NCBI GenBank assembly: GCA_963971425.1
Contig: OZ020526.1
Coordinates: 4,553,976 to 4,617,975 of the forward strand
Length of the DNA stretch: 64,000 nt
Source of the DNA: Bryoerythrophyllum caledonicum
Taxonomy: Eukaryota > Streptophyta > Bryopsida > Pottiales > Pottiaceae
Reading direction: 5' to 3'
A model generated the notes under the pieces. That model searched no databases. It was not told the origin of the DNA and saw only the letters and a list, made by a program, of their open reading frames with translations. Shown in pieces: positions 1 to 64,000 of this stretch. The position numbers were made by a program, and so were the translations under genes. How positions within the stretch are numbered: the first letter of the stretch is position 1; each line of letters begins with the position of its first letter.

Positions 1-1
1 T

Positions 2-452
2 TGTCACACCAACTTAGAATCAGCAGGTCATAGAAAAGAGTGTGATGTGCAAAAAACGGCGGGCCGTCCGCCGATCGGATGGCCACTCCGACGGCCGGTG
101 AGCCGTCCGCCGATCGGACGGCCACTCCGACGCCCGGGCGGCCGTCGACCTGATCAGACGGCCATAGTGCGCTCGCGCAATCAAATCGCGGCCGACCGAT
201 CAGGCGGACGGCCGAGGTGCCGTCCGATAGCCCCGACGGCAACGACCGATCCGACGGCCTAGCTCAATTTGACAGCTGCGATCTGGCCGCGTGGCACTTC
301 GTTGAATCCGACGGTCTAGAAAACTTACCAGAGCCTTCCGTAAATGCATTTTACCCCCCCCCCGGACGCTGCGTCCGACGTGACGTCAAGACGTCCTAGG
401 ATGCTCTCAGACCCCCAAGGACGTCGGATTGGTAACCCTGGGGAGGTGTGAC
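2..452. mobile_element. Solo LTR or short TIR element, GC-rich
   Basis: The segment opens with TGTCACACC and closes with GGTGTGACG, a nearly perfect short inverted terminal pair of the TG...CA kind that bounds many plant LTRs; the last base departs from the expected A. The interior is much more GC-rich than its surroundings and contains repeated CCGACGG/GCCGTCCG motifs, including two close copies of a roughly 28-bp unit near 65-135. The left flank lies outside the window, so no target-site duplication can be tested. The minus-strand LINE resumes directly to the right and its 3' part is missing here, which suggests that this element interrupts the LINE. A small TIR transposon is the alternative. 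Confidence 0.42.
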
Positions 453-488
453 GGAGTAGTTTAGTGTGTTGTTGACATAGTTTAGTTT

Positions 489-1060
489 TGACCATTTTTT
501 ACTTCTGTTTACGGGGGTTTGTATAGGTGTTGGTGGGGCCAGTTTTGTGTATAGTCGGTGTATGTTTAAATTGTCTATTAAGGAGGTAAGTTCAGCAAGT
601 TGTTCTAGGGAGCCAAGGATTTGATTTTGATGATGTACGCATAGTATTTGTAGTGTAGATGGTTCGATTCGGGGTTTTTTTAACTCGGGTGGAATAGTAG
701 GTTCTTCGTATGGTATTGTGTCTGCCTCGAATATTGCAATGATATGGGAATCTGGAAATGGGTTTGAATGTTGGTTGTTGTTTTGGTATTAATTGTTGTT
801 CGGTATGATGATGATTGTATTTGTATTATTTGGGTCGTGTTTGGCGGCAAGTCTAGCCCAATGTATGGTTTGTTCCATGTCCTCCTCGTTGTGGGGGTGA
901 GCTATACCGTTACCAATCCATTTATAGTCAAAGGCCTTGCCTAGGGATCCGAATATTTTGTCCCTTTCATAAGGTGAGTAGAATTTTTTTAGTTTGGTAG
1001 AACATGTGACCGGGGAGGAAAAGTATGATTGTTCGATGTTAAAGGATGAGATTAGTGAGT
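489..1060 (-). pseudogene. LINE ORF2: conserved domain of unknown function between chromodomain-like segment and RNase H
   Basis: After a frameshift near 1061 the minus strand stays open and encodes a segment with motifs SPVTCS, KFYSPYERDKIF, AFDYKWIGNGIAHP and IIIIPNNN. It continues through FPDSHIIAIFEADT and EEPTIPPELKKP. Copy 2 (42260-42660) encodes the same series with substitutions (for example FYSSFERDKIF, IIITPDTNWYQ, FLDSHIIALYEADT), so the block is conserved at the protein level. One TAA near 790 stands where copy 2 has a Trp codon. I do not recognise the family. The arrangement of a G-x-A-H-P motif followed by a hydrophobic strand ending in P-x-x-x-W faintly recalls Rossmann methylase-like domains of other LINEs, which is only a suggestion. 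Confidence 0.6.
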
Positions 1061-2350
1061 CTAAAATGGTAGTGGGTATTGTGTATTGCGCATTTTCTGG
1101 GGGTCAGTTTTTGGTATTCCGTATTTATATCTTTGGTATAGCCATATTAGTTCGGTTTCAAAAGGTTGGATCATTGGTTCAATGTTTGTAGGGGTTTGTA
1201 ATTTTGTATTATATTGATTCCATAACCATTGGAGTCGATTAACAGGGATGGTGTGTAGATGTCGGCCATTTTCTTCATATAGATGTGCTTGATTATTATT
1301 TATTTGAATTGTGTTTGAGGATGTAAGGATATCCTTTTCAGGATTACATTTTGTTGTGTGGATGTTTAAGAGTGGGATAATTATGGGTGGTGTTACGGAT
1401 CTTGAGTCTAAGAATTGTTCTTGGGGATGGTGGGCTAGGATGATATCCGAGTATGTTTTGTTTTGAATTTTTTGGTAATATTGTTTTAATTTTTCGGTGT
1501 TATGTGTGGAGGAATTGGTATCATGTCGTGGAAAAAGGTCTCTTTGGGGAATCCATTTATTGTATGTATTATCATTGTGTTGCCATTGGCATAAATATTT
1601 TGTGTAGGTACTTTGTATGTTATTTGTGTCTCTGTGTTGGATATGTTTATGGCGTATGATGTTATCAATCGGATATGTGGTAGGGTTTTTGGTGATGTAT
1701 GATGGGGGACGGGGATGGTATGTATGTGGGGGGTTAGGGGAGTTGATTAGTGTGGGGGTATTTCTTGGGATGATGTTATTGTTGGGGGTGATGAATGAGT
1801 CTTTAAGTATGTGAGAATATGGGTGTATGTTACAAGGAGTGTGACATGTAATGGAGCAAGTAGGGTGGCAAAATAATTGTTTAGCAATATTTAAGGCACT
1901 TTTTAATAGTTTGGATGGGGTGAAATGGTAGGTTTTGAAGTCCTCATTGTTCATGATGTATGTGCCGTTGGATAAAGTAATTAAGGTTAGTTCAAAAATA
2001 TTTTTTGAGAGGAGTTTTTGTAGAAGCTTTTGGGAGAGTTGGGCATTGAGTGTGTTGTGGTTTAATGTTTCTTGGCACCATAGTATTTCTAGTCATGTAG
2101 GGTTGATGAGGAAGTTTGGGAGCGTACTTTTAAGGTGGACTTTAGCTATATGTTTGAATAAAAAGAGTGTTCGTGTTATTGGTGATCTTATGCAATCGCT
2201 TTTTTTAATTCTGGGTATGTATTTGGCTCCACCGTATTGGCCAAGGACATATTGAGTTAATCCATTATACGGAGTATATTTTTCCAAGTCTACCTTTATC
2301 GTTTAACGCATTTTGTAGTTATTCGCCTATACATCGGAGATACGCATTTT
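1061..2350 (-). pseudogene. LINE ORF2: post-RT linker and chromodomain-like segment
   Basis: Between 2350 and 1955 the reading continues from the RT through frameshifts. Phrases such as FGLEAFSLKNAY and LNDKGRLGKIY are typical of the region after LINE reverse transcriptases. A 297-codon open frame (1954-1061) follows. Its residues 94-142 resemble a chromodomain: YPIDNIIRHKHI, then YLCQW, then NTYNKWIPQRDLF, matching the Y-V-E-K-I-L / YLVKW / NTWEP-x-x-L pattern with the aromatic-cage positions. Copy 2 retains YLCQW and KWLPQRNLF. The remainder (HHPQEQ... VNRLQWLW) is conserved in copy 2 but not assignable. Chromodomains tether some retroelement integrases to histone marks; whether this one does is inference. 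Confidence 0.66.
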
Positions 2351-3838
2351 TTAGGGAGAAAGCTTCAAGTCCAAATAGGTTATGTGGGAGTTGGGTATTG
2401 CATTTGACATACATTTTGGTAATCCACATATGTTTTTTTGTATGGCTATTATTTTTTTATCGAGTTTTTTGATAGCTGGCATAGAGTATGGTACTGCGTA
2501 GAAACTGTATGCCACACCTGGGCGTAGTACGGTATCAACCATTTTTATTTTTTGTTTCATGGTGGCCGGGCATGTTGTTAGTTCTATGCATTGTTTGATG
2601 AGTTTTGTGGTTGTAGTGTGAATTTGGATTTTCCATTTTAGTGAGGAGACAAGATTTGTACCTAAGTATATGTATGGTTCATTTTGGTGAAGTGTGGGGA
2701 TTGGTTGATTGCGGTAATTGATGTTAGAGGCTTGCATTAGGGCTTTGAAAGTGGTAGGGTTCAATTTGGATTTGTTCGGGCATCCGGTAGCGGCACATTT
2801 TGGGACACCTACGTCCATACCGGCCCATTTACAATATCTATCAATTTTATTGAGTTGTATTTGTATATGTTTGAATTTATTAGTTATGACGGCGAGGTCA
2901 TCTGCGTATGCGGCAGAGTTTATTTTAACTTGTGATGTGCCAAACGTATATCCGTGGTTGCCTCGTTCTAGCCATCTAAATAGTGGTTCTAAAAATATAA
3001 TGAATAGATACAGGCTAAGAGTGTCTCTTTGTATGGTTCCTCTTTGTATGGGTAAAGGTTTTGTTTTCCCAAAGTGTTCACCAATATAGTAAGTGGAAGA
3101 CCGGGAGTAGATGTTTCCTACAAGTGTAGTTGCATCTTTTGGGTAGCCAAGGTCCATCATTATTGCTAGTAGTCGGGCATGGTCTATTGATCCAAAGGCG
3201 TTTTTAAAGTCCACGTATAATATGTTTTTAAAGTCCACGTATAATATGTATATATCTTGGTTAGAGAATTTTGCGTCTTCTAGTGCGGCTATTATCGTCT
3301 GTATTTGTCGAGCAGTACTTCTTTCTGCTCTAAATCCTTCTTGACTATCATGTAGGATTTTGAATTTTTTGCCGTATGAGGATAGTATAGAGGTGAGTGT
3401 ACTAGTGAAGAGTTTGTACATTGTGTTAGCTAGTGCAATTGGCCTATGGTTGGGTAGCATAGATGGGTCACCTTTTTTGTATAGTAAAATTGTTGCACTT
3501 GATTTCCATGTGGTCGGTATTTGTTTTTGTTTATAGCAGTGAGAGAAGAATAGAAATAGTAATTTATGAAATCTTGGAGGCATGTTTTTGAGTATTGAGT
3601 TTGGTATGCGGTCTGGGCCTGGGGCTTTGTTGTTACCCAGATTTTGAAGGCATGTGTCGTATGTGGCTCTATTAAGGTATTGATGTAGTGGAATTTCTGG
3701 TTCACCTCTTTTGTCCAGGGTATATCCATCTAGGTCATGCCATGGGTATTGGCGTACTTTGATGTTGTGATTGGTAGTTACATGTTGGTACTGTTGGTCT
3801 ATTGGTTTTTGTTTGTTGGTTGAATATTTCATTCGCAA
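2351..3838 (-). pseudogene. LINE ORF2: reverse transcriptase domain
   Basis: A 495-codon open frame encodes the RT fingers, palm and thumb. Visible motifs are NNKAPGPDRIPN (LINE-specific motif 0/1), RPIALANTMYK, the motif A string YVDFKNAFGS, RGTIQRDTLS and the catalytic AAYADDLAVI. The polymerase Asp residues are all present. Motif A is preceded by an exact extra copy of eight codons (ILYVDFKN) caused by a 24-bp tandem duplication at 3201-3248. The frame overlaps the endonuclease frame by about 100 bases in another register, so one indel near 3740-3838 separates domains that should be one polyprotein. It stops at 2351 although homology continues in another frame. The enzyme would perform target-primed reverse transcription. 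Confidence 0.93.
3201..3248 (-). repeat. 24-bp perfect tandem duplication in RT motif A
   Basis: Two exact adjacent copies of a 24-base unit (3201-3224 and 3225-3248) add eight codons in frame. They double the segment that carries the first catalytic Asp of the reverse transcriptase. Confidence 0.95.
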
Positions 3839-6005
3839 TGTCTTCCGGGTTAGTTAGAATATTATTAAATTGATCTGTGATACAATCTAGTGGTAGGGAT
3901 TCTAGGTGTTTAAAAACTTTTCTGTTAATCTTCTTAGGGTTGATTTCGTGTAGTTGTCTGTATTTTGAGATGGCTTTTTTAATGTTATCTTTCGTGTGTT
4001 TTGAGGTTATTTTTCTAGCTTGTATGTTGGCATTTTTTGCAATTAGTGCGATGTCTTTTACCCATGTATCATGAGGCATATCCGGGGGCGGTAGGGTGGG
4101 AATTTGGGTATGTTGTAGAGTTAGTAGTTCATTGCATATGGGGTGGTTGCGCCATTGAGAATTATTTTTTACAAGTCTTATAGTTTTTCGTATAACATGG
4201 TATCTAGTAAGATGTTGTTTCCAAGTTTTAGAGAGTTTGCGTGGCAGATAACCTCCTTGTTGAGATGTTCTATTTGTCAATTGGGGTATTGGGTGGGCTT
4301 TACAAGTTTGTTCTAGTGTGTTGGAGATTTCTTTGATGAGTGTGTCTAGGGTTTCACATGCTTCTTGCCATTGTGCTTGTGTTAGTTGATTGTTATTTTC
4401 TAGAGTATTTATGAGGGAGTCTATTAGCATGGATTGTTCTTCAAAGAATTTTGTGTTGAATTTTTCTAAGTTATCTTTTGGGATGGGGTTAAATATGCAT
4501 ATAGTGTCATTTTTTAGAATTGTAGGCGTTCTATTAATTAGAGTATTATTTGGTATGTGTAGATGTATAGGTGAGTGGTCCGAGTTGAGAATAACATCTT
4601 TGTTTGTTGTAGAGGTGTATTGTGTATTATTGTTGGTGTTTATATAAAATCCATCTATTAGACTCCAATCGCTGTAATTATAGCCGCCTTGTCTGGAGAA
4701 TTGTATATCGGTGTCTATATAAGTAAAGTTTAAGTTTTCTGTGAAGTGGCGCCATTGGTGGTCTATGGTTTGGGGAGGGGTGCTATGGTTTCCATTTTGT
4801 CGTCCAATTAATGCTATATCTCTATTAAAGTCTCCGCATAGTATGTATGTGTGGTTGGGGTTGTTATTTATTTGAGATGTTATAGTGTTTTGTATATCAT
4901 TAATGAATCTAGTATCTTCGGGGTGAGATGGCATATACATGTGGAGAACTAGCCATGGTTGTAGTGGATAATTAATGATTTTGATTATTTGAAGGTAAGG
5001 GGATATGTGCATTGGGGTGGGGATTTTTTTGATGTTGCCCGGGAAAGCGTATTTATTATGTATTAATGTAAGAAGACCACCGCGTCCCGGTGTGTATGGT
5101 CTCCGTTGTTGAATACATCTTGTGAGTGCATGTGTGTTATTGAAAATGAGTTTATAGTCTTGAAATAAGTTTTGTATATATTTTGTGGATTTTGTGGCGG
5201 ATATTTTTGTTTCTTGTATAACTATAATGGGTGGCGGTGTGTTTGTATGTGTGACCAACGTTTGTAAACTAGGGAGGGCGGTGTTTAGAGAAGAGGCGTT
5301 CCATGTGATTATATATGTATTTTCTTGATTTTGATTATTGATTTGGTTTTGTGGATGTAGGTAAGGGGATGGGGGGGGTGGGTGGGTATATTCTGGTATT
5401 CGGTCAAGGCATTTTAGTGATTCAGTAATAAAATTGTTGGGAAGGTATGGAAATTTTTGTTTCATAGTTTCTTTTGATGGTGGTACATGATGATTGTGTA
5501 TAAAATCATATAGTTCTTTGTGTATTGATGTTTTGTGGTTTATAATATTTTGGTTGTTTTCAATGAATGATATATAAGGGTGTGGGGTGTTAATGTGTCT
5601 TTCGGGAGGGTTTTGTAGATTAGCAAGGGAATTTAGTAGTGCATTAGTCCATTGAGTTATGTTTGGGCTTTGTTGATTTAATATTAAGTTACATTCGTCT
5701 ACGTGTGGGTGGATTGTAATTACTATGGCGTATAGGATATGTGGTGAGGGGAGTTCGTTATGTTGTTGTATATATTGAGTAATGTGTGGATGTGTGTTGG
5801 CGTATGATAGGTGTAGTGTATGTGTGGGTTTTAGTATAGGTGCAAATGATTGGGCAATATGTCTATATTCCAGTTGTAGTTTGATTGTGTTTGGTATGAA
5901 ATAAATTTTGGCATTTTTTTGTGTTGTGTTGGGTGTCTTTTTAGTACATTTGGCATAGGTCCTGAATTGGTTTCTATGTCTCCTCCGAGTATTAGTAGTA
6001 GTTTA
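3735..6005 (-). pseudogene. LINE ORF2: N-terminal region and APE-type endonuclease
   Basis: The frame from 5465 to 3735 contains an apurinic/apyrimidinic-like endonuclease. The visible motifs are ITWNASSL (catalytic Asn), IQETKI (Glu-Thr-Lys), CGDFNRDI (Asp-x-Asn), SLIDGFYI and NSDHSPIH (Ser-Asp-His). All expected catalytic positions are present. The same frame stays open upstream without a Met to a stop near 6009, adding about 180 codons, and more basic, lysine-rich coding appears in another frame toward 6200. The true start therefore lies upstream and has been disrupted, or translation begins by reinitiation or frameshifting. The enzyme nicks target DNA to prime reverse transcription. A C-terminal basic linker leads into the RT. 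Confidence 0.9.
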
Positions 6006-6009
6006 TAAT

Positions 6010-6869
6010 GTGGTGGTTTGTTGTTATGTTTATGTTTAATGGTTATATGTTTTTTGTTTTCCTAGTGTATTTTTTTGTTTCGTTTTTGATTTTATCCTTG
6101 TATTGAAGGATGCGAGTGTTATGTTTTTTTTCTTTTGAGTGGGATTCCCTTGAATTGATTTTTTTTTGTTTGTTGTTTTGTTTTGGATTATTTTTTTGTA
6201 TGTTATTTTTGTTAATTAGTTTAGTGTTTGTTTTTGTACTTTGGTTTTTGTTTGTTTTGATGTATAGACATTGACTTGTATTTTTGCATCTTTTTTCATA
6301 TGTGGTGGATGTTGTGTTTATGTGTGTGTGTGTGTGTGTTGTGGGTAGTATTTCTATTTGTGTATGTATATGTATTTATATGTATTTTTTGATGGTTTGT
6401 ATGTATTTTGGTATCAGTGTTGGTTTTGGTGTTTGTATTAATATGTATTTCAATATTTATACTAGTGTTTATACATGTATTTGTATTTGTATAGAGGGCA
6501 GTATTTTTGTTAAGTATGGTATATGTATATGTATTTGTATATGTGTTATATACACAGTATTTGGTATAGTATTTGTATTTATTTTTGTTTTAATACAGTA
6601 TGAGTATATCATACATAGTTTGTATGGCGTATACTCTGCGGGATACATGTCTATGTATACTATTATGTATTCTACCATGTATTCTATTGTGTATATCGCT
6701 ATATGTACGGTGGATAATACTGTATAGAATACTAGGAGTGTTACCTTGTATACTACTATGTATTTTGGTTCGTATAGTGTATAGATATTGTAATTACAAG
6801 GTGTATATACCTTATATATGACATATATTGGTATTTTTGTACTACCTTTTTCCTTGCGGTCTTCAATCT
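6010..6869. repeat. AT/TG-rich spacer between LINE ORF1 and ORF2
   Basis: Low-complexity sequence with GTGTGT runs and many TATGTATTTGTATATG-like phrases. Open frames on both strands here (6284-6873) are compositional artefacts. It separates ORF1 from ORF2 of the LINE. Confidence 0.7.
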
Positions 6870-8638
6870 TCACATTTTTGGCGGTCCATCTTCAATTCTT
6901 GGTGTGCTCATAGCTTCGGTTAGTGCTTGCAATGACGCGAGAGTTGCACTCATCGTGTGTTGAATACTAAGCATTTGGGTCTTCAACTCGTCACTCTTCT
7001 TGTCCGCATATGCTTGTGTTTCCAACCGTATTTTTTTGTTGCTTTCCTCCACCGCGGTCTCCACTATGGCAAGGATGTCTTTCTTCGTGATGTTTTGAGA
7101 TGTCTCCTCCATCTTGAAAGCTTCCACGGTGTTAACAATGGCTTTGTTAACGTCGGTGAAGCCAAATTCCTCTATTTGCTCCTTAGTAGGAGGCTCAATT
7201 CCATCAAGGCTTCTCCTATGTGGAGCAAAGTCCACATAGTAACCTCCTAGCTTGATGACCTTGCCCACAAATCTCCTATAGATTATAGCATTTGTACAAT
7301 GGACATTGGCACTTCCATTGTGTCTATGTCCATTGTCGCGATGGAACCATATGTGATTTATGTTACCCATTCCCATAACATTGTAAATTTCAGCCCTAGT
7401 GTCTTCAACATTCATACGAATAGGCAATTGAGTTAGAGTGAGAGTAATGGCATCCTTCTTTGCCTTACTCTCTCGTACGTTACCACTTAAGGATTCTCCC
7501 GCATTGCCCGTTGGTTGGAGCATCTCGTGGTTGGTAGCAACTTGGTGTAGCTTGATCTTTGCCGCTTGTTGTGGAGTTGGTGCAATGATAAATGCATGGC
7601 TCTCTTCTTTCCCTTTTTGCACACTAGTTACTTCAAACTCAAGCCCACGGTTAAAACTATTGCGAAGAATGTCTACAAAAAGAGAGTTGGCGGAGATATC
7701 TTTGAGAGACTCACTTTTAATTTTTGTGGAAAGATTAGAGTTCCTTGCAATGGCATGATAGCTTTTACATACTTTTCCTATCATATATTGTTTGTCTAAC
7801 TTGAGGATGAAAGGTCTAAGACCTTTGAGGAGGCTTATGCCATCAACCTCGGGTTTGAGAAGATGCAATTTAATCGTGCCCGCCCAAACACCCTTCTTCC
7901 CGGCATTTTTCACACTCATGCAAAGGATGGATGTAGGGTCAATAACCTCATTACCTATTTCTATATTCATGAATTTCAGCCTATCAATCACCAAGGTTTT
8001 GATATCATCATGCATGAGGACAAGATTGCCTACCTCAAAGTGGATGGACACTTGAAAATCAAGGGAAGCCCAGTAGCTTCACTCACCGGGATGTTGAATG
8101 GTATTTGGGTTATGTTGTAGTGTTGCCCAACCGCCTCCTTCCTTGCACAAGGGTATAGGGTTTGGGGGATTCGTGGGAATGCCGGAGTTGCTAGGGTGAT
8201 TTCTTTGGCCTCCACTTCTTTGATTCCTCTTGTTACCATGTCGAGTATGGACTCATCATTGATTAGTGGCTCAAGTCCCTCTTCCTTGGCTATATCCTCC
8301 ATTGCTTGAAATCCCAACCAAAATTTGAAGTAGGGGATATGGGGTTCAATAGTGATCACCATACCTTCCTCCTTGGAACTCTTCTTTTTTTTGCTAGAGG
8401 GAGATACTCCATCTTGGTTTTTTGTGGAGGTAATACTTGGGGACCTCTTGGGCTTTTCACCGGTTGCTTTGATCTCCATGGCATCTCCATACATAAGGAT
8501 TCTTCTGCTGCCCGATTGTTCCATATCTATGCTGTAATGGTTTACCGAGTTGGTGCTGGGGGTAGTTGTGTTGTTATGGGAAGGAATGGGGATTCTATGT
8601 GTGGGAGGGCAGGTCTTTACTGGAGGGAGGGAAGTCAC
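6870..8638 (-). pseudogene. LINE ORF1: RNA-binding-like protein with coiled coil (one frameshift)
   Basis: Two overlapping frames (8638-8030, 202 codons, and 8051-6870, 393 codons) make one protein interrupted by a single register change near 8040. The N-terminal part has a basic stretch with KKKKSSKEE. The C-terminal part has a region ending in NAIIYRRFVGKVIKLGGYYV that resembles an RRM or pseudo-RRM, and then a helical, probably coiled-coil tail (ETAVEESNKKIRLETQ onward). This is the architecture of LINE ORF1 proteins, which bind the element RNA and form trimers. There is no CCHC knuckle. The protein could begin further upstream, because a frame with ATS-type heptad repeats (9104-8595) overlaps its start. 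The family was not identified more closely. Confidence 0.68.
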
Positions 8639-8649
8639 TATGTGGGGGA

Positions 8650-8900
8650 GGAGGGTCGTAATGGGAAGGGGGGAGGTCTCTCACCGCGTGGGGGAGGTCA
8701 TTGGCCATGTAGGGGGGGGTCACTAGGGACAAGGGGGAGGTCGCTAGGCACAAGTGGGAGGTCGCTGGGCACAAGGGGGAGGTCGCTACATGGGTTTGGG
8801 AGGTCGTTAGGCTGTAGAGAGAGGTCGCTACATGAGTTTGGGAGGTCGCAGCTTGCTTTATGGAGGTCGCAGATTGGCTATTGAGGGTCGCAGTCTTGGG
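8650..8900 (-). repeat. Minisatellite of about 20-bp units, GGGAGGTCGCTA type
   Basis: About ten imperfect units of a G-rich 18-23-bp motif (GGGAGGTCGCTA plus spacer) lie just upstream of ORF1. On the minus strand they encode ATSxxxx-type heptads within an open frame (9104-8595), so they may form either an N-terminal extension of ORF1 or leader sequence. Confidence 0.6.
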
Positions 8901-8905
8901 TTGGA

Positions 8906-9644
8906 AGGCCGCGGCTTCTCTTTCAAGTGTCGCTACATTTTTGAACGTTGGGGAGCAGGGTTCTGTCTTGCGACAGGAGGGGTTTATGGAGCTCTGTGTA
9001 GGGTTCGGGAAGTCTAGAGAGGGTGTCCAGGAGGGGTTTGGGAAGTCTATGGAGGTGTGTGAGGTTGAAGAAGGGGGTAGTTTAGCTAGGAGGGGGTGGG
9101 ACAATGAGAGTCGGGAGGGGAGTTCAGTCTGGAGGGAGGGGAGACAGTGAGCGTCGGGAGGGAAGGGCAGAGTTTAAACAGGAGGAGAGGGTGAGAATCA
9201 GGAGAGGAGGGAAGGGGTTCAGATGGGAGGGGGGAGTGAAGGTCGGGAGAAGAGGAGGAGAAGGGTTCAGTTGGGAGGGAAGGGTTAGAATCGGGAGGGG
9301 AGGGGGGGGTTTGGTCGAGAGGGGAGGGTGAGGGTCGCGAGGGTTCGGTCGTGAGGGGAGGGAGGGGGACAGTCTGTAGTGAGGGGGTTTTGTCGGGAGG
9401 GGCTGGGAGGGAGATAGTCTACAGTGAGAGGGGGGAGGTAGGGAGGGAGAGTGAGACAGCGAGGGAGTAGTATTAGAGGTCGGGAAGGTGGGAGGGGGGT
9501 GATTAGAGAGGAGAGAGGGAGTGGAGGTAGAAGGGGAGGGGGGCGGTGAGAGGCGGGGGAGTGGGGCTGTGATGGTGTGAGCTGCAGGAGTGAGGATTGT
9601 GAGGGGAGGAGACTGTGAGGGAGTAGGGAGGTAGTGACAGAAAG
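8906..9644 (-). repeat. LINE 5' leader monomer A
   Basis: First of two long tandem units. It begins with GGCCGCGGCTTCTC and ends with GTAGTGACAGAAAG, and matches monomer B along its length at high identity. The element's sense strand is extremely pyrimidine-rich (plus strand GGGAGG). Tandem 5' monomers act as promoters in mouse L1; the same role here is inferred. Confidence 0.78.
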
Positions 9645-9664
9645 GAGACTGTGAGGGAGTTGGG

Positions 9665-10492
9665 AGGCCGCAACTTCTCTTTCAAGTGTCGCTACGTTTT
9701 TGAACGTTAAGGAGCAGGGTTTTGTCTTGCGACAGGGGGGTTTATGAAGCTCTGTCTAGGGTTCAGGAAGTCTAGCGAGGGTGTCCAGGAAGGGTTTGGG
9801 AAGTCTATGGAGGTGCGTGAGATTAGAGAGGGGGGTAGTTTAGCTGGGAGGGGGGGTGGGACAATGAGAGTCGGGGGAGGGAGTTCAGTTTGGAGGGAGG
9901 GGAGATAGTGAGCGTCGGGAGGGAAGGTGTAGAGTTTAGACGGGAGGAGAGGGTGAAATTCAGGAGAGGAGGGAAGGGGTTCAGATGGGAGGGGAGAGTG
10001 AGGGTCGGGAGAGGAGGAGGAGAGGGGTTCAATTGGGAGGGGGGGTCAGAATCGGGAGGGGAGGGGGGGATTTTGGTCGAGAGGGGAGGGTAAGGGTCGC
10101 GAGGATTCGATCGTGAGGGTTCAATCGAGAGGGGAGGGAGGGGGACAGTCTGTAGTGAGGGGGTTTAGTCGGGAGGGGCTGAGAGGGAGAAAGTCTACAG
10201 TGAGAGGGGGGAGGTACGGAGGGAGAATGAGGGGGTTTAGTCGGGAGGGGCTAGGAGGGAGATAGTCGGCAGTGAGAGGGGGGAGGAAGGGAGGGAGAGT
10301 GAGACAGCGAGGGAGTAGTATTAGAGGTCGGGAAGGTGGGAGGGGGGTGATGAGAGAGGAGAGAGGGAGTGGAGGTAGAGGGGGAGGGGGGGCGGTGAGA
10401 GGCGGAGGAGTGGGGCTGTGAGGGTGTGAGGTGCAGGAGTGAGGATTGTGAGGGGGGGAGACGTGAGGGAGTAGGAAGGTAGTGACAGAAAG
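9665..10492 (-). repeat. LINE 5' leader monomer B
   Basis: Second tandem unit, offset by about 760 bp from monomer A. It is longer because a phrase containing GGGGGTTTAGTCGGGAGGG is repeated near 10159 and 10229. The many runs of three or more G on the plus strand could form G-quadruplexes, with an i-motif on the transcript-sense strand. Confidence 0.78.
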
Positions 10493-10930
10493 AAATGCAG
10501 GTTTTGGAGGAAAACTTACCTGCATTTTTGCCCGTGATCTTGATCTTGTACGTTCTTGGAGTTCTTGTTGTTGTGTAGTAGCCGCTTGTCTGCTGGTCCT
10601 TGGTTGTTGATCGTCTCCAGATCTTCTATTGCTGCTGATGATGGTGTGTGAGATTGTGTCGGTGGTGTAGATTGCTAACGGCTGCGCGTACAATTGTGTG
10701 TGTGCACGCTGGATTTGCGTCCTTTGGGATGGATTCACGTCCTTGTGTACTCCTGGATCCAGAACTGTTGCTTTCCTTAGTTGCTTGTGCAGATCTGGTG
10801 TTGTGTGTGCTTGGATTTCGTCCGGCTTCTTGGGCGATTTGTTTCGTCGCGATCTGGGATCTGTTGTTGTTTCTTTGCTGTGGGTAGTTCTTCTACTAAT
10901 GTAGCTGGACTTCTTAACACATGCCACCAC
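10493..10930 (-). other. Upstream LINE leader with consensus 5' splice site
   Basis: On the minus strand an arginine-rich open frame (from 10930) runs to AAAATGCAG followed by GTAAGT, a perfect splice donor at about 10515-10520. Downstream comes about 1.6 kb of pyrimidine-rich DNA. This suggests a spliced leader or first exon, but no acceptor could be fixed with confidence. The open frame itself may be chance. Confidence 0.4.
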
Positions 10931-11859
10931 TAAATGTACAAATCTGCATGCTGTGTTAGCATGGTCTAATGTGAGTAATACATAATATGAAAATTAATGA
11001 AGATGGGTAGAGGAGGCCTAGTTTGGTGTGTCGTTACAGTCTTGGAGCAGATCTGTAAGGTATGTTGAGTGGGCTTCACTCTAGAGGTTGTTCTACGTTG
11101 TTGCCCTTCAGATCTAGTGCATGCAGACCTTGAACAAATGTTGTTAGATCTTTTTTGTAAAGTGTGTAATTTACTATAAGAACATGGTGATAATGCGAAA
11201 ATAATAACAACAAAGAAAGGGGAAAACAACAAAGTGAAGAGAAGGTAACGGATGGCCTGTAAGTGGTGACGCAAATCTGGCCTTGGTGGAGTTGATGAGA
11301 GCTTGTGTCCTAGTAGCAGTGCTCGCTTCTGGTGTTACTCAATCTTGTGTATACTGGATTCGTGGATCAAGGAGGAATAAGGCTAAGTGGTGGGCATACA
11401 GATCGTGATCTAACTACACTCGATCTGGACAGATCTGGGGTTTGAGGAAAGTTTGTAAGTTAGATCTATGCACAATACTAGTTTCCCACGCTTCAGATTC
11501 AACTTACAATGATCTCACAGCAACTTGTCCATCACCTCACAGAAATTCCAGATCTAGTGTCTCGAGCTCTTCCAACAAGTGTAATCTGCCTCCCTACCCT
11601 CACCAATCGCCTAGATCTGAACAATGTGGGCTCCCAGTAAGGCCAACAACCTCTTACTGCACATACATTCAGGTTTCTAGACTAAGTCCTTGTGCCTCCC
11701 CTCACCACGAATTACGGAGCTCACTCTCTACTCATTCTATCCTTCACTAAGAGTCCTTTGAAGTATGATATATAAACCCTGGAGGGGTATACATTAGGTG
11801 ATGTTTTGAATCACCTATTATGCTTACAAATTCTTTCAAGCCTTTTGAGCTTGTAGGCC
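10931..11859. other. LINE-flanking or leader sequence, no gene seen
   Basis: Rich in AGATCT/GATCTG motifs, with several short frames and no recognisable protein. The 5' end of the LINE probably lies in this stretch but no boundary or target duplication was found. Confidence 0.35.
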
Positions 11860-12546
11860 TTAACCCTTAAACGCCGAAGCAACCAGAAATTGGCTTCTCG
11901 GATGACATTGTTGAATGATAATCAACGTAAACAACTATTTTTCATCCTTTAAAAAAAAAGGAGAGTTCCTTGTATGTACAAGCATTAGATGATGATGAAA
12001 CTAGCCTCATTGAGGTAATCATATTTTATCTAAGAAAGAAAATGCTTGTGACATGGATCTCAATACAGTGAAATTAAGAAACCTCTAGCTTTAGCTCTAG
12101 ATCTAAATTCAAGCCATCAAAATGATATTTTTTGAATTTGAGTCCAACTATTGAAATGAAATGTCTAGTTTCCATACCATTTTGAAAATTATTGCAATTT
12201 GAACTTGGACCTATAACCGTGGTTCAAATTCTAGCCAAATACTGAACTTTCATTTACACCACAAGTTTTGGCACTATAATGTCCACCTTTGGTGAAGTTT
12301 TCAGAATTTTTTAGCATACTCTGTATTTAATATGAATTTTCTTCGCTTTCTCGTCAGAAAATCACAATAAATTCAAATTTCCACAAAAAAATCTGTGATT
12401 TTTGTAACATAATTGAGACATATGATCTCGTCTCTGAAAAAAAATTTAAAAAAATTCCACTTATATTTGATGAGAAACTAGAGCATATAGTTGATTGAAA
12501 ATTTAGATTGATGCCACGGTCATAGGCTCCGTCATTTAAGGGTTAA
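11860..12546. mobile_element. TTAA-flanked piggyBac-like MITE
   Basis: Starts TTAACCCTTAAACGCCG and ends in the inverse (CGTCATTTAAGGGTTAA), a 687-bp non-coding element with TTAA at both edges. The TIR is a variant of the CCCCTAAAGG type found across the window. Confidence 0.75.
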
Positions 12547-14487
12547 AGGGTTAGTAGGGCTTTGTGACTTATTCAACTACTCTATGCAGTGGTCATTTTT
12601 GTACATAACTAATTTAGAATGGAGAATGTCCAAAAAAAATTGGAAAATCCAAGAGATTTGTCTACATTATATCCTTGTAATACCTATGTGATATCCATTG
12701 ACAACCATTGTGTCCAAACTAGTAGGATCAAGAAAATGATTGATTCGGCAAGTAGTGTCCAAAAGTGACCACTTTGTATAGTATGGTCTAGTTCATGGCA
12801 GTGGAGTAGTTGATGGTAATGAGGCATCTCGTATTATCGCCATAATTTTGAGTATCAATCAAATAACTTAGTAATATTTATAATTCCAGTGCTGATGTAT
12901 ATATACATATTTATTTATATAAATGTTAGAGCTCCACCTTGGATGTCAATGGAGGTGCTATTTACACTAGGCAAAACAGAATATGAAGAAGTAGAAGATG
13001 GTCACTACCAAAAAAACTCGTCAACACCGCCTAATGTAACTAAAGAGGTCATGTCAAAGTATACACAAATGGATTCCCATACAAGAAATTGCAATTTTTA
13101 TAGTTGTTTGTCTATTGAATTGTGTGTAGTGGCTTATCTATTAAAGTTTTCATGTGAATGGACATTCTTGAGACTTTAGAAAATCATTGTTGGATCTCAA
13201 CACTTATTTCTCCTTTTCTAATTGAACATATTCATTCCTTGATTGTCACAAAAATGCCTTTTAACAACTATGTCCTTTCTTTAAGTGACATATCCATTTC
13301 TTTATTCAAATGATGGCTACTTTTTTCATTCTCAATAGCATATTCAGATTTTTATTTGAGGAAATTAACATTTTATTTGGAAATATTTTCCAAAGGAATT
13401 TCCAAATAGAAGTCCACTTTGACATTGATTTTAGAATGTTATGCTAACATGATATAATTGATGATAATGATATGAGACTTCAGCCTTTAAGACTTAATTA
13501 AAGACAATGAAGATCACATTCTTAAGTTGGTCATTTCTTTATAAATCTATAAAGTGTAGAAGATTTTATTTGATAGAGCAAGTTTCAAAAGAATAATATA
13601 TACTTATACTATATTTTATTATTGCACAAGTGAGTGATACTTGGAAGGTGTTCCTTCTACAACATCAAGTAGAGGCGCAACAATATTTTGATATAATACC
13701 AAGAAGCCACTTGAAAAGTTGTTACAAAATGTTGTAATAACAAGACTCAATTCACGAGGTACCTCCTAACCAAAATTGCCAATAACTCTATCTGGCAAAT
13801 TAGTGAGTGTACAAGTAACATAATATAAACCATGCACCTTCCAATGTTCAAGTATATTGCTTCACTACATATATTGTGGACTAGACTATTTCAAAATACC
13901 TCTACTAATTATAGTATATGCAAACTACAGTGGTCCACCTCAATTCTTAATTCACATCAAATCATGTACTTAAAAAATAGTGCGAGATGTTTCAGAATTG
14001 TTAACACAAAATTAATGTGGATTGATGGAGAGGTGGCGATGAGGGGTGGTGAGGCAGCGGTGAGAGGCATGACACATGTTGAAAGGTGTCCACATTGATT
14101 TTGTTCCAAAACCAAAATTGATGTCGTCCACATCAATTTTCACCCATATTACCAATGCATCCATACTATACCCAGTGAACGTTGTACATGATCATGCGAG
14201 GTGGTGGCAATAAAACTCATGTTTGTTTAAGTCATGCAACGTACTTTTATCAATGATCTTTATGGAAACATTAACATCATTTCAAAATAAGAATAAAGAT
14301 TTATCATGTTTTCTTCAATGAATTATTTAAGAAAATTTGTGAAGACCCCTAAAATTTGTTGATAAAAATACTTTATTCTTGTATATATATCATCCACCTT
14401 GCACTTTGTCATCATTTTGCTAATGTCATGATCTATAATCAAATACAAGGTCACATTGTTGAGAAATAACAAGATAGATACACATGC
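12547..14487. other. AT-rich intergenic DNA
   Basis: No gene or repeat boundary recognised. Short open frames (12889-13179, 13832-14098) lack coding character or family resemblance. Confidence 0.5.
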
Positions 14488-14870
14488 TTGTAAGGTCAAC
14501 TCCCCTCTAACCAACAAGTTAAGCAATGTGCATATATGGAGAGAAAAAATAATAAACATTTGTTTCTTTAGTGGTAGCCTACAGAACTACAATTTCAACC
14601 CAAGTAATTTTATATATATTTTAAATGAAATGTGAATAAATTATGAATTTTCAAAGTGTGTTGCCATGTTTAGCCAATGGCCACCAATAGGTACGCCCAA
14701 TAAGAATCGACCAAAAGTAAGGAGTACTGACTAAAAGCAAACATCTATGTGGAGCTCAATGGATGGTAATGGGACGGAAGTGGGTTGGATATATCCCAAC
14801 TTTATAGGTCTTGGTTATGGATTTTGATTGGTCACTAATGGATCACCTTAAAGGAAAAATAATTTGGGTC

Positions 14871-14965
14871 TTTGAAAGAAGCTAGTGTGAAGAAAGTGTA
14901 TGTTTATTCCACCTCTAAGTCTATATCTACAACACATAGATTAGTGGTATAGAACAAGCATTTAT
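14871..14965 (-). repeat. Fragment matching the 3' end of the LINE
   Basis: The string GTGTATGTTTATTCCACC and the following 60 bases match 40395-40465, the 3' terminal part of LINE copy 2, in the same orientation. It may be a severely 5'-truncated insertion. Confidence 0.5.
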
Positions 14966-15255
14966 AGGAGATTATGATAGGTCCCACACAAAAATAGTAT
15001 CCTTTGAATGATAATAACAAAATTAACAAAACATAATCTAGATGAATCTGTCATTTTTATTTTGGATCTATCATTGTCTCTTATAAAAGGCACCTATCAT
15101 TATCACGGTCTAATTCTATAGTTCCTAATCTAACTATCTTCTACGCGATTATAAATCAAAATATTATCAAAATTGGAACACGTAATGAATGGATGACATG
15201 ATTACAAGATCAAAGTATAATCAGCTCCATCTACAACAATCCTATTTGTTTTACC

Positions 15256-15555
15256 AAAATTTGTTTGCTATAAAGGGAAAATGAAAGTTTGGAGTGCATG
15301 TTAAAGAAGCCAAGGTCGATGACTTTTGGCTTTACGGATGTTGTTCTTATAAGCAGACCGTTGCATGCTATAAAATGGGAATGAAAGTTTGGAGTGCATG
15401 TTATAGTAGACAAGGTCGGAAACTTGTGGCTTTATCGATGTTGTTGTTATAAACATATTGTTGTTTGCTATAAAGAGAAAATGAAAGTTTGGAGCGCATG
15501 TCACAGTAGACAAGGGCGATAACTTTTGGCTTTATGAATGTTGTTGTTATAAACA
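15256..15555. repeat. Three tandem 100-bp repeats
   Basis: The phrase GCTATAAAG..GAAAATGAAAG recurs at exactly 100-bp spacing (15268, 15368, 15468), each followed by GTTTGGAGTGCATGT and GGCTTTATCGATGTTGTT variants. Non-coding. Confidence 0.85.
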
Positions 15556-16224
15556 AATCCAAGCCAACTATTATACATCAAAAATATCTACTTAGAGTAA
15601 TAATCCCACTTAACGAGTAGGTGCTCTTGTTAGGAAGGAAAAGAAGAAGAAGGTTTCATAGCTAGGGATCGAGTAATAATTACTTTTTTTTCTTTCATCA
15701 CAAACGAGTCGATGTATTGTCAACTTGTGCCATGTGGAAAAAGGCTATACTATCAACTTGTGGCGTCAGGAAGAAAAAGGTTTCACAGCGAAGGATGGAA
15801 CCCGCAACCACTTCATTCTTTGGATATCTCCCACCATCACCCAACTAGTTTTGGGTTATCTCGGACCAAATAAGGTAAGCCTCCCCATAACCAACAAAAA
15901 CCCATAGCCAACGCCTATGAATTGGGGTATATCCAACTCTCTTCCATCCCATTACCACCAACTGAGCTCCAAATGGAGGTTTTCTATAAGTCAAGACCCT
16001 TACTTTTGGTCGTTGGTTATGGGGGGTACTTACTGTTGGTCATCCACTAAACATGGCTATACAATTTGAAAATTCATAACTAAATCAGTTTTCATCGAAA
16101 AAATATGAAATCACTTGGGTTGGAATTGTTATTCTATTGGGTATCACTGGAAAATCATAGTATAATTATCTCCTCTCTCCATGTATGCACATTCCTTAAC
16201 TTGTCGGTTTTTGGGGGGCTTTCC

Positions 16225-17177
16225 TTAACCCCTAAGGTACCAAGACAGTTTTACACCAAAAACACTTCAAAATTAATGGATTCTAGTGCAATGAATAAAG
16301 AAGGTAACAAAAACTTTGATTTTTAGTTCCGACCGTAGGATCTCAATAAAGGCCTATTAAATAATACATGTACAAAATTTCATAAACTTTGACCGCATGG
16401 ATTGAAAGATTATAGTGTTTGAAGTCAAGCAAATGATTCATTTTCTTCCCTGCATTTAGTGGATCAGCAAACTTTGACTTTAGTTGGTGTCAAGAAATTT
16501 CACTACACAAGGTCTAAATCTATTACCATCTTGTTAAGCATGACTTAAGCTCCTTACACACCAATTTTTAGAGGTAGAGACAGGGTGTAGCATATTCAAA
16601 ACAAGTGTGCAAGGAGTGGAGGCTCGAAATTTGTTAATTCACACTTTAATTTTTTTTGAACTTAATATGTTTTCGATTGATAATCTGAATGGTCAATAAG
16701 AAGGCTTACATTACATATTGTTGTGGAAAAAATAAAAAGTGAAAAATATGAAGATCTCTAGGTTTTATGTGGAAAAGAAGAAGTTTTTTTGGTACCTTGC
16801 CCAACAATGAGTGACAATGTGTGAAAATGTTTGACTTGGGTTGGTATGCTATTTTTCACTAGAGACAAGAACTTTTTTTTGACAACATAAAGGGAAACAA
16901 TATTACTTGCGAGTACTCAAAATCTCACTTTCGATAGAGTGTCCTATCAAAAGTTTTTGGAGGTGCCCGAGGTGCCCGCCCTCCCCATTTAAAATTCAAA
17001 ACCCTGTAACTTTTTTATCAAATGTCCAATTTAGGAAAAAATTGTTTTCCCACTGAGCTCTTGGTAATGTCTTTCTATAGTAAAAGTTTCAAAGTGGAAT
17101 GTTGGAAATTGACACCATAGGAACCTGACCGATTTTTCAAAAAGCCAAATTTGGACACTTGGTCCTTTAGGGGTTAA
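16225..17177 (+). mobile_element. TTAA piggyBac-like MITE, family B
   Basis: Begins TTAACCCCTAAGGTACCAAG and ends GGTCCTTTAGGGGTTAA. Its interior (ACACCAAAAACACTTCAAAA, then ATTGAAAGATTATAGTGTTT) defines family B, which recurs at 18762, 21601, 37820, 40036, 43609, 44910 and 62601. Confidence 0.85.
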
Positions 17178-17413
17178 TCCAACTTATTAACCACAGTCAT
17201 GGATGAAGTAGATAGGAAATTTCTAAAATCTTACAAGTGTGGCAGGTGTTCTGAACTTCGTCTAAAAGCTGCCTGCATTTCCATCTGCAGGTGCAAATTA
17301 CGGCTGCATAATGAATGCCCCAGTGACTCCTCGGCTTCTGAAAAAATTATTTTCTCACTCTAACCTGAGTAAATTACACAGTAACTAGTGTTCATTTTAC
17401 TTTAGACCTGCCA

Positions 17414-18228
17414 TTAACCCCTAAAGGACCGATGTCCCCTCGGGGGACGTTTTGAGTTTGGGTAAGGTACCACGTTCTCAATTCTTGGCATTATTTTCTG
17501 AGATTTTTTATTGAATGGCCAACTTTTGATTAGCTTTGCGTAGACACAAATTTCGTAGAATTCCGACTTACGGTTCAAAAGTTACAATTTATTTTCACTT
17601 ACATATACAAATAGTGCAGCAGTTTAGTGTGACATATCACAAATACTGTCACCAAACTTTAATAACTTCTAAATTCAACAGAAATTCGAGTTTTTTCCAT
17701 TTAAAAGACTGAAAATGTCTTCTTGGAAAGGAAATTGAGATCTTTGCATCTATCGTACGGATTTGTGAATTTCAAATATTTGAGAAGGATATGATATATG
17801 CAAAATATAAAGTGTATTGTTGATTCTCGGCACATAGGTGCATTGCAGGATTTTTTAGGACATCTTCTACACCTCTTCTACTTCTAAAATTTGGTGCACA
17901 TGTGCCTAACATGATCCTTTTCAAGTTAAGAAAATAAAATCACGGCCCGTAGTGCAAAAAGTTGCCGCAGAAGGTGGTCGAAGTTTGTTGAAGGTGTATA
18001 GTATGACCTGAAAAAGAGATTGTGTCGCACTTCAAAGGCCAATATCATTCAATCCGTGCAGTCAAACTTACCAAAAAATTTACCACACACTCTCATACAA
18101 GTCTAATACAAGATCCTACGGTTAAATTTTCAAAAAAATGATTTTGTATCATTTTGTGTTGAATGCGCTGAAAATGGCAGTTTTGGAGTGTTTTTGAGGA
18201 AAAATTGCCTTGGTCCTTTAGGGGTTAA
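17414..18228 (+). mobile_element. TTAA piggyBac-like MITE, family C
   Basis: Begins TTAACCCCTAAAGGACCGAT and ends TTGGTCCTTTAGGGGTTAA. Its right subterminal part (GATCCTACGGTTAAATT, then AATGGCAGTTTTGGAGTG) resembles the right end of the autonomous element at 47920-52955. Related copies lie at 22583 and, inverted, at 55520. Confidence 0.87.
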
Positions 18229-18761
18229 TTACCCATTTTGCGGGCCCCACTAACTCGATTGAACATTTCTCCATGGAAGAGCACCTCCACTCATGGCGGG
18301 GAATTTTCCGGGTCAGGGCGGAAAGACGCCTCCATGGTTTGGGTTTTGACGTTCAAAGCGTGCACTACAGGCGTAGAAAAGATGAGTCCAAATGATCGAC
18401 TCCAAAAGTTCATGCAGTAAAATTCTAGACTTGCAGTAAACTCTAGTTCGACGCATCCGTTGGAATAGCCTCACGCAGCCGCCACCAATGATGTGACGCC
18501 ACGTGTTGTGACATTATTGGTGTAAAGCCAACAGCAAAAATTGTTGCACTCCCCTATCCAAAGAGATTTCTCTATGCGCTGCACCAAATGCTCCAGAATA
18601 AGAAAACAGTTTCCTGTTTTGAGGTCTCCGATGCGACTTTATATCCCTAGAAAACCCCAAAGTGGGCGATTCTTATGGTACTTTGTCTCGCCGTGGAGAT
18701 TCTCTTACGACTACTATATTACCGTAGGACCATTTATATTTCACCCTTGAATGCCTACACT

Positions 18762-19715
18762 TTAAGTCCTAAATGAAAAAAGTCTTGAGGTGGGCTTTTG
18801 CAAATCTTGGGCACGTTCCCATGGTTGCAATTTATATTTGAAACTCTTGAAATTTTGCACAGTGTTGCAAGAAGACAAGACGTATGTGGGAGTATCATAT
18901 TTATTCTCATTGGACTTATGAAAGAAATGTTATACCATCTTAAGGAAAAAAAAATTGAGTGCGGGCATGTCGGGCAACTCCAAGAACTTTTACTAGGACC
19001 CCTAATAAATTTGAGATTTTCAACACTAGCAAGCAATATTATTTCCTTCCATATTGTCAAAAAACATTACTTGTTTTTAGTGAAAGAATTCATTTTTATC
19101 CCAAGTCAAAGATTTTCACACATTGCCACACATTGTCGGGCAAGGAACCAAAAAAAACTTCTTCTTTTCCACATAAAACTTGGAGTTCTTCATACTTTGC
19201 ACTTTTTATTCTTTTTGTTACAAACATGGTGAAAACCTTCTTATCGATAGTTCGGAGTATCATTCTAAAACACATCTTGTTCTCAAAAAGTTAAAACGTA
19301 AATTGGCACTTTTTGAACCTCCAATCCTTGCACAATCTTTTTGAATATGCTACACCCCTTCTCTACCTCTACAAATTGGAGTGCAAGGAGTTAATACAAT
19401 GATCAACATGACGTTATAAAATTTAGACCTTGTGTAGTGCAAAACTTTGACACCAAGTGAAGTCAAACTCTGCTTATCCACTTAACGCAAGGATGAAAAT
19501 GAACCATTTTTTCTACTTCAAAACACTATAATCTTTCAATCCGTGCGGTCAAAGTTGATGAAATTTTGTGAGTATGTTATTTATTAAGTGTTTAATGAGA
19601 TTCTACGGTTCAAACTAGAATTACAACTTTTTGTTTCCTTCCTTATTCATTGCACTTGAATTAACAGCTTTGAAGTGTCTTTTGTGTGAAATTGTCAAGG
19701 AAATTTTGGGGTTAA
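18762..19715 (-). mobile_element. TTAA piggyBac-like MITE, family B, inverted
   Basis: Bounded by TTAAGTCCTAAATG and AATTTTGGGGTTAA; the interior is the reverse complement of the copy at 21601. The open frames at 18755-19294 have no coding character. Confidence 0.8.
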
Positions 19716-20465
19716 ATGGAAAATCTCCACTTCAAATACCTATATATACAAAAAATAATAAACTATTTGAATCAGCTCTACATGTAACTTAGAGTGTGGT
19801 AAATAATCTTCATAAATGGATGGATGAATAGAACATCCGTTGATAAGAAATTAATTATGAAAGATTTTGTTTGTAGTCCAATATGTGGATGCTCGGGCAT
19901 TGAGGGGTTAAACCAAATCATAAGATGCCTTGAAATCCCCAAATCAAACTCTATCCCTTTCCCCTCTTTGACCGTGAAGGACCAAGTGTCCATCATGGGG
20001 ACAAAACTTTTCATCTTTGAGTGCAATTATCTTTCAATCCAAATTTACATTGTTCACGACATCATTTCATATCAGTTTCGAAGAAAATCCTATGCTCACA
20101 TTCTCAAAAGGAGATTTTAATCAATGCAGCACTTATTCCCCTAAAATGTCTTACGAATAAATTTAGTAAAATGGATGGTGAATATTTGCTCAATTTAAGG
20201 CTCAACAAGTACACTTGACAAACCTGGATGCTGGTTCCAGAATTTCCGAAAGCATCTCCCGCATCCAATTGAAACCTTGAGAGTGATTTGAGGGCACATT
20301 AACCTCGGTCCATCCCATGGAAAAGGCTAGTGTGTCTGAATGTCAACAACAGTGGAACAAACCATTGGTGCAACATAGGATCCCCTCAATCCTCATGACG
20401 ACAAATGGTACTACTCTTGCTCCTATAGAAAAAACAAATCCATCATGGGTGCCCAATGGATCGCT
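19716..20465. other. Intergenic DNA
   Basis: No gene or element edge recognised. Confidence 0.45.
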
Positions 20466-21253
20466 TTAACCCTTTACCGCCTAGCTATGTTTATGGAAAT
20501 CTGCTGATTTTTTTCTTTGAACCGGATTTGATGGAAATATAATGCCTAGTATTAATATCTAACCTTACACATTGAACTTAATCCATGACCTGAACTTTGG
20601 GGAAATTTTGCACAACATCCATCCATTGATATAGAATAGATTATAGTGTTTAGAGCTACGGTATATTGGTAGTGAAAACTGTGGATTTTGGAGGGTGTAC
20701 TACTTTAACCATCAATAGATTCTTGCAATAATTTTTTACTTTAAATTAGAGTGGTTTGCATGTGCACTAGGTTGATAGCTTGGCATTGACATATCATATG
20801 TGAAAAAAATATTTATACACAATTATTGGTGATTTTTTTTCTTTTTTCTACTTGATTGTGTACAAAAATGTTCCAACCTTATACGAATCAAATCAGAGAT
20901 TTCATATGTGAAGAGAGAGATCAATAATCACAAATTAATGAAGAATGTCTTAAAGATGAAGTTCAATCAAAATTTAAGATCAAATTCGATGTGCATGTGT
21001 GTGAAATACAACATAGTATGTGGCATGGTATCCACTGTATTTTAGTGTATTTGATGTATTTGGTGTTGTATTCCTAGCTTTTCCAAGAGTTCTATAACTC
21101 CAAATCATGATCCCATTGTTGGAGATTGTTCATGTAGTGTGTGCGCAAATCTAAACCTGGAGTCTCAAAGCCTAATTCTTCATGGATTTCATGAAAACTG
21201 AGTTTTAGCACCTCCAAAGTCCCATTTTGGCCTTCCTTGGGGCAAAGGATTAA
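20466..21253 (+). mobile_element. TTAA piggyBac-like MITE, family D
   Basis: Begins TTAACCCTTTACCGCC and ends near GGCAAAGGATTAA. It is homologous to the inverted element at 24006-25873 and to 62155-63830. It contains the uninterrupted TTAA (20950-20953) that is occupied by another element in the 62-kb copy. Confidence 0.75.
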
Positions 21254-21600
21254 ACCATATAGACATGTGGTATTGGAAGCGGGTGCGAACAATACCTGGC
21301 ATCTATTTTTATATTGGATGGGGGCCTTATTTAGACCAAGGTGGGCTCTGTTAGAATAAATTGGTGCCGCAAGCCCCAAATTTGGCTAAAAAATTCGAAA
21401 AAAAACTTTTAGGCTCCGGAATTTAGAAAGGCAAAAAAAGAGTCCTACTCGTGGCCCACCCTTCGTGACATCTGCCTACATGAAATAAGGAGATCTGTGG
21501 CCAATGTCATCGAGATCTAACCATCTTTTGAGATCACCATCAAAACAACACGTGCATATCATTACCCGAATGTTAGGGTGGATCACAAACTCCTCCATAT
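21254..21600. other. Short intergenic stretch
   Basis: No feature recognised. Confidence 0.4.
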
Positions 21601-22535
21601 TTAACCCCTAAATTTCCTTGACAATTTCACACCAAAAACACTTCAAAATTGTTGATTTTAGTGCAATGAGTAAAGAAGGAAACAAAAAGTCGTATTTCTA
21701 GTTTAAACCATGGGATCTCATTAAACACTTAATAAATAACATACTCACAAAATTTCATCAATTTTGACCATACAAATTGTAAGATTATGTGTTTGAAGTA
21801 GAAGAAATGGTTCATTTTCATTCCCGCGTTAAGTGAATTAGCAGACTTTGACTCCACTTGGTGTCAAAGTACTGTACTACACAATGTTCAAATTTTATAA
21901 CATCATGTTGATCATGATATTAACTCCTTGTAGACCAATTTTTAGAGGTAGAAAGGGGTGTAGCATATTGAAAAGATTGGGCAAGGAGTGGAGGTTCAAA
22001 AAGTGCCAATTCACGTTTTAAATTTTTGAGAACAAAATATGTTTTACAGTAAGAAGGTTTACACCACATCTTGTAATAGAAAAAATAAAAGGTAAAAGAT
22101 ATGAAGATCTCAAAGTTTCAGGTGAAAAAGAATAATTTGTTTGGTTCTTTGCCCGACAATGTGTGGCAATGTGTGAAAATCTTTGACTTGGAATGAAATT
22201 CATTTTTTCACAAAAGACAAGAATTTTTTTTTGACAACGTGAAAGGAAATAATTATATTGCTTGTTAGTATTGAAAATCTCAAATTTACTAGAGTGTCCA
22301 AGCAAAAGTTTTTGGAGATGCCCAAAGTGTTTGCACTGGACATTTTTTTCTTCAAGATGGCAAAACTTTTTTTCTTGTAAGTCCGATGAGAATAGAAACT
22401 ATTTTCCCATGTACCACTTGTCTTCTTGCATTTGTGTACAAAATTTCAATAATTGCAAATATAAATTGCAACCATGGGAACGTGCCCGAGATTTGCAAAA
22501 GCCCACCTCGGAGCCTTTTTTCATTTAGGGGTTAA
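21601..22535 (+). mobile_element. TTAA piggyBac-like MITE, family B
   Basis: Begins TTAACCCCTAAATTTCC and ends TTTCATTTAGGGGTTAA. Closest to the copy at 62601-63528; the two share the TTTCCTTGACAATTTCAC edge. Confidence 0.88.
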
Positions 22536-22582
22536 TTGCTATTAAAAATGATGAGAAACCAAGAGGCGGTAACCTAAATCCT

Positions 22583-23400
22583 TTAATCCCTAAAGGACTA
22601 GAGTCCCCTTGTTGGACACATTGAGTTTCAATTGAGTCCGTCAATCTCAAATTTTGGCATAAATTTTTGAGATTTTTTTATTGAATAGGCAATCCTATTT
22701 GTTGACATAATTTTTGTACAAATCTAACTTACGGTTCAATAGTTGCAAACAAATTTCATTAACATATGCAAATAGTGCAGCAGTTTAGTGTGACATAAAA
22801 CAAATACTGTAGCAAACTTTAATTGATTCTAAAATCAATAGAAATTTGAGTTTTTGTCCATTCAAAAAGAGAAGAAAATAAAAGAAAATAAAATCTTGGA
22901 AAGGGAATTGAAATCTTTGAATCTACCATATGGATTTTCAAATTTCAAAAATATGTGAAGGATATGATATATGCAAATTTGTTAGTGTATTGTTAATTTT
23001 CAGCACATAGTTGCATTGCATGGTTTTTAAGGACATCTTTTGCCCCTCTTCTACTTCTAAAATTTGGTGCACATGTGCCTAACATGATCCTTTTTAAGTA
23101 GAAGTTAGAAAATCATGGCTTGCCGTGCAAAAAATTGCCATTGAAGGTGGTCAAAGTTTGTTGAAGGTGTTTAGTATGACCGTAAGAAGAGATTATGTCT
23201 CAGTTCAAAAGCTAACATCTTTCAATCCGTGCGGTAAAGCTAAACAAAAAATTTACCACACACCTTTACAATTCTAATATAAGATCGTGCAATTGGATAT
23301 GTAAAAAATATGTTTATGTGCATTTTGTGTGGAATGCATTGAAACTATAAATTTTTCAATGAGTTTGGATGGTGAAATGTCACGGTCTTTTAGGGGTTAA
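22583..23400 (+). mobile_element. TTAA piggyBac-like MITE, family C
   Basis: Begins TTAATCCCTAAAGGACTAG and ends GGTCTTTTAGGGGTTAA; homologous throughout to 17414-18228. Confidence 0.85.
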
Positions 23401-24005
23401 GGACAATGGGGGTGACCAAGCCTGGGAGAATCCATGCGTGGGTACATTTCATTGAAGCTAGTACTACATCTACACATGTGCAATTTTCACTACAAACATC
23501 CGTGTAGTTTGCTCGTCAAACTCCGGTGCACATTTTCACGGCATTTGTTGGAAGCGTATGAATCCAAAGAATTCAACTTGGGTCGCGGATTGTACAAAGT
23601 TGAAGTATCGGTCCACAAAATTCACAAATCACTCCAAAAGTGACCATCTATGGGCCTGCTGTCCTTAAAGGGTGCCTTTACAAGATGATTTAGAGAATGA
23701 ATCTTATGGCACCCACCTTTGAGAAGATGTTTTTATCATTGGTGAGCCGAGGTACTTACCCTGATATGGGCCATCAAGTGACATGGAGATCAAACAACCG
23801 TTCAAGATCCTCATCAAAAAAGAACATGCACATGGCTACCATAATGCAAGAAGTTCAAAAGTTGCTAATATTTTCTATAGTTTAGATCCGTGTTAATTTT
23901 CAATACACTTTGTACCAAAATGCAAGAAACATGGGTTTCTGAGTCAATTGATGGCTTATTAACTGGACAAAACATAACCGGACGGCTTTCGACATGGAAG
24001 ACAAC
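23401..24005. other. Intergenic DNA, no gene supported
   Basis: Two small open frames (23434-23643, 23697-23885) show no motif or homologue in the window. Confidence 0.4.
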
Positions 24006-24164
24006 ATAAACCCTTTGGTGCCGAGGAGACCCAATTGGGATTCTGGATGTATTAAAAACTCAAATTGCATGAAATCCATGGAGAATTAAGTCGTGAATTT
24101 TAAAGTTCAAATTTGCCCGCACATGACATGAACACTCCCAAAACTGGATCATGATATGAAGTTG

Positions 24165-24364
24165 NNNNNNNNNNNNNNNNNNNNNNNNNNNNNNNNNNNN
24201 NNNNNNNNNNNNNNNNNNNNNNNNNNNNNNNNNNNNNNNNNNNNNNNNNNNNNNNNNNNNNNNNNNNNNNNNNNNNNNNNNNNNNNNNNNNNNNNNNNNN
24301 NNNNNNNNNNNNNNNNNNNNNNNNNNNNNNNNNNNNNNNNNNNNNNNNNNNNNNNNNNNNNNNN
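24165..24364. other. Assembly gap of 200 N
   Basis: Exactly 200 undetermined bases, probably a placeholder length. The sequence on both sides belongs to the family D element. Confidence 0.99.
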
Positions 24365-24755
24365 AATTGAATACCATTCCGCATACTATGTTGTATTTCA
24401 TACACATTCAAAATGATTTTGGTGAGAATTTTGAATTTAATTTGAATTTAAAAGATTCTTTATTTATGTGATTTTTGATCTCCCTCATTGCATACAAAAC
24501 TTCTGTTTGAATTTATATAAGTTTGGAACGTTTTTGTATACAATCAAGTAGACAAAGGTGAAAAAATCATCAATAATCAAGTATAAATGTTTTCTTTACA
24601 GATGATATGTCAATGGGAAGCTATCCACCTAGTGCACATGTGAACCTCTTTTATTCAAAGTACAAAAATTCTTGCAAGAATCTATTGATGGATAAAGTAG
24701 TATACCCTCCAAAATCCACAATTTTCATTACCTATATACGGTAACTTTAAACACT

Positions 24756-25677
24756 TTAATCCCTAAAGGACCACGACTACTTTCGCTCTAAAACCAGTCC
24801 AAAACTGCCACTGCCTAAAAGAGGCATGAAAATCACATTTTAAAGTGAACTTTGGATTTTCAACTGTAAGATCTTTAAAAAGACTTCTATATCAACATGC
24901 CGTAAAATTTTGGTTGCAATCCACCGCACAGATTAATAGATTATAGTGTTTAAAGTCAAAAAAATAGTTCATTTTCTTCCCTGCGATCAGCAGACTTTGA
25001 CTTCACTTTGTATCAAATTTTTGCATTGTACTGTACAAGGTCTAAATCTCTTACCATTGTCTTAGGCATGATGTTATTTCCCAACACACCAATTTTTAGA
25101 GGTAAAAAGGGATGTAGCATATTCAAAACAAGTGTGCAAGGAGTGGAGGTTCAAAAATTGCCATTTCACGTTTTTTTTGTTGTGAACTACATATGTTTTT
25201 GAATGATAATCCAAACGGTCAAGAAGAAGGTTTTCACCACATATTTTTGTTGAAAAAATAAAAAGTGAAGAGATCTCTAGGTTTTATGTACAGAAGATGA
25301 AGTTTTTTTCCCCGTTGCCCAACAATGTGTGAAAATGTTTTACTTGGGATAAAATGCCTTTTTACACTAAAGATCTGATTTTTTTTGGAAAATTTCCAAA
25401 GAAGGAAATATTCTTTATATGTGTGAAAAATCTCAATGTCAATAGAAACTTTTGTCAAAAATTTTGGAGCTGCCCGAGTGGTCCCCATTTTTGACTTTGA
25501 GTGGTACTACCGTTCAAACCGCAAATCCAACAAAAAAAAAAAAAAACCTCCACGTAGCTCTTATTAATTGCAATCTAGTATAAAATTTTCAATAAAAAAG
25601 GAATTTTTGTCAAATTTTAGGTACATGCCCGAAATCCAATTTGACCCCGAGGGGACAGTTGGTCCTTTAGGGGTGAA
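24756..25677 (+). mobile_element. TTAA MITE nested in family D element
   Basis: Starts TTAATCCCTAAAGGACC and ends GGTCCTTTAGGGGTGAA (right TTAA changed to TGAA). The flanks on both sides continue the host family D sequence. Confidence 0.8.
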
Positions 25678-25873
25678 TCTATCCCATCAACGGTTAGATG
25701 TTGTGCATATTTACCTTGAAGTTGAGGTCACCGTTTCGGTTCAATTTTGTAAGGTTGGATATTAATATTAGGCATTCTATTTCCATCAAAGTTAGTTCTT
25801 GGAAGAAAAAAATCAGCACAATGAGCACATATCTTGGTTTTGGTGAAACATGACCTGGACACTAAAGGGTTAA

Positions 25874-26629
25874 CTTACTAGACAATTATAGAATTTCTGC
25901 ATCACATTAAATGTTGCAGTTTCTGACACAACACAAAAAATATCATACTCTATTGCTGCGAAACTTTGACCTGAAATCTACGACTTTCACATAAAGGCTT
26001 GACCAGAAGAAGATGTGTGTTGGTGCCCATTGAATACTCTGCCAGAAGTGCTTTATTCTATCTTGTACCCTTTTTCTGTCATATAGCAACTTTCTTAATT
26101 CCACCTTAATTCTTCTCACTTGAAAAATTTAAGATGCTTTTCAAATATGTGCTTCCATTTATTCATTCATGCTCAATTGCTTTTGACGGCGGTGCCTAAA
26201 AATAGAAAAATTGTCTTACATTTCTATGGGTATAAATAAAAGTTTTTAAAAGTATTAATATTAATTTTTATGTTCATACATTTGTATGTTACAGGTTTTC
26301 TTCTTCTTCTCATTTTCTTATTATTATTCTTCTTCTTCTTCTCATTACTATCATTACTATTATTATTATTACATCTTATTTTAAAAAATTGCTTATTTGT
26401 GTTGATATACAATTTAGCCCCCTTGAGAAGTTTTTACGACACCTGGTATGTATTTAGCCTTGAAAGTCCAAATCGTAGAATATAGTACATGGCCAATTGA
26501 GGTGATTTTAACTTTAATCGATTGTAATCCATCTCATTGGTGAAATATAAAGAGTACTACTACTATATATCCATATCTATTGTGGAAATACTCATAAAAG
26601 TTCATGATCCAATACCATTAAATAGCTTG
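25874..26629. other. Intergenic DNA with TTC/ATT-rich tract
   Basis: A low-complexity CTTCTTCTT and ATTATTATT run spans about 26296-26372. No gene seen. Confidence 0.45.
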
Positions 26630-27762
26630 TTAACCTCTAAAGTTTCTTGACAATTTTGCTAAAAACTAGTCTTTGAAACTGCCACTATCAAAAGAGGCAC
26701 AAAAATCAGATTTTGAGTGAAATTTTGGACTTTTAACCATGCAATCTAAAAGTAGAATCATATATGAACATGCCATTTTTTGGGTTGCAATCCGCCATAG
26801 GGATATGAAGATTACAATGTTTGAAGTGCGAGATATTTTTCCCCCATGGCCATAGGAGGAGAAAAAAAGGCTCCCTCTCCCTTGCCATAGTAGTAGAACA
26901 TGTGGAGTACAAGAAGTGATATTAAGATGTGACTAGTAGTTGCTATAAAATTTCTTTTCCTTTTTTTATATTAATCCAAAAACTCCACTACACAAAATAT
27001 GACATTTAGTGTAGTATACACTGAGTCTAACAGTTAGTGTAGTATACACTAAATACAAACGCTTACACTAATCTTGAATTAGGCAATTATTAAACAGTGA
27101 GAAGTATACACTAAATGTCAGCCAATACAAATTAGAATTGCAATATAATATTTTTTTTACTTGTGGAAGTTTAGTGTATCAAAAGTAGAAGATGATGTGC
27201 AAGGAGTGGAGGTTCAAAAATTGCCAATTCACATTTTTTTTGGTGAACTAAATATATTTTAGAATGAGAATCCAATTGGTCAATAAGATGGTTTACACGG
27301 CATCTTGTAGTTGAAGAAATAAAATGTGAAAATTACGAAGATCTCTAAGTGTTATGTGGAAAAGAAGAGGTTTTTTGGTACCGTGCCCAACAACGGTATG
27401 ACAATGTGTGAAAATGTTTGACTTGGGTTACTGTGTCATTTAAAAAAACTGAAAACGAGATAATTTGTTGACAACATAGAAGGAAATAATATTACTTACT
27501 AGTATTAAATTCTCACATTCGAGTGAGTGTTCTACCATAAGTTTTAAAAGTTGCTCCACGTGCCTGCTTTTGTAACGTTTTCCTTTAAGTGGACATTACT
27601 TTTTCATCAAATGTCCAGTTTAATTGTACCCAAACAAAACTTTCAATAATGTCCACCTACAGTAAAAAATTTCAAAGAAGAATGTCGTAGATTGACACCA
27701 TAGGAACCTACCTAGGCCTTCAAAAACCCCTTGAAGGGACTCTTAGGCTATTAGAAGCTAAG
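26630..27762 (+). mobile_element. Decayed TTAA MITE with inserted short TIR sequence
   Basis: Begins TTAACCTCTAAAGTTTC and ends near GGACTCTTAGGCTATTAGAAG. The interior matches family B. At 26986-27123 sits a short insert bounded by TGACATTTAGTGTA and its inverse TACACTAAATGTCA, resembling the termini of the CACTA-like element at 46404. Confidence 0.6.
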
Positions 27763-27965
27763 TCCCAGAAGCTAAGTCCCGCTCAGTATTTGCCATCTGT
27801 CATTATTGAACTTCACATGTGTCACTTTATTGTAAAAGATGACAAAAATTTACAAATCAAAACATACATTCATTTTGCACTCCAAACGGAAACCCCTAAA
27901 CAGAATAAAATACATACGCCTTGGTTGAAACCAAATTCAAATGACAAAAGGAGTCATGGACCTCA

Positions 27966-28446
27966 TTAATTCCTAAATGACCAAGTGTTGGTCCGGGGGA
28001 CAGAAACTCACGGCGCGGACATGATATCCCCCACGCTCGGACTTATCCGAGGTGGGCCCCATCTTAATTGCATGGGGTCATTTTTCTGGCCCTCTTATCT
28101 TGGGGGGTCTAGAGGCTTTTTTTGGATTTTTTGGACAAGTTTGGGGCCTACGGCTATTGTTATCCCTAGTGAACCCTCTTTTGCTATAAAATGGGCCCCA
28201 TCCAAAAACAAAATAGGCGCCGGGTTTGGCCCCACCACCTTGAGGCCCCATGCGGTAAGTCCGAGCGTGGGGATATCCTGTCAAATCGGAAAATCACTAC
28301 CAATATCTTTCAATCCATACGGTCAAAATTTCACAAAAGCTTCACCACATCATCTCATATAAGAAGATCCTACGGTCTCAAAAATACATACAGTCTCAAA
28401 AAGTCCATCTTAGAGTAGAGATTCATCTAAAGTTGGCCGTGGTCCT
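27966..28446 (+). mobile_element. Decayed TTAA MITE (family C-like) hosting a small TIR element
   Basis: Begins TTAATTCCTAAATGACCAAG; its right end (GTGGTCCTGAAG) is degraded. Within it 28018-28285 is bounded by inverted repeats of about 27 bp (GACATGATATCCCCC.. with ..GGGGATATCCTGTC) and is GC-rich. Confidence 0.55.
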
Positions 28447-28544
28447 GAAGTGCCATGCTCCCTACCATTAAAAAAGAAAAAAAGAAGAAATGAAAAAAAG
28501 AAAAAAAAGGAGCATGTGTAGGCACCCCCTACCCCACCACCAAT

Positions 28545-28993
28545 TGCCTCCCTCCTCTCTCTCCCTCTTCCATTCCCCCAAAACTTCCTCCTCTCATTGT
28601 GAGTAGGAATTGGGGAGTAGCACCCCAATTCCCAATCCTCTCACCTCAAGCATCATTTAGGGTTGGGGTGCCACTCTTAGTGGTGTAATCAAAGTTGGAG
28701 TTTTTTGGGTAGAGAATGGTGAGTGGAAGCCATTGTCAATGGGGGGGCAAATGGGGGTGAATTCATGAGAATGAGAATTGGGTTCAAACGCTAGAAGGGC
28801 ACACCGAGAGACGAAATCAGCAAGTGTGCAAACCTGGGACATCGACAAGCATGCGTTGCTTTGTGGAAAGGAGCCGCTTCTGGTTTGGGAGGAAAGGGAG
28901 AGGAGTATGTCATCCGCACTTTGGACACGAGAGAGGAGGACATGGCGTTTAGAGCTTGTGTGGGGAGGTGGTGTGTTTAGAGCTTGGGGTGGG
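28545..28993 (+). promoter_or_regulatory. Likely promoter and 5' leader of the TBC gene
   Basis: A pyrimidine patch (CCTCCCTCCTCTCTCTCCC) lies about 430 bp before the preferred start, as is common in plant core promoters. No TATA box is clear. An in-frame upstream ATG at 28778 would extend the protein by 72 residues. Confidence 0.4.
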
Positions 28994-32842
<3,849 letters not shown>

Positions 32843-33054
32843 GTTGCCCAAATCGCCTCCCTTTTTGTTAATATCATCACAACTTTCGAGATTGATTCAG
32901 GATTTCATACCTATTTCTGCCTTGTGAAGAGCTTCATGGCTTGAAGAAGTTCATTAGTATCCTGTTGGAAATATGGTCAACCACTCCATATTAGATGGAG
33001 CATTCAACATTTACCTCAGCTTGCTCTTTAACAAGGCTCTCCTCTTATCTGAAT

Positions 33055-33725
33055 TTAACCCTTAAAGGCCTGTGAGGCTCTGGAGGGTTGGTTTTGGTGC
33101 TCTGGGTGTTGTAACTTTTTCCATGTGGTCGCGGTCTTCAAAACACACTTGAGAGCTTTCCAACGTATCTCCCTGAGCTTTAATCAATGTAGGCATTGGC
33201 GAACTACAGTGATTTTTGTGAAGTGGGGTTGTGATGAAATGAATCAGCAGTGTAAATCATGTTCTGCATAATCTATTACGCTTGTAGATTCTTCTGAGGG
33301 TCTTGTGGTCCACTTATGTGTTAAAGGCTTAATAGATCCTTATAAGACTTTTTTTTGTTTTTTTGTCTATAGGAGTATTTGAAATTTCCTCCCTCTTCCT
33401 ACAGAGGCTGAATTGTTTGCCTTCTAATATCAATAACAAATGCACTTGGAGCTTTGAAATTGTTTGCCTTTTGTCACATTCTGGCAAAGATAGTGTGTAT
33501 TAATCCCTAAATGTCATTTGGGAACCACATATATGTTACTCTATAGAATACAAAATAATGTATAAGAGTTTGGCAAAATTTACACCTTTGAATTAAAGAT
33601 TTCTTCAACTAACATTTTTCATTTGGAGGTCATTTGAATATGTGACCCTTACCATGTTCAAATACGATACCATACATGTAGAATATTGTAGCTACTAGTG
33701 GTACCTTTTGAGGTGTAAGGGTTAA
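33055..33725. mobile_element. Probable TTAA element, diverged
   Basis: Begins TTAACCCTTAAAGGCC and ends GAGGTGTAAGGGTTAA. Part of it (GAACTACAGTGATTTTTGTG) is the reverse complement of part of 34846-35146. Confidence 0.55.
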
Positions 33726-33746
33726 AAAAGATAATATGTACAAAGA

Positions 33747-33826
33747 TTAACCCCTAAATTTCCAAGAGTCCACTTGGAAACATTTTTAAAGTCCCCAGAG
33801 GAAACTCTTGGAAATTTAGGGGTCAA
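33747..33826. mobile_element. 80-bp hairpin TTAA mini-element
   Basis: TTAACCCCTAAATTTCCAAG at the left faces CTTGGAAATTTAGGGGTCAA at the right. About 27-bp near-perfect inverted arms with almost no interior. Confidence 0.8.
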
Positions 33827-34845
33827 TGTAAGCTGACAAGCATGCATGAGAATCAAACATTTATTGAGAGTGTAATTAATATGCCACTAGAACATGCTAC
33901 ATTGAATTTCTTCTTTTGAAGTTTGATTTATTACCACAACAATCACATTGCATGGAACAGGTGAAACGGTTGAAAGCGTATACAAGATTCAAGAGGTTTT
34001 TGTGTTGCTTTCTAATGAGAAATGTGACATGACATTAACCTTTCAACGTCGGAGAGGCCCAAAACAGGCCTTTGTTGTTTTCTGGAGAGAAATGTGACAT
34101 GACATTAACCTTTCAACGTTGGAGAGGCCCAAAACGGGCCTTTGCAACAACACCACTCTCAAGGCAACATGGCGTTAGAGGGTTTAGTAGAAAGATTTGA
34201 TTTAGGGAGTATCTAAAAGAGTGACCTAGAAGCTACCATTGTAGACAAAGACAATTTCTTGACAATCACAAGATATTATGCTCTTTTCCTAATTTAAACT
34301 ACCAAATATAATACCTTTGTATTAACTTGTGGAAAACAAATTATATGTTTAACAAAGAAAAAGGGTTTGATTGCTCATGATTTTGTAATTTTGAATGACA
34401 AAGGAACACTTACTCCTAAAAAAGAGAAGAATTTATGTCTTTGAAGGATATCAATGTGAATAAAATAGGTGCCAAGTATTTTTGAAAATATTTTTCAAAA
34501 ATATTGATTTTTTCTTGGTGGAAAAATGATTATGTTTTATTATGTTTGTTTTTCCAAACAATTATTATTAAAAACTAATCCATATTCAGCACTATAGTGC
34601 CAAATCCAATATGGTATCATCTTAAGTCAAATATGATGACCTTGTCCGCATATAGAATTATAAAACTATATTGCATCCTTCAAATTCAAGTATCTTACAA
34701 TCCGTGTGGCCAAAGTTTACAATTTTTTTTAAGTGTCTTCTTGTAGTTCTAAACTTTGAATTTTAAAATTTAGATTAGTATTATAATATCGCATCTAGAA
34801 GAGGCGGTTTTGGGGCAGTTTTGATGAAAACATAGTCATTGTCCT
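33827..34845. other. Intergenic DNA with 70-bp tandem duplication
   Basis: At 34001-34143 a 70-bp unit (AATGTGACATGACATTAACC..) occurs twice in tandem with two or three differences. The rest is AT-rich. 34790-34845 ends like a TTAA-element terminus (GTCATTGTCCTTTAA). Confidence 0.6.
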
Positions 34846-35146
34846 TTAACCCTTTAAGGCTGATGAGCTTTTTTGGCATGCCAGAAACTACTAGTGTTCA
34901 AGATCATGCAAAAAAACATCTACGCACAGGGTACATTTCATTGCGACCCCACTTCACGAAAATCATTGTAATTCGCCGATGCTTGCACGGATTTTTGTGG
35001 CAGTGGTCTCAATAGATGCACATCCTTCCTCCACCTTTATGTCCTCGTTTTTATTTTTGTGGTGGTGGGCCTAGGGATGTAGCATTTGCTATCGAATTAT
35101 CATGCCAACACGACCCAATAATGAACTTTAGGCCTTCAAGGGTTAA
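34846..35146. mobile_element. 301-bp TTAA MITE
   Basis: Begins TTAACCCTTTAAGGCTGATG and ends TTTAGGCCTTCAAGGGTTAA. Confidence 0.72.
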
Positions 35147-36730
35147 CTTCTTAACAACAAGGCCTTGCATGGGGCCATGAAAAATCTAGGAACTTAATAG
35201 ATCAATTGCTAAAAAAGTAAACAACATTTACAAGAAGGGTACATTTCATTGTTGACTTTTATCAGAGAAATCATTGTAGTTTGTTATTGCCTCAACTGAT
35301 TGAAGATTGGGAAGGAAGATGGGTTAGATGGAGATAAGCAAAGCCCATTGTTGAGCTGACAAGAGCAATTCAATCCAACAATTCAATCAATAGTGGCTAC
35401 TAGAAAACTGGTCTCATGGACTACCTTTCGATCACTTCGTTGTTAAAGTATTAAGGGTTGAACTTCACTTCCAGTGCCTCAAGCTTTCCCTTCTTCAAAA
35501 CCCAAGTTGGTACAGAGCTCTACAGTCACACATTCATTGGAAATTACTTCCATTTTGTGCCCATTAGCCGTCTTCATCTTACCACTATGCTTATCCATCT
35601 CGCTGGATTTAGGTTTTTGCCATTCTTACCTTGGTTTTAAAACTCTACTGGGCATGTGAATCCTCAGAACAAATCTTTTTGTTATTTTTGTGGAAAAAAC
35701 AATCCATGAATACATATTAGAACTAGTTAGTAATTGTTGTCGCCAAAATCCTTGTGATTTTATTTCTTTAGAATATACAAGTAATTTAATACTTCAAAGA
35801 GTATACTTAGGAGAGTTAAATAAATAGCAAGTAGTTAGGTAGGAAAGTGTAGATTTGCCAAAGTTAGAAGTGGACAATTGGGCATCTGAAGGTTGTTGTG
35901 TTTTAACCTCAGATAGAGCAGGATTTGGTCCAAGATTATTCCCTAACATTCCCTCTAGTTTATTTATCTAAATTTTAGTTTATTCTAACTAACCATAAAT
36001 AAAAGGAAAAATACTTCTTACACCTCATTTTAGTATTTAGTGTTATGCAGTGTAAATGCTATCGGTTTTTACCTTTGATGAAGATTTTTACTAAAAGCAC
36101 GACAATCTACACTACGGTACTCAAAGAAGGGGATCATTGTAGTCATGGTTGGTAAAAATATTCATCAAGATTATAAAGCCATTTACTGTGCATAACACTA
36201 AATAGGAAAATCAATGTAGTGTTTAGCCAATCCACCGATCCTCTCCATAATTTGGTGAATCTTCCCTTATCTAAATTCTCCAACTTCTCGGTATTGTTCA
36301 AAGTATTGAAGGGTGGGTGGAGCACTGTAGCATATTCAAAAGAATTGTGCAAGGATTAGTGGATCAAAAGTTGTCAATAATACACACTTTAAATGCATAT
36401 GCGTGTCCGTGTTTGACCAAGACTTGCATTGTAATGGCATCTCTTAAAGAGGCTTCATTAATGCTCAGAATACGACGCATTCCACGAACGTTTACATTGA
36501 GCTTTTTTGAATAAAAGCAGCAAATCATTATCTAATTCAAAGAAAAATAAATGCCGATCATCTTGCAAAATTTACATTCAAGTACTGTACGTTGATAGAA
36601 AAATGCTTCTCAACGCCAACTGTGGAGCTTCGCTCTTCACAACCTGAACAACACAAAATTCTAGCTCTCCTGAACAAGTACAAAAGATTTGTCCCTTCAA
36701 TTTACAACCTCCTCAAACATCCTCTCTCTC
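35147..36730. other. Intergenic DNA
   Basis: No gene supported. 36322-36380 (GTAGCATATTCAAAAGAATTGTGCAAGG) is a fragment of the family B interior. Confidence 0.45.
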
Positions 36731-37144
36731 TCAATTCGCAACATCCACACTTCTGGAACCAACGAAAATCTGATTTGGGTGGTTCACTCTCAACATCGGC
36801 GACGGGGAAGATGGTGGTGAGGATGATGATAGTCTGAGGATGGCGTCTGCCGCGATGAGCTGCATGGTTTCCTCCCAGATGGTCTCCAACCGGCTCCGGA
36901 ACGCGGCCTTCGTCACCGTGATCACGGCCCCCGGCGCCGCCTCCATTCCGAACGCCACCACGCCCGCCGCGAACTCCTCGTCCCAGCTCATCGCCGCACG
37001 ACGACTCTCCTCCTCCTCCTCACTGATGGTCTCGAACCTGCTGCCCCTCCGCGCCCTCTCCACCTTGATCACCGGCGCGGGCAACGTCGCCATGTACAAG
37101 CTCGCAGCCATAGCTCCCGATGGAAGAGCACTTCGGCGTGTCAC
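36731..37144 (-). CDS. Hypothetical small protein, copy 1 of a duplicated GC-rich segment
   Basis: The minus-strand frame encodes up to 137 residues with PAPVIKVERARRG, RFETISEEE, MSWDEE and FRSRLETIWEETMQL. Copy 2 (53267-53638) has the same core with in-frame differences, including one Glu codon lost from the EEE run. The plus strand is also open over the same stretch, so the coding strand is uncertain. The minus frame is favoured because of its acidic/basic blocks, an internal R-x-R-x-E-T-I-x-E-E echo, and one silent change (acc/act) that would be Met-to-Ile on the plus strand. No family is recognised. Confidence 0.38.
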   Translation of the reverse strand: MTRRSALPSGAMAASLYMATLPAPVIKVERARRGSRFETISEEEEESRRAAMSWDEEFAAGVVAFGMEAAPGAVITVTKAAFRSRLETIWEETMQLIAADAILRLSSSSPPSSPSPMLRVNHPNQIFVGSRSVDVAN

Positions 37145-37819
37145 TAGGGTGGTACGACGATGATACTAGGGCGATAGCCGTGTGAAACTGTGTAATGGAT
37201 GCTAGGGCGACGACCATGTGAAACTAGGGTGAAATGGACGAGAAAACAACCCAGTGTGAAGGTCGCCGACTTGAAAGCCAGACTCTCAAACACGCTTCAC
37301 CCCTAGCACTGCTTCTCCCGGAACCTGGTGTGTTTTCATGGCAAAGCTCTATCTTCTAGAACTCCAACCCGATAGCTCAACGTCAGCTGCACAGAATCTG
37401 AATCCCAAAGCGCCAACTATCAAGGTTGAAAGTACTGGACACGAACTTGGAGCTATGACTGAAGGAGTGAGGTTTATGTATCATCGCGATTGAAAAGACG
37501 CGACAGTTGGAAAGCTACGCGTTTCTCTCTAGCTTCGAGTGCTTTGGTGGTGTGTGTTGGCTGTGAAGGTGTCAGGCACGCGCTGGGAAGGAGGGCCGCC
37601 TTGGTTTACAAGGTCGCGCCCAGTTGGCGCAAAGGAGAGATTGACTTGGCTTGGGCACAAAAGTCTCAATCCTTGCTGGAGGCGAGCTTGCTCATCAAGG
37701 ACGGAATATGCGTGTTTTTGCATTCCAAGTACGAATATGTGTATTCAGTTCCACTCACGTATTTCGAATACGTATGAGAGAAGCTGGGTCGGCAATAAAT
37801 GCCGCAAATAGAGTACATC
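37145..37819. other. Flank of the duplicated segment
   Basis: Homology with the 53.7-kb copy continues in patches to about 37340 (CTTCTCCCGGAACCTGGTGT in both). Open frames at 37490-37811 are unsupported. Confidence 0.45.
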
Positions 37820-39067
37820 TTAACAGTGACAGCTACACACCAATGAATAAAGAAGGAAACACAAACTTTTATTTCTAAGTTTGATCGTAGGATCAATTTA
37901 GACTTATAAATTGACGTTTTCACAAAATTTTGTAGACTTTGACTGCACAGATTGAAAGATTTTAGTGTTTGAAATTGAACCACATATTAGAGTTTTCGTG
38001 AAAGTGCTTCACGAATGGGCAAGTCGGGAGGAATATGGTGCGAGAGAGTGTGAGATGTATAAACAGAAAGGAAGAGAGCATGAGGAAATTTCATATTGCC
38101 TTTCTCTGCACCAATGAAATGCAATCAATGTTCTTGGGCCCTACCCCATGCAAGCTAAAGCTCCCCCATAGTACCCTAAGTTCTCACAGGGTTGACCAAT
38201 AGTTCCCCCAAACCTTTCCCAAGCCAAGACACCATGTGCATGTGGTCCAGGTTACTAACATAAGACCCTAAGATTCGGGGAACCTATCCAGAGTATTTTG
38301 GTGACTTTCAGGAAAACTCAATTGGTTCTTCTTTTCCATTTTCAACACTAAAAAAGAAGAACCATACATGGCAGACTTTGACTTCACGTGGTGTTAATTT
38401 TTTGCACTACACAAGGTCTAAAGCCTGTACCATCGAGTTAAGCATGATGTTTGTTCCTGAAACACCAATTTTTAGAGGAAAATGAGGGGTGTAGCATATT
38501 CAAAACAATTGTGTAAGGAGTGGGGGTTTAAAAATTGCAAATTTGTCTTTGTGAACTTAATATGTGTTAGATTGAGAATCCGAATGGTCAGTGAGAAGGT
38601 TTGCACCATATATTGTTGTGGAAAGAATTAAAAAGTTAAAAATATGAAGATCTCTTAGTTTTATATGGAAAAGAAAAAGTTTTTTTGGTACCTTGCCCAC
38701 AATGTGTGACAAAGAGTAAAAATGTTTGACCTGGGTTATGATACTATTTTTCACTAAAGACAAGAATTTGATTTTGACAATATGAATGGAAATAATATTA
38801 CTCGCTGGTATTGGAAATCTCACATTCAATAGGGTGTCGTAGCAAAAGTTTTTGGAGGTGCCTGACATGCCTACTCTCTCCATTTCAAATTGAAAACCCT
38901 GTAACTTCTGCATTGAATGTCGGATTTAGGAAAAATTGTTCTCCACTGGGTCTTAGTAATTCCGTTCTACAGTAAAAATTTCACTGAGGAATGTTAGAAT
39001 TGACATCATAAGAACCGAACCGAACTTTCAAAAGCCATTTTTTGACACTTGATCCTTCAGGGATTGA
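37820..39067 (+). mobile_element. Family B TTAA MITE interrupted by about 370 bp
   Basis: The left edge TTAACAGTGACAGC (terminal Cs lost) and the right edge CTTGATCCTTCAGGGATTGA enclose a family B interior. Unrelated DNA at about 37984-38350 interrupts it. It contains the uninterrupted paralogue (38744-38755) of the LINE copy 2 target site. Confidence 0.7.
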
Positions 39068-40035
39068 TACATGTATACTATACATTGAGTACATATAAAT
39101 ACATGTATTTAGTTATTCGAGTATATGTATTTGATAACCTTAAAGCGGGGTTGCCTTCACCACATTAATAATGTTACTTAGAGTTACGTTGTGATTAGAT
39201 TTTTTATCCTACAACACTATTTGTTTTAGGCGTTCTCTACTGGTGTCAAGGTTTTTTTTTTTTTTTTTTCGTTTCACAATTTTAGCCAGAGTGGCAACAC
39301 AAATTTTTTGGAGACCACACATGTGGTGACACAAAGTTCTCGTGAAACAATTCAAAACCAAATTTTCTCCATAAATGTCTTTTTCAGAGAATCCATCTCC
39401 ATAAACATAGATTTGTACATCCTTTTTGGCGACATGATGAAGTCCCTATTATTCACTAGTAGCAATACGGCAATATGAAAACAACCGTCAATGAAATTTT
39501 GGCGATGTAAAATCACAATTTCCCCACTTTTTGGGAATATTCTTTTCTTGGGAAAAAAAAATCGCCATTTGGTTCCTAATCGGCCAAAAAAATTATAACT
39601 AAATTATTATTTAATTTTTTTTTATAAAAGTTATTAAAAAAAAAACCCTTCAGATCCGTCACTTCCATAGGCAGCCACCGATTTCATAACTGCAGTTTCT
39701 CTGTTACCAATTTTATTTTTATGTTGAGGGCTTTACTAGTGCCAACAACAATCGTGCTCCTTTATGCACCTTCTTCACTCTAAAGACTTTACACTACACA
39801 TCGACAAGTAAACAAATTGGTATTCCGTAATTTACAAGAGTTTACAACTGTTGTTGGAATTGGCAATTAAAGTCACATCACTAAACTTATGGTTGTTCAC
39901 ATATAGTGTTAAGGCTCAAAACGCTTGCAAGAATTCTTTTTTATTGGATTTGCAGGTACCTCACATCCCGTTAGCCCCGTTCTCAAGACTCACGGGCAAG
40001 AGGTCCGCTATTGAGGTGTGGGAGGCCCGCCAAGT
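39068..40035. other. Intergenic DNA with poly-T tract
   Basis: No gene seen; a T-run lies at about 39251-39270. Confidence 0.4.
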
Positions 40036-40347
40036 TTAACCCCTAAAGGACCAAGTGTTAAAAATGGCAATTTGAAGGTTTGGTCACGTTCCTATGTTGT
40101 CAATTTCTAACATTCCTAATTGAAAGTTTTATTGTAGATGCGAATTACTAAAAACTCAGTGGAGAACAATTTTTTCCTAAATCCAACATTTAATTGAAAA
40201 GTTATAGGGTTTTGAATTTTGAACAAGGAGAGCAGGCACGTCGGGCACCTCCTAAAACTTTTGCTAGGACACTATTGAATGTGAGATCTTCAATACTAGC
40301 AAATAATATAATTTCCTTTCATACTGTCAAAATCAAATTCTTGTCTT
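40036..40347 (-). mobile_element. Family B TTAA MITE, first part, split by LINE copy 2
   Basis: Begins TTAACCCCTAAAGGACCAAG and runs in inverted family B orientation to the LINE insertion. It resumes at 43299-43608 and, after a second nested element, at 44527-44650. Its far end is rearranged. Confidence 0.82.
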
Positions 40348-40359
40348 AGTGAAAAATAG
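40348..40359. repeat. Left target-site duplication of LINE copy 2
   Basis: AGTGAAAAATAG, identical to 43287-43298. Confidence 0.9.
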
Positions 40360-40679
40360 CAAGAAGAAGAAGAACTCTGGTCCATGCAGGGGCCAGCGTG
40401 AATAAAGTGTATGTTCATACCACCACTAAGTCCATGTCCACCCAACATGGGTCACTGGTATGGAACTACTTCCCCCTCTTAAGGGTAGACACTATGTACC
40501 ACGTAACAAGAACAAAGAACCGATGATGCAAGGGGGGCAATGTGGGGAAGTTTTTAGTAGGTTTTCAAGGGGGGTCTAGCGTGTCCGAGATGGGTTGGTT
40601 GTTTTTTAGTTTCCTTTTGTATAGGAGTATGGACGTAGCATGTTGAATTGCAATAGTGTTGATATTTGTGAAGGTGGTC

Positions 40680-41260
40680 TTGATTGAGGACATGGGAATT
40701 TTGAATGTTTCTTCAAGGGATGTCATTGAGGGGATAAAGGTGGTGGCTCTAGCAACCGCGTTAATGACAATGCGGGGATCTTCTTTCCATCCGAGTGCTT
40801 GAATATCATTGAGGAGTGGTAGGTATTTATTTGTTTTGTTTGTAATAGCTTCCGGTGAGAATCTATCATTACATTATTTGAATTCAATAAATTGAATAGT
40901 GAGATTCAGGTCAATGTGGGTTGGTGGCGAGTCTTTGTATGGCAGCCCTCTAACACATAACAAGTCGGGTTTAAATTTGGCATTACAATGACATCTTTGT
41001 GCATCGTGTGCATGGTAATAACCATGGGGGAACGGTATTTTCTTGTGGGTTGTCATTAAAGGTTCCGGCATTCATTAGGATAAAACAACAGGATTTGTTT
41101 GATGACACAATTAATTTGCGGATTGCCCACACTGCTTTGTTGTGGCATTTGACAATTAGGGCTTGTATATGAGGTTATGGCATTTGAGTAAAACGTGTAA
41201 CCATGTATCTGGGTCTGTAGTGTTGCATGTTGAACATGTTATGGAAGGGAATCTCTCTAT
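40680..41260 (-). pseudogene. LINE ORF2 C-terminus: CCHC knuckle and restriction-like (PD-ExK) endonuclease
   Basis: On the minus strand, CSTCNTTDPDTWLHVLLKC (about 41238-41180) is a C-x2-C-x9-H-x4-C knuckle. After a frameshift come AVWAIRKLIVSSNKS, then KFKPDLLCVRG and IQFIEFK-stop-CNDRFSPEAITNK, with NKYLPLLNDIQALGW behind. The PD ... E-x-K spacing and the downstream K-x-Y helix match the restriction-like endonuclease at the C-terminus of R2-type and Dualen LINEs, which nicks target DNA. A TAA sits where a Tyr is expected just after EFK. The product ends before the 3' UTR, at about 40580. Confidence 0.74.
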
Positions 41261-41599
41261 GCCAAAGAAGAGTTGTTTACGTGCGTTTCCTATATATTGT
41301 ACCGTGAGGAATTTAATAAGGCACATTTTTGTGAGTCTATGATTATGGGATTTTTCAAAAAGCTAGTGGAATGCTCGTTGTCAATGCTTGTATTACCGGT
41401 CCATTTATCAATATTAGGGATTTTTTTGGTAAGTATTTCCAAATTAGTTTTGAAGTCATGTTCTTGGAGGTATTTATCCAAGACTCTTATGGGGCCTTTG
41501 TCGGGGGTTTTGTGCATAGAGGGCCATTCATATCTATGGAAGTAGTATGGGGTGGCATGGGCGTGTTTGTAGGGTTGTATGACATGTTGGTAGGCTTTC

Positions 41600-41830
41600 T
41601 CTCCACCTTCTTTGTGTTATTTGTCCGCTGGTTTGTTGCCGTCGATGTTTGCGTGAGCTTGGACTTTGTGAAATGTGGTGATTTGTATGCAATTTTGGAA
41701 CATGCCGACCATATGTGTTAGGATAATTTGGGCCGGATAGCTATTGTGTTGAGTGGGGTGTTTTATGTGTGTGTTAAGGAGGTGTAATACATTAATGCAA
41801 TCCGCGAAAATGTATGCCGGTTTGTTGGGC
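41600..41830 (-). pseudogene. LINE ORF2: RNase H domain
   Basis: On the minus strand one frame reads IFADCINVLHLLN and later FHKVQAHANIDGNKPADK. These correspond to the second catalytic Asp region and the KV-x-A-H-x-x-x-x-G-N-x-x-A-D block of type I RNase H. The N-terminal strand with the first Asp is not clear because of stops. RNase H removes the RNA template during second-strand synthesis. Confidence 0.74.
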
Positions 41831-42259
41831 TTTTGTGGATAGCCATCATTTTGGCACTAAGGATGTTTTGGAGTCCGTGTAGTCTTTTGGCAAGTTTAAT
41901 TCTTTTGGCGGGGTTGTATATTCGATAGCCAAATTTTTCTCGGTGCCAATGTCATGGGCTTACTTTGGTTGGTTCTTTGAAGAAACTGTTGGTGTTGTAA
42001 TTAATGTTGGGGTCAAATTTGAGAGGTGTGAGTTTGGTAATTAGGAAGTAATGGAGTTGGAGGGATTTGTGGTGCGAAGTTGTTTATAGAGGGCGTCTTA
42101 GACCATTTTTTATGCGGTTTACATGGGTTAGTGTAGGTGTGGGTGGGGCAATTACTGTGCATACATTATTGCTTTTGAGATTTTTTGCAATTAGTGTGAG
42201 TTGAACGAGGTGTTCTAATGTGCCAATTTCTCAGTTTTGATGATGTATACATAGGACAC

Positions 42260-43286
42260 GTAGGGTTGATGGCTCAAGTGGGGGCTTTTGTATTTTTGGT
42301 GGTATAGTAGGTTCCATGTACGTCATTTAGTCGGCTTCATATAATGCTATTATATGAGAGTCCAAAAATGGGCCCGACTGTGGGTTAAAGCTTTGGTACC
42401 AATTAGTGTCTGGTGTGATGATAATAGTGGTGGCATGACTAGGATCATTGTCTGCCGCTTGTTGCGCCGAATGTATTGCTTGTCAATGTGTTTCTTTGTC
42501 GTTGTAGGGATGTGCAAGGCCTGTTCCGTTTTGCCTATAGTCAAATGCTTTCTCAAGTTAACGAAATATTTTATCCCTTTCAAATGAAGAGTAGAACTTT
42601 GAAATTTGTCTGGAACATGTGATGGGGGATGAAAAGTATGATTCTATTATATTAAAAGACGTGATAATAGAGTCTAGGAGATGGTCTAGTAGTGTGTAGT
42701 GTGCATGTTTAAGGGAGTCATTTTTTGGTGTACAATATTTGTATCTTTGGTATAGTCAAACAATTTTGGTTTTAAATGGTTGGGGTGTTGGTTCAATGTT
42801 AATGGAGGTTTGTAGTGCGTCATGATATTGATTTCACAGCCACTGTAATCTAGCAACCGATATTGTAATTAGGTGTCCACCGTCTCCTTCATGTATGTAG
42901 GCATTGTCTTGTTGTATTTTTATTGTGTTTGTTTGTGTGAGAATGTATGTTTCGGGATTACATTTGGTCGTGAAGATGTGAAGGAGGGGGATGGTGATGG
43001 GCGGTGTAACAAATCTTGTATCTCTAAGTTGTTCTTGTGGGTGATGCAATTTTATTATTTCTATGTAGAAGTTGTTTTGAAATTTATAATAGTATTCTTT
43101 AAGAATTTCAGTGTTATGGAGAGAGGTGTTTCAATTGTGCCAAGGGAAAAGGTTTCTTTGTGGGAGCCATTTTCTATAGATGGTGTTGTCGTGGTGCCAC
43201 TGGCATAGGTATGTTGTGTCTCTTTAGCTTATTGTGTTAGAGTCTACATATTCTCAATGTTTATGGCCGGCAATGTTGTTTATGGG
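42260..43286 (-). pseudogene. LINE ORF2 copy 2: chromodomain-like remnant, linker and unknown conserved domain
   Basis: From the 5' truncation the minus strand encodes the INNIAGHKH remnant, TTYLCQWHHDNTIYRKW and LPQRNLFPWHN (chromodomain-like end). The 71-codon block HHPQEQ...ARLQWL (43049-42834) follows, and then the conserved domain with FYSSFERDKIF, TIIITPDTNWYQ and LDSHIIALYEAD. Each matches copy 1 at the protein level. Several frameshifts separate them. Confidence 0.72.
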
Positions 43287-43298
43287 AGTGAAAAATAG
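43287..43298. repeat. Right target-site duplication of LINE copy 2
   Basis: AGTGAAAAATAG, identical to 40348-40359. Confidence 0.9.
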
Positions 43299-43608
43299 GA
43301 TATTAACCCAAGTCAAACATTTTCACACATTGTCACACATTGTCGGGCAAGGTACCAAAAAACTTCTTCCTTTCCACATAAAACTTAAAGATCTTCATAT
43401 TTTTTACTTTTTATTTTTTCCACAACAACATGTGGCATTAACCATCTTATTGACCATTTGGATTATCAATCTAAAACATATTGAGTTCACAAAAAATTAA
43501 AACGTGAATTGATGTTTTTTGAACCTCCACTCCTTGCACATTTGTTTTGAACATGCTACACCCTTTCTCTATTTCTAAAAATTGGTGTATAAGGAACTAA
43601 CATCATGC

Positions 43609-44526
43609 TTAACCCCTAAGAGCCCAAGTACGTGAGGCGTATGTTTTGGATTTTGGGCAGGTTCCTAAATTTCAAAAAAATAAAATAAAATATCGAAAAC
43701 TTTTATACTAGATTCTCCTTGATAAGAGCTCCATGGAAATATTTTTATTATTATTTTTGAATTCATGGTTTGAAAGTTAGTACCACTCAAAGTTAGAAAT
43801 GGGCAACTGTAAAATTTTGCTGGAAGTCTCTATTGACATTGAGATTTTTCATACATGTAGAGAATATTACCTTCTTTGAAAATGTCAAAAGAATTCTGGT
43901 CTTTAGTGTAATTTAAAAAAAAACTCAAGTCAAACATTTTTACACATTTCGAACAAGCGGGGAAAAAAACTTCATCTTTTCTACATAAAACCTAGAGATC
44001 TTTATATTTTTTAGTTTTTATTTTTTCAACAACAATACGTGGTGAGAACCTTTCTGTTGACTGTTTGGATCATCATTCTAAAACATATTAAGTTCACAAA
44101 AAATAAAACATAAAATGACAAATTTTGAGCCTCCACTCCTTGCACACTTGTTTTGAATATGCTACACCCCTCCTTTACCTCTAAAAATTGGTGTTTAGAA
44201 AACTAACATCATGCTCAACACAAAGGTAAAAGATTTAGACCTTGTGTACTGCACAAATTTGATACCAAGTGAAGTCAAAGTCTGTTGATCCACTCAACGC
44301 AAAGAAGAAAATGAACCATTTGCTTGACTTCAAACACTATAATCTTTCAATATGTGTGGTCAAAGTTTTTGAAATTTTGTGAGTATGTTACTCAATAAGT
44401 CTTTATTTAGATCCTATGGTATAAACTATAAATATAAGGTTTTGTTCCCTTCCTACCTCATTGCACTAGAATCAACAATTTTGAAGTGTTTTTGGTGTGA
44501 AATTGTCACGGGCTTTTAGGGGTTAA
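43609..44526 (-). mobile_element. Family B TTAA MITE nested in another family B copy
   Basis: Begins TTAACCCCTAAGAGCCC and ends GGGCTTTTAGGGGTTAA. The host reads CATCATGC before and CACAAAGGTAATGG after it. The element's own interior (about 44211) shows the uninterrupted form CATGCTCAACACAAAGG. Confidence 0.9.
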
Positions 44527-44650
44527 CACAAAGGTAATGGATTCAAACCTTCTGTAGTGCAAAATTTTGAGACGAAGTGAAGTCAAAGTCTAGTGATGCA
44601 CTCAACGCAAAGAAGAAATGAACCATTTTCAGTACTTTAAACACTATATT

Positions 44651-44861
44651 TATCTTAAAAATTCTCCATAGCATTGATAATGATATTCAATATTTGCAAC
44701 ACCGTAGGATCCTACAATCTAAATAAAGACTTATTGAGTGACACCCTAACAAAGTTTCAATAACTTTGACCGCACAGATAAATAGATTAAATAACTTTAA
44801 CCATTTTCAGTACTTTAAATATTGAATATCATTATCAATGCTATGGAGAATTTTTAAGATA
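44651..44861. repeat. Perfect 45-bp inverted repeat
   Basis: 44651-44695 and 44817-44861 are exact reverse complements, separated by about 121 bp. They lie where the split family B element loses its normal end. Confidence 0.9.
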
Positions 44862-44909
44862 TCAAATTTCTTTATAAAGTGAGGCAAAGATAGCGCAGTC
44901 TTAACTCAT

Positions 44910-45641
44910 TTAAACCCCTAAAGGCCTAAGGCATTTTCACACCAAAAACACTTCAATTTTTTTTGTTCTAGTGCAATGAGTATTGAGGTAATCGAAACGT
45001 TTTTTTCTATACCTAATCGTAGGGTCTAAATTAAGAATTTTTTTATTAATGTCCTTACAAAATTTCAACAACTTTGACCGCATGGATTGAAAGATTATAG
45101 TGTTTGAAGTAGAGAAAATCGTTCATTTTCTTCCCTGCATCGAGTGGATTAACATACTTTGACTTCACTTGGTGTTAAATTTTTGCACTACACAAGGTCT
45201 GAAAACATTACCATCATGTTCATCATGATTTTGTTTCCTAGTCCACCATTTTTTAGAGGTAGAGAAGGGGTGTAGCATATTCAAAACAAACGTGCAAGGA
45301 GTGGAGGTTCAAAAATTGCCAATTCCCGTTATATTATTTTCTTATTAATATGAAAGGAAATAATATGATTTGCTAGTATTGAAAATCTCACATGTAATAG
45401 AATGTGCTAGCAAAAGTTTTTGGAGGTGCCTGGTGTGCCCGCTCTCCTTGTTTGAAATTCAAAACCCAATAACTTTTTCATAAAATGTTGGATTTAGGAA
45501 AAAATTGGACTCGCACAAAGCTTTTAGCAATGTCCATCCACAGTAGAAATTTCAAAAAGGAATGTTACAAATTGACACCATAGGAACGTGCCCAAACCTT
45601 TAAGAGTCCCTTGAGGGAACTCTTGGGCCTTTAGAGGTTAA
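44910..45641 (+). mobile_element. Family B TTAA MITE
   Basis: Begins TTAAACCCCTAAAGGCC and ends GGGCCTTTAGAGGTTAA. Confidence 0.8.
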
Positions 45642-46403
45642 GTCATTGCAATGCACCTATATTAACTCTACAATTCTATCATCAATTCAAAAAGAATAAG
45701 GGGCTAAACTTCATAGTGCATCAATGATCAATATCTTTCCTTCTTCCTTCTTAAACATAACTATAATAGATGCTTTTGTAACAAGCGGCATGGGTCCAGA
45801 ACAAATATTTGCTCTCTACAATAGCTACTTGGTATTACATCAACATTCATCAAACCAAATTGTCACCCCGCATGACATCCATTTAGAATAAAGCATGTCA
45901 GAACTTGATGAGTGATGTCATCCTTTAATAGAACCATTCGTCCAACATTTCCATGAAACAAACTTCACCCACCCTTTCCATTATAACACCTGATCATTAT
46001 AGCAGCCTCTATGTATAACAAGCAGAACCAACATGGTTGTTGTAAAGGGAGTTGATTTTAGTCCAAAACTTTGATTAGTTTGCAAATTTTCTCAAAATGA
46101 AGATCATGAAATTAAGTTCAATTTTTGAAGTTTAGATATTAAATAAATAAATTATACCTCCATAAAAAGCAACTCAAAGAAAGAAATCAATGCAAATCTT
46201 GAGATTGTGGGATTCAAAGTCCTTGGTTACAAAAGGGTTAAAAAAGAGTCATCCATAAAACTCAATGTGTGTTTGCTAAAACATTGATTATGCTCAATGG
46301 TTCAAATATAATTGGATTACACAAAAAAAAATCGACACCATTAAAGCTTTGATGATGGATTGTAGATTTCATCTTGATTTAACCCTAAAAGGTCAAAAGG
46401 TGC
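45642..46403. other. Intergenic DNA
   Basis: No gene seen. 46377-46403 (TTTAACCCTAAAAGGTCAAAAGG) resembles the start of a TTAA element into which the next element has inserted. Confidence 0.4.
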
Positions 46404-47806
46404 CACTACACTAAAGATGGCATTTAGTGTAATGGTACAAATAGTGCAATTACCCTAGTACACTATTCGTGAACAAGTTGGCAATTAGTGTTAGCCGCCA
46501 TTGTCATTTATAATAACCCCCAATCATCCACCTACCTTAGTACACTATTTCTAAATCAATTAATTATTAGTTTTAATCCCCAATCAACCACCTACCGTAG
46601 CACATAAATTTGTTAAGAAGTTCATAAAATCATATTAAAATAATAATATATTGAATATTTGATATTTAAACAATATGTAATGTATGCTTATTTAATACTT
46701 CATTAGTATGTAAATAATATTTAAATATGTAAATGATAATTTATGAATATTCAATGAGTATACAATGAATATTTAATAAATATTTAATGAGTGTTTCATG
46801 ACTATTTATGAATAAATATGAATATTTCATAAATATGTAATTATTATTTACTTTGTATTTCATGAATATGTATTGAATATTTAATGAATATTTGATGAAT
46901 ATTTAATTATTATTTGGTTCACATTTACTTAATATGTAATTAATATTTAAATGATATTCAGTTAGTTTTTAATAAATATTTAATAAATATTTACTTAGTA
47001 ATTTGTTAATATTTAATTAATACGTAATTGATATTAAATATATATTTGTGATTATTTAATGAATATAGACTATATATCATGATTTTTATGAATATTTAAA
47101 TTTGTATAAAATATAATATAATACTTTTGTATATTTGTAAGTTTTGTGAATATTTAATTTTAATATATATTCATTTATCATGATCCATGATTATTTAATG
47201 TTTGTCTTTTTTTACCAATTTCATTATTTAATATTTATTATTTTAGTATCCAATATTCTACTTGATGAACATTTGTTGTTTGTTTTTTAATTTAATATTT
47301 ATATAGTTTTTATTTATTTGATATCTATGTTTTTTCAATTTTCCAATATCTTTCTTTTCTCATTTTCCTTTGAATTCCAATTTCTTATTTTTCCAATCCT
47401 ATATTTGCAAATTCATTTCCTTCCATTTGCACATTCTATTTTTTCCTACTTTTGGGATTTCTTTTTTGTTCCATATACACGTTATATTTTTTCCAATCTT
47501 TCCTTTGCAAATTGTTTCTTTTTTTCAAATGTACTCGTAACCTTCTTTACTTTGATGCTCAAAATGTGCACATAATCATTTTCTATGTTTCATACACTGA
47601 ATGTCCACATAATCATTTTCTATGTTTCATACACTAAATGTCCACATGTAAAAAAACCTAAGTTCCACTATTAACTAGAATTGACATTAAGTGTAGTAGT
47701 TGACATTTAGTGTATAGTTTGTCACTACACTAATTGTAAAGTTGACAATTAGTGTATGGGCTCGCATTTAGTGTCCACTACACTAAATGCCATCTTTAGA
47801 GTAGTG
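46404..47806. mobile_element. Non-autonomous CACTA-like element
   Basis: The 28-bp termini begin CACTACACTAAAGATGGC and end GCCATCTTTAGAGTAGTG, with one mismatch. The subterminal regions repeat TTTAGTGTA and its inverse, as in EnSpm/CACTA elements. The interior is extremely AT-rich with AATATTTAATGAATATT-like runs. No transposase. A GC dinucleotide adjoins both ends, but a 3-bp target duplication is not evident. Confidence 0.7.
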
Positions 47807-48413
47807 GCCACAATATTCTACATATATGGTGTCATATTTGAACATGATAAAGTTCAGATATTGGATGAAAGATGTAAGATGAAGAATCTTCAATCCAAAG
47901 GTGTACGTCTTGCTAAATCTTAACCCCTAAAGATCCTTGCAAGCCGATTTGGCTTTTTGAGGTTCTTGTCAGGTGAGTTTAAGGGGTTAAAATAATAATT
48001 TGGGGTTGAGATTTTTACTGAAGGTGGGGAAACATGTAAGCTATATGTGGTCAAAATCTCAACGATAAATTCCTATTTTTGAGCCTAATTATGCAAATTT
48101 TCGGGTTTCAGTTTGGGGAGGGCAGGGTGGGCAGGGCTGGGAGCCAACGAGGAGTGAGCTTGTTGATCGGGCAGTTTTGCTCGTTTGTGCATGTTATTAG
48201 GCAGGGGCACGGGGTTTATAGTGGGTTTAGTCTGGACCCATGATTCTTGGAAAGGAAGGTGACAATCAGGTTCAACCACCCTCGTAAATGCTCATTCCGT
48301 TGGGGTGATTATCAATATAGCTACCAAAGCCACCACTTTCTCATGGCTGTTATGAGTCCTTCAACTTTGAATTCGAAATCTCCAATAAGCATTCCATTCA
48401 CTACGCAGACAAG

Positions 48414-48833
48414 ATGGATTTCAGCAATTGCAAATGTTGTTCCAAATCGAACTTGCATGCATGTAGAGAAGGATTCATCGAGAAAGAAGAACAAGGTCAT
48501 GAGCTGCAGATCGAGAGTGCATCATTTGTGACAGAAACTAGTGAGATCAGAGTGGGAGGGATCATTGGAAGCTCTCATTTCAATACAGTAGATGAGCCTG
48601 ATGTCGATGTGCAGGTGCTTCAAGCAGGTAGCTGCGACGGACGTGGAGCGGCAGCTGCGATCGACGTGCATGAGGACAGAGTCGGCATCGAAGAGGGGCG
48701 GGAACTCAAGCTCCAGCAGGCGGCACTTACAGCAGGCGGCTTCGGCGATCATCATCAGGCAGCTCCAACAAGCGGGTTAGGGTGTCGAGAGAGGGCGGCA
48801 GGTTCAACGAGCCCCAGCGTCGACCGTGGCTGA
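48414..48833 (+). CDS. Open frame of unknown function inside the piggyBac element
   Basis: A 139-codon frame beginning MDFSNCKCC, Cys-rich at first and then low-complexity Ala/Gly. No family is recognised. It may be an upstream exon or accessory sequence of the piggyBac element, or chance. A phrase near 48500 (GAGCTGCAGATCGAGAG) is echoed near 52166 at the other side of the element. Confidence 0.25.
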   Translation: MDFSNCKCCSKSNLHACREGFIEKEEQGHELQIESASFVTETSEIRVGGIIGSSHFNTVDEPDVDVQVLQAGSCDGRGAAAAIDVHEDRVGIEEGRELKLQQAALTAGGFGDHHQAAPTSGLGCRERAAGSTSPSVDRG

Positions 48834-49161
48834 GGGCACGAGAAGGCAACAACATTGTTGAAATGACTCCATCCGGTGGTAGCTTCCGAGAGTGAGGCTG
48901 CTTAGCAGCTGCGTAATTGGACTGCGAGAAGAACTCTTAGCAAAGGTCAAATTATTCGATTACTCTCCCTGCTTGATCCCACATACCTTCGTAGTCTTCC
49001 TGTGAGAAAAAAGAGTAGACAGTGGCCTAAAAATCTTCAAGCTGATACTTTCAGGCATCACTTCTACCGCCAAGCTGAGCATGTTTTAGGGTAGATAGAG
49101 CAACAAAGTTTTGATTCCGAGTTCCTCAACATTGTAAGATCAGTTTGGCAAGACTAATAAA

Positions 49162-49197
49162 ATGCCGAAGCGGAAATCGCACAAAAGGGGGAAGCAG
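49162..49197 (+). other. Possible first exon of the piggyBac transposase
   Basis: ATGCCGAAGCGG.. encodes the basic MPKRKSHKRGKQ (NLS-like) and ends in CAG before GTAAAC, a plausible splice donor. A phase-compatible acceptor lies at GAATACCAG (about 49336), which would join the peptide to IALLSTPSPPP of the main frame. Confidence 0.4.
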
Positions 49198-49289
49198 GTA
49201 AACCCGATTTCAATGAGAAGCAAAATTCATGACATTTGGACTTTGTATGACTTTGTATCTCCCTCTTACCATGACTTTGTATCTCCCTC

Positions 49290-51737
49290 TTGCTAGATGG
49301 AGTGGGATGGTATTCCTCTTCGAAAGAATACCAGATTGCACTGCTCTCCACCCCAAGCCCACCTCCACTAAATTCGCCACCTCCTGAAGTCCACGATACA
49401 GATGAGGCATTCAATGGAGATTACTTGACATCGCAAGAACGTGCTGGCTTCCACTACGAATCTGATGACCTTCTGTGCTCTGATGATTCTGATACGGACT
49501 GTGAAGGAGGAGGTCTAGAGGACATTTTGTGGCCTCCGGAGATGCTTTTGCAGGCTAGAAACTACGGAATGAAACGGCCAAGAAGGCCGGTGGAGAGTGA
49601 GAGAGGATGCGAGGATGAGAGTGACTCCATTCGGCGAGCGCTGAGAGCTGTTGAGCGATGCGGAGGAGCCGGATCGAGCGCCAAAGGCGCGGCGGGAGGA
49701 GACGCCGAGCCAAGTGGAGGAGTCGCCGAGGACGGCAGTCACGGGTTGCCAAGCCCCGTCAGGCCCGATGGGATGAGGGGGATGCCAGGTGGCGGACCTA
49801 GGTTGGATCAGGCCGGCGATGGGGAGGAGCTCTCAAGCTGCCAAGCCCCGTCCTCCCACTTACCGGCCTCACTGGCTACCTTACCGGCCCGGGAGACTGC
49901 CGCTCGGAACGCTAGACCTCAGCTCTACAGTCAGGACCTCACAACAGGTATGTCTCCTGATTTGCCTAGCTGGGAAGATGATGATAATGAAGAAATTCCA
50001 TCCCAGAGAAGTCATGGTGTAAGACAAGGAAATGATAGCGAGGAATATCCTGAACTTGGTAGTGAATCTGGAAGTGAAGGGGAAGATGGAGACATTGGCT
50101 TGCAAGATAATCAAACCGGCCTAAAGTGGGAATTTAAGGACGAAACATGGAAAGATTCAAGTTTTTACTACCAACCCAATCCCTTGCCTTTTAGTGGAAG
50201 ACCGAAAGGTCCTTCCACAAACTATCGTGGTGTTCCAACTTTCAGGACTTTGTTTGCTCTTTTTTGGACCCCGGTCATGTTGCAGTCCATTGTAAGAGAA
50301 ACAAACCGCTATGCCAATGAACCATTAGATGATCAAGGTAATACAAAAGGAGGCCCTAAGTTGGAGGATATGACTGTCAATGAACTGAAGGCATTCATGG
50401 CACTAGCAATTTACATGGGTTTGAAACACCAACCCAACTACTACACCTATTGGATGCAAAATGAATTGTTTCGATGCCCGGTGATTTCTTCTATCTTGAC
50501 TAGAGCTAGATTCCAAGCTCTTAGAAGATGCCTTCACCTAACTAACATGAATGGTGTCTGTAGAGGTGACTCGGGCTATGACAAAATAGGTCAAACTAGA
50601 TGGCTTGTAGATGCAATTAGAGATAGATGTAAATTGGCATGGTGTCTTGGCAAGTATTTGACTGTAGATGAAATGATGATACGCTACAAAGGTACGTACT
50701 CCCCCATCCGCCAATACATGCCTAAAAAGCCCTAGAAATGGGGCTTGAAGGTATGGTGTCTTGCTTGTTCCATTTCAAAGTGTGTGTATAACTTTGAAAT
50801 ATATTGTGGTAAGGAAAACATTGTTCTACCTTCTGATGGTGAAACTGTTCAACCTGGTCCTACAGTTGGTGGAACTAATTTAGCTCAGAATGTGGTTATA
50901 AGGCTAGTTGATGGTCTTTGGAATTTAGGACATTGTATCACTATGGATAATTTTTTTTCTAGCATTAGCCTATTCACCTCTCTTCTAGCACGTGGCATGT
51001 ATGCTACAGGTACAGTTAGGCAGAACCGTGTTGGTCTTCCCACAAATTTGAAGAACTTGGCAGCATTCAAGAATGTGCCCCAAGGCACAACTCTATGGAG
51101 AATGCATGTAAGTCGTTCCATTTCCTCTGTAATGTGGAAAGATAAAAAACGTGTTCTACTAATTTCTACACATAGCATGCCCATTCAAGCCCCATGTTCT
51201 AGCCCTGTTGTCACCGTGCCTCGCAGAAATGGTGCCATTCAGGAGATGGTCCAAACTTCTCCTATGTTGAAGGAGTACACCACCCACATGCGTGGGGTGG
51301 ATGTAGCGGACCAACTCCGGGCCTCTTACTCATGTCAGGTACGAAGCCACAAGTGGTGGCATCGAATTTTCTTCTTTCTTTTGGATGTCACGGTTGTAAA
51401 TATGTACATTATTTACTTGGAATGTGTGGCAAACTCTAACCCTCGCAAGCCAGTCACTCCAATGACGCATCTCCAGTTCAAGCAAGGTTTGTGTGAGTTT
51501 TTATTGGCGGATTGGCCAAAAAGAACCCCACAAGCTACTGACTTACCTCCAAGACCACGCCAACCGGTAATATGTGTTCCTACTCATACCAAATTGCGTA
51601 GACAATGTGTTGTATGCAATGTGAGGCAACCACATTATTTTTGTCGCAATTGTGGTGACAAATGGATGTGCCTAAATGAGGGTTGCTATGAGAGATGGCA
51701 TACGGCTTTGGCATTACGACGGCGACGCCGACATTGA
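49290..51737 (+). pseudogene. piggyBac transposase with one in-frame stop
   Basis: One frame of about 815 codons, broken only by TAG at 50733-50735 within YMPKKP-stop-KWGLKVW, where active homologues continue. The three catalytic Asp of the DDE/D core are present: VDEMMI (codon at 50667), TMDNFF (50946) and GVDVADQ (51300). The N-terminal 280 residues are acidic and low-complexity, then FRTLFALFW and MALAIYMGLKHQP mark the piggyBac domain. The C-terminus has a cysteine-rich domain (CVVCN, YFCRNCGDKW, CLNEGCYERWH). PiggyBac enzymes excise precisely and insert at TTAA, matching the element's flanks. The first open frame has no ATG at 49290 itself, so an upstream exon is likely. Confidence 0.92.
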
Positions 51738-51890
51738 ATATAGGTACGTTTATCTCAAAAGAAAAATGGGTTTATCTGTTTGCATTCCAAATTTTGTGTA
51801 GTTTTCTTCCTAAGTTTTCTAATTATTTCCTATAGAAAATAATTTTTCAACCACATTCACTCTTACATTTTATTTCCACACCTACTGCAG

Positions 51891-52225
51891 GGATTACTAT
51901 GAGCCCTGATTGCAGGAAATACATGAGCCTGATTTCTGGAGCCAGGGGCCAGGTCCGAGGCCGTGGGCAGGAATCGCTTGCAGGGCTGAGGCTACGGTGG
52001 AGGGCGAGGGCCGTTGGAGTCACTTCGAGGGAGGAGGGCCACGGTGGAGGGCGGGGGCCGGCATCGAGCTCCCGACAAGCTGCCCAGCCAGATGAGGTCA
52101 TGAGCTGGAGTCAGTTCTGCTTCGCATCCGAGCTGGCAATGGCGGTCTCTTCCGAGCTGGAGCATCAGCTGCAGATCAAGAGGGCATCAACCTCTTTCGA
52201 ATTTAGATCCCCTTGCATGCTATAA
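51891..52225 (+). other. GC-rich open stretch in the piggyBac 3' part
   Basis: A possible acceptor (CCTACTGCAG, 51882-51891) precedes an open frame rich in Gly/Arg and ending SELEHQLQIKRASTSF. No family recognised. Confidence 0.25.
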
Positions 52226-53266
52226 ATGTACCGGACCCACAACTGACAATTTGAAGAGTTGTAGATATTACTACAAGCATCCCAATTCGAAATTGACTCA
52301 ATGGGCACGGGAAACACCTCTTGGGCTCCAATATTACATGGCTGCCCACCTCATTTTTCTCTAAATTCTCTTCTGAATGACTTCGGTAATTCATCAAAAT
52401 CGGAGATTTTAGTATTTTTCGAAAATAATTGGACCTAAATTTCACTCACTCAGAAGGAAACAATCTTACCGTTCAGTTTTTCAAAATTCCGAATTTCCAT
52501 TCTGTTATGCAAATTTCTCCTCATCAACGCCCAAAGTGTGATTTTAGACCTCCCGGTACAAAACAATTTAGATGAGGGTTCAAAAATCCAAATGAGTTTC
52601 TGAAATTTTGCATTTGCATGCTCAACTTAGTCTCCCACATGAAAAAAAATATGAGCAACAAGTTTGGGGTACAAATCATCAATTCTCCCTTGCCACCATG
52701 TACACAATGCCTCCCGGGCAACGGTAAAAAAAAGTTTTCAGTCAACTTTGAACGTTACGATCTCACGGATGAAAAACATCCAACGGTTGAAACTTGGATC
52801 AGTTCTTCTAAACTAGGTCAGGTACAAGATCTTACGGTTGAAATTCTAAAAATGGTAAAAAAATTCGGATCACACCCCCGGGAGGGCATAGAGGTAGAAA
52901 ACGGCAGTTTCTGACTCTTCAAGCTTCCAAGCACACAAGGATTCTTAGGGGTTAATACATTTCTTATATTCTACAAAGTAAAACACGTGCCTGTATGTAC
53001 AGCTACCGATTATGGGCTAACACAAAAATCTCACAATCGTAAGAGGTTTGCTACTTGTGCTGATTCTTGCTTCATAGGATACACAAAGTGAAGTTGCGTT
53101 TTGCTTGTGCTTAACACAAAGGCTTCACTGGAAAAGCAATACATCATAGTATGTTTGATGCCGCCCATGAATCAACTTGAAAGCAGAATATGGATCAAAC
53201 TCTGGAGAATCTCACCATCCAACGGCCATTAACCTTTCTAGTATGAATGTTCATCTAATGTTTGCT

Positions 53267-53638
53267 TTAGTAGCTTCTTAATGTTGTACGGGCTGCAGTC
53301 GGTCTGCAAAACTTGGGTGGTTCACTCTCAAAAAGGGGCGACGATGATGGTGATAGTCTGAGGATGGCGTCTGCCGCGATGAGCTGCATGGTTTCCTCCC
53401 AGATAGTCTCCAACCGGCTCCGGAACGCGGCCTTCCTCACCGTGATCACGGCCGCCGGCGCCGCCTCCAGTCCCAACGACGCCACGCCCGCCGCGCACTC
53501 CTCGTCCCAGCTCATCTCCGCACGACGACTCTCCTCCTCCTCACTGATGGTCTCGAACCTGATTACCCTCCGCGCCCTCTCCACCTTGATCACCGGCGCG
53601 GGCAACGTCGTCATGTACAAGCTCCGGGCGCCCTGCAT
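53267..53638 (-). CDS. Hypothetical small protein, copy 2 of duplicated GC-rich segment
   Basis: The minus frame (up to 123 residues) shares PAPVIKVERARR, RFETISEEE, MSWDEE and FRSRLETIWEETMQL with the copy at 36731-37144, at roughly 90 percent nucleotide identity over about 300 bp. The N- and C-termini differ, as expected if only the core was copied or only the core is coding. The alternative plus-strand frame (53313-53654) is equally open. It lies just outside the right end of the piggyBac element. Confidence 0.36.
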   Translation of the reverse strand: MQGARSLYMTTLPAPVIKVERARRVIRFETISEEEESRRAEMSWDEECAAGVASLGLEAAPAAVITVRKAAFRSRLETIWEETMQLIAADAILRLSPSSSPLFESEPPKFCRPTAARTTLRSY

Positions 53639-53879
53639 AGCACTTCTCGACTGATACTAGGCCGATACTGGGGTGATATTGCGATGATACTAGTGCGGTT
53701 GTCACTGTCTATTGACCGCAGATTCTCAAACAAGCTTCACTCCTCGGACTTCTTCTCCCGGAACCTGGTGTGTTTTCATGTCTCTCCTAAACCGCTCCAG
53801 CTCAAACTGACAAAACTTGCTCGATTTCAGCTGCGCTCGCACTACACTGAATCTGGGTCTGAATCTGGATGATCGTATG

Positions 53880-55519
53880 AAGTGGGGATGAAGTGATAAA
53901 CCGTGTCGACTGGAAGGCTTGCACTACACTCTTGAATGGCAGTCGGGAGCTACAGGACGTTGTGGTGATTGGCCATCTGCAGAGGAGTGAGAATTATATC
54001 ATAGGTTTGGAACCGCGTGAGATTCTTGGAATTCGCGACACACTTTCTGTTACGCCACTGAGGATGTTTTTTCATCTTGACTGGTCATGTGAGAGGAGAT
54101 CATGTGGGATGGGAAGCTCACTTGTCCTTGAAGAGGAAGTTTCTTGTCGAAAGGTCTTGGTTGTTCTAGAACATAACATCCAATATCATTCTGGAACAGT
54201 GACAACTCCTCCTTGACACCATAATTGGTTGTTCTAGAACGTAAAATCCAGAACATTATATCTTTCTGAAACAGTAATTTACCTGGAAAAGCTCATCTTT
54301 AACACCAAAATTAGGGCTGTGGTCAAGTATTCAATTTGGAAGATGATTGACCGAGAGTGACACTTTTTTCACTCTCGAATTTACGAGTGTCCTTTTTGAT
54401 CATGAATATTATTTACAAGAGGCCTACCAGACTCTAATTTTTTTTTCAAAGGAGTGTTGAGGTTGAGAAGTCTCCCAATTCTAGAAAAGTGGTCCTTTTA
54501 TACAACCAAGTACGCATGAATAGTTGTACTCTATATCCAATTGGGTGGAAATTGCCCACTACTCTAGTGTACTTGGTGGGGGTAATACAGAAAACTAGAG
54601 TTTGAAGTGACTTCTAAGGTTTTGAATTCTTTTTAATGTATAAATTGTGTATTAGAAATAAAAGCATGCACTAATAGGAAGGGTACGCAACCCCTTTTTT
54701 TTTTTTTAGTGTACCAGTCACTTCTAGAATCATGGTACGTGGTGACCAATAAGTGTACCCAAGGGCCAGTAGTGACAAGCTCTGGTATACATTGACATAT
54801 TTGATGGTCATGTTATGCCATCTTTTTCGTGGTGACAAAAGGTTTTGTCACACTAGGTCTTTAAATCTTTTGAGGTCCCCTACTTTGATATAGATGGACA
54901 CCATTTCTATTAGCAATGTGTGGCCTAAGGTGGAGCGACCCAAAACTGCACCCCTCCTCAAAATTATTATGTAGATTATGTAGGAATTAGAGAAGTTGGA
55001 CATAAATTTTAGTCAACATTAATTTTGGAGAATCATAACTAAAAATATTTTGTAGTGGCATTAGATCATCAAGGTGTGTAGTTTTGGGTCACTCTACCTT
55101 ATGTGAGCTCGTCAAGGGTGGCCTTGCTCAAAAGTTTTTAACAATGCGGTGCGATTTCGGGTCGCTCAAGTGTCTGTCATGCACGGCATGTCTTCTCTCC
55201 TTTACTCCTAGCATTGGGCAACGTGAGCACAAAATTCTCTACATCCAACCCATAATTTTTTGGCACACAGAAGTTGCTATATTGGCAACTTGCAGTAGTC
55301 CCTTCAGGTAGAGAGAAGATTTTTCAGCCAGGAACCGAATCTGCAACCACTCCATTTGGAGATACATTGGGTATCTCCCACCATCACCCAAGATTTTAGG
55401 GTCATCTCGGACTAAGTACCATGTATTTTACAACACAATTTAGAGCATGGGTGGTTTTTGGACTTTTAAATTTTATATCGCTTTGGGACATTTTGAGATT
55501 AGATATGAAAAATCACTTG
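53880..55519. other. Intergenic DNA with minor repeats
   Basis: TTGGTTGTTCTAGAACATAA recurs as a degenerate tandem at 54157 and 54225. 55316-55425 matches 15765-15870 of the inverted-repeat element (ATCTCCCACCATCACCCAA). No gene seen. Confidence 0.45.
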
Positions 55520-56329
55520 TTAACCCCTAATGGCCCAAATCATTTTAGCACCCAAACTCACTAAAAACTGCCAATTTCAATGCATTCAACACAAAATGCA
55601 AACAACCACAGTCTTAACATATCTAATTGTAGGATCTTGTACTTGGATTGCACAAGTGTATGTGGTAAAAAATTTCTTTAGCTTGATTGCACGGATTGAA
55701 AGATACCAGCCTTCGAAGTGAGAAACAAACTCTTCTTGATGTAATACTAAACACCTTCAACAAACTTTGACCACCTTCTATGGCATTCTTTTGCACTACG
55801 GTCCATGATTTTATAATTTTGACTTTAAAAGGATAATGTTAGGCACATGTACACCAATATTTAGAAATAGAAGAGGGGAAGAAGATGTCCTTAAAAAATC
55901 TTGTAATGCAACTATGTGCTAAGAATCAACAATACACTTCAAGTTTTGCATATATCATATCCTTCTCATATTTTTGAAATTTGCAAGTCCGTACGGTAGA
56001 TGCAAAGATTTCCATTTTTTTGTCAAGAGGATTTTTTCGAAAATGGACAGAAAATCAAATTTTTATTCAATTTAGAGTTAATTAAAGTATTGCTACACTA
56101 TTTGTTACATGTCACACTAAACCACTGCGCTATTTGTATATGTTACATTAAAAAAATTGTAGTTTATAAACAATAACTTGGATTTCTATGAAAATTATGT
56201 CTACGGAAAGCTAATAAAAAGTCGCCCATTCAATAAAAATCTCAAAAAATCATGCCTAAATTTGAGAACGTGGTACCCTAACCAATCTCAAAATGGCCCC
56301 CAAGGGAACACTAGGCCTTTAGGGGTTAA
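55520..56329 (-). mobile_element. TTAA MITE, family C, inverted
   Basis: Begins TTAACCCCTAATGGCCC and ends AGGCCTTTAGGGGTTAA. The interior is the reverse complement of 17414-18228. Confidence 0.85.
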
Positions 56330-57829
56330 ACTTGCTTAATAGTTCTTTATCTCCTTGCATTGTCCCTTTTGATATTCAATGTGATTTTAAATTCCATTTG
56401 GCTTAAAAGAATTGTCTTGAGTCGCTCCACCATAGATTTTACTTAAAATAGCCAACAACCTTCAAACTATCAACAATCACTGAAGAATGATGCTCACAGA
56501 AAACACTGAATTGTCGCTAAATGCTTCCAAAGTAAACCGCTCTAGTGTTGTTCCTAGAGAGACCTATTGTTTCATTCTGAATAAACTACAAAAATTAAAC
56601 TACCTACAACTACGCCTCAGGTTAGCTTTCCTACTCATTCATTTGCTCAATATCCGGATCCTTCCGGATTCCGAGCTTCTTACAATAGCTTTCGGAACTA
56701 ATTTCGGGACAGTTGGAAGGGAGTTTTATTTATCTATGTTCCTCCACAGAGAATCTTCCGGATGGTTTAAACAAGTGACCGGAAGGCCACTAATCATATT
56801 TGTGTAAGTGGCCGGATTCCCCACTGTCTTGTGGCTTAAAGTGGCTAGACACCCACTCTCCCTACTCCGCTAACCGGTGGACGGTTATTGCTGCAGGACC
56901 CACACTCTCACAACATCCGGATAGTTATCCGGACGCGGTCATGCAGAGATGAGTCCTGACTTCAACGACATTTCGATCAGTACTATGGTGGTTCTACCAA
57001 GTGAGCCTTATAGTTTACAAAGAGGATTTCCTTTAAGACATACACATCAGGCTTTTTCCCAATCGTAGGGGTAGATTCTAGCCTCAACCGAAATCCGAGT
57101 TCACACGGAGCTTCCGCGCCTTATAGACTACCAGGCACACCTCTGCAATACATCTCTAGCCCTCCTCGCTACCTCTAGACACTCGAGAGTATCAGACCTC
57201 TCCCTAAACTCTTCTCCAGCTCTTCCGGGCGTTCTCCCAATGCAAGTCCCAACCCGTTACATCAAATACAAACACTCTAATACTCACCCCAACAGAACTT
57301 AACCACCACACCACAACCACAATGGATCTCTTCTTCACAAGAAAACACTCAACACCACAAGTTTAAGATAACCAACATAGTGATAGGTTGAAAAACATTC
57401 TCCGCGAGAGAAACAATATGATGAGTTTCCTAAAAGTCATCTACAAAATACAAGCTAAGTATCATAATTTAAGTCTACCTTATCCTCAAGGAATCCAAAA
57501 AATCTTATCATGACAGCAAAAAGGCCCTATCCCCAGAAGTGCGATAATTTTGGGCTCAGATCCAAAAAATTTGGATCTGAGATCCGGATTTACCATTTCT
57601 AAATCTTAAGGTAGGTATAAAATTCCTTAGTCTAAGGTTTGGTAGTCGGGTGCAATTTGGAGCCCCATTGTTAATCGCTACTAAACCTAAGTAAATAAGA
57701 TTTTCCTAACTCTAATCCTTAATCTAACTAGGGGGTCTTTTGGACACCCTTATTCCTAGTACTCCTACACATAGGGGACTCGTCCACTACTCCCTTTGCC
57801 TTTTCCGCCTTCGGAGATGATTCAGGCAC
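56330..57829. other. CCGGA-rich flank of the decayed coding element
   Basis: Contains repeated TCCGGA/CCGGAT motifs that also occur on the other side of the coding remnant (59970-60030), suggesting that both belong to one element. No gene recognised. Confidence 0.35.
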
Positions 57830-59711
57830 CTGGCCCTTGCTTCCGGAAGTTGGTGTAGTCGGCGTCCGGTCTTTAGTTGGCGGCACCACCTATGTCGCCT
57901 TCTCCGCTGTTCCGGTCGACGTTCCCATCATGTCTCAGACATTGGAATTCTCCTCACGACGCCCTCAGGAAAGTGGAGAGGTTGACTTCTGGAGGATGGA
58001 GGAGGGAGATAAGGAAGGTAGTCAGAAGACTAGAGGGGTCTCTTTGAAGAATGCTTCCAGGAGCGTATTTTTCCAAGCCTTGAGCGTCTCCGTGTTGGAA
58101 AGGGGGAGGTTACTCCAGCTCATGGGGGAAGATGCGAGCGGAGTTCCAAGAACCTCCTTGTGCGTCTCGGAAGTCTCCAGAGCTCTTCTTGATGGTCTGA
58201 CTTCATCCGGTGAGGAACCGAGGTTGATTGGTGAGGTAGGCGCCCCGGGTTCCTCAAGCGCCATATTAATGACCAAAAGTTGCATCTTGCTCCAGGTCTT
58301 CTCCATCTTTCGGCCGTGGTCCATAAGGAACCGGATGATCTGGCCCCGATTCCGCTTCCCTTCCTTTTCCAATTGTTTGTCAAAGAGGAGGCTCCGATTG
58401 ACCGTGTCAACCTAAAAACTCAGCGCCGTCCGGACTTCCACTACAAGCGCTGATGCGTTGGCCTTGTCCTTAGCCTCCTTCCAGGCAACCTATGCCTCTA
58501 CCAACGCCGCCTCCGCTACCCCTAGAAGTTGCTGGAGTTTTGCACGTCCCTGGATCAACGGGGCCTGTTGTTCCTCTAGTATGCTTAGCCGGACCTCCTT
58601 GTGCCGGAGGTCCTTCATCCGGGGGAGGATATTCTTTACCTCCTCTACCTTGAGCTCTCCAAGGATCTCCTTCACCAGCATTATGTTGTCCACGGTGAAT
58701 TGATTAAGCAGCGCAGCCCTCATGCCACGTGTTTTAGCTATTCTATGATATTCTCTCCATGATTTCCGTTGTATTCCGGAGCATCCGCCTCAGGTACTCG
58801 TTCCTGTCGGGTGGATGGGCCAACCGGTTCCAGATCGGCTAGTGCATTCTCCAGCTGGGTCGGTTGAGCTGCTTTCGGTTCTACCTCCGGCTGCGCTAAC
58901 CAACCCCTCTTCCGAGTCAGAGGGATTTCGATCGGAGGAGGCTCTGATGCTTCAGGCTCATCTTTGGAGTCCGTCTCCGGTCCGCTGTACTTCTCAATAT
59001 TCAAGAAGTTCTTCGTATCCGCCTTGCTCCGCCGATGTCAACAACTCGTGTGTTTGGCGTATACGTGTGTTTGGCGTATAAGTGTGTCAGGTAGGACAGA
59101 AGTGGCGATCCGATCTTCTTCGTCCGGTGGAGGTTCTTGACCGACCGTCCGACTAGGTCACTCATCAAGAAAGTCCAATCAACGAAGATCTTCCCCTTCA
59201 TCGCTCCAAGGAAGGTGCATACCCACTTGGACACCAACCTTTTGGGCTTTTCGAGATCAAAGATAGGGTTCAAGAACCCTACGGCTATCCGAGCCTAGGG
59301 GTCACTGAGATCACTCGTGTTGTAGCTGTCCTTCGGATCGGCGTTTTGACGGAATTCCCCCTTTAGAAACTCGTTGTTTCTTTCCGCTATCTTCACTGCC
59401 CCGTCGTGAAAGCCATACGTCCGCTTCCACTCTGCCCTTGTCGACCTCTCCGGTTGAGCTCGGAGGCTGCCGTCATTCTGGTTGTCCGGATCCCCAATCA
59501 ACTCCGTCACCAAGCCCTTGTCCTTTGTACCCCACGCCACTTTTATGAGTCCGGCGCACCCCATGTCCTCCAGGAACGGTAGAGGATCTAAACATCCTTG
59601 TTGTCTATGAGGTATTTCGACGTCACCTTCTGGATTGTTGGCCTTCCGACAATAATATTCTTCACCTTGAGCGTTCTTACGACCCGGCCTCCACTCCCAA
59701 CCATGGATCAC
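57830..59711 (-). pseudogene. Decayed long coding region, unknown (probably transposon gag-like or domesticated ORF)
   Basis: Minus-strand frames follow one another with few breaks: 59711-59295 and 59273-59001 (same frame, one TAG), 59004-58738, 58723-58490, 58372-58022. They share a composition typical of one protein. There is an N-terminal globular part (HGWEWRPG, DPLPFLEDMGCAGLI, LVSKWVCTFLGAMKGKIFVDW, LTHLYAKH), an acidic Pro-rich stretch, and then a coiled-coil (VEEVKNILPRMKDL, ILEEQQAPL). The layout recalls gag-like or plant-mobile-domain proteins of plant repeats, but I cannot name the family. A TATA-like ATAAAAGG and a pyrimidine-rich leader lie upstream at about 59820-59906. Confidence 0.5.
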
Positions 59712-59895
59712 TCTAACTGTTCTCCAACCTTACTTCTCTCAAGTTACAACTGCACGCACTGACCTTGCAAAAGCACTCTCTACCTGGAAGACTTTCGGAC
59801 TCCAAAAAGCAAAAGAAGACAGAAGGCAGGAAAAGACACAGAGAGAGAAAGAGCAGAAAACCACAAAGAAGAATGGTAACGCCTTCCTTTCTCTG

Positions 59896-59912
59896 ACCCC
59901 TTTTATCTATGA
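59896..59912 (-). promoter_or_regulatory. TATA-like box for the minus-strand coding remnant
   Basis: GATAAAAGG on the minus strand, followed by a CT-rich leader (about 59820-59860). Confidence 0.35.
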
Positions 59913-60245
59913 CACAACATATCAACATCTATCAATGTTGTCGGGCTTATGATGTCGTTTCCAGATTCTGGATACTGTGCAAAATATTCCGGACATTTTT
60001 TAGATGCTCCGGACGTCCGGTTTCCGGAAAAGTCCTTAAGATAACGCTATTTAACTATTCCAATTAGGCCCATAATCCTTATTCCTTATTTCTACCTAAT
60101 TGTTCTATTCTGTACTACTCTATTCACTAATTTTTTAAAAGTTTCCCCTTCGTTTACCAGATTTCAAGGTTATATCCAAAACCTTGTAGAAACGGATTCC
60201 CACACTTATGTATCTATTTTCTTTTTCTCCTGGGCATTTACTACA

Positions 60246-60648
60246 TTAACCCCTAAAGGACCATTTGTACCTGTGGGGTACAAATTGATTTTGGGCAGCT
60301 TCCTAAAAATCCATTTTTGAAGATAACTTCTTGAAATTTTTAGTGAGAATAGAAGTACGGGTTATCATTGCGGGAATTTTTTTTACTTTTTTTTGGACTT
60401 ATAAGGAAAAAGTTATGGTGCTTCAAAAATAAAAAGCATGTTTATTTTGGCAGTTGAGCACGGTCCTATAGAGATGAATAGTGTTGATGTAGAGTTGACA
60501 ATTGCACTTTTTTGAGGCAGGTATTGTAGTAGTCCTACGGTTGAAAATAGTTAAAGGTTGATTAAATGAGTTTAATAATATCTCATGTCAAAGTGGCAGT
60601 TTTGGGGTGGTTGTGGTAAAGCATAAGGCACGGTCCTTTAGGGATTAA
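60246..60648. mobile_element. 403-bp TTAA MITE
   Basis: Begins TTAACCCCTAAAGGACC and ends GGTCCTTTAGGGATTAA; TIRs of 13 bases match except for one position. Confidence 0.87.
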
Positions 60649-61040
60649 GTGTTGGCACTCAATCCTACCACATTTTCACCCCATTTTCACCCAATTTTTT
60701 TTATTCACGCTTGCAAAGACTTGCGCATTTTTCAATTTTTTTACAATGAGGATACAAGTTGCAACAAGGATGCCGTCACATTCCAACAAGTTATTATCTA
60801 CACTGTTCACCTTACATAGATTATATTGAATCATTTGTGTGTGGTTCAATCTAGAAATGTTATGCAATCTACTCTCTAAAACTAGTCTCTTCATATTTAA
60901 AATACAAAACTCCATAAGTTGGCTTTCTTCATGAATTTGTTCCAAAAGAAGGATTTTTCTAAGAATTTAGGGTTGAGTGGTCTGAACCAAAGACATTCAT
61001 CAATAAATTTTCGTGTGAAAGAAGATCTAATGTTTGCTCA
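60649..61040. other. Intergenic DNA
   Basis: No feature supported. Confidence 0.4.
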
Positions 61041-61119
61041 TTAACCCCTTAAGGCCTAAGAGTCCCCGAGGGAATCCATACAGTCTAGAGGAGGGGACTC
61101 TTGGGCCTTTAAGGGTTAA
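61041..61119. mobile_element. 79-bp hairpin TTAA mini-element
   Basis: TTAACCCCTTAAGGCCTAAG faces CTTGGGCCTTTAAGGGTTAA, with a 20-bp loop between the arms. Confidence 0.8.
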
Positions 61120-62154
61120 GAATAGGCATCTTGTGAATATCATAAAGTTTTTTTATACCATTTTCTATCCTAAGTTTATTTTATTGAGGTCATGGTTTAG
61201 TGGTCACGTTTTAAGGCATGTTAAACATATGACATGACCAAATTTTCTTACAAAGTGGTCAAAAGATGATAGCATCATTAGCATTATAAAATAAAAATTA
61301 TTACAAGTATAGCCATAATGAGCCAAAAAAATTATAGTTCGTCAAAGTTTGTCAAAGTTTGAAGCATGTATCATAAGAGCATCTCCAATGGAACTTGCCA
61401 AATATGGACAAAATTCTATTTGAAAGTCCCTTTGAATTAAGACTTTCCTACTCTTCACACTCTAAACTCGAACACAATTTAGATGACAACAAATCCAAAT
61501 CCATTCTCGCTTTTCCCTTAAATGAATAATCAAGTCAAGTGCTTTACTGTTGCCAGCTGTATCTCAAGTAGGTGGATACTACCAGTCCTCCATCTTGAAT
61601 AGCGGATAATAGAGTTTTCCTGAAAGTCTGAGTTTTAAAGGGTGGCTACCTTGTGTCACCCAAAAAGACCCGGTGCAGCATCCTTTAAGGACCTTTTGTC
61701 TTTTTCTATTCACCAAAGCAAGGTGAGATTTAAATACGGCAATATTTGCAGGGTGAAAATTCTCACCTTCCATATTTTATGGGCCACGCGCATGGAACAA
61801 GCTAATGTAACCAAATTAGTAATTTGGAGTCACCAATGCCACCTTGCATCTATGTTTGGACGGTGACTGTGCCTAGATGATTAACCCTGTAGCATGTTGG
61901 TTGGCTGACAAAGGACCATAATTTATGGAATAAACCCCAAAGTTAACCAAACCACCATGTTTCTAAAAAACAAGTGGACTTTCAGGTGTTCAACCCCTAT
62001 TAGCGTTTTGGGGTGATAGTCACGGTTTATACCCCAAGTACTTTCAGGAAAACTCCAATGGCTATCTAGTTCACAGGTACTACCAAGGTACTCTTAAACT
62101 TACATTAATTTAAACATATGAGATTTCCAAGTAAGGGTGCTAGTTCGAATAGAA
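61120..62154. other. Intergenic DNA
   Basis: No gene seen. GCATCTCCAATGGAAC (61379) and its partial echo AAACTCCAATGGCTA (62051) resemble ends of a common plant MITE type, but no pair is clear. Confidence 0.35.
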
Positions 62155-63830
62155 AGACATGTTGATTTTTTTTCTTTGAACTAATTTTGATGGAAATAAA
62201 ATGCCTAATTTTAATATCCGACCTTACAAAATTGAACTCAAACCATGATTTGAACTTTGGAGAAAAAATTGCACAACATCCACTGTTTGATGTAATGAAT
62301 TATAATGATTAAAGGTACAGTACATTGGTGATGCAAATTGTGCAACTTTGGAGGGTATACTACTTTAGCCATCAATTTTTCAAATTCTTTCAAGTATAAA
62401 AGAGGTGCACATGTGCACTAGGTCGATAGCTTTGCATTGACACATCATATGTGAAGAAAACATTTATACATGATTATTAATGATTTTATTTCTTTTGTCT
62501 ACTTGATTGGATATGCAACCGTTCCAAACTTATACGAATCAAAAAAAAAGTTTTGTATGCTATGAGGGAGATCAAAAATCACAAAACAATAAAGAATCTC
62601 TTAGTCCCTAAATTTCCTTGACAATTTCACACCAAAAACACTTCAAAGCTGTAAATTCTTGCGCAATGAGTAAGGAAGGAAAGAAAAAATCGTATTTCAT
62701 GTTTAAACCGTAGGATCTCATTTAACACTTGATAAATAACATACTCACAATACTTCATCAATTTTGATCACATAGATTGAAAGATTACTGTGTTTGAAGT
62801 AGAAAACATGGTTCATTTTCATCCCTGCATTAAGTGGATCAACAGACTTTGACTTCACTTGGTGTCAAAGTTTTGCACTACACAAGGTCTCAATTTTATA
62901 TCATCATGTTGATCATGATATGAACTCCTTGTACACCAATTTTAAGAGGTAGAGAAGGGGTGTAGCATATTCAAAAATAATTGTGCAAGGAGTGGAGGCT
63001 CAAAAAGTGCCAATTCACGTTTTAACTTTTTGGGAACAAAATATGTTTTAGAAGTATAATCCAAACCTTCAATTGGGAGGTTTACACCACGTCTTGTAGT
63101 AGGAAGTGGAAATTATGAAGATCTCAAAGTTTTATGTGGAAAAGAAGAAGTTTTTTGGTTCCTTGCCCAACAATGTGTGGCAATGTGATAAAGTGCATTT
63201 TTCCACCGGACGCAAGAATTTGTTTTTGACAATATGGAAGGATATAGTATTACTTGCTAGTATTGAAAATCTCAAATTTACTAGTGTGTCCTAGCAAAAG
63301 TTTTTGGAGTTGCTCGATTTGCCCACACTCAACAATATTTTCTTTTAGATGGCATAACTTTTTTTCTATAAGTCCAATGAAAATAAAACTTACACTCCCA
63401 CGTACCTCTTATCTTCTTGCATCTCTATTCAAAATTTCAAGAATTGAAAATATAGATTGCAACCATGAGAATGTGCCCGAGATTTGCAAATTTAGGACAC
63501 CTCAAGACTTTTTTCATTTAGGGGTTAAAGACAAATCTCAATCAAAATTCAAGACCAAAATCATTTTGCGTGTATGAAATATGTCATAGTATGCGGCATG
63601 GTATTCATTGTACCATTTTAGTGTACTTGATGTACTTTGTGTTGTATTCCTAGCTTTTCTATGAGTTCTACAACTCCAAATCACACTCTGATTTTTACAG
63701 AGTGCTTCATGTAATGTGTGCCCACATCCAACCTTCAAATTTTACAACGCAATTCCTCATGGATTTCATGCAAATTGAGTTTTATCACCTCCAGAGTCCC
63801 ATTTGGGTCTTGTGGGCATTTCAGGGTTAA
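62155..63830 (+). mobile_element. Family D TTAA element with nested family B MITE
   Basis: Sequence homologous to 20466-21253 (TTCTTTGAACTAATTTTGATGG...) with the left end lost and the right end GGCATTTCAGGGTTAA. It is interrupted at 62601-63528. Confidence 0.78.
62601..63528 (+). mobile_element. Family B TTAA MITE nested in family D element
   Basis: Begins TTAGTCCCTAAATTTCC and ends TTCATTTAGGGGTTAA. The host flanks AAGAATCTC and AGACAAATCTC match the uninterrupted AAGAATGTC-TTAA-AGATGAAG at 20942-20961. Confidence 0.88.
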
Positions 63831-64000
63831 AAGTATTAACAATGTTTAGAGAAGGGCTACCAAATTTCTCATCCATGTTTGGTGTCCACAAAGAAGTACC
63901 AGTTGTCTTAGCAACAAATGTGAACTGATGCATCACCGGAAAAATGGTACAAGTTCAACATACTCCTGCAATAACACAATTTTTTGGATCCGTGATGGTG

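What the first reader, a model, noticed from the sequence alone, without database searches (positions are those of the whole stretch)
453..43286. A LINE combining APE and restriction-like endonucleases, RNase H and a chromodomain-like module
Copy 1 shows APE motifs, a YADD reverse transcriptase and a chromodomain-like block (YLCQW ... NTYNKWIPQRDLF). Copy 2 shows the same block, then an RNase H signature, a CCHC knuckle and KPD ... EFK. The dual-endonuclease plan is known from Dualen/RandI of Chlamydomonas (APE, RT, RNase H, RLE, cysteine protease). A chromodomain is not part of that description as I know it. It could direct insertion to marked chromatin. The reconstructed length of about 12 kb is extreme for a LINE.
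Basis: partly seen in the sequence, partly recalled or inferred. Interest (0 to 1): 0.92.

Follow-up and report, generated by a model that had tools for sequence, protein, structure and literature searches.

The report
Giant LINE with cap-methyltransferase-like domain
The window holds two decayed pieces of a very large jumping gene whose intact copies elsewhere in the same genome encode, in one protein, two DNA-cutting enzymes, a reverse transcriptase, an RNase H, a chromatin-reader-like block and a domain derived from the enzyme that methylates mRNA caps; that last domain recurs in most of its long relatives and I found no description of it in such elements.

Summary
Both pieces belong to one LINE family. 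Intact copies in the same genome encode everything in one frame (3087 aa in 33 of 118 scored matches): 2A-like motif, APE, RT, chromodomain-like block, PCIF1-like domain, RNase H, CCHC, restriction-like endonuclease. Copies are up to 99.99% identical; 15 of 17 analysable ones show 10-13 bp direct repeats. One type is 9.9 kb, another, with an ORF1 like that beside copy 1, 13.9 kb. It occurs in 76 of 89 long relatives, between RT and RNase H in all 74 that have both, and a Pleodorina (volvocine) Dualen-like protein nests among them: apparently an undescribed core part of the Dualen/RandI clade. Its catalytic NPPF reads HPHN here and is canonical in 0 of 78 (NPEY in 25): probably a pseudoenzyme here. 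The chromodomain is sub-threshold in this family (18-21 bits, cut-off 25.1) but over it in one relative at the same place; PHD fingers sit nearby in others. Chromatin targeting and cap binding are inferred, not tested.

The parts
6870..8680 (-). ORF1 of copy 1, broken into two frames (8030-8680 and 6870-8078); coiled-coil-like C-terminus by eye
   Evidence: 402-aa frame 52.7% identical over 404 aligned positions to the ORF1 of two copies of the longer type, L091 and L092; no Pfam family over cut-off
5957..5986 (-). 2A-like motif GGDIETNSGP of copy 1 (GGDIETNPGP in two intact copies)
   Evidence: frame 5831-6061; intact copies
4566..5309 (-). APE (apurinic-like endonuclease) of copy 1
   Evidence: PF03372 28 bits (over cut-off 24.5), PF14529 21.2 bits (under 27.4)
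2660..3469 (-). Reverse transcriptase of copy 1 with YADD; carries a 24-bp tandem duplication at 3200-3249
   Evidence: PF00078 73.8 bits; tandem repeat
1529..1669 (-). Chromodomain-like block of copy 1 (YPIDNII...KYLCQW...YNKWIPQRDLF)
   Evidence: PF00385 18.3 bits whole frame, 21.1 bits sub-region, cut-off 25.1
441..1190 (-). PCIF1-like domain of copy 1 (one frame change and one in-frame stop); NPPF position reads HPHN
   Evidence: PF12237 42.6 bits; PDB PCIF1 chains as best hits of the family profile; tblastn
43110..43286 (-). Chromodomain-like block of copy 2, 5'-truncated at about 43286
   Evidence: tblastn with relatives
42120..42830 (-). PCIF1-like domain of copy 2 (AHPYN by eye), with stops
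   Evidence: tblastn P0021, P0024
41617..41990 (-). RNase H of copy 2, decayed
   Evidence: follows the stretch matched by P0021/P0024; same place as the RNase H of intact copies
41180..41236 (-). CCHC knuckle of copy 2
   Evidence: C,C,H,C 71/71 in relatives
40877..40972 (-). RLE core of copy 2 (KPD ... E)
   Evidence: D and E 71/71 in relatives; R2 proteins are the best PDB hits of the RLE profile
40364..40400 (-). 3' end of copy 2: weak hairpin and (TTC)n tail

Best explanation
Two dead copies of an autonomous non-LTR retrotransposon of the wider Dualen/RandI clade, with young copies elsewhere in this genome. Shown: a single long ORF2 with 2A-like motif, APE, RT, chromodomain-like block, PCIF1-like domain, RNase H, CCHC and RLE; a (TTC)n 3' tail behind a hairpin; 10-13 bp target duplications. 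Inferred: (1) the 2A site releases the N-terminal part from a multi-enzyme protein; (2) the RT starts on the 3' hairpin and (UUC)n tail at a nick made by one endonuclease, and the other helps with the second strand; (3) the chromodomain (plus PHD in relatives) holds the complex on marked nucleosomes; (4) the PCIF1-like domain holds the capped 5' end of the element's own mRNA, as a non-methylating reader in this family and possibly as an enzyme in NPEY relatives, favouring full-length copying of its own RNA. The confidence given is for the identity and architecture; I put steps 3 and 4 at about 0.35 each.
For: 118 matches scored of 5825 candidates, 33 of the 118 in a 3087-aa open frame without a stop in the match; 99.92-99.99% identity between copies. 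Domains over Pfam cut-off in an intact copy or slices of it: RT 91.6, PCIF1 44.8, APE 29.7, RNase H 54. RT nearest to R2 then L1 among solved structures; RLE nearest to R2. 76 of 89 long relatives have the PCIF1-like domain; no relative breaks the order APE-RT-PCIF1-RNH-RLE and 56 of 89 have all five. Purifying selection in one pair of copies: dN/dS chromo block 0.017, PCIF1-like 0.129, APE 0.067, RT 0.087, RNH 0.135, RLE 0.105. Direct repeats of 10 bp or more in 15 of 17, mispaired control 8 of 272; 13-bp duplication on the 13.9-kb copy. PF12237 is a CAPAM-like methyltransferase and not a WW domain (passage of PMC7641849). Disrupting NPPF reduces the activity of human PCIF1 (passage of PMC6318281); APPA and SPPG are the usual inactive mutants (passage of review PMC10544176).
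Against: Chromodomain under the Pfam cut-off in this family; no PDB match for it; hhalign probability only 20.6 and the best of 100 shuffles nearly as high; a four-sequence chromodomain HMM did not find it in the window. By eye and recall, two of three aromatic-cage positions are kept, the third is not. The catalytic motif is lost here, so cap methylation is unlikely in this family, and cap binding is not shown. No cysteine protease found in this family. The 3' hairpin is strong in one copy type, moderate in another and not above shuffles in window copy 2.
Confidence: 0.85

Rival explanations
1. The PCIF1-like domain is an active adenine-N6 methyltransferase with an unusual active site (NPEY in relatives, HPHN here), writing m6Am on its own transcripts or a mark on DNA.
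For: NPEY keeps the Asn and the first Pro and is the same in 25 of 78; purifying selection.
Against: 0 of 78 have [ND]PP[FYW]; the Asn place is His in 22 and another residue in 27; disrupting NPPF reduces or kills the activity of human PCIF1 (passages).
Confidence: 0.2
2. The chromodomain-like block is not a chromodomain but another small beta fold with a chance W..W pattern; it serves protein folding or RNA binding.
For: Sub-threshold in Pfam; no PDB hit; hhalign probability 20.6; missed by a four-sequence HMM; Chromo listed in 0 of 89 whole relatives.
Against: 0 of 100 column shuffles reach its hhalign score, though the best came near, 20.6 against 21.3; 14 of 77 slices at 6 bits or more against 0 of 385 slices from elsewhere and 0 of 385 shuffles; relative P0088 31.8 bits, above the cut-off, in two stretches; PHD-like pattern in the same interval in 21 relatives.
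Confidence: 0.2
3. An ordinary Dualen element: PCIF1-like and chromo domains have always been there and are known to specialists, or named in papers and databases I could not read.
For: 76 of 89 long relatives carry the PCIF1-like domain; Pleodorina Dualen-like P0137 nests inside; Chlamydomonas SINEs paired with RandI end in short repeats, (ATT)n and (CTTT)n (passages of PMC3747384).
Against: No such description seen in the listings or the passages; but Kojima and Fujiwara 2005 is not held and Repbase entries cannot be read here.
Confidence: 0.25
4. The parts are chance neighbours: a LINE next to unrelated fragments.
For: In the window the two halves lie 34 kb apart.
Against: Single intact frames join all parts in copies of this genome and in metagenomic relatives.
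Confidence: 0.01

Closest known systems
Dualen / RandI non-LTR retrotransposons (Chlamydomonas; Kojima and Fujiwara 2005, recalled, not read; cited in passages of PMC4640811 and PMC3636483)
   Same: APE and RLE both, RNase H, RT; short-repeat 3' tail; RT group containing a volvocine (Pleodorina) protein with Josephin protease
   Different: PCIF1-like domain and chromodomain-like block not in the descriptions I could read; 2A-like motif; no cysteine protease found in this family; 9.9-13.9 kb
PCIF1/CAPAM cap m6Am methyltransferase
   Same: Sequence over the Pfam cut-off; PDB PCIF1 chains 6irx and 6irv are the best hits
   Different: NPPF replaced by HPHN; embedded in a LINE protein; no separate WW domain reported by Pfam
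Chromodomain LTR elements: chromoviruses, and Chronos of oomycetes (passages of PMC5348765)
   Same: A retroelement carrying a chromodomain-like module
   Different: Not an LTR element; block lies between RT and RNase H of a LINE, not at the end of an integrase
R2-type LINEs
   Same: RLE with CCHC, RHN, PD and E; closest solved RT
   Different: R2 is site-specific and, as recalled, has no APE, RNase H or PCIF1 domain

Membership tests
Dualen/RandI clade | APE upstream of RT | tested here: met
   PF03372 over cut-off
Dualen/RandI clade | RLE (CCHC, PD...E) downstream of RT in the same protein | tested here: met
Dualen/RandI clade | RNase H domain | tested here: met
   PF00075 54 bits in a slice of the intact copy
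Dualen/RandI clade | RT groups with Dualen | tested here: inconclusive
   Lies in a group of 84 rows (97/92) that includes Pleodorina P0137; Chlamydomonas Dualen itself was not available and outgroups are few and long
Dualen/RandI clade | Cysteine protease (described for Chlamydomonas Dualen, recalled) | tested here: not met
   None found by Pfam in P0076, P0077 or ORF1; Josephin, OTU or C48 (names recalled from accessions) listed in 5 of 89 relatives. So I claim the wider clade, not Dualen in the strict sense
PCIF1/CAPAM | PF12237 match | tested here: met
   42.6, 44.8, 39.6 bits, cut-off 31.1
PCIF1/CAPAM | Catalytic NPPF motif | tested here: not met
   HPHN; 0 of 78 canonical among relatives
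PCIF1/CAPAM | m6Am activity on capped RNA | not testable with these tools
   -
Chromodomain | PF00385 over its cut-off | tested here: not met
   18.3, 21.1, 17.7 bits in this family; 31.8 in relative P0088
Chromodomain | Fold | not tested
   Structure prediction switched off
LINE using target-primed insertion | Target site duplications and 3' tail | tested here: met
   15 of 17 with repeats of 10-13 bp, one of them not at the junction; (TTC)n tail

The most novel reading that the evidence does not exclude
A whole clade of dual-endonuclease LINEs carries a captured cap methyltransferase fold as a core part, working on the capped 5' end of its own mRNA (as writer in NPEY lineages, as reader in the HPHN lineage), beside a chromatin-reader slot (chromodomain with or without a PHD finger) that steers insertion.
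Probability: 0.3. Interest if true: 0.92.

Novelty: new variant of a known kind. Interest (0 to 1): 0.76.

Why it matters
A domain from the mRNA-cap m6Am enzyme inside LINEs, kept in most long members of the group yet with a changed active site, would tie retrotransposition to cap recognition, which is not part of current LINE models as I know them. A chromatin-reader slot in a LINE would make its target choice directly testable. The group also bears on how APE replaced RLE in LINE evolution, because it keeps both.

Tried and rejected
PDB searches with the whole chromo-containing profile and with the block alone gave nothing. A four-sequence chromodomain HMM found nothing in the window or the first eight loci. 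A viral-contig scan with the block found no relative. The copy-2 'EFK' as a literal (D/E)xK was rejected: the two intact copies read EFT. I first read the PCIF1 motif one residue out of register (AHPH; one search counted it so) and recounted it. A host PCIF1 gene with NPPF could not be sought: that search did not complete. The species was not identified.
Full report
Setting. The window is G000:C15:4553976-4617975 of a eukaryote-sized genome of 437 Mb in 894 contigs with no name. Of my genome searches two were answered; four fetches of stretches worked.

The observation. On the minus strand, copy 1 (window 0.44-6.06 kb, with an ORF1 up to 8.68 kb) gives Pfam matches to APE (28 bits), RT (73.8 bits), Chromo (18.3 bits, under the 25.1 cut-off) and, above its cut-off, PCIF1_WW (42.6 bits against 31.1). 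Despite its name this Pfam family is a CAPAM-like methyltransferase, not a WW domain (passage of PMC7641849). Copy 2 (40.36-43.29 kb) overlaps copy 1 over 1.13 kb at 67.7% nt identity and continues through RNase H, CCHC and a PD...E stretch.

Do the parts belong together? Yes. A 343-aa query from copy 1 finds 118 scored matches (of 5825 first-look candidates, so a lower bound), the weakest at 1.2e-196; 33 of the 118 lie in an open frame of exactly 3087 aa without a stop in the match, others in frames up to 3686 aa, many in shorter or broken ones. One was fetched whole: element 260-10154 of the L039/L040 stretch, frame 643-9906. It is 99.96% identical over 9895 bp to the copy on C10, 99.92% over 9.9 kb to that on C4 and 99.99% over 9017 bp to one on C3. 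Copy 1 equals its bases 2801-8389 (86.7%), copy 2 its bases 7223-10154 (69.3%). A second type on C2 (3121 aa; 88.6% identical over its 3' 7.4 kb) is closer to copy 1 (90.3% over 6.0 kb).

Anatomy of the 3087-aa protein: GGDIETNPGP (2A-like) at 738, a degenerate one at 640; APE from 962 (GDFNRD 1122, SDHSP 1206); RT 1566-1952 (YADD 1762); Cys-rich stretch 2103; chromodomain-like block 2160-2239; PCIF1-like 2322-2544; RNase H 2599-2741; CCHC 2864; RHN 2894; KPD 2953; E 2982. In the whole protein Pfam reports only RT (91.6) and PCIF1 (44.8); as isolated slices APE scores 29.7 and RNase H 54 bits, both over cut-off.

Length and ORF1. The 3087-aa type is 9.9 kb. One C2 copy is 13,949 bp from the point where its 5' part starts to match two other copies (99.6-99.7% over 3.8 kb) to its 3' end, and carries a 13-bp duplication TGTACTTTCTTTG at both ends; the full lengths of the other two were not checked. 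It has an ORF1 upstream. The ORF1 of copy 1 (window 6870-8680) is 52.7% identical over 404 positions to that of two such copies. No Pfam family over cut-off fits it.

Insertion. Of 19 further copies fetched at both ends, 17 could be analysed and 15 show direct repeats of 10-13 bp. One of the 15 (L060) was matched away from the junction, though a 10-bp repeat also lies at it by eye. Three earlier copies entered in the same script were skipped because their 3' ends lie in another stretch. Mispaired flanks reach 10 bp in 8 of 272. The C10 and C8 copies show 11 and 12 bp by eye. The sites vary. The 3' ends read end in (TTC)n behind a hairpin: -23.8 kcal/mol (z -7.6) in the C2 type, -11.9 (z -2.5) in the C8 type and -8.1 (z -0.65) in window copy 2. 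Chlamydomonas SINEs paired with RandI also end in short repeats, (ATT)n and (CTTT)n (passages of PMC3747384).

The PCIF1-like domain. A first homologue search gave 25 proteins, a second 51; in 10 chosen for a Pfam scan, 8 have PCIF1_WW over cut-off and 9 RNase H over cut-off, 7 both. A nine-sequence profile has PCIF1 chains as its best PDB hits: 6irx E 5.4e-6, 6irv E 5.9e-4, the next hit E 1. The alignment puts PCIF1 ANPPF on AHPHN here. The third search, with the RT region and candidates of about 1.7-5.4 thousand aa, gave 89 proteins. Precomputed Pfam lists PF12237 in 41 of 89 (my count of the table); own profiles, rebuilt once from the hits, find the domain in 76 (one of them weak, P0144 at 26 bits), RT in 89, RNase H in 78, RLE in 76, APE in 63; 56 have all five, 73 have RT, PCIF1-like, RNase H and RLE; no protein breaks the order APE-RT-PCIF1-RNH-RLE; in 74 of 74 that have both, the domain lies between RT and RNase H. 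At the NPPF place 29 of 78 have N (25 of them NPEY), 22 have H, 27 something else, and none has [ND]PP[FYW] (the 78 include the two frames of this genome). Disruption of NPPF reduces the activity of human PCIF1 (passage of PMC6318281); APPA and SPPG are the usual inactive mutants (passage of PMC10544176). So methyl transfer is doubtful here, yet the domain is held by selection (dN/dS 0.129; one pair of copies only).

The RT tree. With 93 rows the PCIF1-bearing proteins lie in one group of 84 rows (97/92). The six in it without the domain are P0130, P0112, P0137, P0091, P0149 and P0154; the last five end 2 to 445 aa after the RT, P0130 alone has RNase H without it. P0160, P0161 and P0162, outside the group, have RNase H but no PCIF1-like domain. 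Pleodorina starrii P0137 (Josephin, APE, RT; its model ends in the RT) is inside, next to P0089, which has the PCIF1-like domain (99/95). P0114 has Josephin and PHD and the PCIF1-like domain in one protein. Outgroups are few and some branches long, so I use the tree only for this nesting. Among solved structures the RT is nearest to R2 (5.8e-27), then L1 (2.1e-15); the RLE profile is nearest to R2 (2.9e-4 for the whole chain, 0.017 for its best stretch). CCHC, the H of RHN, the D of PD and the E are 71/71 in the rows scoring over 80 bits.

The chromodomain-like block. For: in-register hhalign score 21.3, above all of 100 column shuffles, though the best shuffle gave 20.6; 14 of 77 slices before the PCIF1-like domain reach 6 bits with a chromodomain HMM against 0 of 385 slices from elsewhere in the same proteins and 0 of 385 shuffled slices; at 2 bits 26 of 77 against 0 and 5; relative P0088 31.8 bits in two stretches, over cut-off, and Chromo at E 1 or less in 8 of 10 slices that I chose for their look; lowest dN/dS of all blocks, 0.017. 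A PHD-like pattern lies between RT and PCIF1-like domain in 21 of the 76 relatives; both of the two tested are PHD over cut-off. That the PHD lies between two chromo halves is my reading by eye. Against: below cut-off in this family; hhalign probability 20.6; no PDB match; a four-sequence HMM missed it; Pfam lists Chromo in 0 of 89 whole proteins.

Literature. Dualen is described as having both APE and RLE (passages of PMC4640811, PMC3636483). LINE/Dualen is reported as expanded in cryptophytes (passage of PMC12747079). Chromodomain capture is reported for LTR elements (passages of PMC5348765). Searches pairing PCIF1 or PF12237 with retroelement words found no description of such a domain in a LINE (listings, plus passages of PMC7641849), nor did chromodomain, PHD and methyltransferase with non-LTR elements (20 of 92 papers listed, 9 papers; listings only). 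The 2005 paper itself is not held, so novelty is provisional.

Judgement. A real, young, very large LINE of the wider Dualen clade, with a core domain that I believe has gone unnamed there. The architecture is shown; cap binding and chromatin targeting are proposals.

Noticed in passing
window 49275-51737 (+): piggyBac-like transposase (DDE_Tnp_1_7, 103 and 135 bits in two abutting frames) interrupted by one in-frame stop (the name piggyBac is recalled).
   Followed up: no
window 32112-32430: (CT) microsatellite of about 160 units, 99% matches.
   Followed up: no
window 15266-15555: 100-bp tandem repeat, 2.9 copies.
   Followed up: no
window 16225-16927: 83% similar to the flank of another LINE copy (L051): another dispersed repeat.
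   Followed up: no
proteins P0104 and P0142: Metagenomic relatives that also list PF00145 (C5 DNA methyltransferase, name recalled) besides the PCIF1-like domain.
   Followed up: no
proteins P0086, P0110, P0091, P0114, P0137: Three kinds of cysteine protease (PF02902 C48, PF02338 OTU, PF02099 Josephin; names recalled) in different relatives: the protease of this group may have been swapped more than once.
   Followed up: partly
L047, frame 591-9953: The 3121-aa frame repeats part of its N-terminal region (a degenerate 2A-like motif and start of the following block, then the intact ones).
   Followed up: no
L045 flanks: By eye, one young copy lies inside another copy in the opposite orientation.
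   Followed up: no
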